Assembly: GCF_039539965.1 (NCBI RefSeq)
Contig: NZ_BAABED010000001.1
Coordinates: forward strand, 3,224,001 to 3,288,000
Origin: Arthrobacter methylotrophus
GTDB taxonomy: Bacteria; Actinomycetota; Actinomycetes; Actinomycetales; Micrococcaceae
DNA: 64,000 bases
Direction: 5' to 3'
In this document: positions 1-64,000 of the stretch, piece after piece
How positions within the stretch are numbered: the stretch's first letter is position 1
How the letters are laid out: each line of letters opens with the position of its first letter
The notes under the pieces: generated by a model
Seen by the model: only the letters and a program-made list of their open reading frames with translations
The model's database searches: none
Told to the model about the DNA's origin: nothing
Position numbers and translations under genes: made by a program

Positions 1-871
1 CGGAGCCGGACGTGCCGGCCCAATCTTCGTAGCTTCCCCCGGGGAGTCCACCCACCAGCTTTTCCGCCGGGGCCGAAACGCCGATGCTGATCCCCTGCGA
101 AGAAGCGTCGACGCTGGCCGTACGGTTCCGGTCAAGACCTGCCACGGTCAAGACCCCCGGAATGGTGGCAGGTGCGCCCACTTGGACATTTCCGCCGATC
201 CGATTGCCCGCAGCGGCCACGATCACCACGTCCTTCTGTTCGGCATAGAGGAACGCCGCGTCCCAGCTCTGGGGCCAATCAGGGGAAGTACTGCCGAGGG
301 AAATATTGATGACCTTGGCCCCATTGTCCACCGCCCATCGAACGGCTTCGGGAATCTGTTCCTGGTCCGTCTTTCCCGCCGGGTTCGGCGAGCCGAGCCA
401 AGCGGAAACGGACAAAATCTCGGCTTCGGGGGCAACACCGACGATTCCGTCCGGACCAACACCGGAAGCGGGCGAGGGAGAAGCCGACACTGATGCGTCG
501 GCTGAAGCGTGTCCGCGCCCGGCCAACAGCGTGGCGACGAGGGTCCCGTGTTCTGGTTTGGCCCCGATGCTCTTTTGTCCGTTCGGATCGCCCGCGCCGG
601 AAGCGTCAGTTCCGCCGACCACCGCACCCTTGAGATCCGGGTGTTGCCCATCCACCCCGCTGTCGATGATGGCCACTTTCACGCCCGCGCCCTTGGATAC
701 CTGCCAGGCGGCGGAAATACCGTACTCGTTGAGCCAGTATTCCTTGTCCCGCCAGGAGTCTGCGGACGCCGCGGGCGCAGTGAGCAGGGTCCCTGCCAAG
801 CCTCCCCCGGCGAGCACGGCAGCCAGCGCGGCCGACACTGCACAGCGGTGCCAGCGGTGTTGCAGCGTCAT
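1..871 (-). CDS. S8 subtilisin-like serine protease, C-terminus cut by window edge
   Basis: About 290 residues are visible; the gene runs off the left edge. The start is the ATG at 871-869, which shares a base with the ppx stop codon (TGATG), so the two genes are translationally coupled. An N-terminal signal peptide with an Ala/Gly/Leu core ends near an ASA-D site, so the enzyme is secreted. The subtilase fold shows in order: VAIIDSGVDG with the catalytic Asp, KPEHGTLVA with the catalytic His, and VIVAAAGN with the oxyanion Asn. The catalytic Ser lies beyond the edge. A Ser/Ala/Pro-rich insert follows the His motif. It resembles mycosin-type actinobacterial proteases, but no type VII secretion gene is visible, so the substrate is unknown. 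Confidence 0.88.
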   Translation of the reverse strand, partial: MTLQHRWHRCAVSAALAAVLAGGGLAGTLLTAPAASADSWRDKEYWLNEYGISAAWQVSKGAGVKVAIIDSGVDGQHPDLKGAVVGGTDASGAGDPNGQKSIGAKPEHGTLVATLLAGRGHASADASVSASPSPASGVGPDGIVGVAPEAEILSVSAWLGSPNPAGKTDQEQIPEAVRWAVDNGAKVINISLGSTSPDWPQSWDAAFLYAEQKDVVIVAAAGNRIGGNVQVGAPATIPGVLTVAGLDRNRTASVDASSQGISIGVSAPAEKLVGGLPGGSYEDWAGTSGS

Positions 872-1818
872 CAGCGAATACTCAGGGCGATGCCGTCGAG
901 GATGTCATGTTCGCTGGAAACAGCCTCGCTGATGGAGCCATCTCCGAGCTCAGCCACGCGCTGAAGGATGCGGCGCCACACGAGTGCTCCGGCCCCGATG
1001 ACATCGACACGCCCCGGATGCATGTAGGGCAGCCGGGCACGCTCTTCGCGGCTCATTTCCAGCAGGCACGTGGCCGCGTCGCTGATGGTCGCCAGGTCAA
1101 GGCTGGCACCGTGGATCAGCGCGGGATCGTACTCATTCAGGCCCAGGGCATGCGCCGTGATCGTGGTGATGGAGCCCGCAACTCCCACGACGGCGGTGGC
1201 CTGGCCAAGCGGGACCGTGCGGCTGGCGAGGTCAATGGCTGCGTCGACGTCGGCTTCCGCTGCGGCGATCTGCTCCGGCGTCGGAGGATCGTTGCGGAGG
1301 TGCCGTTCGGTCAGTCGAACGCACCCGATATCAACGGATTTGGCGGCGATGACCCCGTCGGAGTCTCCCAGGACGAACTCAGTGCTTCCGCCTCCAAGGT
1401 CCACGACAAGCACCGGGTCCTTGCCGCGCGACGGCAACACGCTGCTTGCGCCCGCGAAGGATAAAGCGGCTTCCTCGTCGCCGGAAATGACCTCGGGTTC
1501 GACGCCCAGCAGATCCCGGATTCCGTCAACAAAGACGTCCCGGTTGCGGGCGTCGCGGCTCGCGGAGGTGGCCACGAAGCGGACCCTCCCGGCTCCATGA
1601 TGGCGGATCAACTCGGCGTAGTCGCTGGTGGCCGCAAAGGTGCGCTCAAGGGCCTCCGGGGCGAGCTCGCCCGTCGCGTCCACTCCCTGTCCCAGGCGCA
1701 CCACGCGCATCTCACGGACAACGTCGTGCAATGGGGATCCTGCATCGACACCGTTGGAATCCGCGATCAGGAGGCGGATCGAATTGGTGCCACAATCGAT
1801 GGCAGCTACCCGGCTCAT
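871..1818 (-). CDS. ppx: Ppx/GppA family exopolyphosphatase
   Basis: 315 residues of the sugar kinase/Hsp70-like phosphatase fold. The family hydrolyses terminal phosphates of polyphosphate or the 5' phosphate of pppGpp. Visible motifs are the N-terminal phosphate loop AAIDCGTNSIRLL, the EVISGDEEAALSFAGA segment, the second loop VVDLGGGSTEFVLG and the adenosine-site VGVAGSITT. At about 315 residues it is the short actinobacterial form without the C-terminal HD domain of E. coli Ppx. The ATG overlaps the stop of the DUF501 gene (ATGA), so it is co-translated in the eno-ftsB-DUF501-ppx string. Whether polyphosphate or pppGpp is the substrate cannot be read from sequence. Confidence 0.93.
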   Translation of the reverse strand: MSRVAAIDCGTNSIRLLIADSNGVDAGSPLHDVVREMRVVRLGQGVDATGELAPEALERTFAATSDYAELIRHHGAGRVRFVATSASRDARNRDVFVDGIRDLLGVEPEVISGDEEAALSFAGASSVLPSRGKDPVLVVDLGGGSTEFVLGDSDGVIAAKSVDIGCVRLTERHLRNDPPTPEQIAAAEADVDAAIDLASRTVPLGQATAVVGVAGSITTITAHALGLNEYDPALIHGASLDLATISDAATCLLEMSREERARLPYMHPGRVDVIGAGALVWRRILQRVAELGDGSISEAVSSEHDILDGIALSIR

Positions 1819-2531
1819 GCGTCGCGCTCCCCCACGATTGATTCATCCAGCGGCTGTGTTGCCGAAGAGGCCTTGGATTTGCGGACCGGCGCGGGACGGC
1901 CCACGATGTCCGGCAGGCCCTGCGGCCCGTGACGGCTGAGGTCCTTGGACGGTGCCTCTCCAGCACTGTCCCACGCACCGTCGCAGTAGCAGCGGTCCGC
2001 GGTCCACCATTCGCTGATCGCCTCGATGGCCTCGTCGCCGAGCGGATTGACCCCGGGGCCAGAGGCCAAGGAATGGCCAACCAGGACGTGCAGGCATTTG
2101 ACGCGGGTGGGCATGCCACCGGCAGAGACGCCTGCGATCTCGGGAACTTCTCCGGTTCCGGCACGTCCGGCGATCTCGTCACGCGCCCGGAGATAGGCTT
2201 CGTGGGCGTCCCGGTACGCCGCTGCCAACGGCTCGTCGGCCGTGAGTCGTTCGTTCATCTCATTCATGAGCCCTCCGGCTTCAAGCCTTGACACGGCGGC
2301 GGTGATGACGGGGTGGGTCAAGTAGAACGTCGTGGGAAACGGGGTGCCGTTGCTCAGCCGAGGCGCGGTGGCGGCGACAATCGGGTTGCCACACACACAG
2401 CGCGCCGGGATTTCGACGACGTCGCGCACCGGCCGTCCCAGCTGCCGGCTAAGGATTTCAAGATCGTGTGCTGATGGCTTGCGGGACTCCTGCGATGCAG
2501 GTGCCGAGGTGTTCTCCACTGGCGCTGCCAT
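1815..2531 (-). CDS. DUF501 domain-containing protein
   Basis: 238 residues from the ATG at 2531, which is preceded by GGAAGG. The open frame extends further upstream, but only into the ftsB 3' end, so the internal ATG was chosen. The DUF501 region begins near residue 22 (EILSRQLGRPVRDV) and has the family's Cys-rich and His motifs (CVCGNPIVA, FPTTFYLTHP, RVKCLHVLVGHSLA), which look like a metal-binding set. The C-terminal 50 residues are polar and probably disordered. The gene sits between ftsB and ppx, its usual place in Actinobacteria. The molecular function is not known. Confidence 0.9.
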   Translation of the reverse strand: MAAPVENTSAPASQESRKPSAHDLEILSRQLGRPVRDVVEIPARCVCGNPIVAATAPRLSNGTPFPTTFYLTHPVITAAVSRLEAGGLMNEMNERLTADEPLAAAYRDAHEAYLRARDEIAGRAGTGEVPEIAGVSAGGMPTRVKCLHVLVGHSLASGPGVNPLGDEAIEAISEWWTADRCYCDGAWDSAGEAPSKDLSRHGPQGLPDIVGRPAPVRKSKASSATQPLDESIVGERDA

Positions 2532-2587
2532 CCTTCCTGCCCTATTTGGCCGCACCTTTCCGGGCGCGACGGCGGCGGGCACCGTGT

Positions 2588-3274
2588 CTAGTCTGTTGCC
2601 GAGCGCCTGATGGATTCCCACAGCCCATCTACCCAAGGCAGATTGCTCGGGCTTCCGGAAGCTCCTGAGCCGGTGCTTCCGCCCGGTGTGCCGGCGGGAA
2701 CATCTCCACCAAACACCCAGTAGCCTGCTTCACCCGGCATAACCATGTTAATGCGGTCCCGGGCCTGTTGTTTCACATAGTTGGGATCCTGCCACCGTGT
2801 GATCTGCTTCTCGAGGCTGGTTTGCTCGGTCTTTTTGCTTGCGATGTCGGCTTCCAGTCCGGAGATTTCCGCCTTTTTCTCCAACCAGATTTTGACCGTG
2901 GGCGCGAGCATGATGGTGATCGCGATCATCACCACGGCGAGGGCAAGCATGCGGCCGGAGAAGGCCTTTGCCGGTACAGGGCGGGCGCTTTTGTGGCTGT
3001 CGCCCTGATTCGAATGTCCTGGCTTCGGCGCCGGAGATCCGGCCTTAGCGCCAGGCTGTCCTTTGTTTTGCGCGCCGCCGTTCCGTGTGCTGTCTTCGGC
3101 GCTGGCATTGGACGCCGAGCTGGAGCCCGTGTGGACCGGAGTCTCCTGCTGCGCGCGGGTTGCCTTGCGGGGTTCACCGAAGTCGGCACGGATAACGTGG
3201 CCGCCGTCGGGGTTCTTTTGGGGCGAGCGGCCCAGGGCATCTGCCCGGGGGACCTTGGGTCGGCGGGTGGCCAT
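2588..3274 (-). CDS. ftsB: FtsB/DivIC-family septum formation initiator
   Basis: 228 residues, a bitopic membrane protein of the divisome. The first 105 residues are a polar, disordered cytoplasmic tail. One membrane segment follows (about 109-127), then a short coiled coil (about 130-160) and the family motif DPNYVKQQARDRINMVMPGE (163-182). The C-terminus is Gly/Ser-rich. The ATG at 3274 has AGGAG six bases upstream. FtsB/DivIC proteins bridge FtsL and FtsQ/DivIB at the septum. The gene lies downstream of eno behind a strong hairpin (3377-3412), so it may be partly uncoupled from enolase expression. The actinobacterial tail is much longer than in E. coli FtsB (about 100 residues in total). 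Confidence 0.93.
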   Translation of the reverse strand: MATRRPKVPRADALGRSPQKNPDGGHVIRADFGEPRKATRAQQETPVHTGSSSASNASAEDSTRNGGAQNKGQPGAKAGSPAPKPGHSNQGDSHKSARPVPAKAFSGRMLALAVVMIAITIMLAPTVKIWLEKKAEISGLEADIASKKTEQTSLEKQITRWQDPNYVKQQARDRINMVMPGEAGYWVFGGDVPAGTPGGSTGSGASGSPSNLPWVDGLWESIRRSATD

Positions 3275-3376
3275 GACACTCCTGTAATGCCTGGTGCTTG
3301 CCTGGCGGGTTGCTGCGCGTTGCGTACCTCACGGAGCCTGCGGTTGCCGAAGTGCTCGCACATTTCGTTAAACAGA

Positions 3377-3412
3377 ACCGGCGGCTATGGTCTTTCCACC
3401 ATAGCCACCGGT
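3377..3412. terminator. Hairpin between eno and ftsB
   Basis: A 15-base-pair stem with one mismatch: ACCGGcGGCTATGGT pairs with ACCATAGCCaCCGGT around a 6-base loop. It lies just after the eno stop codon. There is no long U tract, so partial attenuation of ftsB-DUF501-ppx is as likely as full termination. Confidence 0.7.
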
Positions 3413-3430
3413 CAGCTGTTTCAGCGGATA

Positions 3431-4804
<1,374 letters not shown>

Positions 4805-5536
4805 TTACGGAACAGCGTCGGGTTCCTCACGTTTTGTGGCTTCGCCGTCGCGTCCCTGGTAGCGGCGGACGGCGCCGCGCAAGGCCCGTTCGGCGTCGAA
4901 CCCCTTCTCCTTCGAGCCCGCGACGACGGCAAGCAGCAAGTCTCCAAGCGCGGCTTCCGAGTCGGGAACCTCCGCCGCGGCAACCGGGCGACCACCACGT
5001 TCCGCACCACCCGAGCGCGCCGCGCGCTCGGCACGGTCAAGGGACTTTTGCGCCAGGGCGAGGGCAGGCAGATGGGGTGGAATGCCTGCGAAGGGATCCT
5101 CGCGTTCAGGCTTTTCGGCCTTCTTCACGGCATCCCACTTTTCAACGATCTCCTCCACGGTGGCCGGGAAGGAATCCTGCAAGGTTCCGTCCGGCCTGAA
5201 GACGTGCGGATTGCGCCGCACCATCTTCTCCGTGATGGTGCGGGCAACGTCGTCGAAGGTGAACTGTCCGTGTTCCGCGGCGAGCCGGGCGTGCAGCACC
5301 ACTTGAAGCAGCACGTCGCCCAGCTCGCCACGGAGTTCGTCGGCAGTATCGGAACCGGACGCGCCGGCCTCGATTGAGTCGACCACCTCGTACGCTTCCT
5401 CGATCAGGTACTCCACCAAGGATTCGTGGGTCAGCGCACCCATCCACGGACAGTGCTCCCGCAACGAGGCAATCTTTTGCACGAGCACCGCGACGGGACC
5501 TCCGGAAGGTCCGCCCACAGGAGTCTGCTTAGCCAA
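4805..5536 (-). CDS. mazG: MazG nucleoside triphosphate pyrophosphohydrolase
   Basis: 243 residues, a housecleaning enzyme that hydrolyses (d)NTPs to NMP and pyrophosphate. The MazG core carries the metal-binding EExxE helix (YLIEEAYEVVDSIEAG) and the second acidic helix (ELRGELGDVLLQVVLHARLA), then IVEKWDAVKKAEK. A substrate-contact segment CPWMGALTHESL lies near residue 30. The C-terminal third is Ala/Arg-rich and less conserved. The frame opens with a TTG at 5536 that overlaps the adenosine deaminase stop; a GTG six codons later (5518) is possible and neither has a clear ribosome site. Coupling to add fits nucleotide-pool housekeeping. Confidence 0.9.
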   Translation of the reverse strand: MAKQTPVGGPSGGPVAVLVQKIASLREHCPWMGALTHESLVEYLIEEAYEVVDSIEAGASGSDTADELRGELGDVLLQVVLHARLAAEHGQFTFDDVARTITEKMVRRNPHVFRPDGTLQDSFPATVEEIVEKWDAVKKAEKPEREDPFAGIPPHLPALALAQKSLDRAERAARSGGAERGGRPVAAAEVPDSEAALGDLLLAVVAGSKEKGFDAERALRGAVRRYQGRDGEATKREEPDAVP

Positions 5537-6647
5537 GGTTGGCGTAGGCGTCGTTGATGTACTCCACCAAGGCTTCCTTTTCGTCGAGCGGCAGGAACGA
5601 AGACTCGGCCGCGTTCAGGGTCAGCTCGAGGAGATCGTCGAGATCGTAGTCGAAGGTCTCCACGAGAAGTTCGAACTCGTCGGTGAGCGTCACGCCGCTC
5701 ATGAGCCGGTTGTCCGTATTGATGGTGACGTTGAAGCCGAGCTGGTAGAGCATGTCCAGCGGATGGTTCTCGATGCCTTCGCCGAAGTTAGCGATCGCTC
5801 CGGTCTGCAGATTGGACGAGGGGCAGATTTCCAGCGCAATTCCGCGATCGCGGACCCAGCCGGCCACCTCACCCAACGTGACCATGCCAACGGTGTCCTC
5901 GAAGTCCACGGTGATGTCCTCCGCGATGCGCACGCCGTGGCCCAAGCGCAGGGCACGTCCGTCAACCAGGGCGGACTGGATGCTTTCCAGGCCTGCTGCC
6001 TCGCCGGCATGCACGGTAGCCGGGAAGTTGTGCTCGGCCAGGTAGGTGAACGCGTCCTTGAAACGGGAGGGCAGGAAGCCGTCTTCGGCTCCGGCGATGT
6101 CGAAGCCGACCGCCCCGTTGTAGCGGTGACGCACGGCGAGCTCAGCGATTTCCTGGCCGCGGTCAGCGTGGCGCATCGCCGTGATGAGCTGACCCACCTG
6201 GATCTGGCGGCCGGACTCCTCCACGGCGTCCACGCCGGCGTCGAGCCCTTCCTGGACGGCATCCACAACCTCGTCCAGGGTGAGACCCTTCTGGAGGTGC
6301 TGCTCAGGTGCCCAACGGATCTCGCCGTACACGACGCCGTCGTCGGCAAGGTCCTCAACGAACTCCTTGGCAACCCGCGCCAGGCCTTCCTTGGTCTGCA
6401 TGACGGCAATCGTGTGATCAAAGGTTTCGAGGTAGCGGACCAAAGAACCAGAGTCGGCCGACTCACGGAACCACTGGCCCAGCGCTACGGGATCCGTCGA
6501 AGGCAGTGTGTGGCCGACGGCCTCCGCCAGCTCGATGATGGTAGCCGGGCGAAGTCCCCCGTCCAGGTGGTCGTGAAGGGAAACCTTCGGCAGGCTCTTC
6601 AGGTCGAAGTCAAGGGCAGGGGCGGCATCAACAATGGGGTCAGTCAC
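5529..6647 (-). CDS. add: Adenosine deaminase
   Basis: 372 residues, deaminating adenosine or deoxyadenosine to inosine. Metal ligands are visible as HDHLDG (25-30), with TVHAGEAAG carrying a third His and the active Glu region, RLGHGVRI, and INTDN near the C-terminus supplying the final Asp. The start is the GTG at 6647: a TAGAGT -10 box lies exactly six bases upstream, which implies a leaderless mRNA starting at this codon. It is next to deoA and cdd and the nucleoside importer, so its job is salvage of imported purine nucleosides. Confidence 0.96.
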   Translation of the reverse strand: MTDPIVDAAPALDFDLKSLPKVSLHDHLDGGLRPATIIELAEAVGHTLPSTDPVALGQWFRESADSGSLVRYLETFDHTIAVMQTKEGLARVAKEFVEDLADDGVVYGEIRWAPEQHLQKGLTLDEVVDAVQEGLDAGVDAVEESGRQIQVGQLITAMRHADRGQEIAELAVRHRYNGAVGFDIAGAEDGFLPSRFKDAFTYLAEHNFPATVHAGEAAGLESIQSALVDGRALRLGHGVRIAEDITVDFEDTVGMVTLGEVAGWVRDRGIALEICPSSNLQTGAIANFGEGIENHPLDMLYQLGFNVTINTDNRLMSGVTLTDEFELLVETFDYDLDDLLELTLNAAESSFLPLDEKEALVEYINDAYANLG

Positions 6648-6653
6648 CCCTCA

Positions 6654-6659
6654 ACTCTA
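6654..6659 (-). promoter_or_regulatory. -10 box of leaderless add promoter
   Basis: TAGAGT, six bases before the GTG start; no ribosome-binding site fits between. No convincing -35. Confidence 0.6.
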
Positions 6660-6675
6660 GGGGGACGGAAGGTGC

Positions 6676-7383
6676 TTAGCCAGCGCGCTTCGAGCGCTCG
6701 ACGCCGCCCGTCGCGTTGACGGCGGCATCTGCATCTTCCGCGGTTGCTCCCGCGGGAGCCGCTTCCTTCTTTTCGGCGTCTTTCTTTTCGAGGTGCTTGT
6801 GCCACCAACGCAGCGTGTGGTCGACGATCACACCGAGCACCACAGCGAATGCCACGGCAATTCCGACTCCCAGGAGCGGATTGTTGTGCACCCAGTGGCC
6901 GGCTAGTGAGCCGACCCCGATCGAATACCCCACCCAGGTGAAGCAGGCGAAGGCATCCAGCAAGAAGAAGGTCCTGTGGCGAAATCCTGTCTGTCCAGCC
7001 ACATAGTTCACCGCCACACGGCCCCAGGGGATATACCGTGCGGTGAAGATAAGGACTGCGCCGCGCTTGTCCAGTTCGTAGTGGGCCCAAGCGAACATCT
7101 TCTGGACCTTCGGCTTGCGCATCCATTTCCAACGGTCCAAACCGATCTTGCGACCGAGGATGTAGGCCATGTTGTCACCGGCCATGGCCCCGACAAGCGC
7201 GGTAGCGCCGAGGAGCCACAGATTGGGCTCGCCCCGGTGCATTGCCAGGGCCGAGAGCCCGACGATCGCGGTTTCACTCGGAAGGATCGTGGCAAAGCCG
7301 TCAATGAAGAAGAAGACCAGGAGGACCGGATAGATCCACGGTTGCCCGGCGGCGTGCTCGAGCATGTGGTTCATGAATTCCAC
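6676..7383 (-). CDS. DedA family membrane protein (first of two)
   Basis: 235 residues from the GTG at 7383, which has AGGAG ten bases upstream. A TTG at 7401 lies upstream of that site and an ATG follows at 7374. The DedA (VTT/SNARE-associated) core starts with QPWIYPVLLVFFFIDGFATILPSE, keeping the family Pro-Ser-Glu motif, followed by GAMAGDNMAYILGRKIG and FTARYIPWGRVAVNYVAG, the region of the conserved Arg. About five membrane or re-entrant segments are present and the tail is Lys/Ala-rich. DedA proteins act as lipid scramblases or carriers (undecaprenyl phosphate and phosphatidylethanolamine in known cases). A second, similar DedA gene follows upstream. Confidence 0.92.
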   Translation of the reverse strand: MEFMNHMLEHAAGQPWIYPVLLVFFFIDGFATILPSETAIVGLSALAMHRGEPNLWLLGATALVGAMAGDNMAYILGRKIGLDRWKWMRKPKVQKMFAWAHYELDKRGAVLIFTARYIPWGRVAVNYVAGQTGFRHRTFFLLDAFACFTWVGYSIGVGSLAGHWVHNNPLLGVGIAVAFAVVLGVIVDHTLRWWHKHLEKKDAEKKEAAPAGATAEDADAAVNATGGVERSKRAG

Positions 7384-7604
7384 GCAGGCATTGCTCCTCA
7401 AGGAAAGTCACACGGTTTGGTGACATAGGTCGCTATCCAGTGTCCCACGGCCGGAGCGTCGTTCGCTACGCCCCGGCCGGAGAGGAACACAACTTAACGC
7501 TAGTCCGGAAGACCCGGCCAAGGCATCCTCCCCGGGATGGATCTTCCGGTACGGACGGTTCATACCCAGGGAGGAGACATCCCGCCCCAAGTTTGCGATC
7601 CCGC

Positions 7605-8255
7605 CTACTGGACTGGTTCCCCTTCAGGTTCGCCCGCTTCTGCATCCACTTCCGTGGCGGTCGTTGCGCCGCGGACTTTGCTGATGATCCGGTCCACGAC
7701 GATTCCCAGGATGACGGCCGCGACGATCGCGATGATCGCCCCCAGAAGGTGATTGTGTTCGAACCATTGGCCGAAGAACAAACCGATAGCGACGGAGTAA
7801 CTGGCCCATAGGACGGCAGACATGGCCGTGAGCGCCACGAACATGCCGTGCGAGAAATGCGTGGCGCCAGCCGTGAGATTGACCGCCACGCGGCCGATGG
7901 GAATGAAACGGGCCACGATGATCAGTGACGCGGCCCGGCGTCGAAGTTCCCGTCCAGCCCACCGGAAGGCACCTTGCATCCTTTGGGAACGCATCCATCG
8001 CCAGCGCCGGACACCTATTCGGCGGCCGATCATGTAGGCGATGTTGTCCCCTATGAAGGCCCCCAGCGCGCCCACGAGGATCAGCAGCCATGCACTCGGC
8101 ACCCCGGTGGTCGCGGAAACGGCCGCGAGCCCCACCACCACCGACTCGCTGGGGATAGGCGGGAAGAAACCGTCGATCACGCAGCAGGCAAAGACCAGAA
8201 GCAAGACCCAGGGCTGCCCGGCTGCGGCGAGGATGAAGTCGTTGATGGCTTGCAC
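7605..8255 (-). CDS. DedA family membrane protein (second of two)
   Basis: 216 residues from the GTG at 8255. The frame is open further upstream but that part overlaps deoA and reads as low-complexity Arg/Gly sequence. The same order of motifs as in the neighbouring DedA is seen: QPWVLLLVFACCVIDGFFPPIPSE, GDNIAYMIGRRIGVRRW, VARFIPIGRVAVNLTAGATH, then two hydrophobic segments. The C-terminus has an acidic Glu/Val/Gly tail, unlike the Lys-rich tail of its neighbour. The start overlaps no good ribosome site (GGGAAG nearby), so it is less certain. The two paralogues are separated by about 220 bases without a gene. Confidence 0.9.
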   Translation of the reverse strand: MQAINDFILAAAGQPWVLLLVFACCVIDGFFPPIPSESVVVGLAAVSATTGVPSAWLLILVGALGAFIGDNIAYMIGRRIGVRRWRWMRSQRMQGAFRWAGRELRRRAASLIIVARFIPIGRVAVNLTAGATHFSHGMFVALTAMSAVLWASYSVAIGLFFGQWFEHNHLLGAIIAIVAAVILGIVVDRIISKVRGATTATEVDAEAGEPEGEPVQ

Positions 8256-8320
8256 GGTCTTCCCAACGAACGGCAGTGGGGATTGTCTCCCGGACGTCCG
8301 AAAATGCGCGGGAGACCAGC

Positions 8321-9631
8321 CTAGGAGATCCGGTCGATGATGAGCCGTTGCGCTGGCCGTGAGCCTTCCGGCGCGATGAGCACGGCTCCTTCCAAGGCTT
8401 CCTTGGCTCTTTCGAATCTTTCCGGCGTGTCGCTCAGCAGAGTCATGAGCGGCTCCCCCGCCCGCACCAAGGCGCCCGGCTTGACATGCATCCGCACCCC
8501 CGCACCGGCCTGGACGATATCTTCCTTCCGGGCCCGTCCCGCACCGAGGCGCCACGCAGCCACACCCACGGACAAAGCGTCGAGCTCCACAAGGACGCCG
8601 TCGGCCGGAACCGGGATGATCTCGGATTCCCTGGCCACAGGCAGGGCGGCACGCGGATCGCCCCCTTGGGCTGTGATCATGCGGTTCCAGACGTCCATCG
8701 CGCGGCCATCCTGGAGGGCGGCCGCGGGATCGGCGTCGTGCACTCCAGCGCAGGCGAGCATCTCCTCGGCGAGCCTGATGGTCAGTTCGACGACGTCTTC
8801 CGGACCGCCGCCGGCCAGCACCTCTACCGATTCCTCCACCTCGATGGCATTGCCCGCGGTCAGGCCCAACGGAGTGCTCATATTGGTCAGGAGGGCCACC
8901 GTGTTGACACCCGCATCCTTGCCCAGCGCCACCATGGTTTCCGCCAGTTCGCGGGCGCGGGCTTCGTCCTTCATGAACGCCCCCGAGCCCACCTTCACGT
9001 CAAGCACCAAGGATCCCGTGCCTTCGGCGATCTTCTTGCTCATGATGGACGAGGCAATCAGCGGGATGGCTTCCACCGTGCCCGTCACGTCCCGGAGGGC
9101 GTAAAGCTTCTTGTCCGCCGGAGCCAAGCCAGTGCCGGCAGCGCAGATCACCGCCCCCACGTCCTGCAGCTGCGCGAGGATTTCCGCATTGCTCAGGTTC
9201 GCCCGCCAACCGGGAATCGATTCGAGCTTGTCGAGGGTGCCCCCGGTGTGGCCCAGTCCCCTGCCGGAAAGCTGGGGAACCGCCACACCGAAGACGGCTA
9301 CCAAGGGCGCCAGTGGAAGCGTGATCTTGTCCCCGACGCCCCCGGTGGAGTGCTTGTCGGTGGTGGCTTTCACGCCGCCGTCAGGCCGCTGAAGGCCGGA
9401 GAAGTCCATCCGCTCACCCGAGGCGATCATCGCCGCGGTCCAGCGCGAGATCTCGGCACGGTCCATCCCATTGAGCAGGATGGCCATGGTCAGGGCCGCC
9501 ATCTGCTCGTCGGCGATGACACCACGGGTGTAGGCATCGATGGTCCAGTCGATCTGTTCCGGGGTCAGGGTGCCCTTGTCCCGCTTGATGCTGATGATCT
9601 GAACGGCATCAAACGCCTCAGTCTGTGTCAC
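8321..9631 (-). CDS. deoA: Thymidine phosphorylase
   Basis: 436 residues, converting thymidine plus phosphate to thymine and 2-deoxyribose-1-phosphate. The GTG at 9631 has AAGGAG upstream and overlaps the cdd stop (GTGA). Phosphate and nucleoside binding motifs are visible: KHSTGGVGDK (about 93-102), SGRGLGHTGGTLDKLE, the alpha-helical N-terminal domain and a C-terminal alpha/beta domain with KPGALVRAGEPL. Typical length for bacterial pyrimidine-nucleoside phosphorylases, so uridine could also be a substrate. It works directly after cytidine deaminase and the importer. Confidence 0.96.
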   Translation of the reverse strand: MTQTEAFDAVQIISIKRDKGTLTPEQIDWTIDAYTRGVIADEQMAALTMAILLNGMDRAEISRWTAAMIASGERMDFSGLQRPDGGVKATTDKHSTGGVGDKITLPLAPLVAVFGVAVPQLSGRGLGHTGGTLDKLESIPGWRANLSNAEILAQLQDVGAVICAAGTGLAPADKKLYALRDVTGTVEAIPLIASSIMSKKIAEGTGSLVLDVKVGSGAFMKDEARARELAETMVALGKDAGVNTVALLTNMSTPLGLTAGNAIEVEESVEVLAGGGPEDVVELTIRLAEEMLACAGVHDADPAAALQDGRAMDVWNRMITAQGGDPRAALPVARESEIIPVPADGVLVELDALSVGVAAWRLGAGRARKEDIVQAGAGVRMHVKPGALVRAGEPLMTLLSDTPERFERAKEALEGAVLIAPEGSRPAQRLIIDRIS

Positions 9632-10038
9632 CGGTTCTCCTTCAGGTTGTCGGGACCGAAGGCATCGGGCAGCACTTGGTCCATGGTCTTGATGCCTTGC
9701 GTTGTCATGAGCTGCATGCCGGGTGCCCGGAATTCATACAGCAATTGCCTGCAGCGTCCACACGGCATGAGAACATTGCCCTTCGCGTCGACGCAATAGA
9801 ACGCCCGTAGCCTGCCGCCGCCACCCATATGGAGATCTCCCACCAGAGCGCACTCGGCGCACAGCGTGAGACCATAGCTGGCGTTCTCCACGTTGCAGCC
9901 ACTGACGATCCGGCCGTCCTCGGTGAGGGCTGCAGCCCCCACCGGGAACTTCGAATACGGAGCGTAGGCCTTCTCCATGGCGGCAACCGCGGCAGCCTCA
10001 AGGGCAGCCCAGTCCACGTCGGTATCCGTGACGGCCAC
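9628..10038 (-). CDS. cdd: Cytidine deaminase
   Basis: 136 residues, a small homotetrameric-type enzyme converting cytidine and deoxycytidine to uridine forms. The zinc site is plain: NVENASYGLTLCAEC supplies one Cys and the catalytic Glu, and PCGRCRQLL supplies the other two Cys. The GTG at 10038 was preferred over the TTG at 10044 because AAGGG lies at correct spacing for the GTG and is too close to the TTG. It overlaps deoA and directly follows the permease gene, so importer and deaminase are coexpressed. Confidence 0.95.
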   Translation of the reverse strand: MAVTDTDVDWAALEAAAVAAMEKAYAPYSKFPVGAAALTEDGRIVSGCNVENASYGLTLCAECALVGDLHMGGGGRLRAFYCVDAKGNVLMPCGRCRQLLYEFRAPGMQLMTTQGIKTMDQVLPDAFGPDNLKENR

Positions 10039-10040
10039 AG

Positions 10041-11552
10041 TCAACCCTTGACGTACGGTATGCCGCTTGCCGCCGGTGGACGGGACCTACCCACCAGTCC
10101 AGCGACGGCGAAGACCGTCAGCGCGTAGGGCAGCATGGCCATGAACTGGCTCGGCACGGGAGATCCGATGATGGTGATGACGCTCTGGAGGTTGTCCGCG
10201 AAGCCGAACAACAATGCGGCCAGGAAGGCGCCGATAGGGTTCCAGCGTCCGAAGATCAACGCCGCCAGGGCGATATACCCGCGACCACCGGACATGTCCT
10301 TGCTGAATGCATCCACGGATACCAGCGTGAAGAACGAACCGCCAATGCCCGCGATGGCGCCGCCCATGAGCACGTTCCAGAAACGGGTCCGGTTGACGTT
10401 GATGCCCACGGTGTCCGCTGCCTGCGGGTGCTCACCGACGGCTCTCACTCGAAGCCCCCACTTCGTGTGGAAAAGGCCGAGGTAAACCACGATCACGGCG
10501 ACGTACATCAAGTAGCCCACCAGGGATTGGTGGAACAGGATCGGTCCGATGATGGGGATATCGGACAGGAAGGGAATATCGACCGGAGGCAGGCGGCCGG
10601 GCTTGTTCAGTCCGTCCGGGTTGGCGGTCAGCAGCGTCGAAAAGAGGAAGCTCGTCAGGCCGCTGATCAGCACATTGAGCACGACGCCGACGATGATCTG
10701 GTTGACAAGGTACTTGATGCTCACCACAGCCAGGACCAAGGAAACAAGGGCTCCGGCAACGGCCGCCGCGACCAGTCCGGCGTAAACGTTTTGTGTCACC
10801 GTGGCAACGACCGCAGCGGAGAACGCTCCCAGCAGGAGCTGGCCTTCAATGGCGATGTTCACTACGCCGACGCGTTCGCACAGGACGCCGGAAAGGGAGC
10901 CGAAGACCAGCGGCACGGCCAAGGTGACGGAGCCGGCGATCAGCCCGGCGAGGGATATCGACGGAGCGTCGCCATTTCCACCGGCCACGATCCAGACCAT
11001 GAACCCAATGAGGAACACTGCTGCAAAGGTACCTCCCACCCAGCGCGGCGTGGCCTTCTTCGCCTGCGTGCGGTAGACGGAGTAGCCAGCCAAGCCCAGG
11101 AGAACCACCGCGCTGATCCAGCCGATGGCGGCGGAAGGAAGCGTGATCTTCGCAACCTTCGCGACTCCCAGCGCAGCAAGGCCCAGAACCGCAACGGCGG
11201 CGACCGTGGAGGCGGGCAGCCAACGCGGTACTGTGCCTCCCCCCGGCGTGAGGCCAGCACGACGGCGGACGAACCACAAGTAGCCGAGCCACGCCGAAAG
11301 CAGGAGGGCCAGGACCAGCGTGACCCACGCAGCTACGTTGGAGGCCGCTTCGTTGGCCGCCTCGGCGATGCCGAAGCCTGCGGACTTCGAATCGGACATG
11401 AAGCCGAACAGCACGGTTCCCAGGATGGCGAGCAGGGACAGGCCGATTCCGGCTTTCCAGCTCACCAGCTCGCTGGAACCCGTCTTAGCGGAGCGCGCAG
11501 GTGCGCGGCCGGCGGGCTTACCACTACCGGACTGGGTTGTTGTGGTGCTCAT
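10041..11552 (-). CDS. Nucleoside ABC transporter permease (second subunit)
   Basis: 503 residues, an inner-membrane permease of the BPD_transp_2 (branched-chain/ribose/nucleoside) family. The ATG at 11552 overlaps the upstream permease stop (ATGA). After a polar N-terminal tail come three or four extra membrane segments up to about residue 180. The permease core follows, with the EGQLLLGAFSAAVVA and GAIAGIGGSFFTL motifs typical of the group. This corresponds to NupQ/YufQ-type subunits in BMP nucleoside transporters. The N-terminal hydrophobic extension (about 150 residues) is longer than in Bacillus homologues and is common in Actinobacteria. Confidence 0.93.
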   Translation of the reverse strand: MSTTTTQSGSGKPAGRAPARSAKTGSSELVSWKAGIGLSLLAILGTVLFGFMSDSKSAGFGIAEAANEAASNVAAWVTLVLALLLSAWLGYLWFVRRRAGLTPGGGTVPRWLPASTVAAVAVLGLAALGVAKVAKITLPSAAIGWISAVVLLGLAGYSVYRTQAKKATPRWVGGTFAAVFLIGFMVWIVAGGNGDAPSISLAGLIAGSVTLAVPLVFGSLSGVLCERVGVVNIAIEGQLLLGAFSAAVVATVTQNVYAGLVAAAVAGALVSLVLAVVSIKYLVNQIIVGVVLNVLISGLTSFLFSTLLTANPDGLNKPGRLPPVDIPFLSDIPIIGPILFHQSLVGYLMYVAVIVVYLGLFHTKWGLRVRAVGEHPQAADTVGINVNRTRFWNVLMGGAIAGIGGSFFTLVSVDAFSKDMSGGRGYIALAALIFGRWNPIGAFLAALLFGFADNLQSVITIIGSPVPSQFMAMLPYALTVFAVAGLVGRSRPPAASGIPYVKG

Positions 11553-12922
11553 GCTGTCGCAGCTCCGCTCTCGATTTTTCCGGAGGTGACGGATCCGGAG
11601 CCAGGGCCGCCCGTGGCCTTCTTCTTTTTCCGGGGGTTGAGTCCGAAGATCGCGCGCACCAGCGGCGGTGCCGCAATGAACAGGACGATCAAGGACTGGA
11701 TGACCAAGACGATGTCGATGGGCGTCTGGGTCTCGGCCTGCATCGCGACGCCTCCCGCACGGAACGCACCGAAGAGCAGACCGGCGAAGAAGGTTCCCCA
11801 CGGCGTCGAACGTCCCAGCAGCGCAACAGTGATTGCATCGAATCCGATGGAAGCCGCTACGCCTCCCGAGAGGTATTTTTCCGTTCCGGATACCTGCGCG
11901 ATGCCTGCCAGTCCGGCAAGGGCACCCGCAATCGCCATCACCAGTATCACGGCGCGCGGCACGTTGATGCCGGCTGTGCGTGCTGCGTTCTGGTTCGCAC
12001 CGACGGCCCGGAATTCAAAGCCGAGCGTGGAGCGTTTCAGGAGCCACCAGACGAAGACCGTTGCCAGCACTGCCAAGAGGAATCCGGCGTGGAGCCTGAA
12101 CTGGGGCCCCAGGAGCTCTGGAAAAAGTGCCGACTGGTCCAGGAAGGGCGAAATCGGGTTGGTAGAGCCCTTGCGCTGGAAAGCCGGAGTGGTCAGGAGG
12201 AACAGGAGCAGGAAATTGGCGATGTAGTTGAGCATGATGGTCACGATGACCTCGTGCGCACCGGTCCGGGCCTTCAGGAGTCCTACGACGCCGCCCCACA
12301 CCGCGCCGCCAACGAATCCGGCAACGATGACAAGCAGCAGGTGAACCAAGAACGGCAAATGCCAGGTGAAGCCGACGTATGCGCCGAACAGGGCGCCGAA
12401 GATGATTTGCCCTTGAGCGCCGATGTTGAACAGCCCCGCGCGGAAGGCCAGGGCCACGCCGAGTCCTGCCAAAATCAAGGGCGTGGAAACCGTGAGTGTC
12501 TCGGTGATCGGGTACAGCTGGGCTGCGGCGTCGGCCCCGGCCCAGTTGAACAGCGAGCCTTGGACCAGTGCCACGTAGGGCTTGAAGACCTCAGTGAGCA
12601 TGTCCCCCGGCTGTGCGAAGAAATATCCCGCAGTTTCGGCCACTCTGGGGTTTGTCACAGCCATCAGGATTCCGCCGAGCACAATCGCGAGAACAACGGA
12701 CAACACCGACACCATGGCGTTTCCCGTCACGATCTGACGGAAGAGAGAACCACTTGGGGCATGCGGGATCCGGCCACCCTGGCTAGTGGCCGGAATCGCA
12801 GACGGCGCCATGGCACCGTCCGCGGTGTCCAAGGCGACATCCAGGACGACCTCATCGCTCAGTGTTTCCGGGCGCTCCGGCTCGACGCCGTTTTCTTGCC
12901 GAGGGATGTTGGACTCAGACAT
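11549..12922 (-). CDS. Nucleoside ABC transporter permease (first subunit)
   Basis: 457 residues. The ATG at 12922 has GGGAGGA upstream; the longer open frame was discarded. It overlaps the ATPase gene by eight bases. About 80 polar N-terminal residues precede eight or more membrane segments of the BPD_transp_2 fold. Typical pieces are FRAGLFNIGAQGQIIFGALF and GFDAITVALLGRSTPWGTFF, which mark NupP/YufP-like subunits. With the second permease it would form the heterodimeric channel fed by the BMP lipoprotein. Confidence 0.93.
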   Translation of the reverse strand: MSESNIPRQENGVEPERPETLSDEVVLDVALDTADGAMAPSAIPATSQGGRIPHAPSGSLFRQIVTGNAMVSVLSVVLAIVLGGILMAVTNPRVAETAGYFFAQPGDMLTEVFKPYVALVQGSLFNWAGADAAAQLYPITETLTVSTPLILAGLGVALAFRAGLFNIGAQGQIIFGALFGAYVGFTWHLPFLVHLLLVIVAGFVGGAVWGGVVGLLKARTGAHEVIVTIMLNYIANFLLLFLLTTPAFQRKGSTNPISPFLDQSALFPELLGPQFRLHAGFLLAVLATVFVWWLLKRSTLGFEFRAVGANQNAARTAGINVPRAVILVMAIAGALAGLAGIAQVSGTEKYLSGGVAASIGFDAITVALLGRSTPWGTFFAGLLFGAFRAGGVAMQAETQTPIDIVLVIQSLIVLFIAAPPLVRAIFGLNPRKKKKATGGPGSGSVTSGKIESGAATA

Positions 12923-14465
12923 GTGTTCCTCCCTCGAGGGTTTTGTGCGCGGCCAGTTCAGCCTCATGTTCCGGAACGCCGGCCATCATCAAGCCGAGCA
13001 CATCGCGGGAGGCGCCGGCGGGAACAATTCCAACCAGCTTTCCGCGGTAGAGAACGGCGATCCTGTCAGCGAGCTCAAGAACTTCATCGAGCTCCGTTGA
13101 CACGATCATCACCGGAGTTCCGTTGTCCCGTTCGGCAATGACCCGTTTGTGCACGAATTCTATGGAGCCGACGTCGAGGCCACGCGTGGGCTGGGACGCG
13201 ATGAAGAGCCTCAATGGCCTGGACAGCTCCCTCGCCAGCACCACCTTTTGCTGGTTACCGCCGGAGAGCGTGCCCACGGCGGCATCGATCGACGGCGTCC
13301 GAACATCGAACTCCTCGACTTTTCTCGCCGCATGGGAAGCAATCAGGGCCGGTTTCATGCCGATCCCCTGGGCAAAGGGCGGCTTGTCATAGAGGTCCAG
13401 GATCATATTCTCGGAAATGGAGAACGTACCTACCAGGCCATCGATCTTGCGGTCCTCGGGGACGAATCCAACGCCGGCGGAGAGAACCTCTTTGACGCTC
13501 TTGCCGAGCAGTTCGACCCCGTCGAGGGTGATGGACCCGGTCACGTGGGGTTGGGTGCCGAGGATGGCCTCCGTCAGCTCCGTCTGGCCGTTGCCTTGGA
13601 CACCGGCGATGGCGAGCACTTCCCCCTTGGCGATGTCGAAGCTCAGCCCGTCCACGACGTGTTGGCCATTGTGGTCGACGACGGTGAGGTCCCGGACCTT
13701 GAAGGTCAGCTCACCCGGTTGCGCGGGTTTCTTCTCCAGGGTCAGGTTGACCGCCCGGCCCACCATCGCCGAAGCGAGCTCCGTCGGGGAGGCTGAAGGA
13801 TCCGCCGAGCCCACCACTTTCCCCCGACGGATGACGGTGATGATGTCCGAAATTTCCTTCACCTCACGCAGTTTGTGCGAAATGAAGACAATTGATTTTC
13901 CGTCCGCTTTGAGCTGTCGGATGATATCCAGGAGTTCATCGGTTTCCTGCGGAGTGAGAACGGCTGTCGGCTCATCGAGGATGAGGACTTCGGCGTCGCG
14001 TACCAGCGCCTTGATGATCTCAACCCGTTGCTGCACGCCCACGGGAAGGTCCTCCACGAGAGCATCGGGGTTGACGTGGAACCCGTACTGCTTGGAAATC
14101 TCGGAGATCTTGCGGCGCGTTTCATCCAGGTTCAGGAAACCGCCTGCCTTGGTGGCTTCATTTCCCAACGCGACATTTTCGGCCACGGTGAATACCGGAA
14201 TAAGCATGAAATGCTGGTGGACCATACCGATTCCGGCCGCCATGGCATCCCCTGGGCCCTTGAAGACGACCGGCTTGCCGTCGATCAGGATTTCACCGTC
14301 GCTGGGGTCATAGAGTCCATAAAGGACATTCATCAGGGTGGATTTTCCGGCACCGTTTTCGCCCAAGAGGCAATGGACTTGGCCGGGTTCAACCACGAGG
14401 TCGATGTGGTCATTGGCTACAAGGGATCCGAAGCGCTTCGTGATCCCTTTCAGTTCGAGTTTCAA
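12915..14465 (-). CDS. Nucleoside ABC transporter ATP-binding protein
   Basis: 516 residues with two ABC domains, as in NupO/YufO and RbsA-type ATPases. Domain 1 has Walker [10 protein letters not shown], signature LPVGVQQRVEIIK and Walker [14 protein letters not shown]. Domain 2 has the degenerate P-loop AGVQGNGQTELTE usual in this family, signature [15 protein letters not shown] and a Walker B in which the usual Asp is replaced (LFIASQPTRGLDVG). The second site is therefore probably catalytically weak. It is followed by both permeases and preceded by the BMP lipoprotein gene. Confidence 0.95.
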   Translation of the reverse strand: MKLELKGITKRFGSLVANDHIDLVVEPGQVHCLLGENGAGKSTLMNVLYGLYDPSDGEILIDGKPVVFKGPGDAMAAGIGMVHQHFMLIPVFTVAENVALGNEATKAGGFLNLDETRRKISEISKQYGFHVNPDALVEDLPVGVQQRVEIIKALVRDAEVLILDEPTAVLTPQETDELLDIIRQLKADGKSIVFISHKLREVKEISDIITVIRRGKVVGSADPSASPTELASAMVGRAVNLTLEKKPAQPGELTFKVRDLTVVDHNGQHVVDGLSFDIAKGEVLAIAGVQGNGQTELTEAILGTQPHVTGSITLDGVELLGKSVKEVLSAGVGFVPEDRKIDGLVGTFSISENMILDLYDKPPFAQGIGMKPALIASHAARKVEEFDVRTPSIDAAVGTLSGGNQQKVVLARELSRPLRLFIASQPTRGLDVGSIEFVHKRVIAERDNGTPVMIVSTELDEVLELADRIAVLYRGKLVGIVPAGASRDVLGLMMAGVPEHEAELAAHKTLEGGTHV

Positions 14466-14571
14466 AACTCCAACCCATCTATAAAGGATGGCTCCTCGTC
14501 ATCACCGTGCTCTCAGCATAGTGCCCGGCCAATGAGTGTCGAAGAGCAAAATTGAAGGCAACACAGAACAC

Positions 14572-14606
14572 GCTGCCCTTCTGCCAAAACTCGGCTAAAG
14601 GGCAGC
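14572..14606. terminator. Hairpin between BMP gene and transporter ATPase
   Basis: GCTGCCCTT and AAGGGCAGC form a perfect 9-bp stem (14572-14580 with 14598-14606). It sits 24 bases after the binding-protein stop. This is a common place for an attenuator that keeps binding protein in excess over membrane subunits; that role is inferred. Confidence 0.55.
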
Positions 14607-14629
14607 GCGACGTGGTTTAGCCCAGATTC

Positions 14630-15736
14630 CTACTTCGGGCTGGACTTTGATTCGACTTTGACTGCGCCGGAGATAATGTCCTTCTTCAGCTGGTCAAGAT
14701 CGCTCTTCATGTCAGCCGGCACTGCGGAGTCGAGATCGTGGAACGGGGCAAGCGCCACGCCCCCGTTATCGAGCGTGCCAACGTACGGGCTGGGGTCGAA
14801 CTTGCCGTCCTTGTCCGCCTTGATGACCGTTTCGACGGCGGTTGCCATGGTCTTCTGGACGGAAGTCAGGATGACCGACTTGTAGGCGGGTGCGGTCAGG
14901 TAGCCGTCAGAGTCGACCCAGATCAGCTTGGCGTCCGTGCCCTTTGCCTTGGCGTCGAGGATCGCACTGCCGGCGCCTGCGCCTACCGGCCCTGCGACAG
15001 GAAGGACAACGTCGGCGCCTTGGTCCAGGAATCCCTGGGTGAGGACCTTGCCCTTGTCGACCTGCTTGAAGTCGCCAACGAACGTCCCGTCCTGCTTGTC
15101 CTTGTCCCAGCCAAGCAGTTGGACGGACTTGCCCTTCTTCTGGTTGTAGTACTTCACGCCATCGGCGAAGCCGTCCATGAAGATGCTCACGGTGGGGATG
15201 TTGAGTCCGCCGAAAGTGGCGACCTTGCCGGTCTTGGAGGTACCAGCGGCCAGGTAACCGGCCAGGAAGGCAGCCTGGGCCGTGTCATAGACAATCGGCT
15301 TGACGTTCTTCGGAAAGGTGGGGTCCGAGTAGTCGATGATGGCGAAGTGGTTGTTCGGGTTTGCCGTGGCGATGTTCTTGGTGGCGTCGCCCAGGAGGAA
15401 GCCGACGGTGACCGTCAGCTTGCAGCCCTGCTGGACCATCGAACGGAGGTTGGGATCGTAGTCCGTGTCGGCCTTGGACTGGACGTGCTTTTCCTGGATG
15501 TTCAGGTCCTTCGCTGCCGCCTGAAGTCCCTCATAGCCCGACTGGTTGAACGACTTGTCATCGAAGCCACCGGAATCGGAAACCATGCACGCGGTGTAGT
15601 CCGATTTGGTGGCGCTGCCCGAACTGGACGCAGACGGTGCGCTGCCGCAGCCTGCCAGCAAAAGAGCAGCGGCACCCGCAGTTGCGACGCCCGCAAATGA
15701 ACCGCGCTTGAGGGTGCCACGCAGTGATTGCTTCAA
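14630..15736 (-). CDS. BMP-family nucleoside-binding lipoprotein
   Basis: 368 residues. The start is the TTG at 15736, chosen because GGAGG lies four bases upstream and the signal peptide begins right after it. The lipobox LLLAGC places the lipidated Cys at residue 30. The basic membrane protein (PnrA/Med-like) domain shows MVSDSGGFDDKSFNQSGYEGL near its start, NHFAIIDYSD, and PVAGPVGAGAGSAI. Family members bind purine and pyrimidine nucleosides and hand them to a two-permease ABC importer, which matches the genes downstream. The frame reads open further upstream but lacks any signal. Confidence 0.94.
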   Translation of the reverse strand: MKQSLRGTLKRGSFAGVATAGAAALLLAGCGSAPSASSSGSATKSDYTACMVSDSGGFDDKSFNQSGYEGLQAAAKDLNIQEKHVQSKADTDYDPNLRSMVQQGCKLTVTVGFLLGDATKNIATANPNNHFAIIDYSDPTFPKNVKPIVYDTAQAAFLAGYLAAGTSKTGKVATFGGLNIPTVSIFMDGFADGVKYYNQKKGKSVQLLGWDKDKQDGTFVGDFKQVDKGKVLTQGFLDQGADVVLPVAGPVGAGAGSAILDAKAKGTDAKLIWVDSDGYLTAPAYKSVILTSVQKTMATAVETVIKADKDGKFDPSPYVGTLDNGGVALAPFHDLDSAVPADMKSDLDQLKKDIISGAVKVESKSSPK

Positions 15737-15899
15737 TTTTCCTCCAGGAAGAAAGTGATTGATGCTACGACAGTCGGTCAATGAGTGTCCGTTTCGAAAA
15801 CTCGAGGTTGAAATTCTGTTTTCACTGATGCTTCGCAGCACTGCGCCGAGGCGCACTGATGGCACAACTTTAGTGGGATGGAACACACCCCGCTAACAC

Positions 15900-15933
15900 A
15901 AAAGCTCAACAATCCGAAGATTGTTGAGCTTTT
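15900..15933 (-). terminator. Rho-independent terminator of the ohrR-ohr-oxidoreductase operon
   Basis: A perfect 15-bp stem (AAAAGCTCAACAATC with GATTGTTGAGCTTTT) and a 4-base loop. On the minus strand it ends in TTTT followed by GTGT. It lies about 80 bases after the oxidoreductase stop. The stem is AT-rich, unusual for this genome. Confidence 0.8.
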
Positions 15934-16011
15934 GTTACCAAGCAGTAGAGGAACTCCCAGCTAACGGTCGTAAGATCCGGCCCCGCGCTTTGGCACTCAG
16001 GCCGCCGGCAC

Positions 16012-17031
16012 TCAGGGCAGGCGGACCAGCATCTTGCCCGTGTTGGCCCCATCCAGGAGATCGATAAAGGCCTGCGGGGCGTTTTCCAGCCCGTCAACGA
16101 TCGTCTCGTCATAGCGGACCGTTCCGTCGGCCAGCCATCCGGCCATCCGCCCGGCGAACTCGGCGGCGTGCTGGCGCTGCCCGCTCACCAGGAAGCCCCG
16201 GAGGGTCAGTTGCTTTCCGATGGCCACCGCCAGGTTCCGAGGGGCAGGACTTGGCTCCGTGGAGTTGTACTGCGAGATCGCACCGCACATTGCCACGCGA
16301 CCGCCTACCGTGAGGACTGAGAGGGCCGCCTCGAGGTGTTCGCCGCCCACGTTGTCGAAGTAGACATCGATGCCCCGCTCCCCAGCCGCCTCACGGAGTT
16401 TCTCCGCTACGGGACCGTCGTGGTAGTCGAAAGCGGCATCGAAGCCGAGTTCCAACAAGCGCGCCACCTTTTCCGGCGAGCCAGCGCTGCCGATGACTTT
16501 GGGGGCACCCATGGCTTTGGCGATCTGCCCAACCATCGAGCCGACGGCGCCTGCAGCACCGGAAACGAAGACGACGTCCCCGGCTTTGAACTCGGCCACC
16601 TTGAGCAAGCCGGCGTACGCCGTCAGGCCCGTCATGCCGAGCGCGCCGAGGAATGCCGAAGTCGGCGCCATGCCGGCCGGGACCGGCGTCGCGCTTGCGG
16701 CGTCCACCACGGAGAAATCGCGCCATCCGAGCTGGTGCACGACGACGTCGCCCACCTTGAGCGCGTCGGAACGGGACGCGATCACCTCGCCGACCGCACC
16801 GCCGTCGAGCGCTGTATCGAGGCGGAAGGGTGCGGAGTAGGACTTCACGTCATTCATGCGGCCGCGCATGTAGGGATCGACCGACATGAACTCATTGCGG
16901 ACCAGGACCTGGCCGTCCTTAAGCTCCGGCAGATCGGTCTCGGCCAGCCGGAAGTTCTCCTGGACAGGGCGTCCCTGCGGGCGGGACGCCAGCTGTATTT
17001 CGCGGGTGCTGCGGGGAAGTGCGGTGCTCAT
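16012..17031 (-). CDS. NADP-dependent medium-chain oxidoreductase (alkenal/quinone reductase-like)
   Basis: 339 residues of the zinc-free MDR superfamily, closest in pattern to leukotriene B4 dehydrogenase or prostaglandin reductase types (YncB/CurA-like). The N-terminal segment FMSVDPYMRGRMND is diagnostic. The nucleotide-binding motif is VFVSGAAGAVGSMVGQIAKAMGA and the VYFDNVGGEHLEAALSVL segment follows. Such enzymes reduce the double bond of alpha,beta-unsaturated aldehydes and ketones, products of lipid peroxidation. The ATG overlaps the ohr stop (ATGA), so it is probably a third member of the peroxide-response operon. Confidence 0.9.
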   Translation of the reverse strand: MSTALPRSTREIQLASRPQGRPVQENFRLAETDLPELKDGQVLVRNEFMSVDPYMRGRMNDVKSYSAPFRLDTALDGGAVGEVIASRSDALKVGDVVVHQLGWRDFSVVDAASATPVPAGMAPTSAFLGALGMTGLTAYAGLLKVAEFKAGDVVFVSGAAGAVGSMVGQIAKAMGAPKVIGSAGSPEKVARLLELGFDAAFDYHDGPVAEKLREAAGERGIDVYFDNVGGEHLEAALSVLTVGGRVAMCGAISQYNSTEPSPAPRNLAVAIGKQLTLRGFLVSGQRQHAAEFAGRMAGWLADGTVRYDETIVDGLENAPQAFIDLLDGANTGKMLVRLP

Positions 17032-17459
17032 GCGGCCACCTCCACAACCTTGATGTCGACGGCGATGTTGCCGCGGGTCGCGTTGGAATACGGGCAGATC
17101 TGGTGGGCCTTGGCCACGAGCTGCTCGGCCGTCTCGCGGTCTACGGCGGGAAGGGCGATTTCAAGTTCGGCGGCGAGACCGTAGCCTTCGCGGTCTTCCA
17201 GGGCGCCGAAGCGGATCTTCGCTGCGACCGCGGAATCGCTCAGATCCACCCGGGCCTTTCGCCCCACCAGCCTGAGTGCGGAGTGGAAGCATGCGGCGTA
17301 ACCGGCGGCGAAAAGTTGCTCCGGGTTGGTACCCAGGCCGTTTCCGCCCAGTTCCACCGGGCTGGCAAGAGCCACATCCAGCTTGCCGTCGTTGCTGCGT
17401 GCGTTGCCGTCGCGGCCTTCGCCGGAGGCCAGCGCCTCGGCCGTGTACAAAGTCTTCAC
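17028..17459 (-). CDS. ohr: Organic hydroperoxide resistance protein Ohr
   Basis: 143 residues, an OsmC/Ohr-family thiol peroxidase that reduces organic and fatty-acid hydroperoxides. Both reactive cysteines are in place: AACFHSAL (about residue 57) and HQICPYSNATRGN (about 123). N-terminal YTAEALASGEGRDGNARSNDG and NPEQLFAAGYA are the usual Ohr motifs. It directly follows its likely regulator ohrR on the same strand and is translationally coupled to the oxidoreductase. Confidence 0.96.
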   Translation of the reverse strand: MKTLYTAEALASGEGRDGNARSNDGKLDVALASPVELGGNGLGTNPEQLFAAGYAACFHSALRLVGRKARVDLSDSAVAAKIRFGALEDREGYGLAAELEIALPAVDRETAEQLVAKAHQICPYSNATRGNIAVDIKVVEVAA

Positions 17460-17492
17460 TGTTGGTCCTGTTCCTTTGGAGGGGATGGGTGA

Positions 17493-17927
17493 TCAGATGG
17501 CTGAATGGAGGGCGGCCGTGAGCCGGCCAAGGGTGTCGTGAAGCTGCGCAAGCTCAGAGGCACTCAAGCCGGCGGAGTCGGCTAGCCGTTGCGGCACCGT
17601 CTTCGCCCGACTGCTGAGGGCCCGGCCCGCATTGCTAAGGTGGACCTCGACGCGACGCTCATCCTCGGCCGAACGCCGGCGCTCCACGAGGCCCACGGAT
17701 TCAAGCCTCTTGAGCAGCGGAGACAGGGTACCCGAGTCGAGTCCCAATTCCACGCCCAGTTCGCGGACGCTTCGTGGCTCGCTTTCCCAGAGGACCAGCA
17801 TCACGAGGTACTGCGGATACGTCAGCCCAAGCTCGTCCAGCACCGGCCGGTAGACCGCCGTCGCCGCCTTCGAAGCGGAGTAGAGGGCGAAACAAACCTG
17901 GCGGTTGAGACGGGGGGTTTCACTCAT
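17493..17927 (-). CDS. ohrR: OhrR-type MarR-family peroxide-sensing repressor
   Basis: 144 residues from the ATG at 17927. The single N-terminal Cys (residue 12, in RQVCFALYSASKA) is in the position of the sensing Cys of OhrR. The winged helix follows: TYPQYLVMLVLWE, VRELGVELGLDSGTLSPLLKRLE, and the wing SAEDERRVEVHL. In known OhrR proteins oxidation of this Cys releases DNA. A palindromic operator and a promoter lie just upstream; the -10 box is seven bases before the ATG and no ribosome site exists, so the mRNA looks leaderless. It should autoregulate ohrR-ohr-oxidoreductase. Confidence 0.93.
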   Translation of the reverse strand: MSETPRLNRQVCFALYSASKAATAVYRPVLDELGLTYPQYLVMLVLWESEPRSVRELGVELGLDSGTLSPLLKRLESVGLVERRRSAEDERRVEVHLSNAGRALSSRAKTVPQRLADSAGLSASELAQLHDTLGRLTAALHSAI

Positions 17928-17934
17928 AAGACAA

Positions 17935-17963
17935 ACGATAGCCAACAATTAAATTGTGCACAA
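17935..17963 (-). promoter_or_regulatory. ohrR promoter
   Basis: On the minus strand: -35 TTGTGC (17963-17958), a 17-base spacer, and -10 TATCGT (17940-17935). Transcription would start at or next to the ohrR ATG at 17927. The OhrR-type palindrome fills most of the spacer. Confidence 0.7.
17945..17957. promoter_or_regulatory. OhrR operator
   Basis: ACAATTAAATTGT, a perfect 13-bp palindrome centred on one A. It is the same core as the Bacillus OhrR box (recalled as TACAATTAAATTGTA). AT-rich in a GC-rich genome and placed between -35 and -10 of ohrR, so binding would block RNA polymerase. Confidence 0.82.
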
Positions 17964-17982
17964 CCCAAATCGCATAAAATAA

Positions 17983-18045
17983 GCGCGAACTGGCAGCAGA
18001 TGACCGCAAAATCGCGGCAAAGGGGCATCTACTGCCAGCTCGCGC
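17983..18045. repeat. Palindromic intergenic element, variant form
   Basis: Outer arms GCGCGAaCTGGCAGcAGATG and CATCTaCTGCCAGcTCGCGC pair almost fully (20 bases each) around a 23-base centre. The right arm shares CATCTACTGC with the elements at 37935 and (as CACCTACTGC) 38592, so this looks like a divergent relative of that family. It lies after the amidohydrolase stop and upstream of the ohrR promoter. Confidence 0.65.
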
Positions 18046-18052
18046 CGAGGTT

Positions 18053-19252
18053 TTAGAGATCCCTGATGGTGCGTAGCGCGGCGGCGGCCAGGACTTGAAT
18101 CGCGAAGCCGAGCGCACGCTCGTCCACGATGAAGTCACCCCGGTGGAGATCGTATTCTTCACCGCCTGGCGTGTGGGTTCCGAGCCGCATCATGGCGCCG
18201 GGCAGGTCAGCCAGGAACCAGGCGAAATCCTCACCACCCATGGACTGCGGCGTCAAGACGACGGCATGCTCGCCGAGTTCGGCACGTGCCGCGGCCTCAA
18301 TGAGGGCGGTTTCGTGTTCCGAGTTGACCACGGGCGGGACGCCGCGCGTGTGCTCAAGGTGGACATCCACCCCGTACGGCGCAGCAACTTGCTGGACGAC
18401 ATCGTCCAACAACTCCCCCGCACTGTGCCAAGCGTCACGGTCCAGGCACCGCATGGTACCCGCCATGTAGCCGCTGGCGGGGATGGCGTTGGGCGCCGAA
18501 CCTGCAGTGATCTGGCCCCAGACCACCGAGACGCCGCTGCGTACATCCACGCGACGCGACAGCACGGCCGGGACATTGACCGCGATCTGGGCCAGCGCGA
18601 AGACGAGGTCCTCAGTCAGGTGCGGACGGGACGTGTGACCACCCCGCCCTGTCAGTTCAATCTTGATGGTGTCCGACGCCGAGGTGATGGCGCCGATGCG
18701 CGTGCCGATCTTGCCCACGTTGATACGCGGATCACAGTGGAGTGCCAGGATCCGCGGAACACCCTGAAGGACCCCCTGTTCGATGCAGGACAACGCCCCG
18801 CCGGGCATGGTTTCCTCCGCCGGCTGGAAGATGATGCGGACCGTGCCGCCCAGCGGGGACTCCTGGTGCATGGCCTGCAGCACCAAGGCGATGCCAAGCA
18901 TGCTGGTGGTGTGGACGTCGTGCCCGCACGCGTGGGTGACACCGTGGTTCTTCGACGCGAAGGGAAGCCCGGTCTCCTCGATGATGGGGAGGGCGTCAAT
19001 GTCTCCGCGCAGCGCGGTGGCGATGGGTCCGTCGCCGACGTCGACCGTCAGCCCTGAGCCTTCGAGCCTGCGGGGCTTCAGCCCCGCAGCTTCGAGCCGT
19101 TCTGCCAGTTTTTCCGTCGTTCGGAATTCCTTGAAGGAAAGTTCCGGGTGCGCATGCAAGTCCCTCCGGAATTCGATGAGTTCCGGCAGGAGGTCTTCAA
19201 GCCACGGCTTCACCACGGGGGTCGGCTCGGTTTCAGTAGTGAAATTGCGCAC
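18053..19252 (-). CDS. M20D-family amidohydrolase (AbgB/HipO-like)
   Basis: 399 residues, a metal-dependent amidohydrolase that cleaves N-acyl or aryl-amide bonds of amino acids. Motifs in order: FRRDLHAHPELSFKEF (about 28-43), GDIDALPI, THACGHDVHTTSML with metal-binding Cys and His, FQPAEETMPGG with the catalytic Glu, LTGRGGHTSRPH in the lid domain, and SMGGEDFAWFL near the end. The GTG at 19252 is fixed by a TAGAGT box six bases upstream (leaderless). The exact substrate (p-aminobenzoyl-glutamate, hippurate or another N-acyl amino acid) cannot be told. Confidence 0.92.
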   Translation of the reverse strand: MRNFTTETEPTPVVKPWLEDLLPELIEFRRDLHAHPELSFKEFRTTEKLAERLEAAGLKPRRLEGSGLTVDVGDGPIATALRGDIDALPIIEETGLPFASKNHGVTHACGHDVHTTSMLGIALVLQAMHQESPLGGTVRIIFQPAEETMPGGALSCIEQGVLQGVPRILALHCDPRINVGKIGTRIGAITSASDTIKIELTGRGGHTSRPHLTEDLVFALAQIAVNVPAVLSRRVDVRSGVSVVWGQITAGSAPNAIPASGYMAGTMRCLDRDAWHSAGELLDDVVQQVAAPYGVDVHLEHTRGVPPVVNSEHETALIEAAARAELGEHAVVLTPQSMGGEDFAWFLADLPGAMMRLGTHTPGGEEYDLHRGDFIVDERALGFAIQVLAAAALRTIRDL

Positions 19253-19258
19253 CCCACA

Positions 19259-19264
19259 ACTCTA
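19259..19264 (-). promoter_or_regulatory. -10 box of leaderless amidohydrolase promoter
   Basis: TAGAGT, six bases before the GTG at 19252; same hexamer as for add and the exonuclease III gene. Confidence 0.6.
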
Positions 19265-19341
19265 GTCATCCGCGCCCCCCGAGTAACGAAAGAGGTCTCT
19301 TGGTTACGGACGACGCCCCCAGCACTTGGGCTAGAGCCGAG

Positions 19342-20475
19342 CTAGAGAACGTCAGTGTCCCCGCTTGCCTTGAGCGCGTCCACCGCGCCCTTGACCCGCT
19401 GCGCATGCTCCTTGGTGGTGACCAGCAAAGCATCCGGCGTGTCCACGATCACAACGTCCTTGATGCCGATGAGCGCGATCACGCGCTTGGTATCGGAAAC
19501 AACCACGCCGCTCGCGTTCTCGGTGAAGACGCGCGCACCTTCGCCGAGAACCGTCACTTCGTCGACGTCGCCGGCGTTGTTGAGGCGACCGATCGCGGCG
19601 AAGTCTCCGACGTCATCCCACCGGAAAGTACCGGGCACGACGGCGACATCCCCCGCCGCCGCGGCGGGTTCTGCCACCGCATAATCAATGGCGATCTTAG
19701 GCAGGGTAGGCCACACCCGGGCCGTTACCTCGTCGCGTTCCGGAGTGTCCCAGGCATCCGCGATTTCCTGCAGCCCGGCAAACAGGACCGGCTGGTTCGC
19801 TTCAAGGTGCTTGAGCATGAGGGCAACGGGCGCGACAAACATTCCGGCATTCCAGACGTAGTCGCCGGTCTCCAGGTACTTCTTGGCGATGTCCTCGCTT
19901 GGCTTCTCGACGAATTCCACGACGGCATGCGCGTTCGGTGCATCGTCGATATTGAGCAAATTGCCGGTGCGGATGTAGCCGAACCCGGTGGAGGGATGCG
20001 TGGGCTTGATGCCGATCGTAACTATCTTTCCCGCGGCCGCGGTGTGGATAGCCTCTCGCACCGTCTCCTGGAACAGGTTGTCCGGGCTGATGACATGGTC
20101 CGCGGCGAAGGAACCCATGATGGTGTCCGGGTCGCGACGGTGCAGGATGGCGGCGGCGAGACCGATGGCCGCTCCTGAGTCTTTGGGTTCGCTTTCGAGG
20201 ACCAGCTCATCGTCGCCCACTTCGGGAAGCTGACGGCAGACGGCTGCACGATGCGCCACACCTGTGACCACCAGGACCCGATTGCCGGCCAACGGCTCCA
20301 AGCGGTCATACGTCGCCCGGAGAAGGGTGCTCCCCGAACCCGTGAGGTCGTGCAGGAATTTGGGCGCAGCGGCACGCGACAGCGGCCATAGGCGCGTGCC
20401 CACTCCGCCGGCCGGAATGACCGCGTGGAAGTGGCGCATTGGCGATTCGCGGCTTACCGCGTTGTCTATACTCAC
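19342..20475 (-). CDS. manC: Mannose-1-phosphate guanylyltransferase
   Basis: 377 residues, making GDP-mannose from mannose-1-phosphate and GTP for glycan synthesis. The nucleotidyltransferase signature IPAGGVGTRLWPLSR lies at about residues 20-34, followed by LVLESEPKDSGAAIGLAA and TGFGYIRTG, VEFVEKPS, YVWNAGMF and TFRWDDVGDFA. The GTG at 20475 is chosen over the ATG twelve codons later (20439) because TATGGT stands six bases upstream of the GTG, giving a leaderless start. There is no phosphomannose isomerase domain at the C-terminus. Confidence 0.94.
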   Translation of the reverse strand: MSIDNAVSRESPMRHFHAVIPAGGVGTRLWPLSRAAAPKFLHDLTGSGSTLLRATYDRLEPLAGNRVLVVTGVAHRAAVCRQLPEVGDDELVLESEPKDSGAAIGLAAAILHRRDPDTIMGSFAADHVISPDNLFQETVREAIHTAAAGKIVTIGIKPTHPSTGFGYIRTGNLLNIDDAPNAHAVVEFVEKPSEDIAKKYLETGDYVWNAGMFVAPVALMLKHLEANQPVLFAGLQEIADAWDTPERDEVTARVWPTLPKIAIDYAVAEPAAAAGDVAVVPGTFRWDDVGDFAAIGRLNNAGDVDEVTVLGEGARVFTENASGVVVSDTKRVIALIGIKDVVIVDTPDALLVTTKEHAQRVKGAVDALKASGDTDVL

Positions 20476-20481
20476 CGCAAC

Positions 20482-20487
20482 ACCATA
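20482..20487 (-). promoter_or_regulatory. -10 box of leaderless manC promoter
   Basis: TATGGT, six bases before the GTG at 20475. It decides between two possible start codons. Confidence 0.6.
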
Positions 20488-20560
20488 TCGGACACCCGCG
20501 CAAGTCCCACTTTGTGGTCTTCGTCTCACCCTTGCGGCGAAAAGCGCGGAATTCAGGCAA

Positions 20561-20631
20561 ACACCCGCCATCTCGTTACGGGAAGGCGGGTGTAAATTGA
20601 ATAAGCTGTGAGCGAAGCCTAGATTTAGGCT
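20561..20631. promoter_or_regulatory. Two inverted repeats upstream of sdhC
   Basis: ACACCCGCC pairs with GGCGGGTGT (20561-20569 and 20585-20593), and AGCCTA with TAGGCT (20616-20621 and 20626-20631). They lie in the 238-base manC-sdhC divergent region, about 80-150 bases before the sdhC start. Possible operator sites; no regulator can be named. Confidence 0.4.
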
Positions 20632-20713
20632 GAGCTACGAGTGCTCTCGCAGCTGGCGTTTCCCCCGCATGGATCCCGTGCCAGCGCCGCTGTGTTGCAG
20701 GAAGGTTTATTCA

Positions 20714-21094
20714 GTGCCGACAAAACCAGCTGGCACCTTGTACCGCGGCCGTGAAGGCATGTGGTCCTGGGTTGGACACCGCATTACCGGTGTTGTGATC
20801 TTTTTCTTCTTGTTGGTCCATGTGCTGGACACCTCATTGGTGCGTGTGTCCCCGGAGGCCTACACGGCTGTTATCGGCGCCTACAAGAACCCCCTCATGG
20901 CCCTGGGCGAAACGGGCCTCGTCGCAGCGATCGTCTTCCACGCCTTCAATGGCCTGCGAGTGATCGCCATTGACTTCTGGAAGAAGGGCGCCAAGTACCA
21001 GCGTCAATTGCTGTGGACCGTCCTCGTATTGTGGCTGGTCGTTTTCGGGGCCTTCGCCATCCGCCACCTGTCCCTCGCTCTGGGAGGCCACTAA
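20714..21094 (+). CDS. sdhC: Succinate dehydrogenase cytochrome b556 subunit SdhC
   Basis: 126 residues, membrane anchor of complex II. The GTG at 20714 is used because AGGAAGG lies eight bases upstream; the frame is open for 15 codons before it. Three membrane helices are seen, and the first carries the signature SWVGHRITGVVIFFFLLVHVLD with the quinone-site Ser/Arg and a haem-ligand His. Start of the sdhCDAB operon, separated from sdhD by three bases. Confidence 0.95.
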   Translation: MPTKPAGTLYRGREGMWSWVGHRITGVVIFFFLLVHVLDTSLVRVSPEAYTAVIGAYKNPLMALGETGLVAAIVFHAFNGLRVIAIDFWKKGAKYQRQLLWTVLVLWLVVFGAFAIRHLSLALGGH

Positions 21095-21097
21095 GCC

Positions 21098-21562
21098 ATG
21101 AGTACTGAGATTCAGAACCCACGCAGTGGAAAGATCGCGCCCAAGTACCGTCGCGGCGCGGGTTCCAAGGGCAACTTCGAAATGTTCGCCTGGCTGTTCA
21201 TGCGGCTCTCCGGCGTCGTGCTGGTGGTGCTGATCTTCGGCCACCTCTTCGTTAACCTGATGGTGGGCGAGGGCATCCACGGCATCGACTTCGGCTTCGT
21301 GGCCGGCAAATGGGCCGATCCGTTCTGGCAGTTCTGGGATCTGGCCATGTTGTGGCTCGCCATGTTGCACGGCACCAACGGCGTCCGCACCATCATCAAC
21401 GACTACGCCGAGAAGGACGCCACGCGATTGTGGCTCAAGGTGGTCCTGTACGCGGCCTCGGTCGTCATCATCGTTCTGGGCACCCTGGTGATCTTCACGT
21501 TCAACCCGTGCCCCGTCGTCAACGGCGTTCAGCTGCCGGGCGGGTTCTGCCCGTTGCCGTAG
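21098..21562 (+). CDS. sdhD: Succinate dehydrogenase membrane subunit SdhD
   Basis: 154 residues with three membrane helices. The first holds FAWLFMRLSGVVLVVLIFGH, with the Arg and His expected of a haem-b anchor subunit, and the second holds the MLHGTNGVRTIINDY motif. A basic N-terminal tail precedes them. About 90 bases follow before sdhA. Confidence 0.94.
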   Translation: MSTEIQNPRSGKIAPKYRRGAGSKGNFEMFAWLFMRLSGVVLVVLIFGHLFVNLMVGEGIHGIDFGFVAGKWADPFWQFWDLAMLWLAMLHGTNGVRTIINDYAEKDATRLWLKVVLYAASVVIIVLGTLVIFTFNPCPVVNGVQLPGGFCPLP

Positions 21563-21655
21563 CGGCTTCGCTGCACCACCGGGAATCTCCGGCGGTGCGT
21601 AACACGCGGAGCAGGCTCCGCCGACCATCTGACTTAGAGAGAAAGAGCATCTGGT

Positions 21656-23455
21656 ATGCAGGTCCATAAGTACGACGTCGTTATTGTCGGTGCCGGCGGC
21701 GCCGGCATGCGCGCCGCGATCGAATCCGGTCAGCGCGCACGCACTGCAGTACTGACCAAGCTCTACCCCACCCGTTCCCACACAGGCGCGGCCCAAGGCG
21801 GCATGTGTGCAGCTTTGGCCAACGTCGAAGAGGACAACTGGGAGTGGCACACGTTCGACACCATCAAGGGCGGCGACTACCTGGTTGACCAGGATGCAGC
21901 CGAGGTCATGGCAAAAGAAGCCATCGACGCCGTGCTGGACTTGGAAAAGATGGGACTGCCGTTCAACCGGACCCCCGAAGGCCGCATTGACCAGCGCCGT
22001 TTCGGTGGCCACACCCGTGACCACGGCAAGGCTCCCGTCCGTCGCGCCTGCTACGCAGCAGACCGCACTGGGCACATGATCCTGCAGACGCTGTACCAAA
22101 ACTGCGTCAAGCACAATGTTGAGTTCTACAACGAGTACTACGTCCTGGACCTGCTGACCGTCGAAGAAGACGCCGTCCGCGAAGACGGCACACCGTACAA
22201 GCAGAAGCGCGTTGCCGGCGTCGTGTCCTACGACCTGGCCTCGGGCGAATTGCACGTGTTCCACGCAAAGTCCGTGGTATTCGCCTCGGGAGGCGCAGGA
22301 AAGGTCTTCAAGACGACTTCCAACGCCCACACCCTGACCGGTGACGGCATGGGCATCGCCTTCCGCCGCGGAATTCCGCTGGAGGACATGGAATTCTTCC
22401 AGTTCCACCCGACCGGCTTGGCAGGCTTGGGCATCCTCCTTTCGGAAGCTGCCCGCGGTGAAGGCGCGATCCTCCGGAACTCGGAGGGTGAACGCTTCAT
22501 GGAACGCTACGCCCCCACTATCAAGGACCTCGCGCCCCGCGACATCGTGGCCCGCTCCATGGCAAACGAAGTCCGTGAAGGACGCGGCTGCGGGCCGAAC
22601 AAGGACTACGTCCTTCTTGACCTGACGCACCTCGAGCCAGCTCACATTGACGCGAAGCTTCCGGACATTACCGAATTCGCACGCACTTACCTCGGCGTCG
22701 AGCCGTACACGGAACCGGTTCCCGTGTTCCCGACGGCGCACTACGCCATGGGCGGCATACCAACCAACATCACCACGGAGGTCCTGCAGGACAACGACAC
22801 GATCGTGCCGGGCCTGTACGCGGCCGGTGAGGTTGCTTGCGTCTCCGTGCACGGTTCCAACCGCCTGGGTACCAACTCACTGCTGGACATCAACGTCTTC
22901 GGCAAGCGCGCCGGCATCGCCGCTGCCGAATACGCCAAGACTGCTGACTTCGTGGAACTCCCGGAAGACCCGGAGGCATACACGCTGGATCTGCTGAACC
23001 ACGTCCGCACTGCCGACGGCGGCGAAAGGGTTGCCGCGATCCGCAAGGAACTTCAGGACACCATGGATGCCAACATGCAGGTGTTCCGTACGGCGGACAC
23101 CCTGAACCAGGTGCTCAAGGACATCGCGTCCCTCGAAGAGCGCTACCAGCGCATCAGCGTCCAGGACAAGGGAAAGCGTTTCAACCTTGACTTGCTCGAA
23201 GCGGTGGAGCTGGGCTTCCTGCTGGAACTGGCCAAGGTCATGACAGTTGCTGCCCTGCACCGGGAGGAGTCCCGTGGAGGCCACTTCCGGGAGGACTTCC
23301 CGGAGCGCGACGACGAAAAATTCATGAAGCACTCCATGGCGTATAAGGATGAGCACGCCCCAGCGGACGGATCTGCGGAAGCAATCGCGGGCATCCGACT
23401 TGGCACCAAGCCTGTCGTCTTTACGCGCTACGAGCCGATGGTGAGGAAGTACTAA
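21656..23455 (+). CDS. sdhA: Succinate dehydrogenase flavoprotein subunit SdhA
   Basis: 599 residues. It oxidises succinate to fumarate with covalently bound FAD. The FAD fold opens with VVIVGAGGAGMRAAIE; the FAD-linking His lies in PTRSHTGAAQGG. Further motifs are GGHTRDHGKAPVRRACY at the active site, EFFQFHPTGLAG, HYAMGGI and VSVHGSNRLGTNSLLD. Full length. The stop is one base from the sdhB ATG, so the two soluble subunits are made together. Confidence 0.98.
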   Translation: MQVHKYDVVIVGAGGAGMRAAIESGQRARTAVLTKLYPTRSHTGAAQGGMCAALANVEEDNWEWHTFDTIKGGDYLVDQDAAEVMAKEAIDAVLDLEKMGLPFNRTPEGRIDQRRFGGHTRDHGKAPVRRACYAADRTGHMILQTLYQNCVKHNVEFYNEYYVLDLLTVEEDAVREDGTPYKQKRVAGVVSYDLASGELHVFHAKSVVFASGGAGKVFKTTSNAHTLTGDGMGIAFRRGIPLEDMEFFQFHPTGLAGLGILLSEAARGEGAILRNSEGERFMERYAPTIKDLAPRDIVARSMANEVREGRGCGPNKDYVLLDLTHLEPAHIDAKLPDITEFARTYLGVEPYTEPVPVFPTAHYAMGGIPTNITTEVLQDNDTIVPGLYAAGEVACVSVHGSNRLGTNSLLDINVFGKRAGIAAAEYAKTADFVELPEDPEAYTLDLLNHVRTADGGERVAAIRKELQDTMDANMQVFRTADTLNQVLKDIASLEERYQRISVQDKGKRFNLDLLEAVELGFLLELAKVMTVAALHREESRGGHFREDFPERDDEKFMKHSMAYKDEHAPADGSAEAIAGIRLGTKPVVFTRYEPMVRKY

Positions 23456-23456
23456 G

Positions 23457-24239
23457 ATGTCTGCTGAACTTGCTGAGCCAGCATCCAAGATCGAGCTGCC
23501 CGCGCACATTGGTGGTGGTGGGGAAATTCCCACCTTCAACATCACCTTGCGAGTACGGCGCTACAATCCCGAGGTCTCGGAAGAGCCCGTATGGGAAGAC
23601 CACCAGCTCACGATGTACGGCACCGACCGCGTGCTGGACGCCCTGCACAAGGTCAAGTGGGAAATCGACGGCTCGCTGTCCTTCCGCCGTTCCTGTGCAC
23701 ACGGTGTGTGCGGCTCCGACGCTATGCGCATCAACGGCCGTAACCGCCTCGCCTGCAAGACCCTGCTGAAGGACTTGGACACGTCCAAGCCCATCACCGT
23801 TGAACCGATCAAGGGCCTCCCGGTGGAGAAGGACCTGATCGTGGACATGGAGCCGTTCTTCCAGTCCTTCCGCGAGGTCATGCCCTTCCTGATCAACAAG
23901 GGCCACGAGCCCACCAAGGAACGCCTGCAGTCCGTCGAGGACCGTGAACGCTTTGACGACACCACCAAGTGCATCCTGTGCGCTGCGTGCACCTCGTCGT
24001 GCCCTGTGTTCTGGACCGACGGGCAGTACTTCGGGCCGGCCGCCATTGTGAACGCGCACCGCTTCATCTTCGATTCCCGCGACGATGCCGGCGACATGCG
24101 CTTGGAGATCCTCAACGACAAGGAAGGCGTGTGGCGCTGCCGCACCACCTTCAACTGCACGGAGGCTTGCCCGCGTGGCATCCAGGTGACCCAGGCCATC
24201 GCCGAAGTCAAGCAAGCCATCCTGGCACGCAAGATCTAG
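23457..24239 (+). CDS. sdhB: Succinate dehydrogenase iron-sulfur subunit SdhB
   Basis: 260 residues, carrying electrons from FAD to quinone. The [2Fe-2S] ligands lie in RRSCAHGVCGSDAM and the Cys of NRLAC; the [4Fe-4S] and [3Fe-4S] ligands lie in CILCAACTSSCP and CTEACPRGI. The N-terminal 20 residues are an extra polar tail. A strong terminator hairpin follows within 20 bases, ending the operon. Confidence 0.98.
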   Translation: MSAELAEPASKIELPAHIGGGGEIPTFNITLRVRRYNPEVSEEPVWEDHQLTMYGTDRVLDALHKVKWEIDGSLSFRRSCAHGVCGSDAMRINGRNRLACKTLLKDLDTSKPITVEPIKGLPVEKDLIVDMEPFFQSFREVMPFLINKGHEPTKERLQSVEDRERFDDTTKCILCAACTSSCPVFWTDGQYFGPAAIVNAHRFIFDSRDDAGDMRLEILNDKEGVWRCRTTFNCTEACPRGIQVTQAIAEVKQAILARKI

Positions 24240-24255
24240 TTTCCGAAGTTAAAGC

Positions 24256-24302
24256 ACGACGACGGCGCCGCCCACCGCTTTGGTAGGGGGCGCCGTCGTC
24301 GT
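24256..24302 (+). terminator. sdhCDAB terminator
   Basis: A perfect 14-bp stem (ACGACGACGGCGCC with GGCGCCGTCGTCGT) and a 19-base loop, then GTTTG. GC-rich stem with a short U run. Confidence 0.85.
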
Positions 24303-24322
24303 TTGAAGTGGAAGGCAAGCAC

Positions 24323-25087
24323 ATGACAACGTCCGTTAAGGTCAACTTCGAGGGCACCACCGGGGAAATGCTCTCGGGGTTGCTGGACGTGCCTGAAGGC
24401 CCGGTCCGCGGCTGGGGTGTGTTCTCCCACGGTTTCACCCTGGGGAAGGACAGTCCGGCCGCCGCGCGGATCTGCAAGGGCTTGGCAGCTGCCGGCGTAG
24501 GGATGCTCCGCTTCGACAACGTCGGGCTGGGCGGCTCGGGCGGGGAATGGTCTCAAGGGTCGTTCAGCCATAAGGTTGCCGACACCGTGCGCGCCACCGA
24601 GTTCATGCGGTCCGAAGGCAAGACGATTTCCCTGCTTGTCGGCCATTCCTTCGGCGGAGCGGCCGTCTTGGCCGCCGCGCGGGACATCCCGGAACTCCAT
24701 GCGGTGGCGACCGTCGGCGCGCCCTTCTCGCCCAAGCACGTTGAGCACGTCTTTGACTCAGCAATGGACAAGATCCTCAGCGAAGGAAGCGCGGAGGTCG
24801 ATTTGGGCGGCAAGCGCGTCGAGATCCGCCGCCACTTCGTGGAAGATCTCCAGAACGCGGACCTCAGCGATTGCATCCGGACCCTGCACAAGCCCCTCAT
24901 GGTGCTGCACTCCCCCACCGACAACACGGTGGGCATCGAAAACGCCAGCACCATCTTTCAAACGGCCCGGCACCCGCGCAGCTTCGTGTCACTCGAAGGC
25001 AGCGATCACCTGTTGACAGGCAAGGGCCAGGCGGCACGGGTAGCCAAAATCATTTCGGCGTGGGCAGGTCAGTACCTCGGCGACTAG
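24323..25087 (+). CDS. Alpha/beta hydrolase family protein
   Basis: 254 residues from the ATG at 24323 (GGAAGG upstream), rather than an earlier in-frame start at 24308. Typical alpha/beta hydrolase order: VFSHGFT near the oxyanion hole, the nucleophile elbow GHSFGG (Ser about 108), an acidic residue in HSPTDNTVG and the His of EGSDHLL. A small lid region lies between them. It resembles the OsmC-linked and YqkD-like hydrolases of Actinobacteria; substrate not known. It converges with the YihY gene, and the two stop codons overlap. Confidence 0.88.
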   Translation: MTTSVKVNFEGTTGEMLSGLLDVPEGPVRGWGVFSHGFTLGKDSPAAARICKGLAAAGVGMLRFDNVGLGGSGGEWSQGSFSHKVADTVRATEFMRSEGKTISLLVGHSFGGAAVLAAARDIPELHAVATVGAPFSPKHVEHVFDSAMDKILSEGSAEVDLGGKRVEIRRHFVEDLQNADLSDCIRTLHKPLMVLHSPTDNTVGIENASTIFQTARHPRSFVSLEGSDHLLTGKGQAARVAKIISAWAGQYLGD

Positions 25088-26184
25088 GCCTTATGTGCCT
25101 TTGGCGGGGAAGGTTTCGTGGGGAAGGAATGGGGCGCAGGGTGCCGTGATCCGAGAGCCGGCTTGCGATGTGGCCCTTGCCCCTCATCTGATTCCCTGAT
25201 GGCCGCCCATGCAGCGGAGACCAAGTAGACCTGGCTGACCAGGTTGAACCAAATGAGAAGACCGATGATGATGGCAAATGAGGCCAGAAGGGGATTCCGT
25301 CCGGCATTCGCCAGCAACTCGGTGCTGAAAATCTGGAGAATGGTGGTCCCGATACCGGCCAGCACTGTCCCTTCGAATAACGCTCGACGGCGAAGCTTCA
25401 GCCGGCCTGCGAAGCGGAACATGATAACCGCCGTCGCCCAATTGAGGACCAGTGGAACGGCCGTGCGGACGAGCCAAGTGACGGGGCCGCCCACGGCGTC
25501 AGCCAAGCCGAGCCGTTCGATGATCCATCCGGTCGCCGTCCCGAACACCAGCGAAACACCGGCACTGACCACCAAGGCGACGCCCAGCAGCAGGAGGGTA
25601 CCGGCGTCGCGGGCCTTCATCAGCAGCGGGTTCTCTTGGAGGGGGTCCAGCCCCAAAACGCCGCGAAGACCTTGCCGGATTCCGGCGATCCAGCCGAGCG
25701 CGGAAAACACCGTCACGACGGCGGCAATGGCAGCTGTCCAGCCAAGGCCTGTGGGATTCAAGAGATCATGCGGATCTACCAGTCCGTTGCCTCCTCTGGT
25801 TTTCAGGAGCCCGGGAGCCGATGTAGCGACGCTCGAGACAATTGAATCAACCAGTTGGGGTTGCCCGCTGAGAACCAAGCCGGCCACGGCGAATCCCGTG
25901 GCCAGCAGACCTGTGATGGAGAAGAACATCGTGAAGCCTATGCCCGCGCTCAACAGCGGGCCATTGTGCAGGTTATAAAGATTAAACGCCCGCATGGGCC
26001 GGAAATTGCTCAGCCGGGCGAGGGCAAGGTTGATGAATGCCGGTATTTTGGCGCCACCATTGCCTGAGCGGCGAGCCTTTCCCCATTCCACCTGCCGCTG
26101 AATGAGCTGCAGCCTGAGCTGCGCCCCTTCAGTGGGTAGGGGCGGTCTAGCCGCTTGCTGCCGATCGGGGTGCGTTGCTTTCAC
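25084..26184 (-). CDS. YihY/BrkB family membrane protein
   Basis: 366 residues from the GTG at 26184; other starts inside the first 60 codons are possible because no ribosome site is clear. A basic N-terminal region is followed by about six membrane helices with the family motifs GPLLSAGIGFTMFFSITGLL, GWIAGIRQGLRGVLG and RRALFEGTVLAGIGTTILQ. YihY proteins were once called ribonuclease BN; that assignment was an error, and the role is now uncertain. Last gene of the trpS-2H-yihY string, overlapping the 2H gene by 38 bases. Confidence 0.88.
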   Translation of the reverse strand: MKATHPDRQQAARPPLPTEGAQLRLQLIQRQVEWGKARRSGNGGAKIPAFINLALARLSNFRPMRAFNLYNLHNGPLLSAGIGFTMFFSITGLLATGFAVAGLVLSGQPQLVDSIVSSVATSAPGLLKTRGGNGLVDPHDLLNPTGLGWTAAIAAVVTVFSALGWIAGIRQGLRGVLGLDPLQENPLLMKARDAGTLLLLGVALVVSAGVSLVFGTATGWIIERLGLADAVGGPVTWLVRTAVPLVLNWATAVIMFRFAGRLKLRRRALFEGTVLAGIGTTILQIFSTELLANAGRNPLLASFAIIIGLLIWFNLVSQVYLVSAAWAAIRESDEGQGPHRKPALGSRHPAPHSFPTKPSPPKAHKA

Positions 26185-26821
26185 GTGGTTGGTCTGTGTC
26201 GCCGCCAAAGTCGAGCTCTTCCCGTAGCTGCCAGATGCCATTGTCGTCGTGCTCGTAAAGTCCCATGCTAACCACAGGGAAGGTGGCGGTGTAGTTCTTG
26301 AGCGCCGTTTCGGCTTCGTCAAGACTTTCGGGTGCGACGTCGTGGGCTACCGTCACGTGCGGGTGGTAGGGGAACGGAAGATCGCGTGCCAACGGGCCGC
26401 TTTGCAACTGTTCGTGCAATCCCACGCACTCGGCAAATCCATCTTCGACGTTCACGAATACCACCGGTGACACCGGCCGGAAGGAACCTGTACCGGAAAT
26501 CGTGATCTTGAATGGTGCCTGCCGGCGGGCAACGTCCCGGACATGCTCCCGCGTGGCTTCCCAGTCCCGGGCGGGCGTAGTGGTGACGAGGGTGATATGG
26601 GCAGGAATGACCTCGGCCATAGGGTCCCCAAAGGAGGCACGCCATTGTTGTAGTTCCCGGGCCACCTCCTGGGGGAAGCCCAGGATGACGCCCACGCACA
26701 GGCTGTCGCTGCTCGCGCTGTCGGCCTCGTGTGCAGCCGAATCCGTGCGGGCATCAGTGACCTGGCCAGCGCCCCTTGGAAGGGAGCCGACCCGGACGCT
26801 GAGCTTGCCAGCAGCGCACAT
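26147..26821 (-). CDS. 2'-5' RNA ligase/2H phosphoesterase family protein
   Basis: 224 residues from the ATG at 26821, five bases after the trpS stop. The two hallmark HxT motifs of 2H phosphoesterases are present (AHITLV and PHVTVA), about 110 residues apart, giving the two-lobed LigT fold. The first 35 residues are polar and not part of the fold, so a later start is possible. Bacterial members hydrolyse 2',3'-cyclic phosphates or ligate RNA halves in vitro. The neighbouring tRNA ligase gene trpS is suggestive only. Confidence 0.87.
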   Translation of the reverse strand: MCAAGKLSVRVGSLPRGAGQVTDARTDSAAHEADSASSDSLCVGVILGFPQEVARELQQWRASFGDPMAEVIPAHITLVTTTPARDWEATREHVRDVARRQAPFKITISGTGSFRPVSPVVFVNVEDGFAECVGLHEQLQSGPLARDLPFPYHPHVTVAHDVAPESLDEAETALKNYTATFPVVSMGLYEHDDNGIWQLREELDFGGDTDQPRESNAPRSAASG

Positions 26822-26825
26822 GTGC

Positions 26826-27911
26826 TTAGCGGATCCCTGTCCGCCCGGCAAGGGCAAGGAAGCCCATCCGTTTGTAGACCTCGCTCAAGGTCACGGAAGC
26901 AACTTCCCGGGCCCTCGCAGCCCCCTTGGCCAGGAGACGGTCAAGCTCAGCGGGATCGCCCATGAGTTCGGCCGTTCGGTCCCGCAACGGAGTGATGAAA
27001 TCAACCATCACGTCGGCCAGGTCCACCTTCAGGTGACCGTACATCTTGCCTTGGTACTCCCCTTCGAGGTCCGCAATCGTCTTGCCCGTCAGGCTGGAGT
27101 AGATCGTCAGGAGATTGGACACACCAGGCTTGGCGTCGCGATCAAAGCGAATCACAGTGTCGTCGTCCGTCACGGCCGACTTGATGCGCTTGGCTGCGAT
27201 CTTCGGGTCCTCCAGCAATTGGATGGAACCGTTGGGCGATTCGCCGGTCTTGGACATCTTGGAAGTGGGGTTCTGAAGGTCGTAGATCTTGGCGCTGCTC
27301 TTCAGGATAGTGGCCTCGGGCACCGTGAAGGTCTTACCGAAACGGGTGTTGAATCTCTGAGCCAGGTTTCTGGTGAGTTCAAGGTGCTGGCGCTGGTCTT
27401 CCCCCACAGGAACCAAATCCGCCTGGTAAAGCAGGATATCCGCGGCCATGAGCGTGGGATAAGCGAACAGGCCCACCGTGGCGGCGTCCGCCCCGGATTT
27501 CTGCGTTTTGTCCTTGAATTGCGTCATACGTGACGCCTCGCCGAATCCTGTGATGCAGTTCAGCGCCCAGGCGAGCTCGGCGTGCTCAGGCACGTGGGAC
27601 TGCACGAAGAAGATGCACTTCTCGGGATCGATACCGGCGGCGATGTATTGGGCGGCGACTGTCCGGGTGCGCTTGGCCAGCTCTTCGGGTTCGAAGTCGA
27701 CCGTGATGGCGTGCAGGTCCGGAATGAAAAAGACTGCGTCGTACTCGGACTGCATGTCCACCCAGTTGCGGACGGCGCCAATGTAGTTTCCCAAGTGCAG
27801 CGAGTCCGCCGTGGGCTTGGCGCCTGAGAGGATCCGCTTCTTGGGCTCGGTTTTGGTAGTTGCTGCCATGGTTGCAGCAGCAGCGGGTTCAGTTGTGGTG
27901 GAGCTGGTCAT
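26826..27911 (-). CDS. trpS: Tryptophanyl-tRNA synthetase
   Basis: 361 residues, class I aminoacyl-tRNA synthetase. The HIGH motif appears as HLGN (39-42), and KMSKT carries the second ATP-binding signature. [12 protein letters not shown] and the [13 protein letters not shown] stretch are the tryptophan-site motifs. About 20 residues of Ala/Thr-rich sequence extend the N-terminus beyond the conserved core. The distance to the exonuclease III gene is 18 bases. No T-box or trp leader is seen upstream. Confidence 0.97.
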
Positions 27912-27929
27912 GTGGAAACTTTCGAAAGC

Positions 27930-28763
27930 CTAGAGCCGGTAGTCGACTACCAGCGGTGCATGGTCGGAGAAGCGGGTGTCCCATGACGGTGCCCGGTCAA
28001 CGACGGCCGACAGAGCGGCTGCCGCGAGTCCGGGAGTGGCCATGTGGTAGTCGATGCGCCAGCCCGTGTCAGTATCAAAGGCCTTACCGCGCTGGGACCA
28101 CCAGGTGTAGGGGCCATCGACTTTTCCTGCCAAGCCCCTGTGGACATCCCTCCATCCGATCTCGTCGCCGAAGAAGCGGTCGAAGTACTCCCGCTCCTCA
28201 GGAAGGAAGCCTGCACGCTTGGTGTTGCCCTTCCAATTCTTGATGTCGAGCTCAGTGTGGCCCACGTTGAGGTCACCCACCACCAAGGCGTGCTCGCTGT
28301 GTTTGGCGAGTTCCGGAAGCCTGGTGCTCATGACATCCAGGAAGCGGTATTTGTCCACCTGTTTGGGCGTGTCCACTTCGCCGGAATGCACGTAGGCGCT
28401 GACGACGGTCAGGGTGGTGTCCTCGCCACCGCTCGTCTTCACGGCATAGTCGGCCTCGACCCAGCGACCGGTGGTGGCAAAATAGTCGTCGCCGATTCCC
28501 ACGCGGGTAGCGTCGGGCTCCTGCCGCGAGGCGATGGCTACGCCCGCGCGCCCCTTGGCCTCGGCTTCGGCGTGCAGGATGTGCCAGCCTTCGCCGATGA
28601 GCTGGTGGACCACCTCATCTGGCGCGCGGACCTCCTGCAGACACAGGATGTCGACGTCGCGCGGCTCAAGCCACTCCGCCATGCCCTTCTTGTAGGCGGC
28701 GCGAATGCCGTTGACGTTGACGGTTGCGATGCGAAGGAAGTCCTTCTTCAATGCCGAGCTCAC
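27930..28763 (-). CDS. xth: Exodeoxyribonuclease III
   Basis: 277 residues of the exonuclease/endonuclease/phosphatase fold, acting on abasic sites and 3' blocks in base-excision repair. Catalytic motifs are IATVNVNGIRAA, ILCLQEVRA with the metal-binding Glu, VVGDLNVGHTELD, and SDHAPLVVDY with the terminal Asp-His pair. The GTG at 28763 has a TAGAGT box six bases upstream that overlaps the stop codon of the preceding gene, so this gene probably has its own leaderless promoter. Confidence 0.95.
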   Translation of the reverse strand: MSSALKKDFLRIATVNVNGIRAAYKKGMAEWLEPRDVDILCLQEVRAPDEVVHQLIGEGWHILHAEAEAKGRAGVAIASRQEPDATRVGIGDDYFATTGRWVEADYAVKTSGGEDTTLTVVSAYVHSGEVDTPKQVDKYRFLDVMSTRLPELAKHSEHALVVGDLNVGHTELDIKNWKGNTKRAGFLPEEREYFDRFFGDEIGWRDVHRGLAGKVDGPYTWWSQRGKAFDTDTGWRIDYHMATPGLAAAALSAVVDRAPSWDTRFSDHAPLVVDYRL

Positions 28764-28769
28764 CCGCCT

Positions 28770-28775
28770 ACTCTA
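28770..28775 (-). promoter_or_regulatory. -10 box of leaderless exonuclease III promoter
   Basis: TAGAGT, six bases before the GTG. Its first three bases are the TAG stop codon of the upstream gene. Confidence 0.55.
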
Positions 28776-29345
28776 GTCGATGATGGTGCCCGAAACGGGC
28801 TCGTCGGTGCCGCCGGAGGACTTGATCATGTCCCGGGCGTTGCTTGAGGTAATTGCTATGGTCTCCAAAGCGCGGGTGATGGTGTCCTGATCTGCGGACT
28901 CACCCTTCGCCCGTTCGTCCTCCACGACGCGAACCTGCACCTGGACAATCTTGAACGAATGGTCCAGTTTGAGGTCCCGCATTTCATCCGCTTCGCTGCG
29001 TTCCGAGACCACCCGTGTGCCGCCATGGTCAGCGCTCGACGACGACGGCGCCCGGCCGGTGGCCGCGTTGAAGGCGTTTTGTGCCTCAGCGAGTTTTTCT
29101 CCAGCCCGTTTAGCGGCCCTCTGGATACTGAAAACGACGAAAGCGGCAAGAGCGAGCCAGCCGAAGGAAACAACGGCGACAATCCAACCGACGACGTCGT
29201 TCTGGTTGGCCGCGAAGATCACGGCCACCAGGAACGCGATGAGCACTACCGTCATGCCCAGCCCGCCGACGCGGAAGCCTTTAAAGGGGCTCTTCGCGGA
29301 AGCGGATGGGGGAACAGATGACGGGGAGTCGCCGAGAGATCGCAT
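28773..29345 (-). CDS. Hypothetical membrane protein with two helices and a cytoplasmic tail
   Basis: 190 residues. A polar N-terminal 28 residues is followed by two membrane segments (about 30-46 and 52-72), then about 115 residues of charged sequence containing a helical region (AAKRAGEKLAEAQNAFNAA) and a beta-like stretch (HSFKIVQVQVRVVEDER). I recognise no named family. The ATG at 29345 is preceded by GACAAT at six bases, a weak form of the leaderless pattern. It lies upstream of the exonuclease III gene. Confidence 0.75.
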   Translation of the reverse strand: MRSLGDSPSSVPPSASAKSPFKGFRVGGLGMTVVLIAFLVAVIFAANQNDVVGWIVAVVSFGWLALAAFVVFSIQRAAKRAGEKLAEAQNAFNAATGRAPSSSSADHGGTRVVSERSEADEMRDLKLDHSFKIVQVQVRVVEDERAKGESADQDTITRALETIAITSSNARDMIKSSGGTDEPVSGTIID

Positions 29346-29351
29346 GCACTA

Positions 29352-29357
29352 ATTGTC
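29352..29357 (-). promoter_or_regulatory. Possible -10 box of leaderless promoter
   Basis: GACAAT six bases before the ATG at 29345. Only A2 and T6 plus the central A fit, so this is the weakest of the set. Confidence 0.35.
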
Positions 29358-29412
29358 GCAAACTCCGGACGGCGCACCGGCCGCTTCCACCCCGGGCGAA
29401 CAGCACGAACCG

Positions 29413-30246
29413 CTATTTCAGAAAGAGCTTGCGCAACCTTCCGGTGGTGAGCATGATGCCAAGCACGATCATCACGAGGTAGTAGCCGACGTGAACTGCC
29501 GTGGCCGGGCTAAAGGAAGCAATGCTGATCTGCCGCAGAAGCTCTACGCCGTGCCACAGGGGAAGCGCTTGGATAAGCCACTGGATGTATTGGGGATAGA
29601 CGCTCAGGGGGTAGAAAGTGGCGCTGAACAGGAACATCGGCAGCATGAAGAAGTTGATCCAGTCCATCTGCTGGAAAGTCTTCATGAAGCTCGTGATGCC
29701 CATCCCGAAGCTCGCGAAGCCGAAAGCGATCAGTACGGACGCAGGGATGACCAGGAGGGCCCACGGGGTAGTGATGAGCCCCATGACGGCCATGACGGCC
29801 GTGAATCCTGTGGCGTAGAGGAGTCCGCGCAGCAGGGCCAGGAAGATCTCCCCGATGGCTACGTCCAATGGACCGAGTGATGTGTAGAGCATGCCTTGGT
29901 ACAACTTGGCGAAGTTCATCTTGAAGAAGACGTTCCAGGTGGAGTCGTACACGGCGCCGTTCATGGCGGACACGGCAAGGAGTGCCGGCGCGATATAGGC
30001 CGCATAGCTGATTTCCTGCCCGCCCGGTCCCGTCACGCTCCCGACAATCGAGCCCAGTCCTACGCCCATGGAAATCAAGTACAGCACCGGCTCGAAGAAC
30101 CCGGACACCAGGATCAACCACGTGCTGCTTTTCGCCGCCATGAGGCCCCGGGCCACAACGGCGAGCGCGTTGCGGGAGTACAGCGGACCGAACGTCCGCT
30201 CACGGGCAGCGTCCGTGGCGCTATGCGGTCCAGTCAAAATGCTCAT
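29413..30246 (-). CDS. ABC-2 type transporter permease (second)
   Basis: 277 residues, six membrane helices of the ABC-2 (NodJ/DrrB-like) family, with FEPVLYLISMGVGLGSIVG and FMLPMFLFSATFYPLSVYPQY. The ATG at 30246 overlaps the stop of the first permease (ATGA); a 14-codon upstream extension is rejected. It works with the ATPase at 31121-32098 as an exporter. Substrate unknown; relatives move lipids, glycolipids or drugs. Confidence 0.9.
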   Translation of the reverse strand: MSILTGPHSATDAARERTFGPLYSRNALAVVARGLMAAKSSTWLILVSGFFEPVLYLISMGVGLGSIVGSVTGPGGQEISYAAYIAPALLAVSAMNGAVYDSTWNVFFKMNFAKLYQGMLYTSLGPLDVAIGEIFLALLRGLLYATGFTAVMAVMGLITTPWALLVIPASVLIAFGFASFGMGITSFMKTFQQMDWINFFMLPMFLFSATFYPLSVYPQYIQWLIQALPLWHGVELLRQISIASFSPATAVHVGYYLVMIVLGIMLTTGRLRKLFLK

Positions 30247-31097
30247 GTTCCCATCCTCCTGACGAACTGGCGCCGCGTCAGCATCCAACCTGCCGCGGCC
30301 GCGCCCACAAGGAACACGACGTGCGTCACCGTCAGCAAGGGGTTTTCCTCAAGTCCGTAGGTGAAGACGCGCCCCAACTGCGTACCGTGCCAGACCGGGG
30401 AGATCCAGCCGATCCAGCGCACTCCAAGCGGCAGCGAATCCAGCGGGAAGAAGGTTCCCGAAAACAGGAACAGCGGCACCACGATGAATCGCTGCACCAA
30501 GGCGAACTGCCCGGAATCTTTGGTGATGCTCGAGGCATAGGCCATGAGCGGCAGCCCGAAGGAGAGCCCGGCCACCGTGGCAACCACCGCCGACACCCAG
30601 CCCCACGGACTGGGTGAGGCACCGAACAGGGCCACGATGAGGAAGTAGAGCAGCGATTGCGCAAGGAACTTCAAGGTACTGGCCATGATGTGGCCCGCAG
30701 CGATCTGCTGCGGAACCAGCGGAGAAGCATGCGGGCCATAGAACACGCGGCGCCACTTGAAGCCGTCCATGATCGGGTAGGAGAAGTCCCCGGATGCTGT
30801 CATGACCGCGGAGGAGACCAGCAGCGCAGGCGCGATGAAAGTCAGGTAGCTCACTCCGCCGAACACCGAAGCGCCATTCGCATCCACCAGGCTCGCCAAG
30901 CCGATGCCCATCGCGAACAAGTACGCCACCGGCTGGCCCACGCTGTACAAGAACACCGACCAGCCATAGCCACGCATCACCCTGAGGACCTGTTCGGCAT
31001 AGAAGAACGACCCCCAACGCCGAGCCCGGCTGGCCGAGACGCCCGGCGAGTGTGCGCGCAAGGGGCGATCCGCCGTCGGGAGCTGAACGTCAGCCAT
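30243..31097 (-). CDS. ABC-2 type transporter permease (first)
   Basis: 284 residues, six membrane helices. The motifs VAYLFAMGIGLASLV, FIVVPLFLFSGTFFPLDSLP and ISPVWHGTQLGRVFTYG parallel those in the next permease, so the two are distant paralogues that probably form a heterodimer. The gene lies 23 bases downstream of the ATPase gene. NodIJ-type systems normally have a single permease gene. Confidence 0.9.
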   Translation of the reverse strand: MADVQLPTADRPLRAHSPGVSASRARRWGSFFYAEQVLRVMRGYGWSVFLYSVGQPVAYLFAMGIGLASLVDANGASVFGGVSYLTFIAPALLVSSAVMTASGDFSYPIMDGFKWRRVFYGPHASPLVPQQIAAGHIMASTLKFLAQSLLYFLIVALFGASPSPWGWVSAVVATVAGLSFGLPLMAYASSITKDSGQFALVQRFIVVPLFLFSGTFFPLDSLPLGVRWIGWISPVWHGTQLGRVFTYGLEENPLLTVTHVVFLVGAAAAGWMLTRRQFVRRMGT

Positions 31098-31120
31098 GGG
31101 TCCTCCTACTCAGCTGTCCC

Positions 31121-32098
31121 CTAATCAACGAGGCTCCGTCCGGTCAACCGAAGGAAGACGTCCTCCAAGGAAGAGCGCCGCACGAGGGACGTCAAGGGCC
31201 GGAGGCGGCGTGCGGAGACTTGCTCGAGGGCCGATTCGCCGTCGTTAGCGTAGATGAGCACCCGGTCCGGAAGCGTCTCGACGCGTTCGCCGATGCCGGC
31301 GAGTTCGCTTCCGATGGTCGCGTTGCGTTCCGAACCGAAGCGGAGTTCCAGGACCTCGCGCGTGGAGTATTCCCGGATCAGGCTTGCAGGCGAGCCTTCG
31401 GCCATGATCCGGCCCTTGTCCACCACGATCAACCGGTCACAGAGCTGTTCGGCTTCGTCCATGTAATGCGTGGTGAGGATCAGCGTGACGCCTTGTTCCT
31501 TGAGCCTGAACAACCGGTCCCAGAGGATATGCCGGGCCTGCGGGTCCAACCCCGTGGTGGGTTCGTCCAAGAGCAGGATCTTGGGTTCGTTGATCAGCGA
31601 GCGGGCAATCGTCAGACGCCGTTTCATGCCGCCCGAGAGGGCGTCCACCCTGGATTTGGCTTTGTCTGTCAGCTGGGCGAACTCGAGCAGTTCGTCGGCC
31701 TTCGGGCGCAAATAGCTCATGGGCAGGCCGAAGTAGCGGCCATAGACAATCAGGTTTTCGCGGACCTTCAGTTCCTCGTCGAGGTTGTCCTGCTGCGGCA
31801 CTACGCCAAGGTGCGCGCGAACTTCGGGCCCGTGGGTTTCGGGGTCGAGGCCCATGATGCTGAGCTTCCCGGAGGTGCGCTGGGTGACGCCGCCGATCAT
31901 CTTCATGGTGGTGGACTTACCCGCTCCGTTGGGACCCAGAAGCCCGAAGGACTCCCCCGCCGGAACCTCGAAGGAGATCCCGTCGACGGCGGTGAGCTCG
32001 CCGTAGCTCTTGGTGAGTTTTTCGGCTGTGATGACTGCAGGTGGGTTCATCTGGAAGCTGGCTGAAGTGGAGAAGGAGCGTGTGGCTTCATTGTGCAC
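31121..32098 (-). CDS. ABC-2 exporter ATP-binding protein (NodI/DrrA-like)
   Basis: 325 residues with one ABC domain: Walker A GPNGAGKST, Q-loop VPQQDNLDEEL, signature LSGGMKRRLTIARSL, Walker B ILLLDEPTTGLD and H-loop TTHYMDEAE. About 85 residues after the core carry the family's accessory domain. The GTG at 32098 is chosen over the ATG at 32050 because TAGTCT lies exactly six bases upstream (leaderless). It heads an operon with two ABC-2 permeases. Confidence 0.94.
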   Translation of the reverse strand: MHNEATRSFSTSASFQMNPPAVITAEKLTKSYGELTAVDGISFEVPAGESFGLLGPNGAGKSTTMKMIGGVTQRTSGKLSIMGLDPETHGPEVRAHLGVVPQQDNLDEELKVRENLIVYGRYFGLPMSYLRPKADELLEFAQLTDKAKSRVDALSGGMKRRLTIARSLINEPKILLLDEPTTGLDPQARHILWDRLFRLKEQGVTLILTTHYMDEAEQLCDRLIVVDKGRIMAEGSPASLIREYSTREVLELRFGSERNATIGSELAGIGERVETLPDRVLIYANDGESALEQVSARRLRPLTSLVRRSSLEDVFLRLTGRSLVD

Positions 32099-32104
32099 CC
32101 CAGC

Positions 32105-32110
32105 AGACTA
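32105..32110 (-). promoter_or_regulatory. -10 box of leaderless exporter promoter
   Basis: TAGTCT, six bases before the GTG at 32098; favours that start over the downstream ATG. Confidence 0.6.
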
Positions 32111-32187
32111 GTAGAGCCAAGGAATACGTGAAAGAGGTATTGCGCAATTTTCTGGAATAACCCCTATGGAACGCTGCCCCTTGTGAC

Positions 32188-32277
32188 ATTCTGCTGGATC
32201 ATTCCGCGCATCAAGCCCCGGAAACCGCGTGGTTCCGGGGCTCGATGGTTGAGTCAGAGCGAATGATCCAGCAGAAT
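32188..32277. repeat. Nested inverted repeat between exporter and SHOCT genes
   Basis: Outer arms ATTCTGCTGGATCATTC and GAATGATCCAGCAGAAT form a perfect 17-bp stem (32188-32204 with 32261-32277). Inside, AGCCCCGGAaACC pairs with GGTTCCGGGGCT around GCGT. The 90-base unit begins 11 bases past the SHOCT stop. It may be a terminator or a small non-autonomous mobile repeat. Confidence 0.75.
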
Positions 32278-32288
32278 CCGCCGATTCC

Positions 32289-32587
32289 TCACTTTGTCGG
32301 ATGTGCCCGCAGCACTTCCAGCCGCTGGCGGTACTCGGTCTCGTCGATTTCGCCACGCGCATAACGCTCCCTCAGCACACTCTCGGCCCCCTGGGTTGCT
32401 GCCCAATCGTGCTTACGACGCCACATCTGGCGACCGAAGAGAATGAAGAATCCGATGACCAGGATCCAGAACAACGGGATCAGGAGGAAAAACGGCCAGA
32501 AGACGAATCCGCCCCGGGTCCATGGACGACGTCGGTGGGCAGCTGGGCGGCCGCGGCGCCGAGGGTGGTGCTCAGTGATGTCAACAT
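32289..32587 (-). CDS. SHOCT-domain membrane protein, probably frameshifted
   Basis: The C-terminal part has one strong membrane helix (FWPFFLLIPLFWILVIGFFILF) followed by a SHOCT motif (LRERYARGEIDETEYRQRL). No good start exists in this frame: only TTG codons at 32654 and 32606, with Arg/His-rich, poorly GC3-biased sequence after them. In the neighbouring frame an ATG at 32587 opens MLTSLSTTLGAAAAQ with strong GC3, and adding one G in the run near 32513-32519 joins it to the helix. I therefore give 32587 as the likely original start. SHOCT domains are short oligomerisation modules; function unknown. Confidence 0.6.
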
Positions 32588-32720
32588 GTCCAGTCCAAAC
32601 TCTCAACAGGCCGTATCTCGGCTCTGGTTCCAGTCTGGTTTTCCGCCCCTCCAAACGCGTCGGCCACCGGGAGTCACTTGCAGCCGGCCACCTACTCCCC
32701 CGGGAGACTGCGCGGACGCG

Positions 32721-33386
32721 CTAGCTGCTCCAGCCCGGTCGGACCAGACCGGATTCGTACGCGAGAACCACCAATTGCGCCCGGTCCCGGACACGGAGCT
32801 TGGTCATGATGCGGGAAACGTGGGTCTTGGCCGTCAAGGGAGTGATGAACAACCGCTCGGCGATCTCGGCATTGTTCAGGCCTTCGCCCACCAGCGCCAG
32901 GACCTCCCGTTCGCGTTCGGTGATCTGGTCCAGCGGTACGGCCTTCGACGCCGCCCTGCTGTGCACGGCGAGCTGGGCCATGATGCGGCGCGTCACCGAC
33001 GGCGAAAGGAGGGCGTCGCCGTCGTGCACCACCCGCACGGCGCGGATCAGTTCCTCCGGCTCGGTGTCCTTGACGAGGAAGCCGGCGGCACCGGCGCGCA
33101 CCGCTTCGGCGATGTATTCGTCCAGCTCGAAGGTGGTGAGGATGATGATCCGGGTGTTCGTGAGTCGGGGGTTGGCCAGGATCTGCCGGGTTGCGGCCAA
33201 GCCGTCGCCGTCCGGCATGCGGATGTCCATCAGGACGACGTCGGGCACCTGGCTTTCGGCCAGCCTGACCGTCTCGCGGCCGGTGCCGGCCTCCGCCACT
33301 ACCTCCATGTCCGGTTCGGCGTCCAGGAGCGCCCGGAATCCCGCCCGGATGAGGGTCTGGTCGTCGGCAAGGAGCAGGCGGATCAT
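32721..33386 (-). CDS. NarL/LuxR-family response regulator
   Basis: 221 residues. The receiver domain (1-120) has acidic DD at 8-9, the phosphorylated Asp in VVLMDIRMPDGDG (about 54), the Thr of ILTTF and the Lys of LVKDTEP. A LuxR-type helix-turn-helix (about 150-210) contains TEREREVLALVGEGLNNAEI and TAKTHVSRIMTKL. The ATG overlaps the kinase stop (ATGA), so the pair is co-translated. Targets unknown; the flanking ABC exporter and SHOCT gene are candidates by position. Confidence 0.95.
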   Translation of the reverse strand: MIRLLLADDQTLIRAGFRALLDAEPDMEVVAEAGTGRETVRLAESQVPDVVLMDIRMPDGDGLAATRQILANPRLTNTRIIILTTFELDEYIAEAVRAGAAGFLVKDTEPEELIRAVRVVHDGDALLSPSVTRRIMAQLAVHSRAASKAVPLDQITEREREVLALVGEGLNNAEIAERLFITPLTAKTHVSRIMTKLRVRDRAQLVVLAYESGLVRPGWSS

Positions 33387-34528
33387 GGCTGGTCCCCTCG
33401 CCTGTTAGGGTCCGGCGGGAGCATCGCTTCCACGCGCAGTCCAGGTTCCAGCGGCGTCAGGCGAAGCGTGCCGCCGAGGGCCTCGACGCGCTCGCGCATG
33501 CCTCTCAGCCCGTTACCTGCGGGGGCTCCGCGAAGGCCTGCGCCGTCGTCGTCGATCCTCACCTTCAGTGCGTTCCCCGCCCATTCCAAAAGTACGACGG
33601 CGGACGCCGCGCCCGAGTGCCTGCGGACGTTGCTTAGCGCTTCCTGGACTACCCGATAGGCCGTTTCCTGCTGTGCCGTTTCCTGCTGTGCCGTTCCTAC
33701 TGGTTCATGGGCCACGGAGTTTTCAAGCCGCACATCCAGGCCGCCGCGCCGTGCGTCTTCCACGAGTTCCGGGATCCGCGCGAGACTTGGCGGGGCCGGC
33801 GGGCTCAACGGGGCATCGTCGCGGAGCACACCGAGAAGCTGACGGACTTCGGTCAAGGACTCCTTGCTCGCGGCCTTGATGGCTTCGAGTGCCGGCCGGA
33901 GCTTCTCCGGATCGTTTGTGCCTAAATGGAGCGCCACCGAGGCCTGGACGTTGATCATCGAAAGGGAGTGTGCCACCACATCGTGGATATCGCGGGCGAG
34001 CGTGAGCCGGTACTCGTCCCGTTCGGCCTGTTTCGCGGCCTCGCGCCGGCGTCGGTATTCGGCCATCCGCTCGCCCCGCCGTCGGAAGCCTTCACCGATC
34101 AGGACGAGGATCGCCGTCCAGGCAACACCGGCGGAGGCTCGAATAAGCGCGGGATCATTGCCGGCGAAAACGGCGGTCAGCACGATGGCGGCGGCGCAGA
34201 ATCCAGCCCCCAGCCAGGCCTCCCAGCGCAGCCCGGCGGCTGCCGTCAGGATGATCGACACCGCCAAGGACAGCACAATCGGGCCCCATGCGTAGCCGAG
34301 GAGCACGTAGCTGAACGTGGCCGCGAGGGTGATCGGCAGCATGACCGCGGGCTTGCGGGTCCGGAAAGCCAGGGCGGCGGGCCCTGCGAAGAGCAGCATG
34401 AAGGCGAGGGGATCCAAGGGGCGCAGAGTTCCCTGGTGGTTTGCCGAAAACACGGTTCCCAGCACTTGAATCAGGGCCACCGCGATCACGATGAAGCTCG
34501 TGGGGGGACCCTGGAAACGCCGCTGCAT
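33383..34528 (-). CDS. Two-component sensor histidine kinase (HisKA_3 type)
   Basis: 381 residues. About five membrane helices fill the first 150 residues. The dimerisation domain follows with the phospho-acceptor His in ARDIHDVVAHSLS, and the ATPase domain with YRVVQEALSNVRRHSGA (N box) and DDDGAGL and GNGLRGMRERVEALGG. A five-residue in-frame duplication (AQQET twice) lies directly before the N box. The ATG at 34528 has TAGGCT six bases upstream (leaderless). Partner of the overlapping response regulator; the ligand is unknown. Confidence 0.95.
   Translation of the reverse strand: MQRRFQGPPTSFIVIAVALIQVLGTVFSANHQGTLRPLDPLAFMLLFAGPAALAFRTRKPAVMLPITLAATFSYVLLGYAWGPIVLSLAVSIILTAAAGLRWEAWLGAGFCAAAIVLTAVFAGNDPALIRASAGVAWTAILVLIGEGFRRRGERMAEYRRRREAAKQAERDEYRLTLARDIHDVVAHSLSMINVQASVALHLGTNDPEKLRPALEAIKAASKESLTEVRQLLGVLRDDAPLSPPAPPSLARIPELVEDARRGGLDVRLENSVAHEPVGTAQQETAQQETAYRVVQEALSNVRRHSGAASAVVLLEWAGNALKVRIDDDGAGLRGAPAGNGLRGMRERVEALGGTLRLTPLEPGLRVEAMLPPDPNRRGDQP
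33664..33693. repeat. 15-bp in-frame tandem duplication in the kinase gene
   Basis: TTTCCTGCTGTGCCG occurs twice with no spacer. It adds five residues just before the N box of the ATPase domain. Confidence 0.9.
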
Positions 34529-34534
34529 GTTCCG

Positions 34535-34540
34535 AGCCTA
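34535..34540 (-). promoter_or_regulatory. -10 box of leaderless kinase promoter
   Basis: TAGGCT, six bases before the ATG at 34528. Confidence 0.6.
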
Positions 34541-34572
34541 GCCGCGCACGGCTCCGGCGTCGTCGTGTTAAA

Positions 34573-34614
34573 GGCGTAGGGGACCTACTCCCGCGGGAGT
34601 AGGTCCCCTACGCC
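34573..34614. terminator. Perfect 42-bp palindrome after folD
   Basis: Every base from 34573 to 34614 pairs with its partner (arm GGCGTAGGGGACCTACTCCC). It lies 14 bases past the folD stop and upstream of the kinase promoter, so it most likely ends glyA-folD transcription. There is no U tract. As DNA it could also extrude as a cruciform. Confidence 0.8.
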
Positions 34615-34628
34615 GTTCACGTCCGCTG

Positions 34629-35525
34629 CTAGGCGATGCCTGCGTGCCGTTCGGCGGTCTCCACCACATTGGCGAGCAGCATGGCGCGGGTCATCGGGCC
34701 CACACCGCCCGGATTCGGCGACAGCCAGGACGCAACGCCGGCAGCGGCCGGGTCCACGTCCCCGGTGACAACGGCCTTACCGTTGCCGTCGTCCACACGG
34801 CTCACGCCGACGTCGAGCACGATGGCGCCCGGCTTGAGGTCCCCGGCTTTGATCATGTGCGGCACCCCGGCAGCTGCAATCACGACGTCGGCCAGCTTGA
34901 GTTCGGCGGGCAGGTCCACGGTGCCCGTGTGCGCCAGGGTGACCGTGGCGTTGACGTCCTTGCGGGTGAGCAGGAGCCCGATGGGACGGCCGATGGTGAC
35001 GCCACGGCCGACCACCAGGACCCGCTTGCCCTTGAGTTCGATGCCATGACGACGGAGCAGTTCCACGCAGCCCTTGGGGGTGCAGGGCAGCGGGGACTTC
35101 ATGACACCGCTGACGTTGGCCACGAGCCGGCCAAGGTTCATGGGATGCAGGCCGTCGGCGTCCTTTTCGGGGTCCATGGCCTCCAGGATCACGTCCTGAT
35201 CGATGTGCTTGGGGAGCGGCAACTGCACGATGTACCCGGTGCATTCCGGGTTTTCGTTGAGTTCACGGACCACCTCGAGGAGCGCTTCCTGGCTGACGTC
35301 TTCAGGCAGGTCACGCCGGATTGACGTGATGCCGACCTCGGCGCAGTCCTTGTGCTTGCCAGCCACGTACCATGTGCTGCCCGGATCCGAGCCCACCAGG
35401 ATGGTGCCGAGTCCCGGCACCACTCCCTTTTCGCGGAGGGCGGCTACACGGATCTTCAGTTCGGACTTGATGGCGGAGGCGGTGGCCTTGCCGTCAAGAA
35501 CTTGTGCGGTGGACTGGTATGTCAT
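34629..35525 (-). CDS. folD: Bifunctional methylenetetrahydrofolate dehydrogenase/cyclohydrolase
   Basis: 298 residues, interconverting 5,10-methylene-THF and 10-formyl-THF with NADP. Motifs: [17 protein letters not shown] with the catalytic Lys, [22 protein letters not shown], the nucleotide loop [11 protein letters not shown], and the C-terminal [12 protein letters not shown]. The usual GRSxxVG Ser is a Gly here, which is unlikely to abolish NADP binding. Second gene of the glyA-folD operon, 33 bases after glyA, under the same ZTP riboswitch. Confidence 0.97.
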
Positions 35526-35558
35526 TCCATCAGCTCTTTCTCGTGGGTGGCCTGCGGC

Positions 35559-36854
35559 TTACCACTGCTCGTGTTGCGGATAGAGCGGGAAGTCCGCGGC
35601 GAGCTTGTCGACGCGGGCCTGCAGGGCTTCGACGTTAGCGGCTGATCCGGACTTCAGTGCCGAAGCGATGATCTCGGCAACCTCGGTGAATTCGTTGGCA
35701 CCAAAGCCTCGGGTGGCCAGGGCCGGGGTGCCGATGCGCAGTCCGGAGGTGACCATCGGCGGGCGGGGATCGAACGGAACAGCATTGCGGTTGACGGTGA
35801 TGCCCACCGAGTGCAGGAGGTCCTCTGCCTGCTGGCCGTCCAGCTGCGAGTTTCGCAGGTCAACGAGAACCAGGTGGACATCGGTGCCGCCGGTCAGGAC
35901 GGACACGCCTGCTTCGGCCACGTCCGCTTGGTTGAGGCGGTCGGCGATGATCTTGGCGCCTTCCAGGACGCGCTCCTGGCGTTCCTTGAATTCCTCGCCC
36001 GCTGCGATTTTGAAGGCAACGGCCTTGGCAGCGATTACGTGCATGAGGGGACCGCCCTGCTGGCCCGGGAAGACATTGGAGTTGAGCTTCTTCGCCCATT
36101 CTTCCTTGGCCAGGATCACGCCGGAGCGAGGCCCCGCGAGCGTCTTGTGCACCGTAGAGGTGACGACGTCGGAGTGCGGCACCGGGCTCGGGTGCAGGCC
36201 TGCCGCCACGAGGCCGGCGAAGTGCGCCATGTCCGTCCAGAGGAGAGCGCCGACTTCGTCTGCGATGGAGCGGAAAGCTGCGAAGTCGAGGTGGCGTGGG
36301 TAGGCCGACCAACCGGCGATGATGACCTGCGGTTTCTCGGCAATGGCCTGTTCGCGGAGCTTGTCCATGTCCACACGGAAGGTGTCGTGCTCCACCTGGT
36401 AAGCAGCCACGTTGTAGAGCTTGCCGGAGAAGTTGAGCTTCATGCCGTGAGTCAGGTGGCCACCGTGCGCCAAGGACAGGCCCAGGATCTTGTCGCCCGG
36501 TGTGATCATGGCGGACAGGGCCGCGGCATTGGCCTGCGCACCGGAGTGCGGCTGCACGTTGGCGTACTCGGCATCGAAGAGGGCTTTCACGCGGTCAATG
36601 GCCAATTGCTCGGCGATGTCCACGTATTCGCAGCCGCCGTAGTAGCGCTTGCCCGGGTAGCCTTCGGCGTACTTGTTGGTCAGCACGGAGCCTTGGGCCT
36701 CCATGACGGCACGGGGCGCAAAGTTCTCGGAAGCGATCATTTCCAGGGTGCCGCGTTGGCGGCCGAGTTCCTGGTCCAGAACCGCTGCGATCTCGGGGTC
36801 GAGTTCGGAAAGCGGCTGGTTGCTGATGGTCGCGGAGGTGATGGTGGTGGTCAC
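35559..36854 (-). CDS. glyA: Serine hydroxymethyltransferase
   Basis: 431 residues, a PLP enzyme converting serine and THF to glycine and methylene-THF. The GTG at 36854 is selected because AGGAG lies upstream at good spacing; seven extra codons in the open frame would include that site. Motifs: [48 protein letters not shown], and the PLP Lys in [18 protein letters not shown] riboswitch precedes it. With folD and divergent purU it supplies one-carbon units for purines. Confidence 0.97.
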
Positions 36855-36872
36855 GAAGATCTCCTGGATAGG

Positions 36873-36934
36873 CAACGGGTATTTCTACAGGTCAGGCTAC
36901 CGGCTGGGTTTTTTCCATGCCCGTTGATGACGGG
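36873..36934 (-). promoter_or_regulatory. Possible expression platform of the glyA riboswitch
   Basis: On the minus strand a segment CAACGGG (36926-36920) can pair either with CCCGT just before it (36934-36930) or with CCCGTTG (36879-36873), which lies next to the glyA ribosome site. The two pairings exclude each other, as expected for a translational switch. Inferred from sequence only. Confidence 0.45.
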
Positions 36935-36959
36935 ACGGGGCACAGCGACAGTAAAACGT

Positions 36960-37045
36960 GACCCTCGGCCCAGGCGTACGATCCGTGGTCTTCAAAATGC
37001 CGCTCCCTGGTGGTACACCACCCAACGCCAGTCGCGACGACTTAA
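36960..37045 (-). ncRNA. ZTP (pfl) riboswitch upstream of glyA
   Basis: The minus strand carries the conserved pfl-motif blocks in order: GTCGTCGCGACTGGCG, then GGGTGGTGTACCACC forming a hairpin, AGGGAGCG, and after a 20-base variable stem ACGCCTGGGCC. ZTP riboswitches sense ZMP/ZTP, which accumulate when 10-formyl-THF is short, and turn on folate and purine genes. The genes behind it, glyA and folD, are classic members of that regulon. The aptamer lies about 105 bases before the glyA start. Confidence 0.92.
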
Positions 37046-37068
37046 ACAGTACAACAGGTGCGCAACGG

Positions 37069-37074
37069 TAGGCT
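37069..37074 (+). promoter_or_regulatory. -10 box of leaderless purU promoter
   Basis: TAGGCT, six bases before the GTG at 37081. It favours this codon over the TTG at 37075. Confidence 0.6.
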
Positions 37075-37080
37075 TTGCGT

Positions 37081-37941
37081 GTGACTGACTCCACCCTGCC
37101 TACGTCTTTTGTTGTAACCCTGTCCTGCCCGGACCGGCCCGGGATCGTGCACGCTGTTGCAGGCGCCTTGCTGGAGGCGGGCTGTAACATCGCCGACTCT
37201 CAGCAATATGGCAGTCCCAGCACGGGAAACTTCTTCATGCGCGTGGAAGCCACGACGTCCTCGACCCAAGCAGAACTGAGTTCGGCGCTGGCCCCCGTGG
37301 CCGAAGCATTCGGCATGAAGTGGCAGATCAACCCGGTGGGCCAGAAGGTCCGTACCCTCATCCTGTGTTCCAAGGACGCCCATTGCCTCAATGATCTGCT
37401 ATTCCAGCAACGCACGGGGACCCTTCCCATCGAGGTGCCGGCCATTGTGTCCAACCACCGGGATCTCGAAGGCCTGGCCGAGTTCTACGGCATTCCTTTC
37501 CACTACATCCCCGTCACGCCGGACACCAAGGCCGAAGCGGAGGCGAAACTCCTCGCGCTCATCCACGAGCACGGCATCGAACTGACTGTCCTGGCGCGTT
37601 ACATGCAGGTCCTCTCCAACGATCTCTGCACCGAGCTCAACGGCAGGGCCATCAACATCCATCACTCCTTCCTGCCCTCCTTCAAGGGTGCCAAGCCCTA
37701 CCACCAGGCCCACGCCCGCGGTGTGAAGATCATCGGCGCCACGGCCCACTACGTGACGGCCGACCTCGACGAGGGCCCGATCATCGAGCAGGAAGTCATC
37801 CGTGTGGACCACGCACGCACGGCCGAACAATTCGTGCAGATGGGTCGCGATGTCGAGGGCCGCACCCTTACCCAGGCCGTGCAGTGGCATGCCGAACACC
37901 GCGTCCTGCTCGACGGCACCCGCACAGTGGTCTTCAACTAG
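37081..37941 (+). CDS. purU: Formyltetrahydrofolate deformylase
   Basis: 286 residues, hydrolysing 10-formyl-THF to THF and formate. An N-terminal ACT-like domain (about 5-80; VVTLSCPDRPGIVHAVAG) is followed by a formyltransferase-fold domain with INIHHSFLPSFKGAKPY and ATAHYVTADLDEGPII, which supply the catalytic Asn, His and Asp. The GTG start follows from a TAGGCT box six bases upstream. It is divergent from glyA-folD. The stop codon TAG lies inside a palindromic repeat element. Confidence 0.96.
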   Translation: MTDSTLPTSFVVTLSCPDRPGIVHAVAGALLEAGCNIADSQQYGSPSTGNFFMRVEATTSSTQAELSSALAPVAEAFGMKWQINPVGQKVRTLILCSKDAHCLNDLLFQQRTGTLPIEVPAIVSNHRDLEGLAEFYGIPFHYIPVTPDTKAEAEAKLLALIHEHGIELTVLARYMQVLSNDLCTELNGRAINIHHSFLPSFKGAKPYHQAHARGVKIIGATAHYVTADLDEGPIIEQEVIRVDHARTAEQFVQMGRDVEGRTLTQAVQWHAEHRVLLDGTRTVVFN

Positions 37942-37996
37942 CTCGCATTTCTTGTCGTTATGAGCCCTCATAACGACATCTACTGCTAGTTAGTTG
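37935..37996. repeat. Palindromic intergenic element, copy 1
   Basis: About 62 bases. Outer arms CAACTAGCTCGCA and TGCTAGTTAGTTG pair with mismatches; the centre TCGTTATGAG and CTCATAACGA pairs perfectly over 10 bp. It contains the purU stop codon and ends just before the next promoter. Same family as the elements at 38592, 51102 and 61068. Confidence 0.85.
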
Positions 37997-38003
37997 TGTG
38001 CTC

Positions 38004-38009
38004 TACGCT
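38004..38009 (+). promoter_or_regulatory. -10 box of leaderless methyltransferase promoter
   Basis: TACGCT, six bases before the ATG at 38016. Confidence 0.55.
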
Positions 38010-38015
38010 GGGGAC

Positions 38016-38603
38016 ATGACGCCGCGCCTGACGGAATGCCGCGATTGGTTCATCCGTCTGCTCAAAGAGGAACACAGGCACTCGCTATTCGAACTAGGCT
38101 GTGCGACCGGCGTCGAAGGATTGGAATTCGTGCGGGCGGGCCTGCACTACACCGGTGTCGACCTGTCCGAGGAAAGCATCCACCTCGCCCGGGCGAAGGG
38201 CTTGGACGCCAGTGTGGCCAACGGCCGGTCTCTGCCCTTCGCAGATGCCTCGTTCCCCGCCGTGTGGACTATGGACACCCTCATGCACGTCCGCAACACT
38301 CGAATCAACGACGTCGTCAGCGAACTTGTGCGGGTCAGCGCGGCTGGCGCGCCGATCGCCGTCGGGCTCTGGTCAGGTGACGATGAAGAAGTCCTCAACC
38401 AAGACGACGAAGACGAGCCGCGGCGGTTCTTCAGCCGGCGGAGCGACGCAACCGTGCTGCGGATCTTCGGGGCGCACGGCGTCGTCGAGCACTTTGAGAC
38501 CTGGCCCGAAGGCACGGGAATTGAGTCCGGGCCGGGAGCCGGGCAATGGGTGCAGCATTACCAGTTCTTGGTCCTTCGGACGTCTCCGGGACCAACCAGC
38601 TAA
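38016..38603 (+). CDS. Class I SAM-dependent methyltransferase
   Basis: 195 residues. Motif I is ELGCATGVEGLEF (about 26-38), the acidic residue binding the SAM ribose follows in TGVDLSEESIHLARAKG, and motif II-like TMDTLMHVRN appears later. This is a Methyltransf_11/25-type small-molecule methylase; substrate unknown. The ATG at 38016 is used because TACGCT lies six bases upstream; a GTG six codons earlier is less likely. Its TAA stop lies inside a palindromic repeat. Confidence 0.85.
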   Translation: MTPRLTECRDWFIRLLKEEHRHSLFELGCATGVEGLEFVRAGLHYTGVDLSEESIHLARAKGLDASVANGRSLPFADASFPAVWTMDTLMHVRNTRINDVVSELVRVSAAGAPIAVGLWSGDDEEVLNQDDEDEPRRFFSRRSDATVLRIFGAHGVVEHFETWPEGTGIESGPGAGQWVQHYQFLVLRTSPGPTS

Positions 38604-38654
38604 CAGTTGTTGCCGTTATGAAGGCTCAAAACGACACCTACTGCTAGCTAGTTG
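38592..38654. repeat. Palindromic intergenic element, copy 2
   Basis: Shares CAGTTGTTGNCGTTAT and CTCAAAACGACA with copy 3 and ends in CTACTGCTAGCTAGTTG, as copy 1 nearly does. It holds the methyltransferase stop codon and precedes the next promoter. Confidence 0.82.
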
Positions 38655-38673
38655 AGTTGGGGCCCGGGTGATC

Positions 38674-38679
38674 TAGGCT
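38674..38679 (+). promoter_or_regulatory. -10 box of leaderless carbonic anhydrase promoter
   Basis: TAGGCT, six bases before the ATG at 38686. Confidence 0.6.
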
Positions 38680-38685
38680 TGCCGC

Positions 38686-39210
38686 ATGACTCCCATTTAC
38701 ACCTTTGCCGGGGATACCCCGGTCATCCATGAAACCGCCTTCGTGGCGCCCACGGCATCGATCATCGGCAAGGCTACCCTCGGCGAGGACTCCAGTGCCT
38801 TCTACGGGGTGTCGGTCCGTGCAGACACTGCCACCATCAGCGTCGGCGTCGGCTCGAACCTCCAGGACAATGTGGTCCTGCATGCCGATCCAGGTTTCCC
38901 CTGCACCGTCGGCGACCGTGTCAGCGTGGGACACAGTGCAGTGGTGCACGGATGCACGGTGGAGGACGACTGCCTCATCGGCATGAGCGCCACCATCCTG
39001 AACGGCGCCGTCATCGGCACCGGTTCTCTCGTGGCGGCGGGCGCTGTCGTGCTCGAGGGAACTGTCATCCCGCCGCGCTCCTTGGTTGCCGGCGTGCCCG
39101 CCAAAGTGCGCCGCGAACTGAGCGAAGACGAGCTCGACGGCGTGAGGCACAACGCGGCCCACTACCGGGAGTTGGCGGCGGCGCACCGCGAGATGCACGC
39201 GCAGGGCTAA
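38686..39210 (+). CDS. Gamma-carbonic anhydrase family protein
   Basis: 174 residues of left-handed beta-helix built from hexapeptide repeats (I-I-G-K-A-T-L style). Metal-binding His residues fit VVLHADPG and the pair in VGHSAVVHGCTV. The C-terminal helix ends the trimer-forming fold. Homologues (YrdA, PaaY, Cam) bind zinc or iron and some hydrate CO2 or cleave thioesters, so carbonic anhydrase activity is plausible but unproven. The start is fixed by the leaderless -10 box. Confidence 0.9.
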   Translation: MTPIYTFAGDTPVIHETAFVAPTASIIGKATLGEDSSAFYGVSVRADTATISVGVGSNLQDNVVLHADPGFPCTVGDRVSVGHSAVVHGCTVEDDCLIGMSATILNGAVIGTGSLVAAGAVVLEGTVIPPRSLVAGVPAKVRRELSEDELDGVRHNAAHYRELAAAHREMHAQG

Positions 39211-39250
39211 CGCGGGCGGGTCCATGGTCTCGACACAAGTCCGCCCCGTT

Positions 39251-39290
39251 GCGTTAACTTCTTGACTGCAAGCGTGATTTGAGGCACGCT
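39251..39290 (+). promoter_or_regulatory. Promoter and probable operator of the ROK regulator gene
   Basis: TTGACT (39262-39267) and CACGCT (39285-39290) are 17 bases apart, placing the transcript start at or beside the ATG at 39298. The stretch GCGTTAACTTCTTGACTGCA overlaps the -35 and is repeated with few changes at 40521 before the transporter operon. Confidence 0.6.
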
Positions 39291-39297
39291 TCATGTC

Positions 39298-40488
39298 ATG
39301 CCCGCAACCTCCCGCTCGACGAAGAGTCACCGCAAGAACCCTGGCTCCCAGTCCGCGTTGCGCCACTTGAACCAACAGCGGCTCATCGAATGCCTGTTGA
39401 GCGGCCCCTCCACCCAAGCCGAACTCGCAAGGCAAACGGGACTTTCCACGGCCACAGTGTCCAACATCGTCAAGATCATGCAGGACGCCGGGCTTGTCTC
39501 AACCGAACCGATAACCAGCTCCGGACGCCGGGCACTGAACGTCAGGCTCAACAGCAACGGTGCCGTGGCAGTCGGAATCGACTTTGGCCGCCGCCATCTG
39601 CGGGTGGTCCTGGCATCGCTTGGCTATCACATCATCGTCGAGGAAACCGTGACCCTACCCCTTGGCCACCACGCCGAACAGGGTATCAGTGCCGCGGTCT
39701 CACTCCTCGACAAACTGCTGGTAGAAAGCGGCGTTGACCGAAGCGCCGTAGTGGGCGCGGGGGCCGGCATCGCCGGCCCCATCGACCGCCGTTCCGGCAC
39801 CGTGGCGCAAGGCGCCATCCTGCCGGAATGGGTGGGGATCCAGATTCTCGAACGACTGGAGGAAGCCCTCAATCTGCCCGTCTACGTTGATAACGACGCC
39901 AATCTGGGTGCCCTGTCCGAGGTGACGTGGGGGCCGCACAGCGGAATCAGCAACCTCATGTTCCTCAAGATCGGTTCCGGCATCGGCGCAGGCCTCATTA
40001 TCAATGGCGCGCCGTACTACGGGGCGGTGGGAATCACGGGAGAAATCGGCCATGCAACCATCCACGAATACGGCGCCATCTGCCGCTGCGGCAATCGCGG
40101 CTGCTTGGAAACGATGGCCTCAACCACCACCATGATCGAGCTCCTCGGCAAAGGGTCGGGCCTGCACCTCGAACCCGAAGATATCGTGCGCAACGCCCTG
40201 GCCAGGGACTCAGCGACCCTCCGCGTGGTGGACGACGCAGGACTCGCGGTGGGGCGGGCGTTGGGCAATGTGGCGAATCTCATAAACCCCGAAGTCATCG
40301 TGGTGGGCGGCCCCCTGGCCAGCCTCGGCGACATCCTCCTGGACCCAATCAGGCGCGGCCTCGTCCGCCACGCAGTGCCCGTGATCGGCGAGACGACGCA
40401 CTTGGCGATGTCCTCGCTCGGCGCCCGGGCGGAAGCGCTTGGCGCGGCCGCTTTGGTGTTCCAGCACGCCGGTATCAAGCAGTCCTGA
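39298..40488 (+). CDS. ROK-family transcriptional regulator (XylR/NagC-like)
   Basis: 396 residues. A winged helix lies near the N-terminus (TQAELARQTGLSTATVSNIV, about 40-60) and a sugar-kinase-like ROK domain follows: VAVGIDFGRRHLRVVLA, VYVDNDANLGALSEV, and the zinc motif AICRCGNRGCLE. ROK repressors bind DNA until a sugar or sugar phosphate occupies the kinase fold. It is followed by mmsA-mmsB-chvE on the same strand, and a shared 24-base sequence precedes both units, so it probably controls both. Confidence 0.93.
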   Translation: MPATSRSTKSHRKNPGSQSALRHLNQQRLIECLLSGPSTQAELARQTGLSTATVSNIVKIMQDAGLVSTEPITSSGRRALNVRLNSNGAVAVGIDFGRRHLRVVLASLGYHIIVEETVTLPLGHHAEQGISAAVSLLDKLLVESGVDRSAVVGAGAGIAGPIDRRSGTVAQGAILPEWVGIQILERLEEALNLPVYVDNDANLGALSEVTWGPHSGISNLMFLKIGSGIGAGLIINGAPYYGAVGITGEIGHATIHEYGAICRCGNRGCLETMASTTTMIELLGKGSGLHLEPEDIVRNALARDSATLRVVDDAGLAVGRALGNVANLINPEVIVVGGPLASLGDILLDPIRRGLVRHAVPVIGETTHLAMSSLGARAEALGAAALVFQHAGIKQS

Positions 40489-40520
40489 GTATTTCGTTAC
40501 CACGCTGTTATCCCCGTCTT

Positions 40521-40544
40521 GCGTTAAAGTCTTGACGACAACCG
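40521..40544 (+). promoter_or_regulatory. Probable ROK operator before the sugar importer
   Basis: GCGTTAAAGTCTTGACGACA and the next four bases match 19 of 24 positions of the site at 39251. TTGACG would serve as -35. Confidence 0.6.
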
Positions 40545-40563
40545 GTGTGATCCAGTTTACTTT

Positions 40564-40596
40564 CTCATCAGATACTCATCAGATACTCATCAGATA
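40564..40596 (+). repeat. Three 11-bp direct repeats in the mmsA leader
   Basis: CTCATCAGATA three times without spacers, one helical turn each, in the region between the putative promoter and the mmsA start. Confidence 0.9.
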
Positions 40597-40648
40597 GGTT
40601 CGCCATCCCCGAGCCGACAACGACGTCAACCATTGGAGGCGCGAGGGT

Positions 40649-42205
40649 ATGTCAACCCCCACAACGAACCCGGACCCGATCCTTCTCGAGATGCGGTCCA
40701 TCACTAAGGAATTCCCCGGAGTGAAGGCTCTCTCGAACGTCAGCCTCCGGGTCAAGGTGGGCGAAATCCACGCCATCTGCGGCGAAAACGGTGCAGGAAA
40801 GTCCACGTTGATGAAGGTGCTCTCCGGGGTGTACCCCTACGGCAGCTACGACGGCGACATCGTTTACCAGGCTGAAGTCCAGCAATTCAAGGACATCCGG
40901 GCGAGCGAGCAAGCTGGAATCGTGATCATCCACCAGGAACTCGCGCTGATCCCGGAACTGTCCATCACTGAAAACATCTTCCTCGGCAACGAGCCCGTCC
41001 GCCGCGGCATCATCGACTGGGGTGAGGCACGCAAGCGGTCCATCGAATTGCTCGCGAGGGTTGGCCTGCGCGAGGACCCCGATACCCCCATCAAGGAAAT
41101 CGGCGTCGGCAAGCAGCAACTGGTGGAAATCGCCAAGGCCTTGAACAAGTCCGTGAAGCTGCTCATTTTGGACGAGCCCACAGCCGCCCTCAACGAATCG
41201 GACTCCCAGCACCTGTTGGACCTCATCCTGGGCCTCAAAGGCCGGGGTATCACGTCCATCATGATTTCCCACAAGCTCAACGAAATTGAGCAGATCGCGG
41301 ACGAGATCACCATCATTCGCGATGGCAAGTCCATCGAGACGCTCAACGTGAAGAAAGACGGCGTCGACGAGGACCGGATCATCAAGGGCATGGTTGGGCG
41401 GACGCTCGAGTCCCGCTTCCCCGACTACACGCCCAAGATCGGCGACGTGTTCTTCGAAGTCAAGAACTGGAACGTCGGCCATCCCCAGATTCAGGACCGC
41501 CTGGTCTGCAAGAACTCCAACTTCCACGTGCGCCGCGGCGAAATCGTGGGGTTCGCAGGCCTGATGGGCGCTGGCCGCACCGAGCTTGCCCGTTCAGTTT
41601 TCGGCCACTCCTACGGCCGGTTCATCTCTGGGCAGGTGTACAAGGACGGCAAGCCCATCAACATGCGGAACGTCCGCCAAGCGATCGACGCCGGTCTTGG
41701 CTACGTCACCGAGGACCGGAAGAGCCTGGGCTTGAACCTCCTGGACGACATCAAGACCACCACGGTGTCCGCCAACCTGAAGAAGGTCAGCCGGGGAATC
41801 GTCGTGGACACCAACAAAGAGTTCATGGTGGCCGAGCAATACCGGAAGTCGCTGCGCACCAAGACTCCCTCGGTGGAAGAAGGTGTCTCGAAGCTCTCCG
41901 GTGGCAACCAGCAAAAGGTGGTTCTCGCCAAGTGGATGTTCACCGATCCGGACCTTCTCATCCTTGATGAACCCACCCGCGGAATCGACGTCGGGGCCAA
42001 GTATGAGATCTACGGAATCATCCAGCAGCTGGCCAACCAAGGGAAGGGCGTGATTGTGATTTCCTCCGAACTTCCCGAACTACTGGGGCTCTCCGACCGG
42101 ATCTACACCATTTTCGAAGGTTCCATCACTGGCGTACTCAACAAGGACGAAGCCAGCCAGGAAAGCCTCATGAAGCTTATGACATCCAGCCGCAAAGCCG
42201 CCTGA
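40649..42205 (+). CDS. mmsA: Monosaccharide ABC importer ATP-binding protein
   Basis: 518 residues with two ABC domains (XylG/GguA type). Domain 1: Walker [12 protein letters not shown], signature region [15 protein letters not shown], Walker [14 protein letters not shown]. Domain 2: [15 protein letters not shown] as the degenerate P-loop, [14 protein letters not shown], and [14 protein letters not shown]. It powers uptake of sugars such as xylose, arabinose or galactose in multiple-sugar GguAB-ChvE systems. The ATG is preceded by GGAGG at 40635-40639. First gene of mmsA-mmsB-chvE. Confidence 0.95.
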
Positions 42206-42249
42206 CCCCGGTCATCTCCAGAAACACACGGACACAAGGACCCAAAACA

Positions 42250-43518
42250 ATGAACGCGCTCAAGAAGCTATTCGGTGGCAACACCCGCCAATTCGGCATG
42301 ATTTTCGCCCTGGTTGCACTCGTCATCTTCTTCCAGATCTTCACCGAGGGGCGCACGCTCACCCCCGGCAACGTCATCAACCTCTTCAACGGCAACTCCT
42401 ACATCCTGATTCTGGCCATCGGTATGGTCTTGGTCATCATCGCCGGCCACATCGACCTTTCCGTAGGTTCGGTAGCGGCCTTCGTCGGCATCTCGGTGGC
42501 CCTGGCCATCAGGGACTGGCACCTACCGTGGTACGCGGCCGTGCTCTTCGGACTCCTGCTCGGCGCCCTCATCGGCGCATGGCAAGGATTCTGGACGGCA
42601 TACGTCGGCATTCCGGCGTTCATCGTGACCCTGGCCGGCATGCTGCTGTTCCGCGGTTTCAACCAGTTCGTCGGCAAGTCCAACACCGTTCCGGTGCCCG
42701 AAGACTTCCAGTACCTGGGCTCCGGGTACCTGCCCGAGGTCGGGCCGAAGACGGGGTATAACAACCTGACGCTCCTGCTGGGCCTTATCGCCGTCGCATT
42801 CGTTATTTTCAGTGCGATTCGTTCCCGCCGCACCGCACAGGCATTGGGCGCCGAAGTACAAGAAGGCTGGGTCATGGTCACCAAGCTCGTGCTGGTGAAC
42901 GCCGCCATCCTCTACGCGACATACCTCTTCGCCACGGGCCGCCCCGGCACCTCTTTCCCGATCCCGGGACTTATCCTCGCCGTCCTGGTCCTGATCTACG
43001 GATTCATTTCCGCCAAGACGGTCATCGGCCGCCACATCTACGCTGTCGGCGGCAACCGCCACGCAGCCGAGCTCTCCGGCGTCCAGTCCAAGAAGGTCAA
43101 CTTCATGGTCATGATGAACATGTCCATCCTGGCAGGACTCGCCGGCATGATTTTCGTTGGCCGCTCCACCGCTTCGGGCCCGTTCGACGGCGTCGGCTGG
43201 GAACTTGACGCCATTGCAGCCGTGTTCATCGGTGGCGCGGCTGTCACCGGTGGCGTGGGCACCGTGATCGGCTCGATCGTCGGTGGTCTTGTCATGGCTG
43301 TGCTCAACAACGGCCTGCAGCTCCTCGGCGTCGGCGCCGACCTCACCCAGATCATCAAGGGCCTCGTGCTGCTGGCAGCGGTCGCCTTCGATGTCTACAA
43401 CAAGACCCAGGGCAAGAAATCGATCATCGGAATGATGATGAAGAACTTCGGCCGGAGCAGCGAAAACGCTCCGGACGAGACGACCTCAACCAGGGAAACC
43501 ATCTCGAGGGAAGCCTGA
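42250..43518 (+). CDS. mmsB: Monosaccharide ABC importer permease
   Basis: 422 residues, about ten membrane segments of the BPD_transp_2 family. Motifs: GHIDLSVGSVAAFVG, IVTLAGMLLFRGFNQF, and AVGGNRHAAELSGV with GGAAVTGGVGTVIGS. The long version (about 400 residues) is typical of GguB/XylH. A polar C-terminal tail of about 40 residues follows. It pairs with the ATPase upstream and the ChvE-like binding protein downstream. Confidence 0.95.
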   Translation: MNALKKLFGGNTRQFGMIFALVALVIFFQIFTEGRTLTPGNVINLFNGNSYILILAIGMVLVIIAGHIDLSVGSVAAFVGISVALAIRDWHLPWYAAVLFGLLLGALIGAWQGFWTAYVGIPAFIVTLAGMLLFRGFNQFVGKSNTVPVPEDFQYLGSGYLPEVGPKTGYNNLTLLLGLIAVAFVIFSAIRSRRTAQALGAEVQEGWVMVTKLVLVNAAILYATYLFATGRPGTSFPIPGLILAVLVLIYGFISAKTVIGRHIYAVGGNRHAAELSGVQSKKVNFMVMMNMSILAGLAGMIFVGRSTASGPFDGVGWELDAIAAVFIGGAAVTGGVGTVIGSIVGGLVMAVLNNGLQLLGVGADLTQIIKGLVLLAAVAFDVYNKTQGKKSIIGMMMKNFGRSSENAPDETTSTRETISREA

Positions 43519-43569
43519 TCGGCTTCACAGCAACTTGTTCCATCCACAACAAAGAAAGCGAACCAAGTT

Positions 43570-44670
43570 ATGCGAATGTTTGGTAAAGCAGGGAAGGCAG
43601 CAGCAGTAGCTGCGATCGCGGCACTGGCGCTGACGGCCTGCGGCCGTACGGACAGCGGCAGCTCCGGTGGTTCGTCGAGCGGCAGCGAGGCGTTCCCCAA
43701 GGGTTCCTCGATCGGCGTCGCGCTCCCCCAGAAGACCAGTGAGAACTGGGTCCTGGCGGAAAAGCTCTTCAACGACGGGCTTACGAGCGCAGGCTTCAAG
43801 CCCGATGTGCAGTTCGCCAACGGCGGCGTTTCGGAGCAGCAGAACCAGATCAGCGCCATGATCACCAAGGGTGACAAACTCATCATCGTCGGTGCCATTG
43901 ACGGCGCTCAGCTGGGCACGCAACTCAAGCAAGCCAAGGACGCCGGAGCTACGGTCATCGCGTATGACCGCCTGTTGCTGAACACCGCCAACGTGGACTA
44001 CTACGTGGCTTACGACAACTTCAAGGTCGGCGTGCTGCAGGGCCAGGCCCTGCTGGACGGTCTCAAGTCCAAGAAGCCGAACGGCCCGTACAACATCGAA
44101 CTGTTCGCTGGTTCCCCCGATGACGCCAACGCGAAGGTCTTCTTCGACGGCGCCATGAGCATCCTGCAGCCGAAGATTACTGACGGTACCCTCAAGGTGG
44201 TTTCCGGCCAGACGTCATTCGAACAGGCCGTCACCCAGGGCTGGAAAGCAGAAAACGCCCAGAAGCGCATGGACACCCTGCTGGCAGGTACCTACACCAG
44301 CGCGTCGCTGGACGGTGTCCTGTCACCGAACGACACCCTGGCCCGCGCCATTCTGACGTCGGTCAAGGCCGCCGGGAAGCCGCTGCCGATCGTCACCGGC
44401 CAGGACTCCGAAGTTGAGTCCGTCAAGTCGATCCTTGCGGGTGAGCAGTACTCAACCATCAACAAGGACACCCGCAAGCTGGTTGAGCACGCCATCACCA
44501 TGGTCCAGGACGTCCAGTCCGGCAAGACCCCGGAAATCAACGACACCAAGTCCTACAACAATGGCGTCAAGACCGTTCCGGCATACTTGCTGCCTCCGGT
44601 TATCGTGACCCTCGCCAACGTGAAGACTGCCTACGTGGACGATCCGATCCTCGGCCCGATCACCAAGTAG
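43570..44670 (+). CDS. chvE: ChvE-like sugar-binding lipoprotein
   Basis: 366 residues. Lipobox LTAC places the lipidated Cys at residue 24, followed by a Gly/Ser linker. The type I periplasmic binding fold shows SIGVALPQKTSENWVL, DKLIIVGAIDGAQLGTQ, VIAYDRLLLNT, NIELFAGSPDDANA and VTGQDSEVESVKSI, the pattern of ChvE and xylose-binding proteins. It delivers sugars to mmsA/mmsB. A strong terminator hairpin follows. Confidence 0.95.
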   Translation: MRMFGKAGKAAAVAAIAALALTACGRTDSGSSGGSSSGSEAFPKGSSIGVALPQKTSENWVLAEKLFNDGLTSAGFKPDVQFANGGVSEQQNQISAMITKGDKLIIVGAIDGAQLGTQLKQAKDAGATVIAYDRLLLNTANVDYYVAYDNFKVGVLQGQALLDGLKSKKPNGPYNIELFAGSPDDANAKVFFDGAMSILQPKITDGTLKVVSGQTSFEQAVTQGWKAENAQKRMDTLLAGTYTSASLDGVLSPNDTLARAILTSVKAAGKPLPIVTGQDSEVESVKSILAGEQYSTINKDTRKLVEHAITMVQDVQSGKTPEINDTKSYNNGVKTVPAYLLPPVIVTLANVKTAYVDDPILGPITK

Positions 44671-44691
44671 TTTCCGCTTCAAGTACCACAG

Positions 44692-44734
44692 CGACGGCGG
44701 CCATCCCCACTTGCGGGGGTGGCCGCCGTCGTCG
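44692..44734 (+). terminator. Terminator of mmsA-mmsB-chvE
   Basis: CGACGGCGGCCAtCCCC pairs with GGGGgTGGCCGCCGTCG over about 16 bp around a short loop. Confidence 0.85.
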
Positions 44735-44870
44735 TCTCCGGGTCCATCCGCCGCTTGGACACTGCTTCACAGGCCCCGCATAGCAACAGCTGCACAGTCG
44801 CACAGCCGCAGTGAGCACTGTTAGGTGAGCAGGCGCGCCGCTGGGGCGGGCCAGGTCCAAAAGGAGAATC

Positions 44871-46319
44871 GTGAGCGTCCTCGCCCGGAGTGTAGGCAAT
44901 GCTTTCCGCAACAAGATAAGAACCGCGGCTGTGGTGGCAGTGCTCGCTGTCGCGATCGGGCTGGCGCTGGCCATGCTCGTGGCCAACCAAGCCGTCGCCG
45001 GCAAAGTCCAGGAGCTCAACGCCTCCGTGGGCACGGTCCTGACCGTGAACCCCGCCGGTGCGCAGGGCTTCGACGGCGGCGGCGAGCCGCTGACCACGGC
45101 ACAGACCGCGACGGCGGCAGCCGTACCGAACGTCGTCTCCGTGGTGGGCACCAAGGCTCTGCGACTGGAGACCGCAACGGCGGCCTCCACCTCAACCACG
45201 GGTACCACCGCGCAGCAGGCCGGACCGGGTGGTGGCGGTCCTGGCGGCGGCACCAGCGTTACCACGAACCTTCAGGCAGCCATCGACGCCGGGACCCTCG
45301 GCAATCGCAACAACGCCAGCGGCAGCACCGGCAGCGGAACCGCAGGTGCCGGAAGTACCGGAAGTACCGGAACCACGCCAAGCTTCTCGCTGCCCATCAC
45401 GGCCACCGGCATCGGCGCCGAGGTGGACACTGCTGGCAAAGCCCTAAACATCACAAGCGGCACCGGCCTCGGCGACTACACCGTGGCCAGCACCAAGGCC
45501 CTGGTAGGGACCACGCTCGCGACAAAGAACAACCTCAAGGCCGGCTCAACCTTCACCATCGCCGGCAAGACGTTCACGGTGGCAGGCATCTTCGACGCCG
45601 GCACCACTTTCGGCAACAACGCCGTCTACACGACCCTCGCGGAAGCCCAGGCCCTCGCTGCCACACCGGGCGAGCTCTCCAGCATGGTGGTGACCGTCAA
45701 TAGCATGGCGAACGTGGACGCGGCCAAGACGGCGCTGCAGACTGCCCTCGGCTCCGGCAAGGCGGACGTGACACAGGGCCAGCGGAACCTCGAGACCGCA
45801 GTCAGTTCCCTGGACAGCGTCAAGAACATTTCGCTCGTGGCCTTCATCGCAGCGCTTGGCACCGCCGGACTGATCATCCTGCTCATCATGGTCATGCTGG
45901 TCCGCGAGCGCCGTCGTGAGATCGGAGTCCTGAAGGCCATCGGCGCCCGCAACCGCACCATTGGTCTGCAGTTCGTGCTCGAAGCCTTGGTCCTCGTGGC
46001 GCTCGGCAGCATCGTAGGTGCCGCCATCGCGTCCTTCGCGAGCGGCAGTATCGCATCGGCGCTGATCAGTTCGAACAGTTCGACGGCGGCCACGGGCCAG
46101 CGCGGCCCCGGTGGCGGAGGCTTCGGGGGCGCTGGTTTTCCCGGCGGGAGCCCCTTCGGCGGCGCTTCCCAGCTCCTCACCTCCGTCACCGCGAGCGCCT
46201 CCCCTGATGTGATCGCCTTGGGCATCGCGGCAGTCTTCGGCGTCGCCGTCGTCGGCGCCTTGGTACCCGCGCTGCTCACAGCCCGTATCCGCCCCATTGA
46301 AGTCCTGCGAGGAGAATAA
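44871..46319 (+). CDS. MacB/FtsX-type ABC transporter permease
   Basis: 482 residues from a GTG with GGAGA upstream. One N-terminal helix (about 17-40), a large extracytoplasmic domain of about 270 residues, then three helices near the C-terminus ending in PALLTARIRPIEVLRGE, the MacB/LolC-like signature. The extracytoplasmic part carries two low-complexity inserts (PGGGGPGGGT, and GSTGSTGTT with its surroundings), and another Gly-rich loop (RGPGGGGFGG) lies between the last helices. Such permeases drive lipoprotein, peptide or drug export. It is coupled to the ATPase gene two bases downstream. Confidence 0.9.
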   Translation: MSVLARSVGNAFRNKIRTAAVVAVLAVAIGLALAMLVANQAVAGKVQELNASVGTVLTVNPAGAQGFDGGGEPLTTAQTATAAAVPNVVSVVGTKALRLETATAASTSTTGTTAQQAGPGGGGPGGGTSVTTNLQAAIDAGTLGNRNNASGSTGSGTAGAGSTGSTGTTPSFSLPITATGIGAEVDTAGKALNITSGTGLGDYTVASTKALVGTTLATKNNLKAGSTFTIAGKTFTVAGIFDAGTTFGNNAVYTTLAEAQALAATPGELSSMVVTVNSMANVDAAKTALQTALGSGKADVTQGQRNLETAVSSLDSVKNISLVAFIAALGTAGLIILLIMVMLVRERRREIGVLKAIGARNRTIGLQFVLEALVLVALGSIVGAAIASFASGSIASALISSNSSTAATGQRGPGGGGFGGAGFPGGSPFGGASQLLTSVTASASPDVIALGIAAVFGVAVVGALVPALLTARIRPIEVLRGE

Positions 46320-46321
46320 CC

Positions 46322-47023
46322 ATGATTGAAGTCAAAGACCTGGTCCGCCAGTTCACGTCCGGTGACCGCACCATCAAGCCCGTCAACGGAGTGAGCTTCG
46401 AACTCGAAAAGGGTACACTCGCCTCGATCGTGGGCAAGAGCGGTAGCGGCAAGAGCACCCTGCTCTCCCTTCTGGGCGCCTTGGACAAACCCACCAGCGG
46501 AGACGTCGTGGTGGATGGAATCAGCCTCGCCGGCCTTCGTGCCAGCAAACTCACTGAATACCGACGCCGGGACATCGGCTTCGTCTTCCAGCAGTTCAAC
46601 CTGATCCCCAACCTCTCGGCCGTGGACAACGTCATGCTTCCCATGGAGTTTGCCGGAATGCGGAAGGCCGCCCGATTGGAGCGGGCGCGGTCCCTCCTGG
46701 AGCAGGTGCAGCTGGATCCGGAGAAGCAGTCGCGCCGCATCAACAAGCTCTCAGGCGGTGAGCAGCAGAGGGTTGCCATTGCCCGGGCGCTGGCGAATGA
46801 GCCCAAGCTCATCCTGGCCGACGAACCTACCGGCAACCTCGATGAGCAGACCGGCGAACACATCATCGAACTGCTGAGTTCTTTGAGCCGTGACCACAAC
46901 ACCACCATTCTGGTGGTGACGCACGACCGGAGCCTGGCTCAGAAGACCGAACGCCGCTTCCGGCTACAGCAAGGCAAATTGAGCGAGGAAACCGTGCGGC
47001 CACGGGTTGCTGCCGGGGCCTGA
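46322..47023 (+). CDS. MacB/LolD-type ABC transporter ATP-binding protein
   Basis: 233 residues, one ABC domain: Walker A GKSGSGKST, Q-loop VFQQFNLIPNLSA, signature LSGGEQQRVAIARAL, Walker B LILADEPTGNLD and H-loop VVTHD. The insertion typical of the LolD/MacB branch is present. It partners the permease just upstream. A hairpin terminator follows. Confidence 0.95.
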   Translation: MIEVKDLVRQFTSGDRTIKPVNGVSFELEKGTLASIVGKSGSGKSTLLSLLGALDKPTSGDVVVDGISLAGLRASKLTEYRRRDIGFVFQQFNLIPNLSAVDNVMLPMEFAGMRKAARLERARSLLEQVQLDPEKQSRRINKLSGGEQQRVAIARALANEPKLILADEPTGNLDEQTGEHIIELLSSLSRDHNTTILVVTHDRSLAQKTERRFRLQQGKLSEETVRPRVAAGA

Positions 47024-47050
47024 TCTCCCAGGAATCGGCCGCCTACGGTA

Positions 47051-47078
47051 GGGCCGGGAACCGCATGGTTCCCGGCCC
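47051..47078 (+). terminator. Terminator after MacB-type ABC pair
   Basis: GGGCCGGGAACC pairs perfectly with GGTTCCCGGCCC around GCAT (12-bp stem). Confidence 0.82.
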
Positions 47079-47096
47079 GGGGAGGCCGGGAGTCCT

Positions 47097-47300
47097 TCAA
47101 AAGCGAATCGCGTCAATGACCTTGACCCGTACAGCCACCAGCGCCGGAACAGCCCCGGCCAATGCACCCAACAGCACCGCGGTTCCGAAACAGCCAGCGC
47201 GGGCGCGGCCATCCCGACGCCGCCGGTTCCGCTCCCGCCGGTGGTGGCTCCGGCGTCGACGGCGTTATTCTTCAAGGTCACCGCGGGACATGCGAATGGA
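47097..47300 (-). pseudogene. Possible remnant of an FtsX-like permease C-terminus
   Basis: Within the roughly 450-base stretch without an intact gene (47024-47469), the minus strand ends with a coding-like tail: FGTAVLLGALAG followed by AVPALVAVRVKVIDAIRF and a stop at 47097. That is the last helix and end of a MacB/FtsX permease. Upstream in a different frame is a Gly/Thr-rich segment (TLKNNAVDAGATTGG). No start or full domain survives. I read it as a decayed gene pointing toward the ABC pair; it could instead be chance. Confidence 0.4.
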
Positions 47301-47469
47301 GCCGGGCCGCCCGCCAAGGAGATCTGCGCCGAGCCCGGCTTTGCGAGAAGCCCGTATCCACAAAGGCGATCTTCACCAGCGAAACAGAGATCACTGTGAG
47401 CAAACAGACATGACTCATGGTTCGATCGCGTCCTGCCAAGCGCATGCGGGGAATGAGAGGATAGGCCGC

Positions 47470-48540
47470 ATGAGTCTGCATATCGCCAAGCCTTGGTTGT
47501 TCAGCCAGCCGAACCAGGATCCCCGGGCAGCCACCGGCAAGGCCCTGAACTGGGGCATTGTGGCCACCGGGGGGATCGCCAGAACTGTGGTTGGCGAGCT
47601 CACCCAGCTTGAAGATGCAAAGCTGCATGCCGTGAGTTCGCGACGCCGGGAATCCGCGGAGGCCTTTGCTGCCGCGCATGGCGTCACGAAAGCTTATGGG
47701 GACGACGGCGACGTTCCCGGGTACCAGCGGTTGCTCGCCGATGACGCCGTCGATGTTGTCTACGTGGCCACCCCGCACGCTCAGCATTTCAGCATCGTCA
47801 GGGATGCCCTCAATGCCGGCAAACACGTCCTGTGCGAGAAGGCCATGACCATCAACGGCCGTGAGGCGGCTGAGCTGGTCGGCTTGGCCCGGGATCGGAA
47901 CCTGTTCCTCATGGAGGCGGTGTGGAGTCGTTTCCTACCGAGTATCCAGCGGGCGTTCGCTATTGCCGCGTCGGGTGAACTGGGCGACATCAAGTGGGTC
48001 AGCGCAGACTTGGGATTCCCCGCGCCCTACGATCCCTCAGCCCGGATCTGGGCCCCTGCGGCCGGTGGCGGGGCACTTCTGGACCTCACGGTGTACGCCC
48101 TGTTGTGGCCCTTGGGCACCCTCGGCTTCCCGCAATCAGTCAGCGCGGTGGGCACTTTGACGGACGACGGCGTCGACTCCCAGAACGCGCTCACGCTGGC
48201 TTACGACGGCGGCGCTATCGCCCAGCTGACCTCCTCCTTGCTGGCCCATGGGCCGCGCTGCGCCTCCGTCGCCGGCTCCCAGGGTTTTCTGCAGACGCAA
48301 GGATCCATCAACAATCCACGCGAGCTTCTGATTCGAACCGGCTGGGACGAGCCGCGCATTGAGCGCTTTGATTCGGTCGGCATCGGCTACACCTACGAAT
48401 TGCGAGAGGTCACCCGCTGCGTCCAGCAAGGACTGACCGAGAGTCCCGTCATGCCCTTGGACGATTCGCTCAACACGATGCGCCTCTTCGACGGGGTCCG
48501 CTCCCAACTCGGAGTCAGGTACGCCAACGACGCCCGGTGA
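47470..48540 (+). CDS. Gfo/Idh/MocA family oxidoreductase
   Basis: 356 residues from the ATG at 47470 (GAGAGGA upstream); the open frame upstream covers the decayed region and was discarded. The Rossmann start is NWGIVATGGIARTVVGEL, with VDVVYVATPHAQHFSIVRDAL and the catalytic-type EKAMTINGREAAEL following, where the Lys of EKA is the usual catalytic residue. The C-terminal domain has WAPAAGGGALLDLTVYAL. It resembles dimeric dihydrodiol or glucose-fructose oxidoreductases; substrate unknown. About 23 extra residues precede the Rossmann fold. Confidence 0.9.
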   Translation: MSLHIAKPWLFSQPNQDPRAATGKALNWGIVATGGIARTVVGELTQLEDAKLHAVSSRRRESAEAFAAAHGVTKAYGDDGDVPGYQRLLADDAVDVVYVATPHAQHFSIVRDALNAGKHVLCEKAMTINGREAAELVGLARDRNLFLMEAVWSRFLPSIQRAFAIAASGELGDIKWVSADLGFPAPYDPSARIWAPAAGGGALLDLTVYALLWPLGTLGFPQSVSAVGTLTDDGVDSQNALTLAYDGGAIAQLTSSLLAHGPRCASVAGSQGFLQTQGSINNPRELLIRTGWDEPRIERFDSVGIGYTYELREVTRCVQQGLTESPVMPLDDSLNTMRLFDGVRSQLGVRYANDAR

Positions 48541-48569
48541 GCCGACTCAGTGGTGATCATTGCTTCTGG

Positions 48570-48583
48570 ACTAGTTAACTAGT
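48570..48583. promoter_or_regulatory. 14-bp perfect palindrome upstream of secreted-protein gene
   Basis: ACTAGTTAACTAGT, AT-rich and placed 56 bases before the ATG at 48639. It could be an operator. It shares CTAG/AACTAG with the arms of the palindromic repeat family but lacks their centre. Confidence 0.4.
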
Positions 48584-48638
48584 TCAGGCCTACGATGAGG
48601 GAGATCGTCAATCCAACCGGACGCTGGGGGGTGTCGAG

Positions 48639-49514
48639 ATGGAAGCTGTGCGAAGTAAGCTGCGCGTTCTTCATGTTCTCCGCTCCGTCATGCTGGCTGG
48701 CGCCGGTGCGGTCGTTTGGATGGCACTGTCCTCCACTGCAGCCAATGCTGATTCGGGTGACAGCAACCATCATTCCTTATTGGGCGGTGCAGGCTCGGCG
48801 GTGACAAACGTTGTCCACGACGCCACGGCTCCAACCCCGGCGGTTGTTGCGCACCCACTGCCACGACTGACCAGGGCAATCGACCAAGGTGTGGCCAGCA
48901 CGCCCGTCGTCAACGGCGTCGTCCCCGAGGGCATGCTTGCTACTGTGCCTGCTCCCGTCGTGTCCACCACAACAGGCGCCGTAGACGGGGTTGGAACGGG
49001 CTTCGGTACCGTAGCCAGCCGGGTTGTGTCCCCGGTTCTTGGCACCGTTGGATCTACCGCGGGTGCACTTCCAGTCAGCATCCCGGGCATAGCCGTGGGG
49101 CTTCCCACGGCCCAGCTCGATGCGACCCTTCCCGGGCCGTCCGCCGCCCTCGCGCCCACGACCCACGCGAGCTCACCCTTGGCGGAAGATGTCGCGGCCC
49201 CCGCGGTCAGCCCCGCTGACCCCTTTGACCCGCCGGGCGTGGGCATATCTCCTTGGAACACGATGGTCTGGGCCACCGCTTCCGAGGATCCTTCGGTGCC
49301 TCCGTCCGGCGGGACGCCCTCTGCCGACGCGCCGAGCGGGGCCGTTGCCGGAGGCGCCGCAGCAGCCCTTACAAGCAATCCTTCGGGAACGACTGCCGGG
49401 TGGCTTCCAGGCATCAACCTGCTTCCCCCTTTCGCCGGCATCCTTATCTCCGCAACTACAGCCGGCAGAACTCCGGCTCCAGTGTCGTTCGACCCAGGTT
49501 CTTCCCCTGATTAG
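48639..49514 (+). CDS. Secreted Val/Ala/Pro-rich protein of unknown function
   Basis: 291 residues. A signal peptide with a hydrophobic core (about 16-33) ends at ANA-D (cleavage after about residue 37). The mature part is low in charge and rich in Val, Ala, Pro, Gly, Ser and Thr, with loose internal similarity such as TVPAPVVSTTTGAVDGVG and TVASRVVSPVLGTVGSTAG. There is no Cys in the mature part and no sorting signal. No family recognised. It lies 125 bases upstream of the chaplin-like gene, so both may belong to one cell-surface unit. Confidence 0.75.
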   Translation: MEAVRSKLRVLHVLRSVMLAGAGAVVWMALSSTAANADSGDSNHHSLLGGAGSAVTNVVHDATAPTPAVVAHPLPRLTRAIDQGVASTPVVNGVVPEGMLATVPAPVVSTTTGAVDGVGTGFGTVASRVVSPVLGTVGSTAGALPVSIPGIAVGLPTAQLDATLPGPSAALAPTTHASSPLAEDVAAPAVSPADPFDPPGVGISPWNTMVWATASEDPSVPPSGGTPSADAPSGAVAGGAAAALTSNPSGTTAGWLPGINLLPPFAGILISATTAGRTPAPVSFDPGSSPD

Positions 49515-49639
49515 TTCCAAGCCCCGCCGCCTCCCCAGAAGTCGATTCTGGCCGGTGGCAGATGGCCGGTCCGGGCGCTCCCGCGGTTTCCTGCGGGCTG
49601 CCGCGCCTGGTGGAACTACTCATTCAGGAGAAAGACAAC

Positions 49640-50476
49640 ATGCACAGCATTATTCGCAAGGGGTTGCTTGGCACCCTCTTTGCCGGTGGATTGATAGCCC
49701 TCGGCGCAACTGCCGCGAATGCGGCAGACACCTCTACAAGTGCACAAGGCACTCCCTCAGGCACTCAAATTGTTGCACCGGTGTCCATACCGGTGAACAT
49801 CGGGTCGACGACGCTCACAGTACTGGGAACTTCGAGCGTCGCGACCGACACCCCCGCACCCGCCCCGGCTCCGACCCCGGCGGACAATTCCGGCGGAACA
49901 ACTGTCCCGTCCGGAACCCAGGCGGTGGCTCCGATATCGGTCCCTGTTAATGTCGGAGCCACCTCCCTGGCAGTTCTGAACAATTCGGGCCCAGGCAGAA
50001 CGTCTGGCAGCCCCGTCACTCCACCGGTCGCCGTTGGCGACACGACCGTCAACCTGCTCAGCACCACGCCAACAAGCGGTTCAACAGGCACCAGTCCTAC
50101 GACGCCGCCAGACAGCGCCACAGGCACCGGCGTCTTGGGTACGGGACTCACCGCCCCGTTGAACCTGCCGTTGACGGTCGGCATCGCTTCGGTTGATCTG
50201 GGTCTGTCTTCCGGAGTCGCCAACACTCCCGCCGGGAGCACCCCCGCAATCAACGCACCAGTCGCCGACCCGTCGCTTGTTGCTCCTCCATCAGGGGCTG
50301 CAGCGCCAGCCGGCGCAGCCACCACCATTACGGCGGTGGTTGCCGGCCCCGGAACGACTGCTCTGGCTAGCACTGGCTTCAATGGGCGAGGGGTGCTGTT
50401 CGCGGCGTTCCTGCTACTGGGTGGATTCATCGTGATGGCGGGCCGTCGGAAGATCCGGGCAAGCAAGCCCGCATAG
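49640..50476 (+). CDS. Chaplin-like cell-surface protein with LAxTG sorting signal
   Basis: 278 residues from the ATG at 49640 (AGGAG nine bases upstream). A signal peptide ends at about ANA-A (residue 29). The mature protein has four related segments: APVSIPVNIGSTTLTVLG (46-63), APISVPVNVGATSLAVLN (97-114), a shorter TPPVAVGDTTVNLL (127-140) and APLNLPLTVGIASVDLG (172-188). They resemble the chaplin core (PVNVCGNTVNVIG style) but lack its cysteines. Between them are Pro/Thr/Ser linkers. The C-terminus is a class E-type sorting signal: LASTG (242-246), a hydrophobic helix and a basic tail RRKIRASK. No sortase gene is in the window. Confidence 0.8.
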   Translation: MHSIIRKGLLGTLFAGGLIALGATAANAADTSTSAQGTPSGTQIVAPVSIPVNIGSTTLTVLGTSSVATDTPAPAPAPTPADNSGGTTVPSGTQAVAPISVPVNVGATSLAVLNNSGPGRTSGSPVTPPVAVGDTTVNLLSTTPTSGSTGTSPTTPPDSATGTGVLGTGLTAPLNLPLTVGIASVDLGLSSGVANTPAGSTPAINAPVADPSLVAPPSGAAAPAGAATTITAVVAGPGTTALASTGFNGRGVLFAAFLLLGGFIVMAGRRKIRASKPA

Positions 50477-50528
50477 TCACCGGCTCGGGCTGTTCTACCG
50501 CAATGGGGCCGCAGCCCGGTTCCCCGGC

Positions 50529-50561
50529 TCCTCCGCAGGGCAAATAGCCCCGCGGAGGAGT
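50529..50561. terminator. Hairpin between surface protein and DoxX genes
   Basis: CTCCTCCGCaGGGC pairs with GCCCcGCGGAGGAG around a 5-base loop, between two convergent genes, so it may serve both. Confidence 0.78.
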
Positions 50562-50577
50562 CCGTACGGGGGTTTGC

Positions 50578-51024
50578 CTAGTGGCCTGACTTCCGGGCTG
50601 GCTTCCCGGCGAACAGTTTCCGGTCCAGCGAGGCCGCTCCCGAACCGATAAAGGCAAACGCCAATGCCAATGCGATATACAGAATGAGAAGCTCGGCGTT
50701 GACTCCGGGACGATCACTCAACAACGGCTTACCCGCTTCTGTAACAAACCAGATCCCGGCATACATAAGAGCTGCCAGGAAACCGGCCACCCTGGTCAGG
50801 GCGCCGAGTACCAAGAGTGCGCCCAATCCGTTCTCACCGCAAATAACCAGCCAGGACATCAGCTCCGCTCTTTGAACCCCCATTGCGGTGATGGTGGCCT
50901 CAAACACCGGCTGTCCAGCCAGCAGCTTCTGGACGCCATGTAGCAGCAAAAGGCCGCCGAACACGACCCGCAGAAACGCAATGCCGCGAGATGACGAGGT
51001 CTGAGAAGGAAAGAGGAACTTCAC
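50578..51024 (-). CDS. DoxX family membrane protein
   Basis: 148 residues with four membrane helices. The DoxX pattern is FLRVVFGGLLLLHGVQKLLAG, then GENGLGALLVLGALTRVAGFLAA and a last helix ending GSGAASLDRKL. DoxX proteins associate with redox or thiol-stress systems in Actinobacteria; the exact role here is unknown. The GTG at 51024 is preferred because GGAAG lies ten bases upstream; a TTG at 51033 is too close to that site. Confidence 0.88.
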   Translation of the reverse strand: MKFLFPSQTSSSRGIAFLRVVFGGLLLLHGVQKLLAGQPVFEATITAMGVQRAELMSWLVICGENGLGALLVLGALTRVAGFLAALMYAGIWFVTEAGKPLLSDRPGVNAELLILYIALALAFAFIGSGAASLDRKLFAGKPARKSGH

Positions 51025-51101
51025 TCGATCCAATCTTCCATGCAGATCGCTCAGCTCAAAACGGCAATCAGGCCGTGTCCGGGCGACCCGTCAGTTAAAC
51101 G

Positions 51102-51163
51102 CAACTAGCTCGCAGTTGTTGACGTTATTACCTCTCAAAACGACAACAACTGCGAGCTAGTTG
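51102..51163. repeat. Palindromic intergenic element, copy 3 (most perfect)
   Basis: Arms CAACTAGCTCGCAGTTGTTG and CAACAACTGCGAGCTAGTTG pair perfectly over 20 bp, enclosing a 22-base centre (ACGTTATTACCTCTCAAAAC plus GA). It lies between the doxX start and the isocitrate dehydrogenase stop. Confidence 0.92.
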
Positions 51164-51178
51164 TGCGGGGCGGGGCGC

Positions 51179-54541
<3,363 letters not shown>

Positions 54542-54603
54542 TCTATGGGCCATACTGGGGATCTGTTATCCGGGATGCCTACGAAACAGCATCCCGATCC
54601 TAG
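54542..54603 (+). pseudogene. Out-of-frame C-terminal tail of the protease gene
   Basis: Reading from the GGC codon after a restored G gives GPALIYGPYWGSVIRDAY and a few more residues to the TAG at 54601. The segment is homologous to the last 20 residues of the neighbouring intact protease. Confidence 0.8.
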
Positions 54604-54640
54604 TTCGCCTGAGCATCGGGAAATCCACAATATTCACTAT

Positions 54641-54701
54641 TTGTCACAAGCGAAAGCTCAATCTCAGAAAATTTGACTAATCTATTTACAATCTTGTCAC
54701 A
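54641..54701 (+). promoter_or_regulatory. AT-rich leader of second protease with TTGTCACA repeats
   Basis: TTGTCACA occurs at 54641-54648 and 54694-54701. Between them TTGACT (54673-54678) and TACAAT (54687-54692) stand only 8 bases apart, so they are not one promoter; each may belong to a different signal. The region is strikingly AT-rich. Confidence 0.4.
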
Positions 54702-54777
54702 GGGCGCGTAGTTTCAGTTCCGTCAGTGGGTGGCCACCACAACCCGGCCGCCTTCACCCTCGATAGCTAGGACAACT

Positions 54778-55794
54778 GTGACGAGAACCAAAACACTGGC
54801 CACAAGCCTGCTCAGTCTGACTACCGCCGGAGTGCTCGCGCTGGGATCCGGCGGCGGAGCCACCGCGGCTCCGTCCGTCGACCGCGGCACTGACGCGTCG
54901 ACCGTCAGCAGCCTTTCGACGTCGGACAGTAACACCGCCGACTACTGGACTCCTGAGCGCATGAAGAACGCCGTCGCCGGCGACGTTCTCGCAGACAAAG
55001 CGCTCTCGCGCGGACAAGCCAAAGTGGACCTCGGCGCTCTCCATGTTTCACCCGGGCCGGACCGCACCCTGACAATCCAAGGCCAGAAGGCGAGCAGCGC
55101 GGCACCCCAGTCCCCCACCGTCGATCGCAAAGCCAACGCCAGCGAGGCCCCTGTTCCGCACATCGGAAAAGTGTTCTTCACCCTCGGCGGGGTGAACTAT
55201 GTCTGCTCCGGCAACTCCGTCACCTCGACCAACCAAAGCACGGTGTCCACTGCGGGTCACTGCGTCAACGAGGGCCCCGGGGCGTTCTCAACCAAGTTCA
55301 CGTTCGTTCCTGCTTACTCGAACGGCGCCGCCCCCTATGGCAAATGGACGGCCAAGGCGCTGTACACCACCAACCAGTGGTCCTCGAGTGGAGACATGCA
55401 GTACGACACAGGTTTTGCCGTCATGAACCCCCTCAATGGCCAGAAGCTCTCAGCCGTAGTGGGCGCATCGGGAGTCCAGTTCAACGGGGCCCGAGGGCTG
55501 GTCTACAAGTCGTTCGGCTATCCTGCAGCACCCCCCTTCGATGGCGAGTCGCTCAAGAGCTGCTCCGGCACGGCTACCGATGATCCAAAGGACCCGCAGG
55601 ACAACACCCAGGGGATCCCGTGCAACATGACCGGCGGTTCTTCCGGTGGCCCGTGGTTCATCGGCACCAGCTCCGGCGGGTACCAGAACTCGGTGAGCAG
55701 CTATGGCTACGGGAGCAACTCCACCACGATGTACGGCCCGTACTGGGGCACCGTCATCCACGGCACGTACCAGGCCGCATCCACGGCACCGTAA
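54778..55794 (+). CDS. Secreted trypsin-like serine protease, intact paralogue
   Basis: 338 residues from the GTG at 54778, with AGGAC upstream in the same position as in the paralogue. A signal peptide (core LATSLLSLTTAGVLALGSG) is followed by a pro-region starting YWTPERMKNAVAGDVLADKAL, nearly the same as in the upstream gene, and the S1 domain with AGHCVNEGPGAF, YDTGFAVMNP and GGSSGGPWFIG. The C-terminus YGPYWGTVIHGTYQAAS is complete. Family members cleave after Glu or other residues; specificity cannot be told. Tandem duplication of the neighbour with clear divergence. Confidence 0.93.
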   Translation: MTRTKTLATSLLSLTTAGVLALGSGGGATAAPSVDRGTDASTVSSLSTSDSNTADYWTPERMKNAVAGDVLADKALSRGQAKVDLGALHVSPGPDRTLTIQGQKASSAAPQSPTVDRKANASEAPVPHIGKVFFTLGGVNYVCSGNSVTSTNQSTVSTAGHCVNEGPGAFSTKFTFVPAYSNGAAPYGKWTAKALYTTNQWSSSGDMQYDTGFAVMNPLNGQKLSAVVGASGVQFNGARGLVYKSFGYPAAPPFDGESLKSCSGTATDDPKDPQDNTQGIPCNMTGGSSGGPWFIGTSSGGYQNSVSSYGYGSNSTTMYGPYWGTVIHGTYQAASTAP

Positions 55795-55839
55795 CGCACA
55801 GCACCGCAACAAGGGACATGCCCCGTTACATTTATTGGG

Positions 55840-56051
55840 TCCCCGAGAGCCGGGGATTTGGTCGCTGGACCCGGTATGACTTTCTTGCCCTGTCACTGAT
55901 GATCCGGGGGGTGTTGTCGCCGGTTCCGGAGACACGCGTTGACTGCTGATAGGGACAGGGCCAGCCCCTTTGGGAGGGGCGAGGTCTCTTTGTAACGTGG
56001 GTGCCAGCATCGGGTGTCGTGACTGCGGCCAGAGGACGCGAAGGGGCGCGT
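55840..56051 (+). ncRNA. IS110 left-end non-coding segment, possible bridge RNA locus
   Basis: About 200 bases between the protease stop and the transposase start hold short hairpins: TCCCCG-AGAGC-CGGGGA (55840-55856) and GCCCCT with AGGGGC near 55973-55989. In IS110-group elements the non-coding end before the recombinase encodes the bridge RNA. The position fits; I cannot identify the target and donor loops by eye. Confidence 0.4.
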
Positions 56052-57268
56052 ATGGACGAGGAAATCGCTGTTTTCTGCGGGCTGGATGTCGGGAAATCCG
56101 AACATCACGCGACCGCCCTGGACCGCTCGGGCGAGCGGATTTTCGACAAGCCCTTGCCCCAGGACGAGGCCCGGCTCCGTGAGTTGTTCACAGGCCTGCA
56201 GCAACACGGCAGAGTGCTGGTTATCGTTGACCAGCCCAACACCATCGGCGCACTGCCGATAGCCGTGGCTCGGGACTGCGGAGCCACGGTGGCCTACCTG
56301 CCCGGATTGGCCATGCGCAAGGCCGCGGACCTGTACCCGGGCAAGTCCAAAACCGATGCCCGGGACGCCTTCATCATCGCGGACACGGCACGCTCTATGC
56401 CCCACACCCTGCGGTCCGTGGACCGGGACAGCGAAGTGCTGGCCGCGTTGAAGGTACTCTCCGGTTTCGACGCTGACCTGACCCACGAATGCACACGGGC
56501 GATCAACCGGCTGCGGTCCTTGCTGCTGCAGATCTTCCCCGCCCTGGAGCGAGTCTTCCCGGGCACCGTCCTGACCAGGACCCTGGTGCTGGAGCTGTTC
56601 ATCAAATACGCCGGGCCGACCGGGCTCCGGGCCGCCGGGCGTGGAAACGTGCTGCGCTGGGCCAGGAACCACAGCCGGAAAGACCCCGCCAAGCTCATCG
56701 ACGCAGTCTTCACAGCCCTGGACGAGCAGACCGTCACCGTGATCGGCACCGACGCCGTCGAACTCGTGATTCCACGCGTCGCAGCCCAGATCAAGGAACT
56801 CAAAGAGCAGCGGGCCATCGTTGCCGCCGAAGTGGAAAAGCTCCTGGATGACTTCCCTCTTTCCACGGTCTTGATGTCCATGCCGGGAGTCGGCATCAAG
56901 ACCGCCGCGACCATACTCCTGAGCATCGGCGACGCCAGCACCTTCACCTCCGCAGGCCACCTGGCCGCGTATGCCGGCATCGCACCCGTCACCCGGCGTT
57001 CCGGCACCTCGATCCGCGGGGAGTTCCCCGCCCGTTCCGGCAACAAACAGCTCAAGAACGCGCTCTTCAGATCCGCCTGGATCGCCAGCTGCCACCACCC
57101 GGCGTCCAAGGACTACTACGAAAAGAAACGGGCCCAGGGAAAGAAACACAACGCCGCAGTCATCTGCCTGGCCCGCCGACGCTGCGACGTCATCTTCTCC
57201 ATGCTCAAACACGGCACCCTCTACGAAGACAAACCGGCCCGGACCGCTTGACGAAAAACATAGGGACA
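55948..57268 (+). mobile_element. IS110-family insertion sequence (boundaries approximate)
   Basis: One intact transposase gene flanked by non-coding ends. ATAGGGACA occurs on both sides, at about 55948 and 57260, and may mark the two ends or the core; IS110 elements lack long terminal inverted repeats and target duplications. The real left boundary may lie further out, near 55800-55840. The element sits between the protease gene and the purH terminator, interrupting no gene. Confidence 0.6.
56052..57251 (+). CDS. IS110-family transposase (DEDD recombinase)
   Basis: 399 residues from the ATG at 56052. The RuvC-like N-terminal domain has Asp12 in FCGLDVGKSEH, Asp60 in VIVDQPNT and Asp102/Asp105 in KSKTDARDA; the second position is Asp instead of the Glu described in Piv. 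A helical linker follows. The C-terminal Transposase_20 domain has MSMPGVGIKTAATILLSIGD and AYAGIAPVTRRSGTS, where a Ser in the RRSGTS motif is expected to be the nucleophile. The frame is complete, so the element may be active. Confidence 0.95.
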   Translation: MDEEIAVFCGLDVGKSEHHATALDRSGERIFDKPLPQDEARLRELFTGLQQHGRVLVIVDQPNTIGALPIAVARDCGATVAYLPGLAMRKAADLYPGKSKTDARDAFIIADTARSMPHTLRSVDRDSEVLAALKVLSGFDADLTHECTRAINRLRSLLLQIFPALERVFPGTVLTRTLVLELFIKYAGPTGLRAAGRGNVLRWARNHSRKDPAKLIDAVFTALDEQTVTVIGTDAVELVIPRVAAQIKELKEQRAIVAAEVEKLLDDFPLSTVLMSMPGVGIKTAATILLSIGDASTFTSAGHLAAYAGIAPVTRRSGTSIRGEFPARSGNKQLKNALFRSAWIASCHHPASKDYYEKKRAQGKKHNAAVICLARRRCDVIFSMLKHGTLYEDKPARTA

Positions 57269-57320
57269 CCCGCCCGTTCCTAGGACTGGACATATTAGCT
57301 TCATGCCCAGTCCTGACCAC

Positions 57321-57367
57321 GAACAATGGACATGTCCTCCCGGGAAGGGAGGACATGTCCATTGTTC
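57321..57367. terminator. Perfect 21-bp hairpin between IS110 and purH
   Basis: GAACAATGGACATGTCCTCCC pairs fully with its complement around GGGAA. It begins 17 bases past the purH stop (minus strand). It is probably the purH terminator, though it abuts the IS right end. A second 8-bp pair (AGGACTGG with CCAGTCCT, 57282-57314) lies next to it. Confidence 0.7.
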
Positions 57368-57383
57368 GGTGGAGCGTGTGGAC

Positions 57384-59066
57384 TTAGTGGAAGAAGTGCC
57401 GCGCACCTGTGAAGTACATCGTGATGCCTGCAGCATTGGCCGCGGCAATCACTTCCTCATCACGGACGGAGCCACCTGGCTGGACGACGGCGCGGACACC
57501 GGCATCGATCAGGATCTGCAAGCCATCGGCGAACGGGAAGAACGCATCGGAAGCAGCCACGGCCCCGCGGGCCCGCTCGGGTGCGCCAGTCGCGGAGGCG
57601 TTGGAGGCACCGCCAGGGGCATCGCCGCCAACAGCGACGTTGGACTCCATCTGAACGCCCAGAGTGTTGGCACGCTCGACGGCCAGTTTGCAGGAGTCCA
57701 GACGGTTGACCTGGCCCATGCCGATACCCACTGCGGCGCCGTTGTCGGCAAGGAGGATTGCGTTGGACTTGGCGGCGCGGCAAGCGGTCCAAGCGAACGC
57801 GAGGTCGGCCAGCGTGGCGTCGTCGGCGGCTTCGCCCGCGGCGAGGGTCCAGTTGGCGGGGTTGTCGCCGTCGGCGTCCACCTTGTCGGCTTGCTGGACA
57901 AGGACGCCGCCCGAGACCTGGCGGATCTCCGTCGGGTAGCGGCCGTAGCCGTCCGGCAGCGCCAGCAGGCGGATGTTCTTCTTCTTGGACAGGATGTCAA
58001 CCGCTTCCGGCTCGAAGCCCGGGGCGATGACAACCTCGGTGAAGATCCCGGCCACGGTGCGTGCCATGCCCGCTGTCACAATGCTGTTGGCCGCGATGAC
58101 GCCGCCGAAGGCGGACACGGGATCGCAAGCGTGGGCCTTGGCGTGGGCGTCGGCAATGGGGTCCTCGGCATCCGCGGAGCCAACGGCCACGCCGCACGGA
58201 TTGGCGTGCTTGATGATGGCAACAGCCGGCTCGGAGAAATCGAAGGCTGCGCGCAAGGCGGCATCGGCGTCGACGAAGTTGTTATAGCTCATGGCCTTGC
58301 CGTGCAGCTGGTCTGCCTGGGCGATACCGGCGGGCGCGGCCTTGTCCACGTAGAGGGCCGCCTGCTGGTGTGGGTTCTCGCCGTACCGCAGCACTTCGGA
58401 GCGTTCCAAGGCCAAGCCCGCATAGGCGGGCCAGTCGATGATGCCGTCGCCGTCCTCGTCGAGGAACTGGCTGGCGGTCCAGGTGGCAACGGCGGTGTCA
58501 TACGTTGCGGTGTGGGCGAAGGCCTTTGCTGCGAGGCGGCGGCGGGTCTTCAGGTCGAAACCTCCGGCAGCGGCGGCTTCCACTACGGCGCCGTAGTAGG
58601 TGGGGTCAACCACGATCGCGACGGCGGCGTGGTTCTTCGCGGCCGAACGCACCATGGCGGGGCCCCCGATGTCGATCTGTTCGACGACGTCGTCCTGGGC
58701 TGCGCCGGAGCGGACAGTCTCCACGAACGGGTAAAGGTTCACCACCACCAGGTCGAACGGTTCGATGTCCATGCGGGCGAGCGTTTCCATGTGGGCGGGA
58801 ACCCGACGATCGGCCAGGATGCCGCCGTGAACGCGCGGGTGCAGGGTCTTCACGCGGCCGTCGAGCATCTCCGGGGAACCGGTGACTTCTTCGACTTCCT
58901 TGACCGGAATACCGGCGGCGGCGATCCTCTTTGCGGTGGAGCCGGTGGAGACGATGGCGACTCCTGCTGCGTGCAGGCCCTTCGCGAGCTCCTCCAGCCC
59001 CGTCTTGTCGTAAACCGAGATCAGTGCACGGCGGATGGGAACACGGTCAAGCTGCGTCAAGCTCAC
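57384..59066 (-). CDS. purH: Bifunctional AICAR formyltransferase/IMP cyclohydrolase
   Basis: 560 residues, catalysing the last two steps of IMP synthesis. The GTG at 59066 has GGAGA five bases upstream; the frame is open far upstream but without signal. The cyclohydrolase (MGS-like) domain has [19 protein letters not shown] and [15 protein letters not shown]; the transformylase domain has [26 protein letters not shown], and [18 protein letters not shown] with [11 protein letters not shown]. Its substrate AICAR is ZMP, the ligand of the riboswitch found upstream of glyA, which ties the two loci together. Confidence 0.97.
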
Positions 59067-59174
59067 AAAAGTCTCCGTCTTATGTCGCGGGATTCCACGG
59101 TTGCTGGGGATACGGGCAAGTTTATCGTGTTGTGGCTCCACTTCGATTTTCGAGACGCGGCACTGCCCGCAACA

Positions 59175-59180
59175 TAAGGT
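59175..59180 (+). promoter_or_regulatory. -10 box of leaderless sugar kinase promoter
   Basis: TAAGGT, six bases before the ATG at 59187. The bases also resemble a ribosome site (AAGGTGG), so a leadered reading is possible. Confidence 0.5.
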
Positions 59181-59186
59181 GGGGCT

Positions 59187-60113
59187 ATGGGTTCCGAGGA
59201 TGTGATTTTGGTGGCCGACGTCGGCAAGAGCCGGTGCCGGGTTGAACTCAGGCAGGGCGATAAAGTCTTGGGTTCGGCGGACCAGCATGGTTTCCCCGGC
59301 TTGGGGATGGATCACGGAGCCCGGTTCGCATTCGAGCTGCTCGCGGACACCGCCGCCATGCTGCCGGCCGGGGTCCCGAGCGATTCCTTGTGGGGAATCG
59401 GCGCCGCCGTAGCCGGGGTTGAGGCCTCCGCGGAGAACTCCCGTGAGCTCGCGGCCCTGCTTTCCAAACGTTTCCGGGTGCCCGCTGCAGTCCTCTCGGA
59501 TGCCACAGCCGCCCACCTTGGCGCCCTCCAGGGCGCACCGGGAACCGTGCTGATTGTGGGTACTGGCGCCGTAGCCTTCCGCTTTGACGACGCCGGTAAC
59601 CTCCACCGTGCCGACGGTTGGGGGCCGCTGCTGGGTGATCGCGAAAGCGGTCGCTGGATCGGCCAGCAAGGACTTCAGGCCGCATTGCAAGCGCACGACG
59701 GCGGCCCGGCAACTTCGCTGCTCGCCTCCGCCGCCGCGTTGGCTGGCTCGCCGGGTCACCTTCCGGCGTGGCTCGCCGAGTCCGACAACCCGGCCCGGAC
59801 AATGGCGCGGTTCACGCCCGAGGTACTGCACGCGGCGGAGGCTGGAGACGCCGTCGCACGCTCCCTCCTGGACGAAGCGTGCAGGCTTCTCGTGAACACG
59901 GTGACCCTTGCCTCAGACGACTCGAAGCGGGTGGCGCTCCTTGGCGGGGTAGTGAAATCGGAGTTCTTTGCCGGGCTCTTGCACAACGCCCTCGCTTCGG
60001 CTGGGATTGAGGTGGTTGCGCCGCTCGGCGATGGGATGGACGGTGCCGCCCTCGCAGCGAACCGCCGCGGGCTCCTTCAGGAAAGGTATATTCACCGTGA
60101 CGGAACAGTCTGA
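59187..60113 (+). CDS. BadF/BadG-type N-acetylglucosamine/MurNAc kinase
   Basis: 308 residues of the ASKHA (actin-like ATPase) fold. Phosphate 1: [14 protein letters not shown]; phosphate 2: [13 protein letters not shown]; and the segment [22 protein letters not shown] typical of GlcNAc kinases; the adenosine motif is [10 protein letters not shown]. It overlaps murQ by 17 bases, so the likely job is to phosphorylate MurNAc and/or GlcNAc recovered from cell wall, as MurK does. Divergent from purH. Confidence 0.9.
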
Positions 60114-61050
60114 CGCAGCTCCCCCCGAAGACGAGCTCAAGGAACTCCGCTCCGAGCTCGCGGACCTCCAAACCGAAGCCGCATTGCCCGCGCTGGGTGA
60201 ATTGGACACGATGGGAACGGCCGAGCTCGTCTCCGCCATGAACGAGCAGAACCGGGGAGTCCCGGCCGCCGTCGAACGCGCCAGCGGGCAGATCGCCGCG
60301 GTGGTCGACGCCGTAGCGGAACGCCTCGCGCACGGTGGGCGGCTGATCTATGTGGGCGCCGGAACGGCGGGGCGGCTCGGTGTCCTGGACGCGAGCGAAT
60401 GCCCGCCCACCTTCGGCACTCCCCCGGGTCTCGTCGTCGGGATCATCGCCGGCGGCACCCAGGCCGTCCAGAAACCAGTGGAGTACGCCGAGGACAACGC
60501 CACGGCCGGAGCCCGGGACCTGCACGACATCAGCGTGACTGAGGCGGACGCCGTCGTCGGGATTTCGGCGTCGGGACGCACACCCTACGTGATCGGCGCG
60601 CTTGAGGAAGCCCGCAGCCGTGGGGCATTTACGGCATCGCTTGCCTGCAACCACGACTCCCCCATCAGCAAACTGGCGGACGTGGCGATCGACGTCGTGG
60701 TCGGTCCGGAGTTCATTGCCGGTTCCACGCGGCTCAAGGCGGGCACAGCCCAAAAGCTCGTCCTCAATATGATCAGCACGCTCGCCATGGTCAAGCTCGG
60801 CAAGACCTATGGAAACCTGATGGTAGATCTGCGCGCCACTAACAAGAAGCTCCTTGCGAGGTCCCAGCGGACCGTCCAACATGCCACGGGAGTGGATGCG
60901 GAGACAGCGATTCGCGCCCTGGATTCGGTGGGTGGTTCGGCGAAGGCGGCCATCCTGGTGGTGCTGACAGGTATCGATCCCGGGCAGGCGAAGAGTGCTT
61001 TGGACGCGGCCGGAGGCTTCCTGCGGAGGGCGATCCGGGACCACGGATAG
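60097..61050 (+). CDS. murQ: N-acetylmuramic acid 6-phosphate etherase
   Basis: 317 residues, cleaving the lactyl ether of MurNAc-6-phosphate to GlcNAc-6-phosphate and lactate. The GTG at 60097 has AGGAAAGG upstream; the open frame before it overlaps the kinase gene. SIS-domain motifs are YVGAGTAGRLGVLDASECPPTFG, with the catalytic Glu in SECPP, and ISASGRTPYVIGAL, SLACNHDSPIS, and the GTAQKLVLNMISTLAMVKLGK helix. The overlapping kinase makes its substrate, giving a two-gene peptidoglycan recycling unit. Confidence 0.96.
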   Translation: MTEQSDAAPPEDELKELRSELADLQTEAALPALGELDTMGTAELVSAMNEQNRGVPAAVERASGQIAAVVDAVAERLAHGGRLIYVGAGTAGRLGVLDASECPPTFGTPPGLVVGIIAGGTQAVQKPVEYAEDNATAGARDLHDISVTEADAVVGISASGRTPYVIGALEEARSRGAFTASLACNHDSPISKLADVAIDVVVGPEFIAGSTRLKAGTAQKLVLNMISTLAMVKLGKTYGNLMVDLRATNKKLLARSQRTVQHATGVDAETAIRALDSVGGSAKAAILVVLTGIDPGQAKSALDAAGGFLRRAIRDHG

Positions 61051-61067
61051 AGAGCCTTCCCCATCCC

Positions 61068-61128
61068 CAACTAACACGCATTAGATGTCGTTTTGAGCCG
61101 TCATAGCGACAACAACTGCGAGTCAGTG
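61068..61128. repeat. Palindromic intergenic element, copy 4 (opposite orientation)
   Basis: Its complement reads GACTCGCAGTTGTTGTCG, then CTATGACGGCTCAAAACGAC, then ATCTAATGCGTGTTAGTTGG, matching copies 1-3. It sits between the convergent murQ and purN genes. Confidence 0.85.
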
Positions 61129-61144
61129 GGGGGGTGCACGAGAC

Positions 61145-61717
61145 TCAGGCGTGCTTTCGCGCCGCAAGCTCTGCGAGGGTCCGGACCAAGAGCCTGCGTT
61201 CCACTACCTTGATGCGTTCGTGCAGGGTGTCCTCGGTGTCCTCCGGGGCGATCGCGACAGCTTCCTGGGCGATGATAGGGCCGGTGTCCACGCCGGCGTC
61301 GGCCCAGTGGACAGTGCAGCCCGTGACCTTCACTCCATAGGCCATCGCATCGCGGACTCCGTGAGCCCCCGGAAAGGCCGGCAACAGCGCCGGGTGGGTG
61401 TTCAGATATTTGCCGCCGAACGCATCGATGAATTCCGGGCTGACAATCCGCATGAACCCCGAGGAAACCACCACGTCCGGGTGGTACGCGGCAACAGCCG
61501 TGGTCAGCGCGGCGTTCCAATCGGCCCGGTCAGCATAGTCCTTGAAGTCCACCACGAAGGTATCCAGCCCTGCCTCGGCGGAACGTTCCACGCCGTAAGT
61601 GCCCGGCCTGTCGGCACCTACGGCTGCGATCTCAACGTCCAGCTCGCCCGCTTTCACGGCGTCGATAACTGACTGGAGATTGGAACCGGTGCCGGAGACG
61701 AGGACAACAATGCGCAT
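61145..61717 (-). CDS. purN: Phosphoribosylglycinamide formyltransferase
   Basis: 190 residues, transferring a formyl group from 10-formyl-THF to GAR in purine synthesis. Motifs: VVLVSGTGSNLQSVID at the phosphate site, GFMRIVSPEFIDAFGGKYLNTHPALLPAFPG with the catalytic Asn-His pair, and VDTGPIIAQEAV with the Asp. Usually adjacent to purH in Actinobacteria; here a kinase-murQ module on the other strand lies between them. Start fixed by TAAGCT six bases upstream. Confidence 0.96.
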   Translation of the reverse strand: MRIVVLVSGTGSNLQSVIDAVKAGELDVEIAAVGADRPGTYGVERSAEAGLDTFVVDFKDYADRADWNAALTTAVAAYHPDVVVSSGFMRIVSPEFIDAFGGKYLNTHPALLPAFPGAHGVRDAMAYGVKVTGCTVHWADAGVDTGPIIAQEAVAIAPEDTEDTLHERIKVVERRLLVRTLAELAARKHA

Positions 61718-61723
61718 TGCACT

Positions 61724-61729
61724 AGCTTA
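61724..61729 (-). promoter_or_regulatory. -10 box of leaderless purN promoter
   Basis: TAAGCT, six bases before the ATG at 61717. It nearly abuts the divergent TAGGCT box at 61743, so the two promoters are back to back. Confidence 0.6.
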
Positions 61730-61742
61730 TGGGTGGCTCGCG

Positions 61743-61748
61743 TAGGCT
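61743..61748 (+). promoter_or_regulatory. -10 box of leaderless membrane-protein promoter
   Basis: TAGGCT, seven bases before the ATG at 61756. It decides against the earlier in-frame ATG at 61729. Confidence 0.55.
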
Positions 61749-61755
61749 GGAAAAC

Positions 61756-62178
61756 ATGAATTCCGGCGTTGGACCCAGCCCTCAGCAGCATCCACAAAAC
61801 GAAGCTGCCAAATCAGCGCTTGCAGTTACCCAAACGTTGTTCAGGTCATTCCTGCTCACTGTGCTTGGCGCCATCTTCGTCTACGTCCTGAACATCAGCT
61901 ACGTCTGGCTCAGTGCCGTCCTCACCGTCATCGCGGGGGTGCTTGGCGTGGTGGTTCTCGTCCGCACCATCAGGTTCAAGCAGCCGCGCGTCGTGTTACT
62001 CGGCACCATCTCCGGGCTGGTAGTCACGGCCATCATGTGCGTGCTGGTGCTGACTGCAGTCGTCTTCTTCCAACAAATCCGCACCTTGCAGGACTGCGCG
62101 CGGAGCGCGCTGACGCTCCAGGCCCAAAACTCCTGCCAGGTGGACTTCCAAAAGTCCGTTCCCTCCGGGTTGCGCTAG
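61756..62178 (+). CDS. Hypothetical membrane protein with three helices
   Basis: 140 residues. After about 25 polar residues come three membrane segments (about 32-52, 53-68 and 79-102), then a short tail with two Cys (LQDCARSALTLQAQNSCQVDF) that could form a disulfide outside the cell. I recognise no named family. It lies between divergent purN and convergent DUF6350 genes; the spacing to the latter is 31 bases. Confidence 0.78.
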   Translation: MNSGVGPSPQQHPQNEAAKSALAVTQTLFRSFLLTVLGAIFVYVLNISYVWLSAVLTVIAGVLGVVVLVRTIRFKQPRVVLLGTISGLVVTAIMCVLVLTAVVFFQQIRTLQDCARSALTLQAQNSCQVDFQKSVPSGLR

Positions 62179-62209
62179 CCCAGCCACAAGCCAAGGCGCG
62201 GTAGGCACC

Positions 62210-63541
62210 TTAGCCGCGGTCGCCGTCGTACGCGGGAGCGTCAAGGTCCGCTTCGCGGAGCTTCTGCCGCCGCTCGAGCCACGGCCCTACCGAGTAACCG
62301 ATCACGACGCCGATCCCCACCTCCGCGGCGATCCAGCTTGCCGTCCACAGGGGGTCGGGGCCGATCGCGGTGAGGCGTCCGATTCCAGCGGAACCGCGCG
62401 CCAGCCAGGCCAGGACGCCCGCCAGGGCACCTGCAACCACGCCGATGAGCGCACCCAGGAACAGTGTGGAAACAGTAACGGTGAACCATCGCGCCCTGAT
62501 CTTGATGGAGAGCCATTCGTCGAAATGGTTCTCGCCCGCCCGCAGGAACCACCAGCCCGCCAACAGGCCGGCGATCACCGGAAGCGCAAGTGCCGCGGTG
62601 CCGAAGTCAAGCTGTCCGGTGGGCAACGCCCCGAAGATGGGAATGGCAGGAAGGGGTCCGACGGCGGTACCCAGCGGCCCGGCGTGCGAGCCTATGCCAA
62701 GATCGAACCCGGCGCCGGAGGACCAAGCCAGGGTGAAAACCGCCAGGTTGGGCAGGTAGCCGAGCTGGGCGATCGTCAGGACGCCACCGCCCAGGGCACC
62801 GGCTTTCAGGCCTTCGTAGACGGCAATGATGTCCGTCCAATGGATGACGAGATCGACGGCAAGCAACGAGGCTGCAAGTGTCAGGGCACCCATGGTCGCA
62901 ACGAACCCGGCTATGATGGCGGAGCCGAAATAGGACCCGGCCCAACGGGAATGTTGGCTGGTGCGTGCGAGCCAATCGACGGCGTCGACGCCAATGAGCC
63001 TGCTCCAGGAGCCGGACTCGCGCCGGGCACCTACCACCATGCCGAGGCCGAACGGGATGAGCGGCAGCAATGCAGCGAACCAGATGTTGATGACAACATC
63101 CCCGGTGCGGCAGATGAATCCGGTGGCCGCGCCAAATGCTCCGTAGACAAGCAACGCCCCGAAGAAGGCCTGCCAGAGCTGGTCTGTGTAGGATGCCCGG
63201 GCTAGTCGGCGCCCGGCGCGCCATGCAAGGAGGAAGGGAACCAGGGTCAGCCCGAGGGGGATGAGCGACAACATGCCGGAGCCCGGGAGGCCCGCGGTTC
63301 CTATGTTGACCGTGGCAAGCTGAAGAGGGACCCCATGGACCAGCAGCCAGGTTTGACCAGCCAAGCGTGCCAGGAAATCGATGCTGTGGTCCTGGAAGCC
63401 ATCGGTGGCCCAGACACCCACGAGCGGCAGGACCACCACGAGCGCCGAGATGATGACGGCCTGGACCGACTCAAGGGCACCCTGCAACCACAAAGGCATG
63501 GGCAGGCCACGGTTACCAGTCTGATCAGCGCGGAGTTTCAT
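62210..63541 (-). CDS. DUF6350 family integral membrane protein
   Basis: 443 residues with about ten membrane helices. Repeated Gly/Pro-rich helices such as GMLSLIPLGLTLVPFLLAWRAGRRLARA and the purN neighbourhood match the actinobacterial DUF6350 family. A charged cytoplasmic tail (READLDAPAYDGDRG) ends the protein. The ATG at 63541 has AGGA upstream. No function is established for the family. Confidence 0.85.
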   Translation of the reverse strand: MKLRADQTGNRGLPMPLWLQGALESVQAVIISALVVVLPLVGVWATDGFQDHSIDFLARLAGQTWLLVHGVPLQLATVNIGTAGLPGSGMLSLIPLGLTLVPFLLAWRAGRRLARASYTDQLWQAFFGALLVYGAFGAATGFICRTGDVVINIWFAALLPLIPFGLGMVVGARRESGSWSRLIGVDAVDWLARTSQHSRWAGSYFGSAIIAGFVATMGALTLAASLLAVDLVIHWTDIIAVYEGLKAGALGGGVLTIAQLGYLPNLAVFTLAWSSGAGFDLGIGSHAGPLGTAVGPLPAIPIFGALPTGQLDFGTAALALPVIAGLLAGWWFLRAGENHFDEWLSIKIRARWFTVTVSTLFLGALIGVVAGALAGVLAWLARGSAGIGRLTAIGPDPLWTASWIAAEVGIGVVIGYSVGPWLERRQKLREADLDAPAYDGDRG

Positions 63542-63604
63542 CGTGTCCTATCGTGCCACGGCGTGCCCCACTCCCCCGGCAGGCGCCCGCAGATCCCGCC
63601 AATC

Positions 63605-63797
63605 CCCTCAACGCTCCCTCACCTTTGCCGCATCTCCGAGCGACGCTCGCTCACCTTTAACCCCCGAAAGCGAAACGCTCCTGCACACCCGCCGTCGCGC
63701 CGTCGCATAAATGAGCGAGCGTCCGGGAAAACCCGCGAACAAGTGCAGGAGGATCGCCGGAAAACCAGCCAAAAGTGAGCGAGCGTCCGGGGATGCC
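63605..63797. repeat. Cluster of six degenerate GTGAGCGAGCGTC repeats
   Basis: The 331-base gap before the DUF4383 gene holds no ORF of note. Instead a core GTGAGCGAGCGTC, with variants such as GTGAGGGAGCGTT and GTGCAGGAGCGTT, occurs three times on the minus strand (about 63609-63622, 63641-63658, 63674-63689) and three times on the plus strand (63711-63731, 63741-63764, 63773-63797). AAAA or CAAA runs lie next to several copies. Confidence 0.75.
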
Positions 63798-63872
63798 AAG
63801 CCGCCCCCGAGCGCTTTTTGCATAAGTCAGACGTAAAATTGGAGTGTTCGCAAGAGGTGGATGGAGGGCATA

Positions 63873-64000
63873 ATGACTACCGCAACCCCACATGCGCACG
63901 GTATTCACTTCGGACGCACAGACGTCCAGAACATCGGCATGGGTGTGGGTATTCTGATGGCGCTGGTGGGCCTTCTCGGATTCATTCCGGGCATCACCAT
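63873..64000 (+). CDS. DUF4383 family membrane protein, C-terminus cut by window edge
   Basis: Forty-two residues are visible before the right edge. The ATG at 63873 has GGAGGG upstream at good spacing. After a polar start, the first helix GVGILMALVGLLGFIPGIT matches the opening of DUF4383 proteins, small four-helix membrane proteins common in Actinobacteria. Function unknown. Confidence 0.72.
   Translation, partial: MTTATPHAHGIHFGRTDVQNIGMGVGILMALVGLLGFIPGIT

Follow-up and report, generated by a model that had tools for sequence, protein, structure and literature searches.

Results

Candidate start sites in the window

The window, that is the whole 64-kb stretch of DNA analysed here, belongs to a genome of 5.08 Mb with ~63% GC, and its PurU protein is nearest to that of Arthrobacter bambusae (96%), followed by A. 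cavernae (93%), among the 80 loci listed. The initial annotation named 13 genes in which a TANNNT hexamer ends a short, fixed distance before an ATG or GTG with no ribosome site. We found all 13 sites with the claimed hexamer, spacing and start codon, 11 of them at 6 nt and two (ohrR and the gene at 61756) at 7 nt. The absence of a ribosome site was also borne out, none of the 13 genes having a Shine-Dalgarno-like tetramer (GAGG, AGGA or GGAG) at -18 to -4. The sites, with the fraction of orthologues that keep the element, are:

6654..6659, minus strand: putative -10 TAGAGT of add (adenosine deaminase), 6 nt before GTG at 6647; orthologues 25/25
17935..17940, minus strand: putative -10 TATCGT of a MarR-family gene by an OsmC-like gene (annotated ohrR), 7 nt before ATG at 17927; orthologues 3/3
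19259..19264, minus strand: putative -10 TAGAGT of an M20 peptidase/amidohydrolase gene, 6 nt before GTG at 19252; orthologues 24/26
20482..20487, minus strand: putative -10 TATGGT of manC, 6 nt before GTG at 20475; orthologues 26/28 at 6-8
28770..28775, minus strand: putative -10 TAGAGT of exonuclease III (Exo_endo_phos; exoIII), 6 nt before GTG at 28763; orthologues 19/19 at 6/7
32105..32110, minus strand: putative -10 TAGTCT of an ABC ATPase gene, 6 nt before GTG at 32098; orthologues 13/13 at 6/7
34535..34540, minus strand: putative -10 TAGGCT of a histidine kinase gene, 6 nt before ATG at 34528; orthologues 2/4
37069..37074, plus strand: putative -10 TAGGCT of purU, 6 nt before GTG at 37081; orthologues 21/80
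38004..38009, plus strand: putative -10 TACGCT of a methyltransferase gene, 6 nt before ATG at 38016; orthologues 1/7 within 12 codons
38674..38679, plus strand: putative -10 TAGGCT of a hexapeptide-repeat protein gene (annotated carbonic anhydrase), 6 nt before ATG at 38686; orthologues 19/20
59175..59180, plus strand: putative -10 TAAGGT of a BcrAD_BadFG-family gene (annotated sugar kinase), 6 nt before ATG at 59187; orthologues 5/5
61724..61729, minus strand: putative -10 TAAGCT of purN, 6 nt before ATG at 61717; orthologues 26/27
61743..61748, plus strand: putative -10 TAGGCT of the gene at 61756, 7 nt before ATG; orthologues 20/20, all at 7

Several of these names are verified to Pfam level only. 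Pfam matches bear out the annotation of adenosine deaminase, ManC, PurU (through ACT and formyl transferase), PurN (through formyl transferase), the histidine kinase, the methyltransferase and the ABC ATPase. Less specific matches are Peptidase_M20 for the amidohydrolase, Exo_endo_phos for exonuclease III, a hexapeptide repeat for the carbonic anhydrase, BcrAD_BadFG for the sugar kinase and the MarR family for ohrR, which lies next to an OsmC-like gene; no Pfam family matched the gene at 61756. The hexamers of purN and of the divergent gene at 61756 are 13 bp apart, and the exoIII hexamer opens with the TAG that ends the upstream ORF 28773-29345.

Enrichment at gene starts

Counted as bare strings on both strands of the window, TANNNT-N6-RTG occurs 14 times against 11.3 expected (28 of 100 shuffles reach 14) and TANNNT-N7-RTG 9 times against 11.6 expected from shuffles; the annotated genes account for 11 of the 14 N6 and 2 of the 9 N7 matches. 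Genome-wide, TANRNT-N6-RTG was found 538 times versus 468 for the reversed control, and TAGGCT-N6-RTG 70 versus 40. Raw pattern counting was dropped as evidence, the window total being at chance. Since the window holds no excess of the string as such, the TANNNT spacing is no rule without an open frame.

Counts were then anchored on gene starts called by a simple gene caller of our own, which uses coding bias alone and takes no promoter or ribosome-site input. Candidate starts were the in-frame ATG, GTG and TTG codons between 60 nt before and 36 nt after the coding-derived start, and the gene score cut-off was 25. These start calls are crude, and in the window the caller missed or misplaced some of the 13 named genes. 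The own-genome sample comprised 60 stretches outside the window (1.2 Mb), with 774 of 1000 called genes above the cut-off.

The count of spacing against chance that the initial annotation had proposed gave a clear enrichment when made in this way. TANNNT lies at spacing 6 or 7 before an ATG or GTG in 103 of the 774 genes. The 16 control spacing pairs average 11.0 genes (range 6-19; Poisson P ~3e-62), and 200 shuffles of the upstream regions average 17.25, with a maximum of 32. By codon, the counts at spacings 6 and 7 were 48 and 21 for ATG, 26 and 8 for GTG, and 1 and 3 for TTG, where the mean per spacing at 9-40 is 2.8, 2.7 and 1.8, respectively; every spacing other than 6 and 7 holds 0-7 genes. 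Over 1348 genes, TTG starts gave no clear spike, with 1 gene at spacing 6 and 4 at spacing 7 against a background mean of 2.7. Among all 64 patterns of the form XYnnnZ at spacing 6, TAnnnT was 12.7-fold enriched and the runner-up 2.8-fold. In the window itself, 9 of 48 scored genes have the element at 6/7 versus 0-2 at control spacings. Chance should account for about 11 of the 103, so that ~92 remain after background with these crude start calls. Judged from sequence, ~12% of scored genes thus seem to be leaderless by the TANNNT measure, with ~1 false call in 9.

Shine-Dalgarno-like tetramers precede 11 of the 103 TANNNT 6/7 starts versus 266 of 652 coding-derived starts of other genes; at a background position the 103-gene set has 8. 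The element is depleted inside operons: it was found in 9 of 175 tandem genes with a gap of at most 30, in 42 of 326 with a gap above 30, and in 45 of 215 divergent genes. The spike recurs in two sets of stretches from the same genus, L261-L280 and L301-L320. Among 231 genes from four other families of the order, 18 have the element at 6/7 versus control means summing to 2.5, which are small numbers. Streptomyces-type loci, which are orthologous and not independent, show a spike with ATG only (12 and 9 genes at 6/7, versus 1 and 0 for GTG).

Anatomy of the element

TAGGCT and TAGAGT had been described as the dominant hexamers, which the sample contradicts, as together they make up only 15 of the 103 sites (11 and 4). 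TAGACT (8), TAGGAT (8), TAGCGT (7), TAGGGT (6) and TAGATT (5) also occur, and the general feature is a G at hexamer position 3 (55/103). Likewise, a spacing of exactly six was right for 11 of the 13 window genes but does not extend beyond them, with 74 sample sites at 6 versus 29 at 7. We considered and rejected the idea that TAG is selected as an in-frame stop: TAG or TAA opens 55 of the 74 hexamers at spacing 6, which are in frame, and also 21 of the 29 hexamers at spacing 7, which are out of frame. The preference at the out-of-frame spacing indicates that it belongs to the promoter. Only 4 of 97 tandem cases have a hexamer starting on the stop codon of the upstream gene, a weak signal. No conserved -35 was detected: an alignment of 77 sites has no more than 0.09 bits in any column between -46 and -7.

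Downstream of the hexamer, the second base is often G, which we take to be the contact of sigma region 1.2 with the discriminator. This G is found at 68 of 129 sites of spacing 6 versus 268 of 971 other starts, and at 28 of 55 sites of spacing 7 versus 291 of 971. The two same-genus replication sets gave 28/55 versus 115/436 at spacing 6 (P 0.0004) and 14/26 versus 142/436 at spacing 7 (P 0.03); in the fresh set L301-L320 alone, the G replicated at spacing 6 (13/26, P 0.012) and not at spacing 7 (5/12). The third base tends to be A, which was replicated at spacing 6 (two sets jointly P 0.007, fresh set alone P 0.08), with no replication at spacing 7 in the same-genus sets.

At spacing 7, the base before the start codon tends to be a pyrimidine, in 46 of 55 sites versus 79 of 129 at spacing 6 (P 0.0032, discovery set included); Shine-Dalgarno-led starts have one in 286 of 458. 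By set, the counts at spacing 7 were 25/29 in our own sample (the discovery set), 11/14 in L261-L280, 10/12 in L301-L320 and 5/7 in the four other families (P 1.0). The test was fixed once the own sample, L261-L280 and the other families had been counted, ahead of the fresh L301-L320. The two same-genus replication sets did not reach significance, either pooled (21/26 versus 35/55 at spacing 6, P 0.13) or singly (P 0.49 and 0.27 versus spacing 6; 0.24 and 0.51 versus Shine-Dalgarno-led starts). Among purU orthologues, 17 of 18 seven-spaced rows have the pyrimidine; the seven-spaced exoIII orthologues listed have a G before the start codon and are a counter-example.

Conservation in orthologues

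Orthologues were taken at an identity of at least 45% with the match beginning within the first 25 residues, repeated upstream sequences being dropped. One was counted as keeping the element if TANNNT lies 5-8 nt from an in-frame ATG or GTG within 12 codons, and seven other 4-wide spacing bins served as controls; the 80 loci listed for purU are orthologous stretches and not independent of each other. In 10 of the 13 families, at least 92% of the available orthologues have the element. Among comparison genes, it was found in 0/20 for glyA, 0/23 for folD, 0/8 for a response regulator and 2/16 for trpS; IDH, chosen as a further comparison, yielded no orthologues. Control bins mostly held 0-4 matches. 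They were often matched in manC (18/28), the gene at 61756 (11/20) and glyA (12/20), and also in the sugar kinase (3/5 in two bins) and ohrR (one or two of 3, in two bins); such frequent matches arise because close orthologues share flanks.

For purU, the element is present in 21 of 22 loci of Arthrobacter, Paenarthrobacter, Pseudarthrobacter, Sinomonas and Glutamicibacter (L041-L062), and in 0 of the 58 more distant loci, mostly Streptomyces (L063-L120). The spacing drifts: purU and exoIII have mostly 7 in relatives and 6 in the window, and eight manC rows have 8. A shifted start was seen in 5 of 19 exoIII and 4 of 13 ABC ATPase orthologues that keep the element. The methyltransferase start in the window differs from that of its relatives, of which three of seven carry TANNNT-N6-ATG upstream, six codons up in L045 and further in L042 and L046.

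Consequences for start-codon calls

The spacing had been offered as a rule for calling starts, with manC and the ABC ATPase as examples. Five genes (manC, ohrR, purU, the methyltransferase and the gene at 61756) have other in-frame starts upstream, and the remaining eight have none. In manC, where these lie 18 and 32 codons upstream, the rule works: in 15 of 24 relatives the open frame has no room for the 18-codon extension. The window protein has 377 residues, and 11 of the 24 same-genus relatives have an open frame of 379-380 residues, the other 13 ranging from 387 to 453. In the ABC ATPase a stop 3 codons upstream leaves the rule no choice to decide. An in-frame stop lies 1-3 codons upstream in 9 of the 13 genes (1 in add, 3 in the eight others), and in these eight it is the TAG or TAA of the hexamer itself. 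In our own sample, 71 of 103 leaderless starts coincide with the longest-ORF start, and the rule would move 32.

Discussion

The fixed distance of a -10-like hexamer from the start, its restriction to ATG and GTG, the scarcity of Shine-Dalgarno signals and the conservation in orthologues support the leaderless reading of the initial annotation. We consider the sites to be leaderless promoters of housekeeping-sigma type, with a probability of about 0.93; the sigma factor, the transcript start and the mode of translation are inferred by analogy with mycobacteria. RNA polymerase would hold the TANNNT as its -10, with no conserved -35 and with a G favoured two bases downstream. Transcription would start 6-8 bases beyond the hexamer, on the purine of the ATG or GTG, and the predicted mRNA would begin with AUG or GUG and be translated without a Shine-Dalgarno site. 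Any of the genes may have a second, upstream promoter. Against a leaderless reading stand the lack of the element in the 58 distant purU loci, its presence in 2/4 histidine kinase and 1/7 methyltransferase orthologues, the control bins often matched in some orthologue sets, the ~11 sample genes expected by chance, and the bare count in the window, which is at chance.

A TANNNT-N6-RTG string is a weak pattern, and a dozen of them could be collected by scanning 64 kb; the window totals of both spacings agree with such a chance origin. However, 11 of the 14 N6 matches fall on the starts of named genes, and the 103 genes against 11.0 outside the window, together with the conservation in orthologues, refute it, so that we regard chance as very improbable. 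It is about equally hard to credit that the conserved block acts in translation or encodes the N-terminal end of a longer protein. Coding overlap does account for part of the conservation upstream of exoIII, whose hexamer contains an ORF stop, but nine of the 13 genes have the nearby in-frame stop described above, and Shine-Dalgarno-like tetramers are depleted.

A true -10 followed by a very short leader of 1-5 nt, with translation that is not strictly leaderless, is unlikely, and less far-fetched than these two. RNA polymerase is able to start over a range of positions, spacing 7 occurs, as does spacing 8 in manC orthologues, and the seven-spaced exoIII orthologues listed have a G in place of a pyrimidine at -1. 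Against short leaders stand the pyrimidine favoured at spacing 7 (P 0.003 with the discovery set; replication alone P 0.13) and the restriction to ATG and GTG without a clear TTG spike, which is consistent with the need for these codons reported for strictly leaderless mRNA of mycobacteria (PMC4633059). Returning to leaderless promoters, we tentatively propose, at somewhat below even odds, that at spacing 7 selection keeps a pyrimidine at -1 so that a purine-preferring polymerase starts on the codon, and that with the discriminator G this may form a two-part code for a zero-length leader without a -35.

Leaderless genes had been said to be common in Actinobacteria, and the literature agrees. 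Zheng et al. 2011 (PMC3160421) detected TA-led or leaderless genes, at a level around 20%, in 86 of the 89 genomes of Actinobacteria, with a TANNNT whose first T lies ~12 bp upstream of the start and whose middle bases are weak in high-GC genomes. This distance is exactly spacing 6 of the present genome, where the cruder method gives ~12% after background; their main text makes no mention of 'Arthrobacter'. In Mycobacterium tuberculosis, Cortes et al. 2013 (PMC3898074) described a TANNNT -10 with no -35 consensus, a start site overlapping the start codon, a purine at +1 and C as the commonest base at -1. TANNNT without a -35 is common to both, with starts mapped by RNA-seq there and inferred here. 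An ATG/GTG rule for leaderless translation in mycobacteria was established by reporter tests (Shell et al. 2015; PMC4633059), whereas the ATG and GTG spike without TTG in this genome comes from sequence statistics. In Deinococcus-Thermus, leaderless TANNNT elements that lie within a few bases of the start and mostly lack a -35 were tested by mutation (PMC12340547); the placement of the motif is the same, in another phylum, and is known here from sequence alone. Among the papers listed on leaderless genes for Arthrobacter and Micrococcales, no title announces a start-site map of this group, which is no proof of absence.

This promoter kind is thus already described for Actinobacteria, and our result is a sound rediscovery in a further genus. 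It adds two features to the known class, the G two bases past the hexamer and the pyrimidine at -1 of spacing 7, the latter being suggestive only. The rule applies to open frames and not to raw sequence, and in this form it provides testable predictions of start codons and transcript starts for an Arthrobacter-like genome.

Palindromic repeats around called genes

A family of imperfect palindromes, each about 62 bp long, is represented four times in the window, and two of these copies flank the methyltransferase gene that starts at 38016; the window also holds an IS110/IS116-type transposase gene.

37935-37996, palindrome copy (folding energy -29.5 kcal/mol, z -7.9)
38593-38654, palindrome copy (folding energy -21.8 kcal/mol, z -3.5)
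51102-51163, palindrome copy
61068-61127, palindrome copy
56052-57251, IS110/IS116-type transposase gene

In the source genome, the family gave at least 74 strand-matches, with 40 of 85 candidates scored, and copies are also carried by other Arthrobacter-type loci. Among 60 stretches of this genome outside the window (1.2 Mb), 23 sites were found, 21 of them faced by the 3' end of at least one called gene. We regard the family as REP-like. In a REP survey (PMC12306157), the sole mention of Arthrobacter is a table row with counts for A. livingstonensis.

Leaderless promoters and their neighbors

Predicted leaderless promoters adjoin or overlap other elements at the following sites.

28770-28775, exoIII -10 hexamer, whose TAG also terminates the ORF upstream
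36961-37045, ZMP/ZTP riboswitch upstream of glyA
61717-61756, purN and gene 61756 in divergent orientation, start codons separated by 38 bp
L010:11660-11683 (a stretch of the sample, own numbering), divergent called genes with start codons 22 bp apart and TANNNT at spacing 6 for both

A -10 placed on the upstream stop codon, as at exoIII, occurs in 4 of 97 tandem leaderless matches. The glyA riboswitch stands back to back with the predicted leaderless purU promoter at 37069; glyA has a long regulated leader, whereas the adjoining purU is predicted to have none.

Both sides are predicted leaderless in 7 of the 94 divergent gene pairs of the 1.2 Mb sample, and in the L010 pair a single TA is common to both -10 elements. 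The purN and 61756 -10 elements are both visible in 24 same-genus loci (L122-L145). Since these two hexamers lie 13 bp apart, the promoters of purN and the gene at 61756 are probably mutually exclusive.
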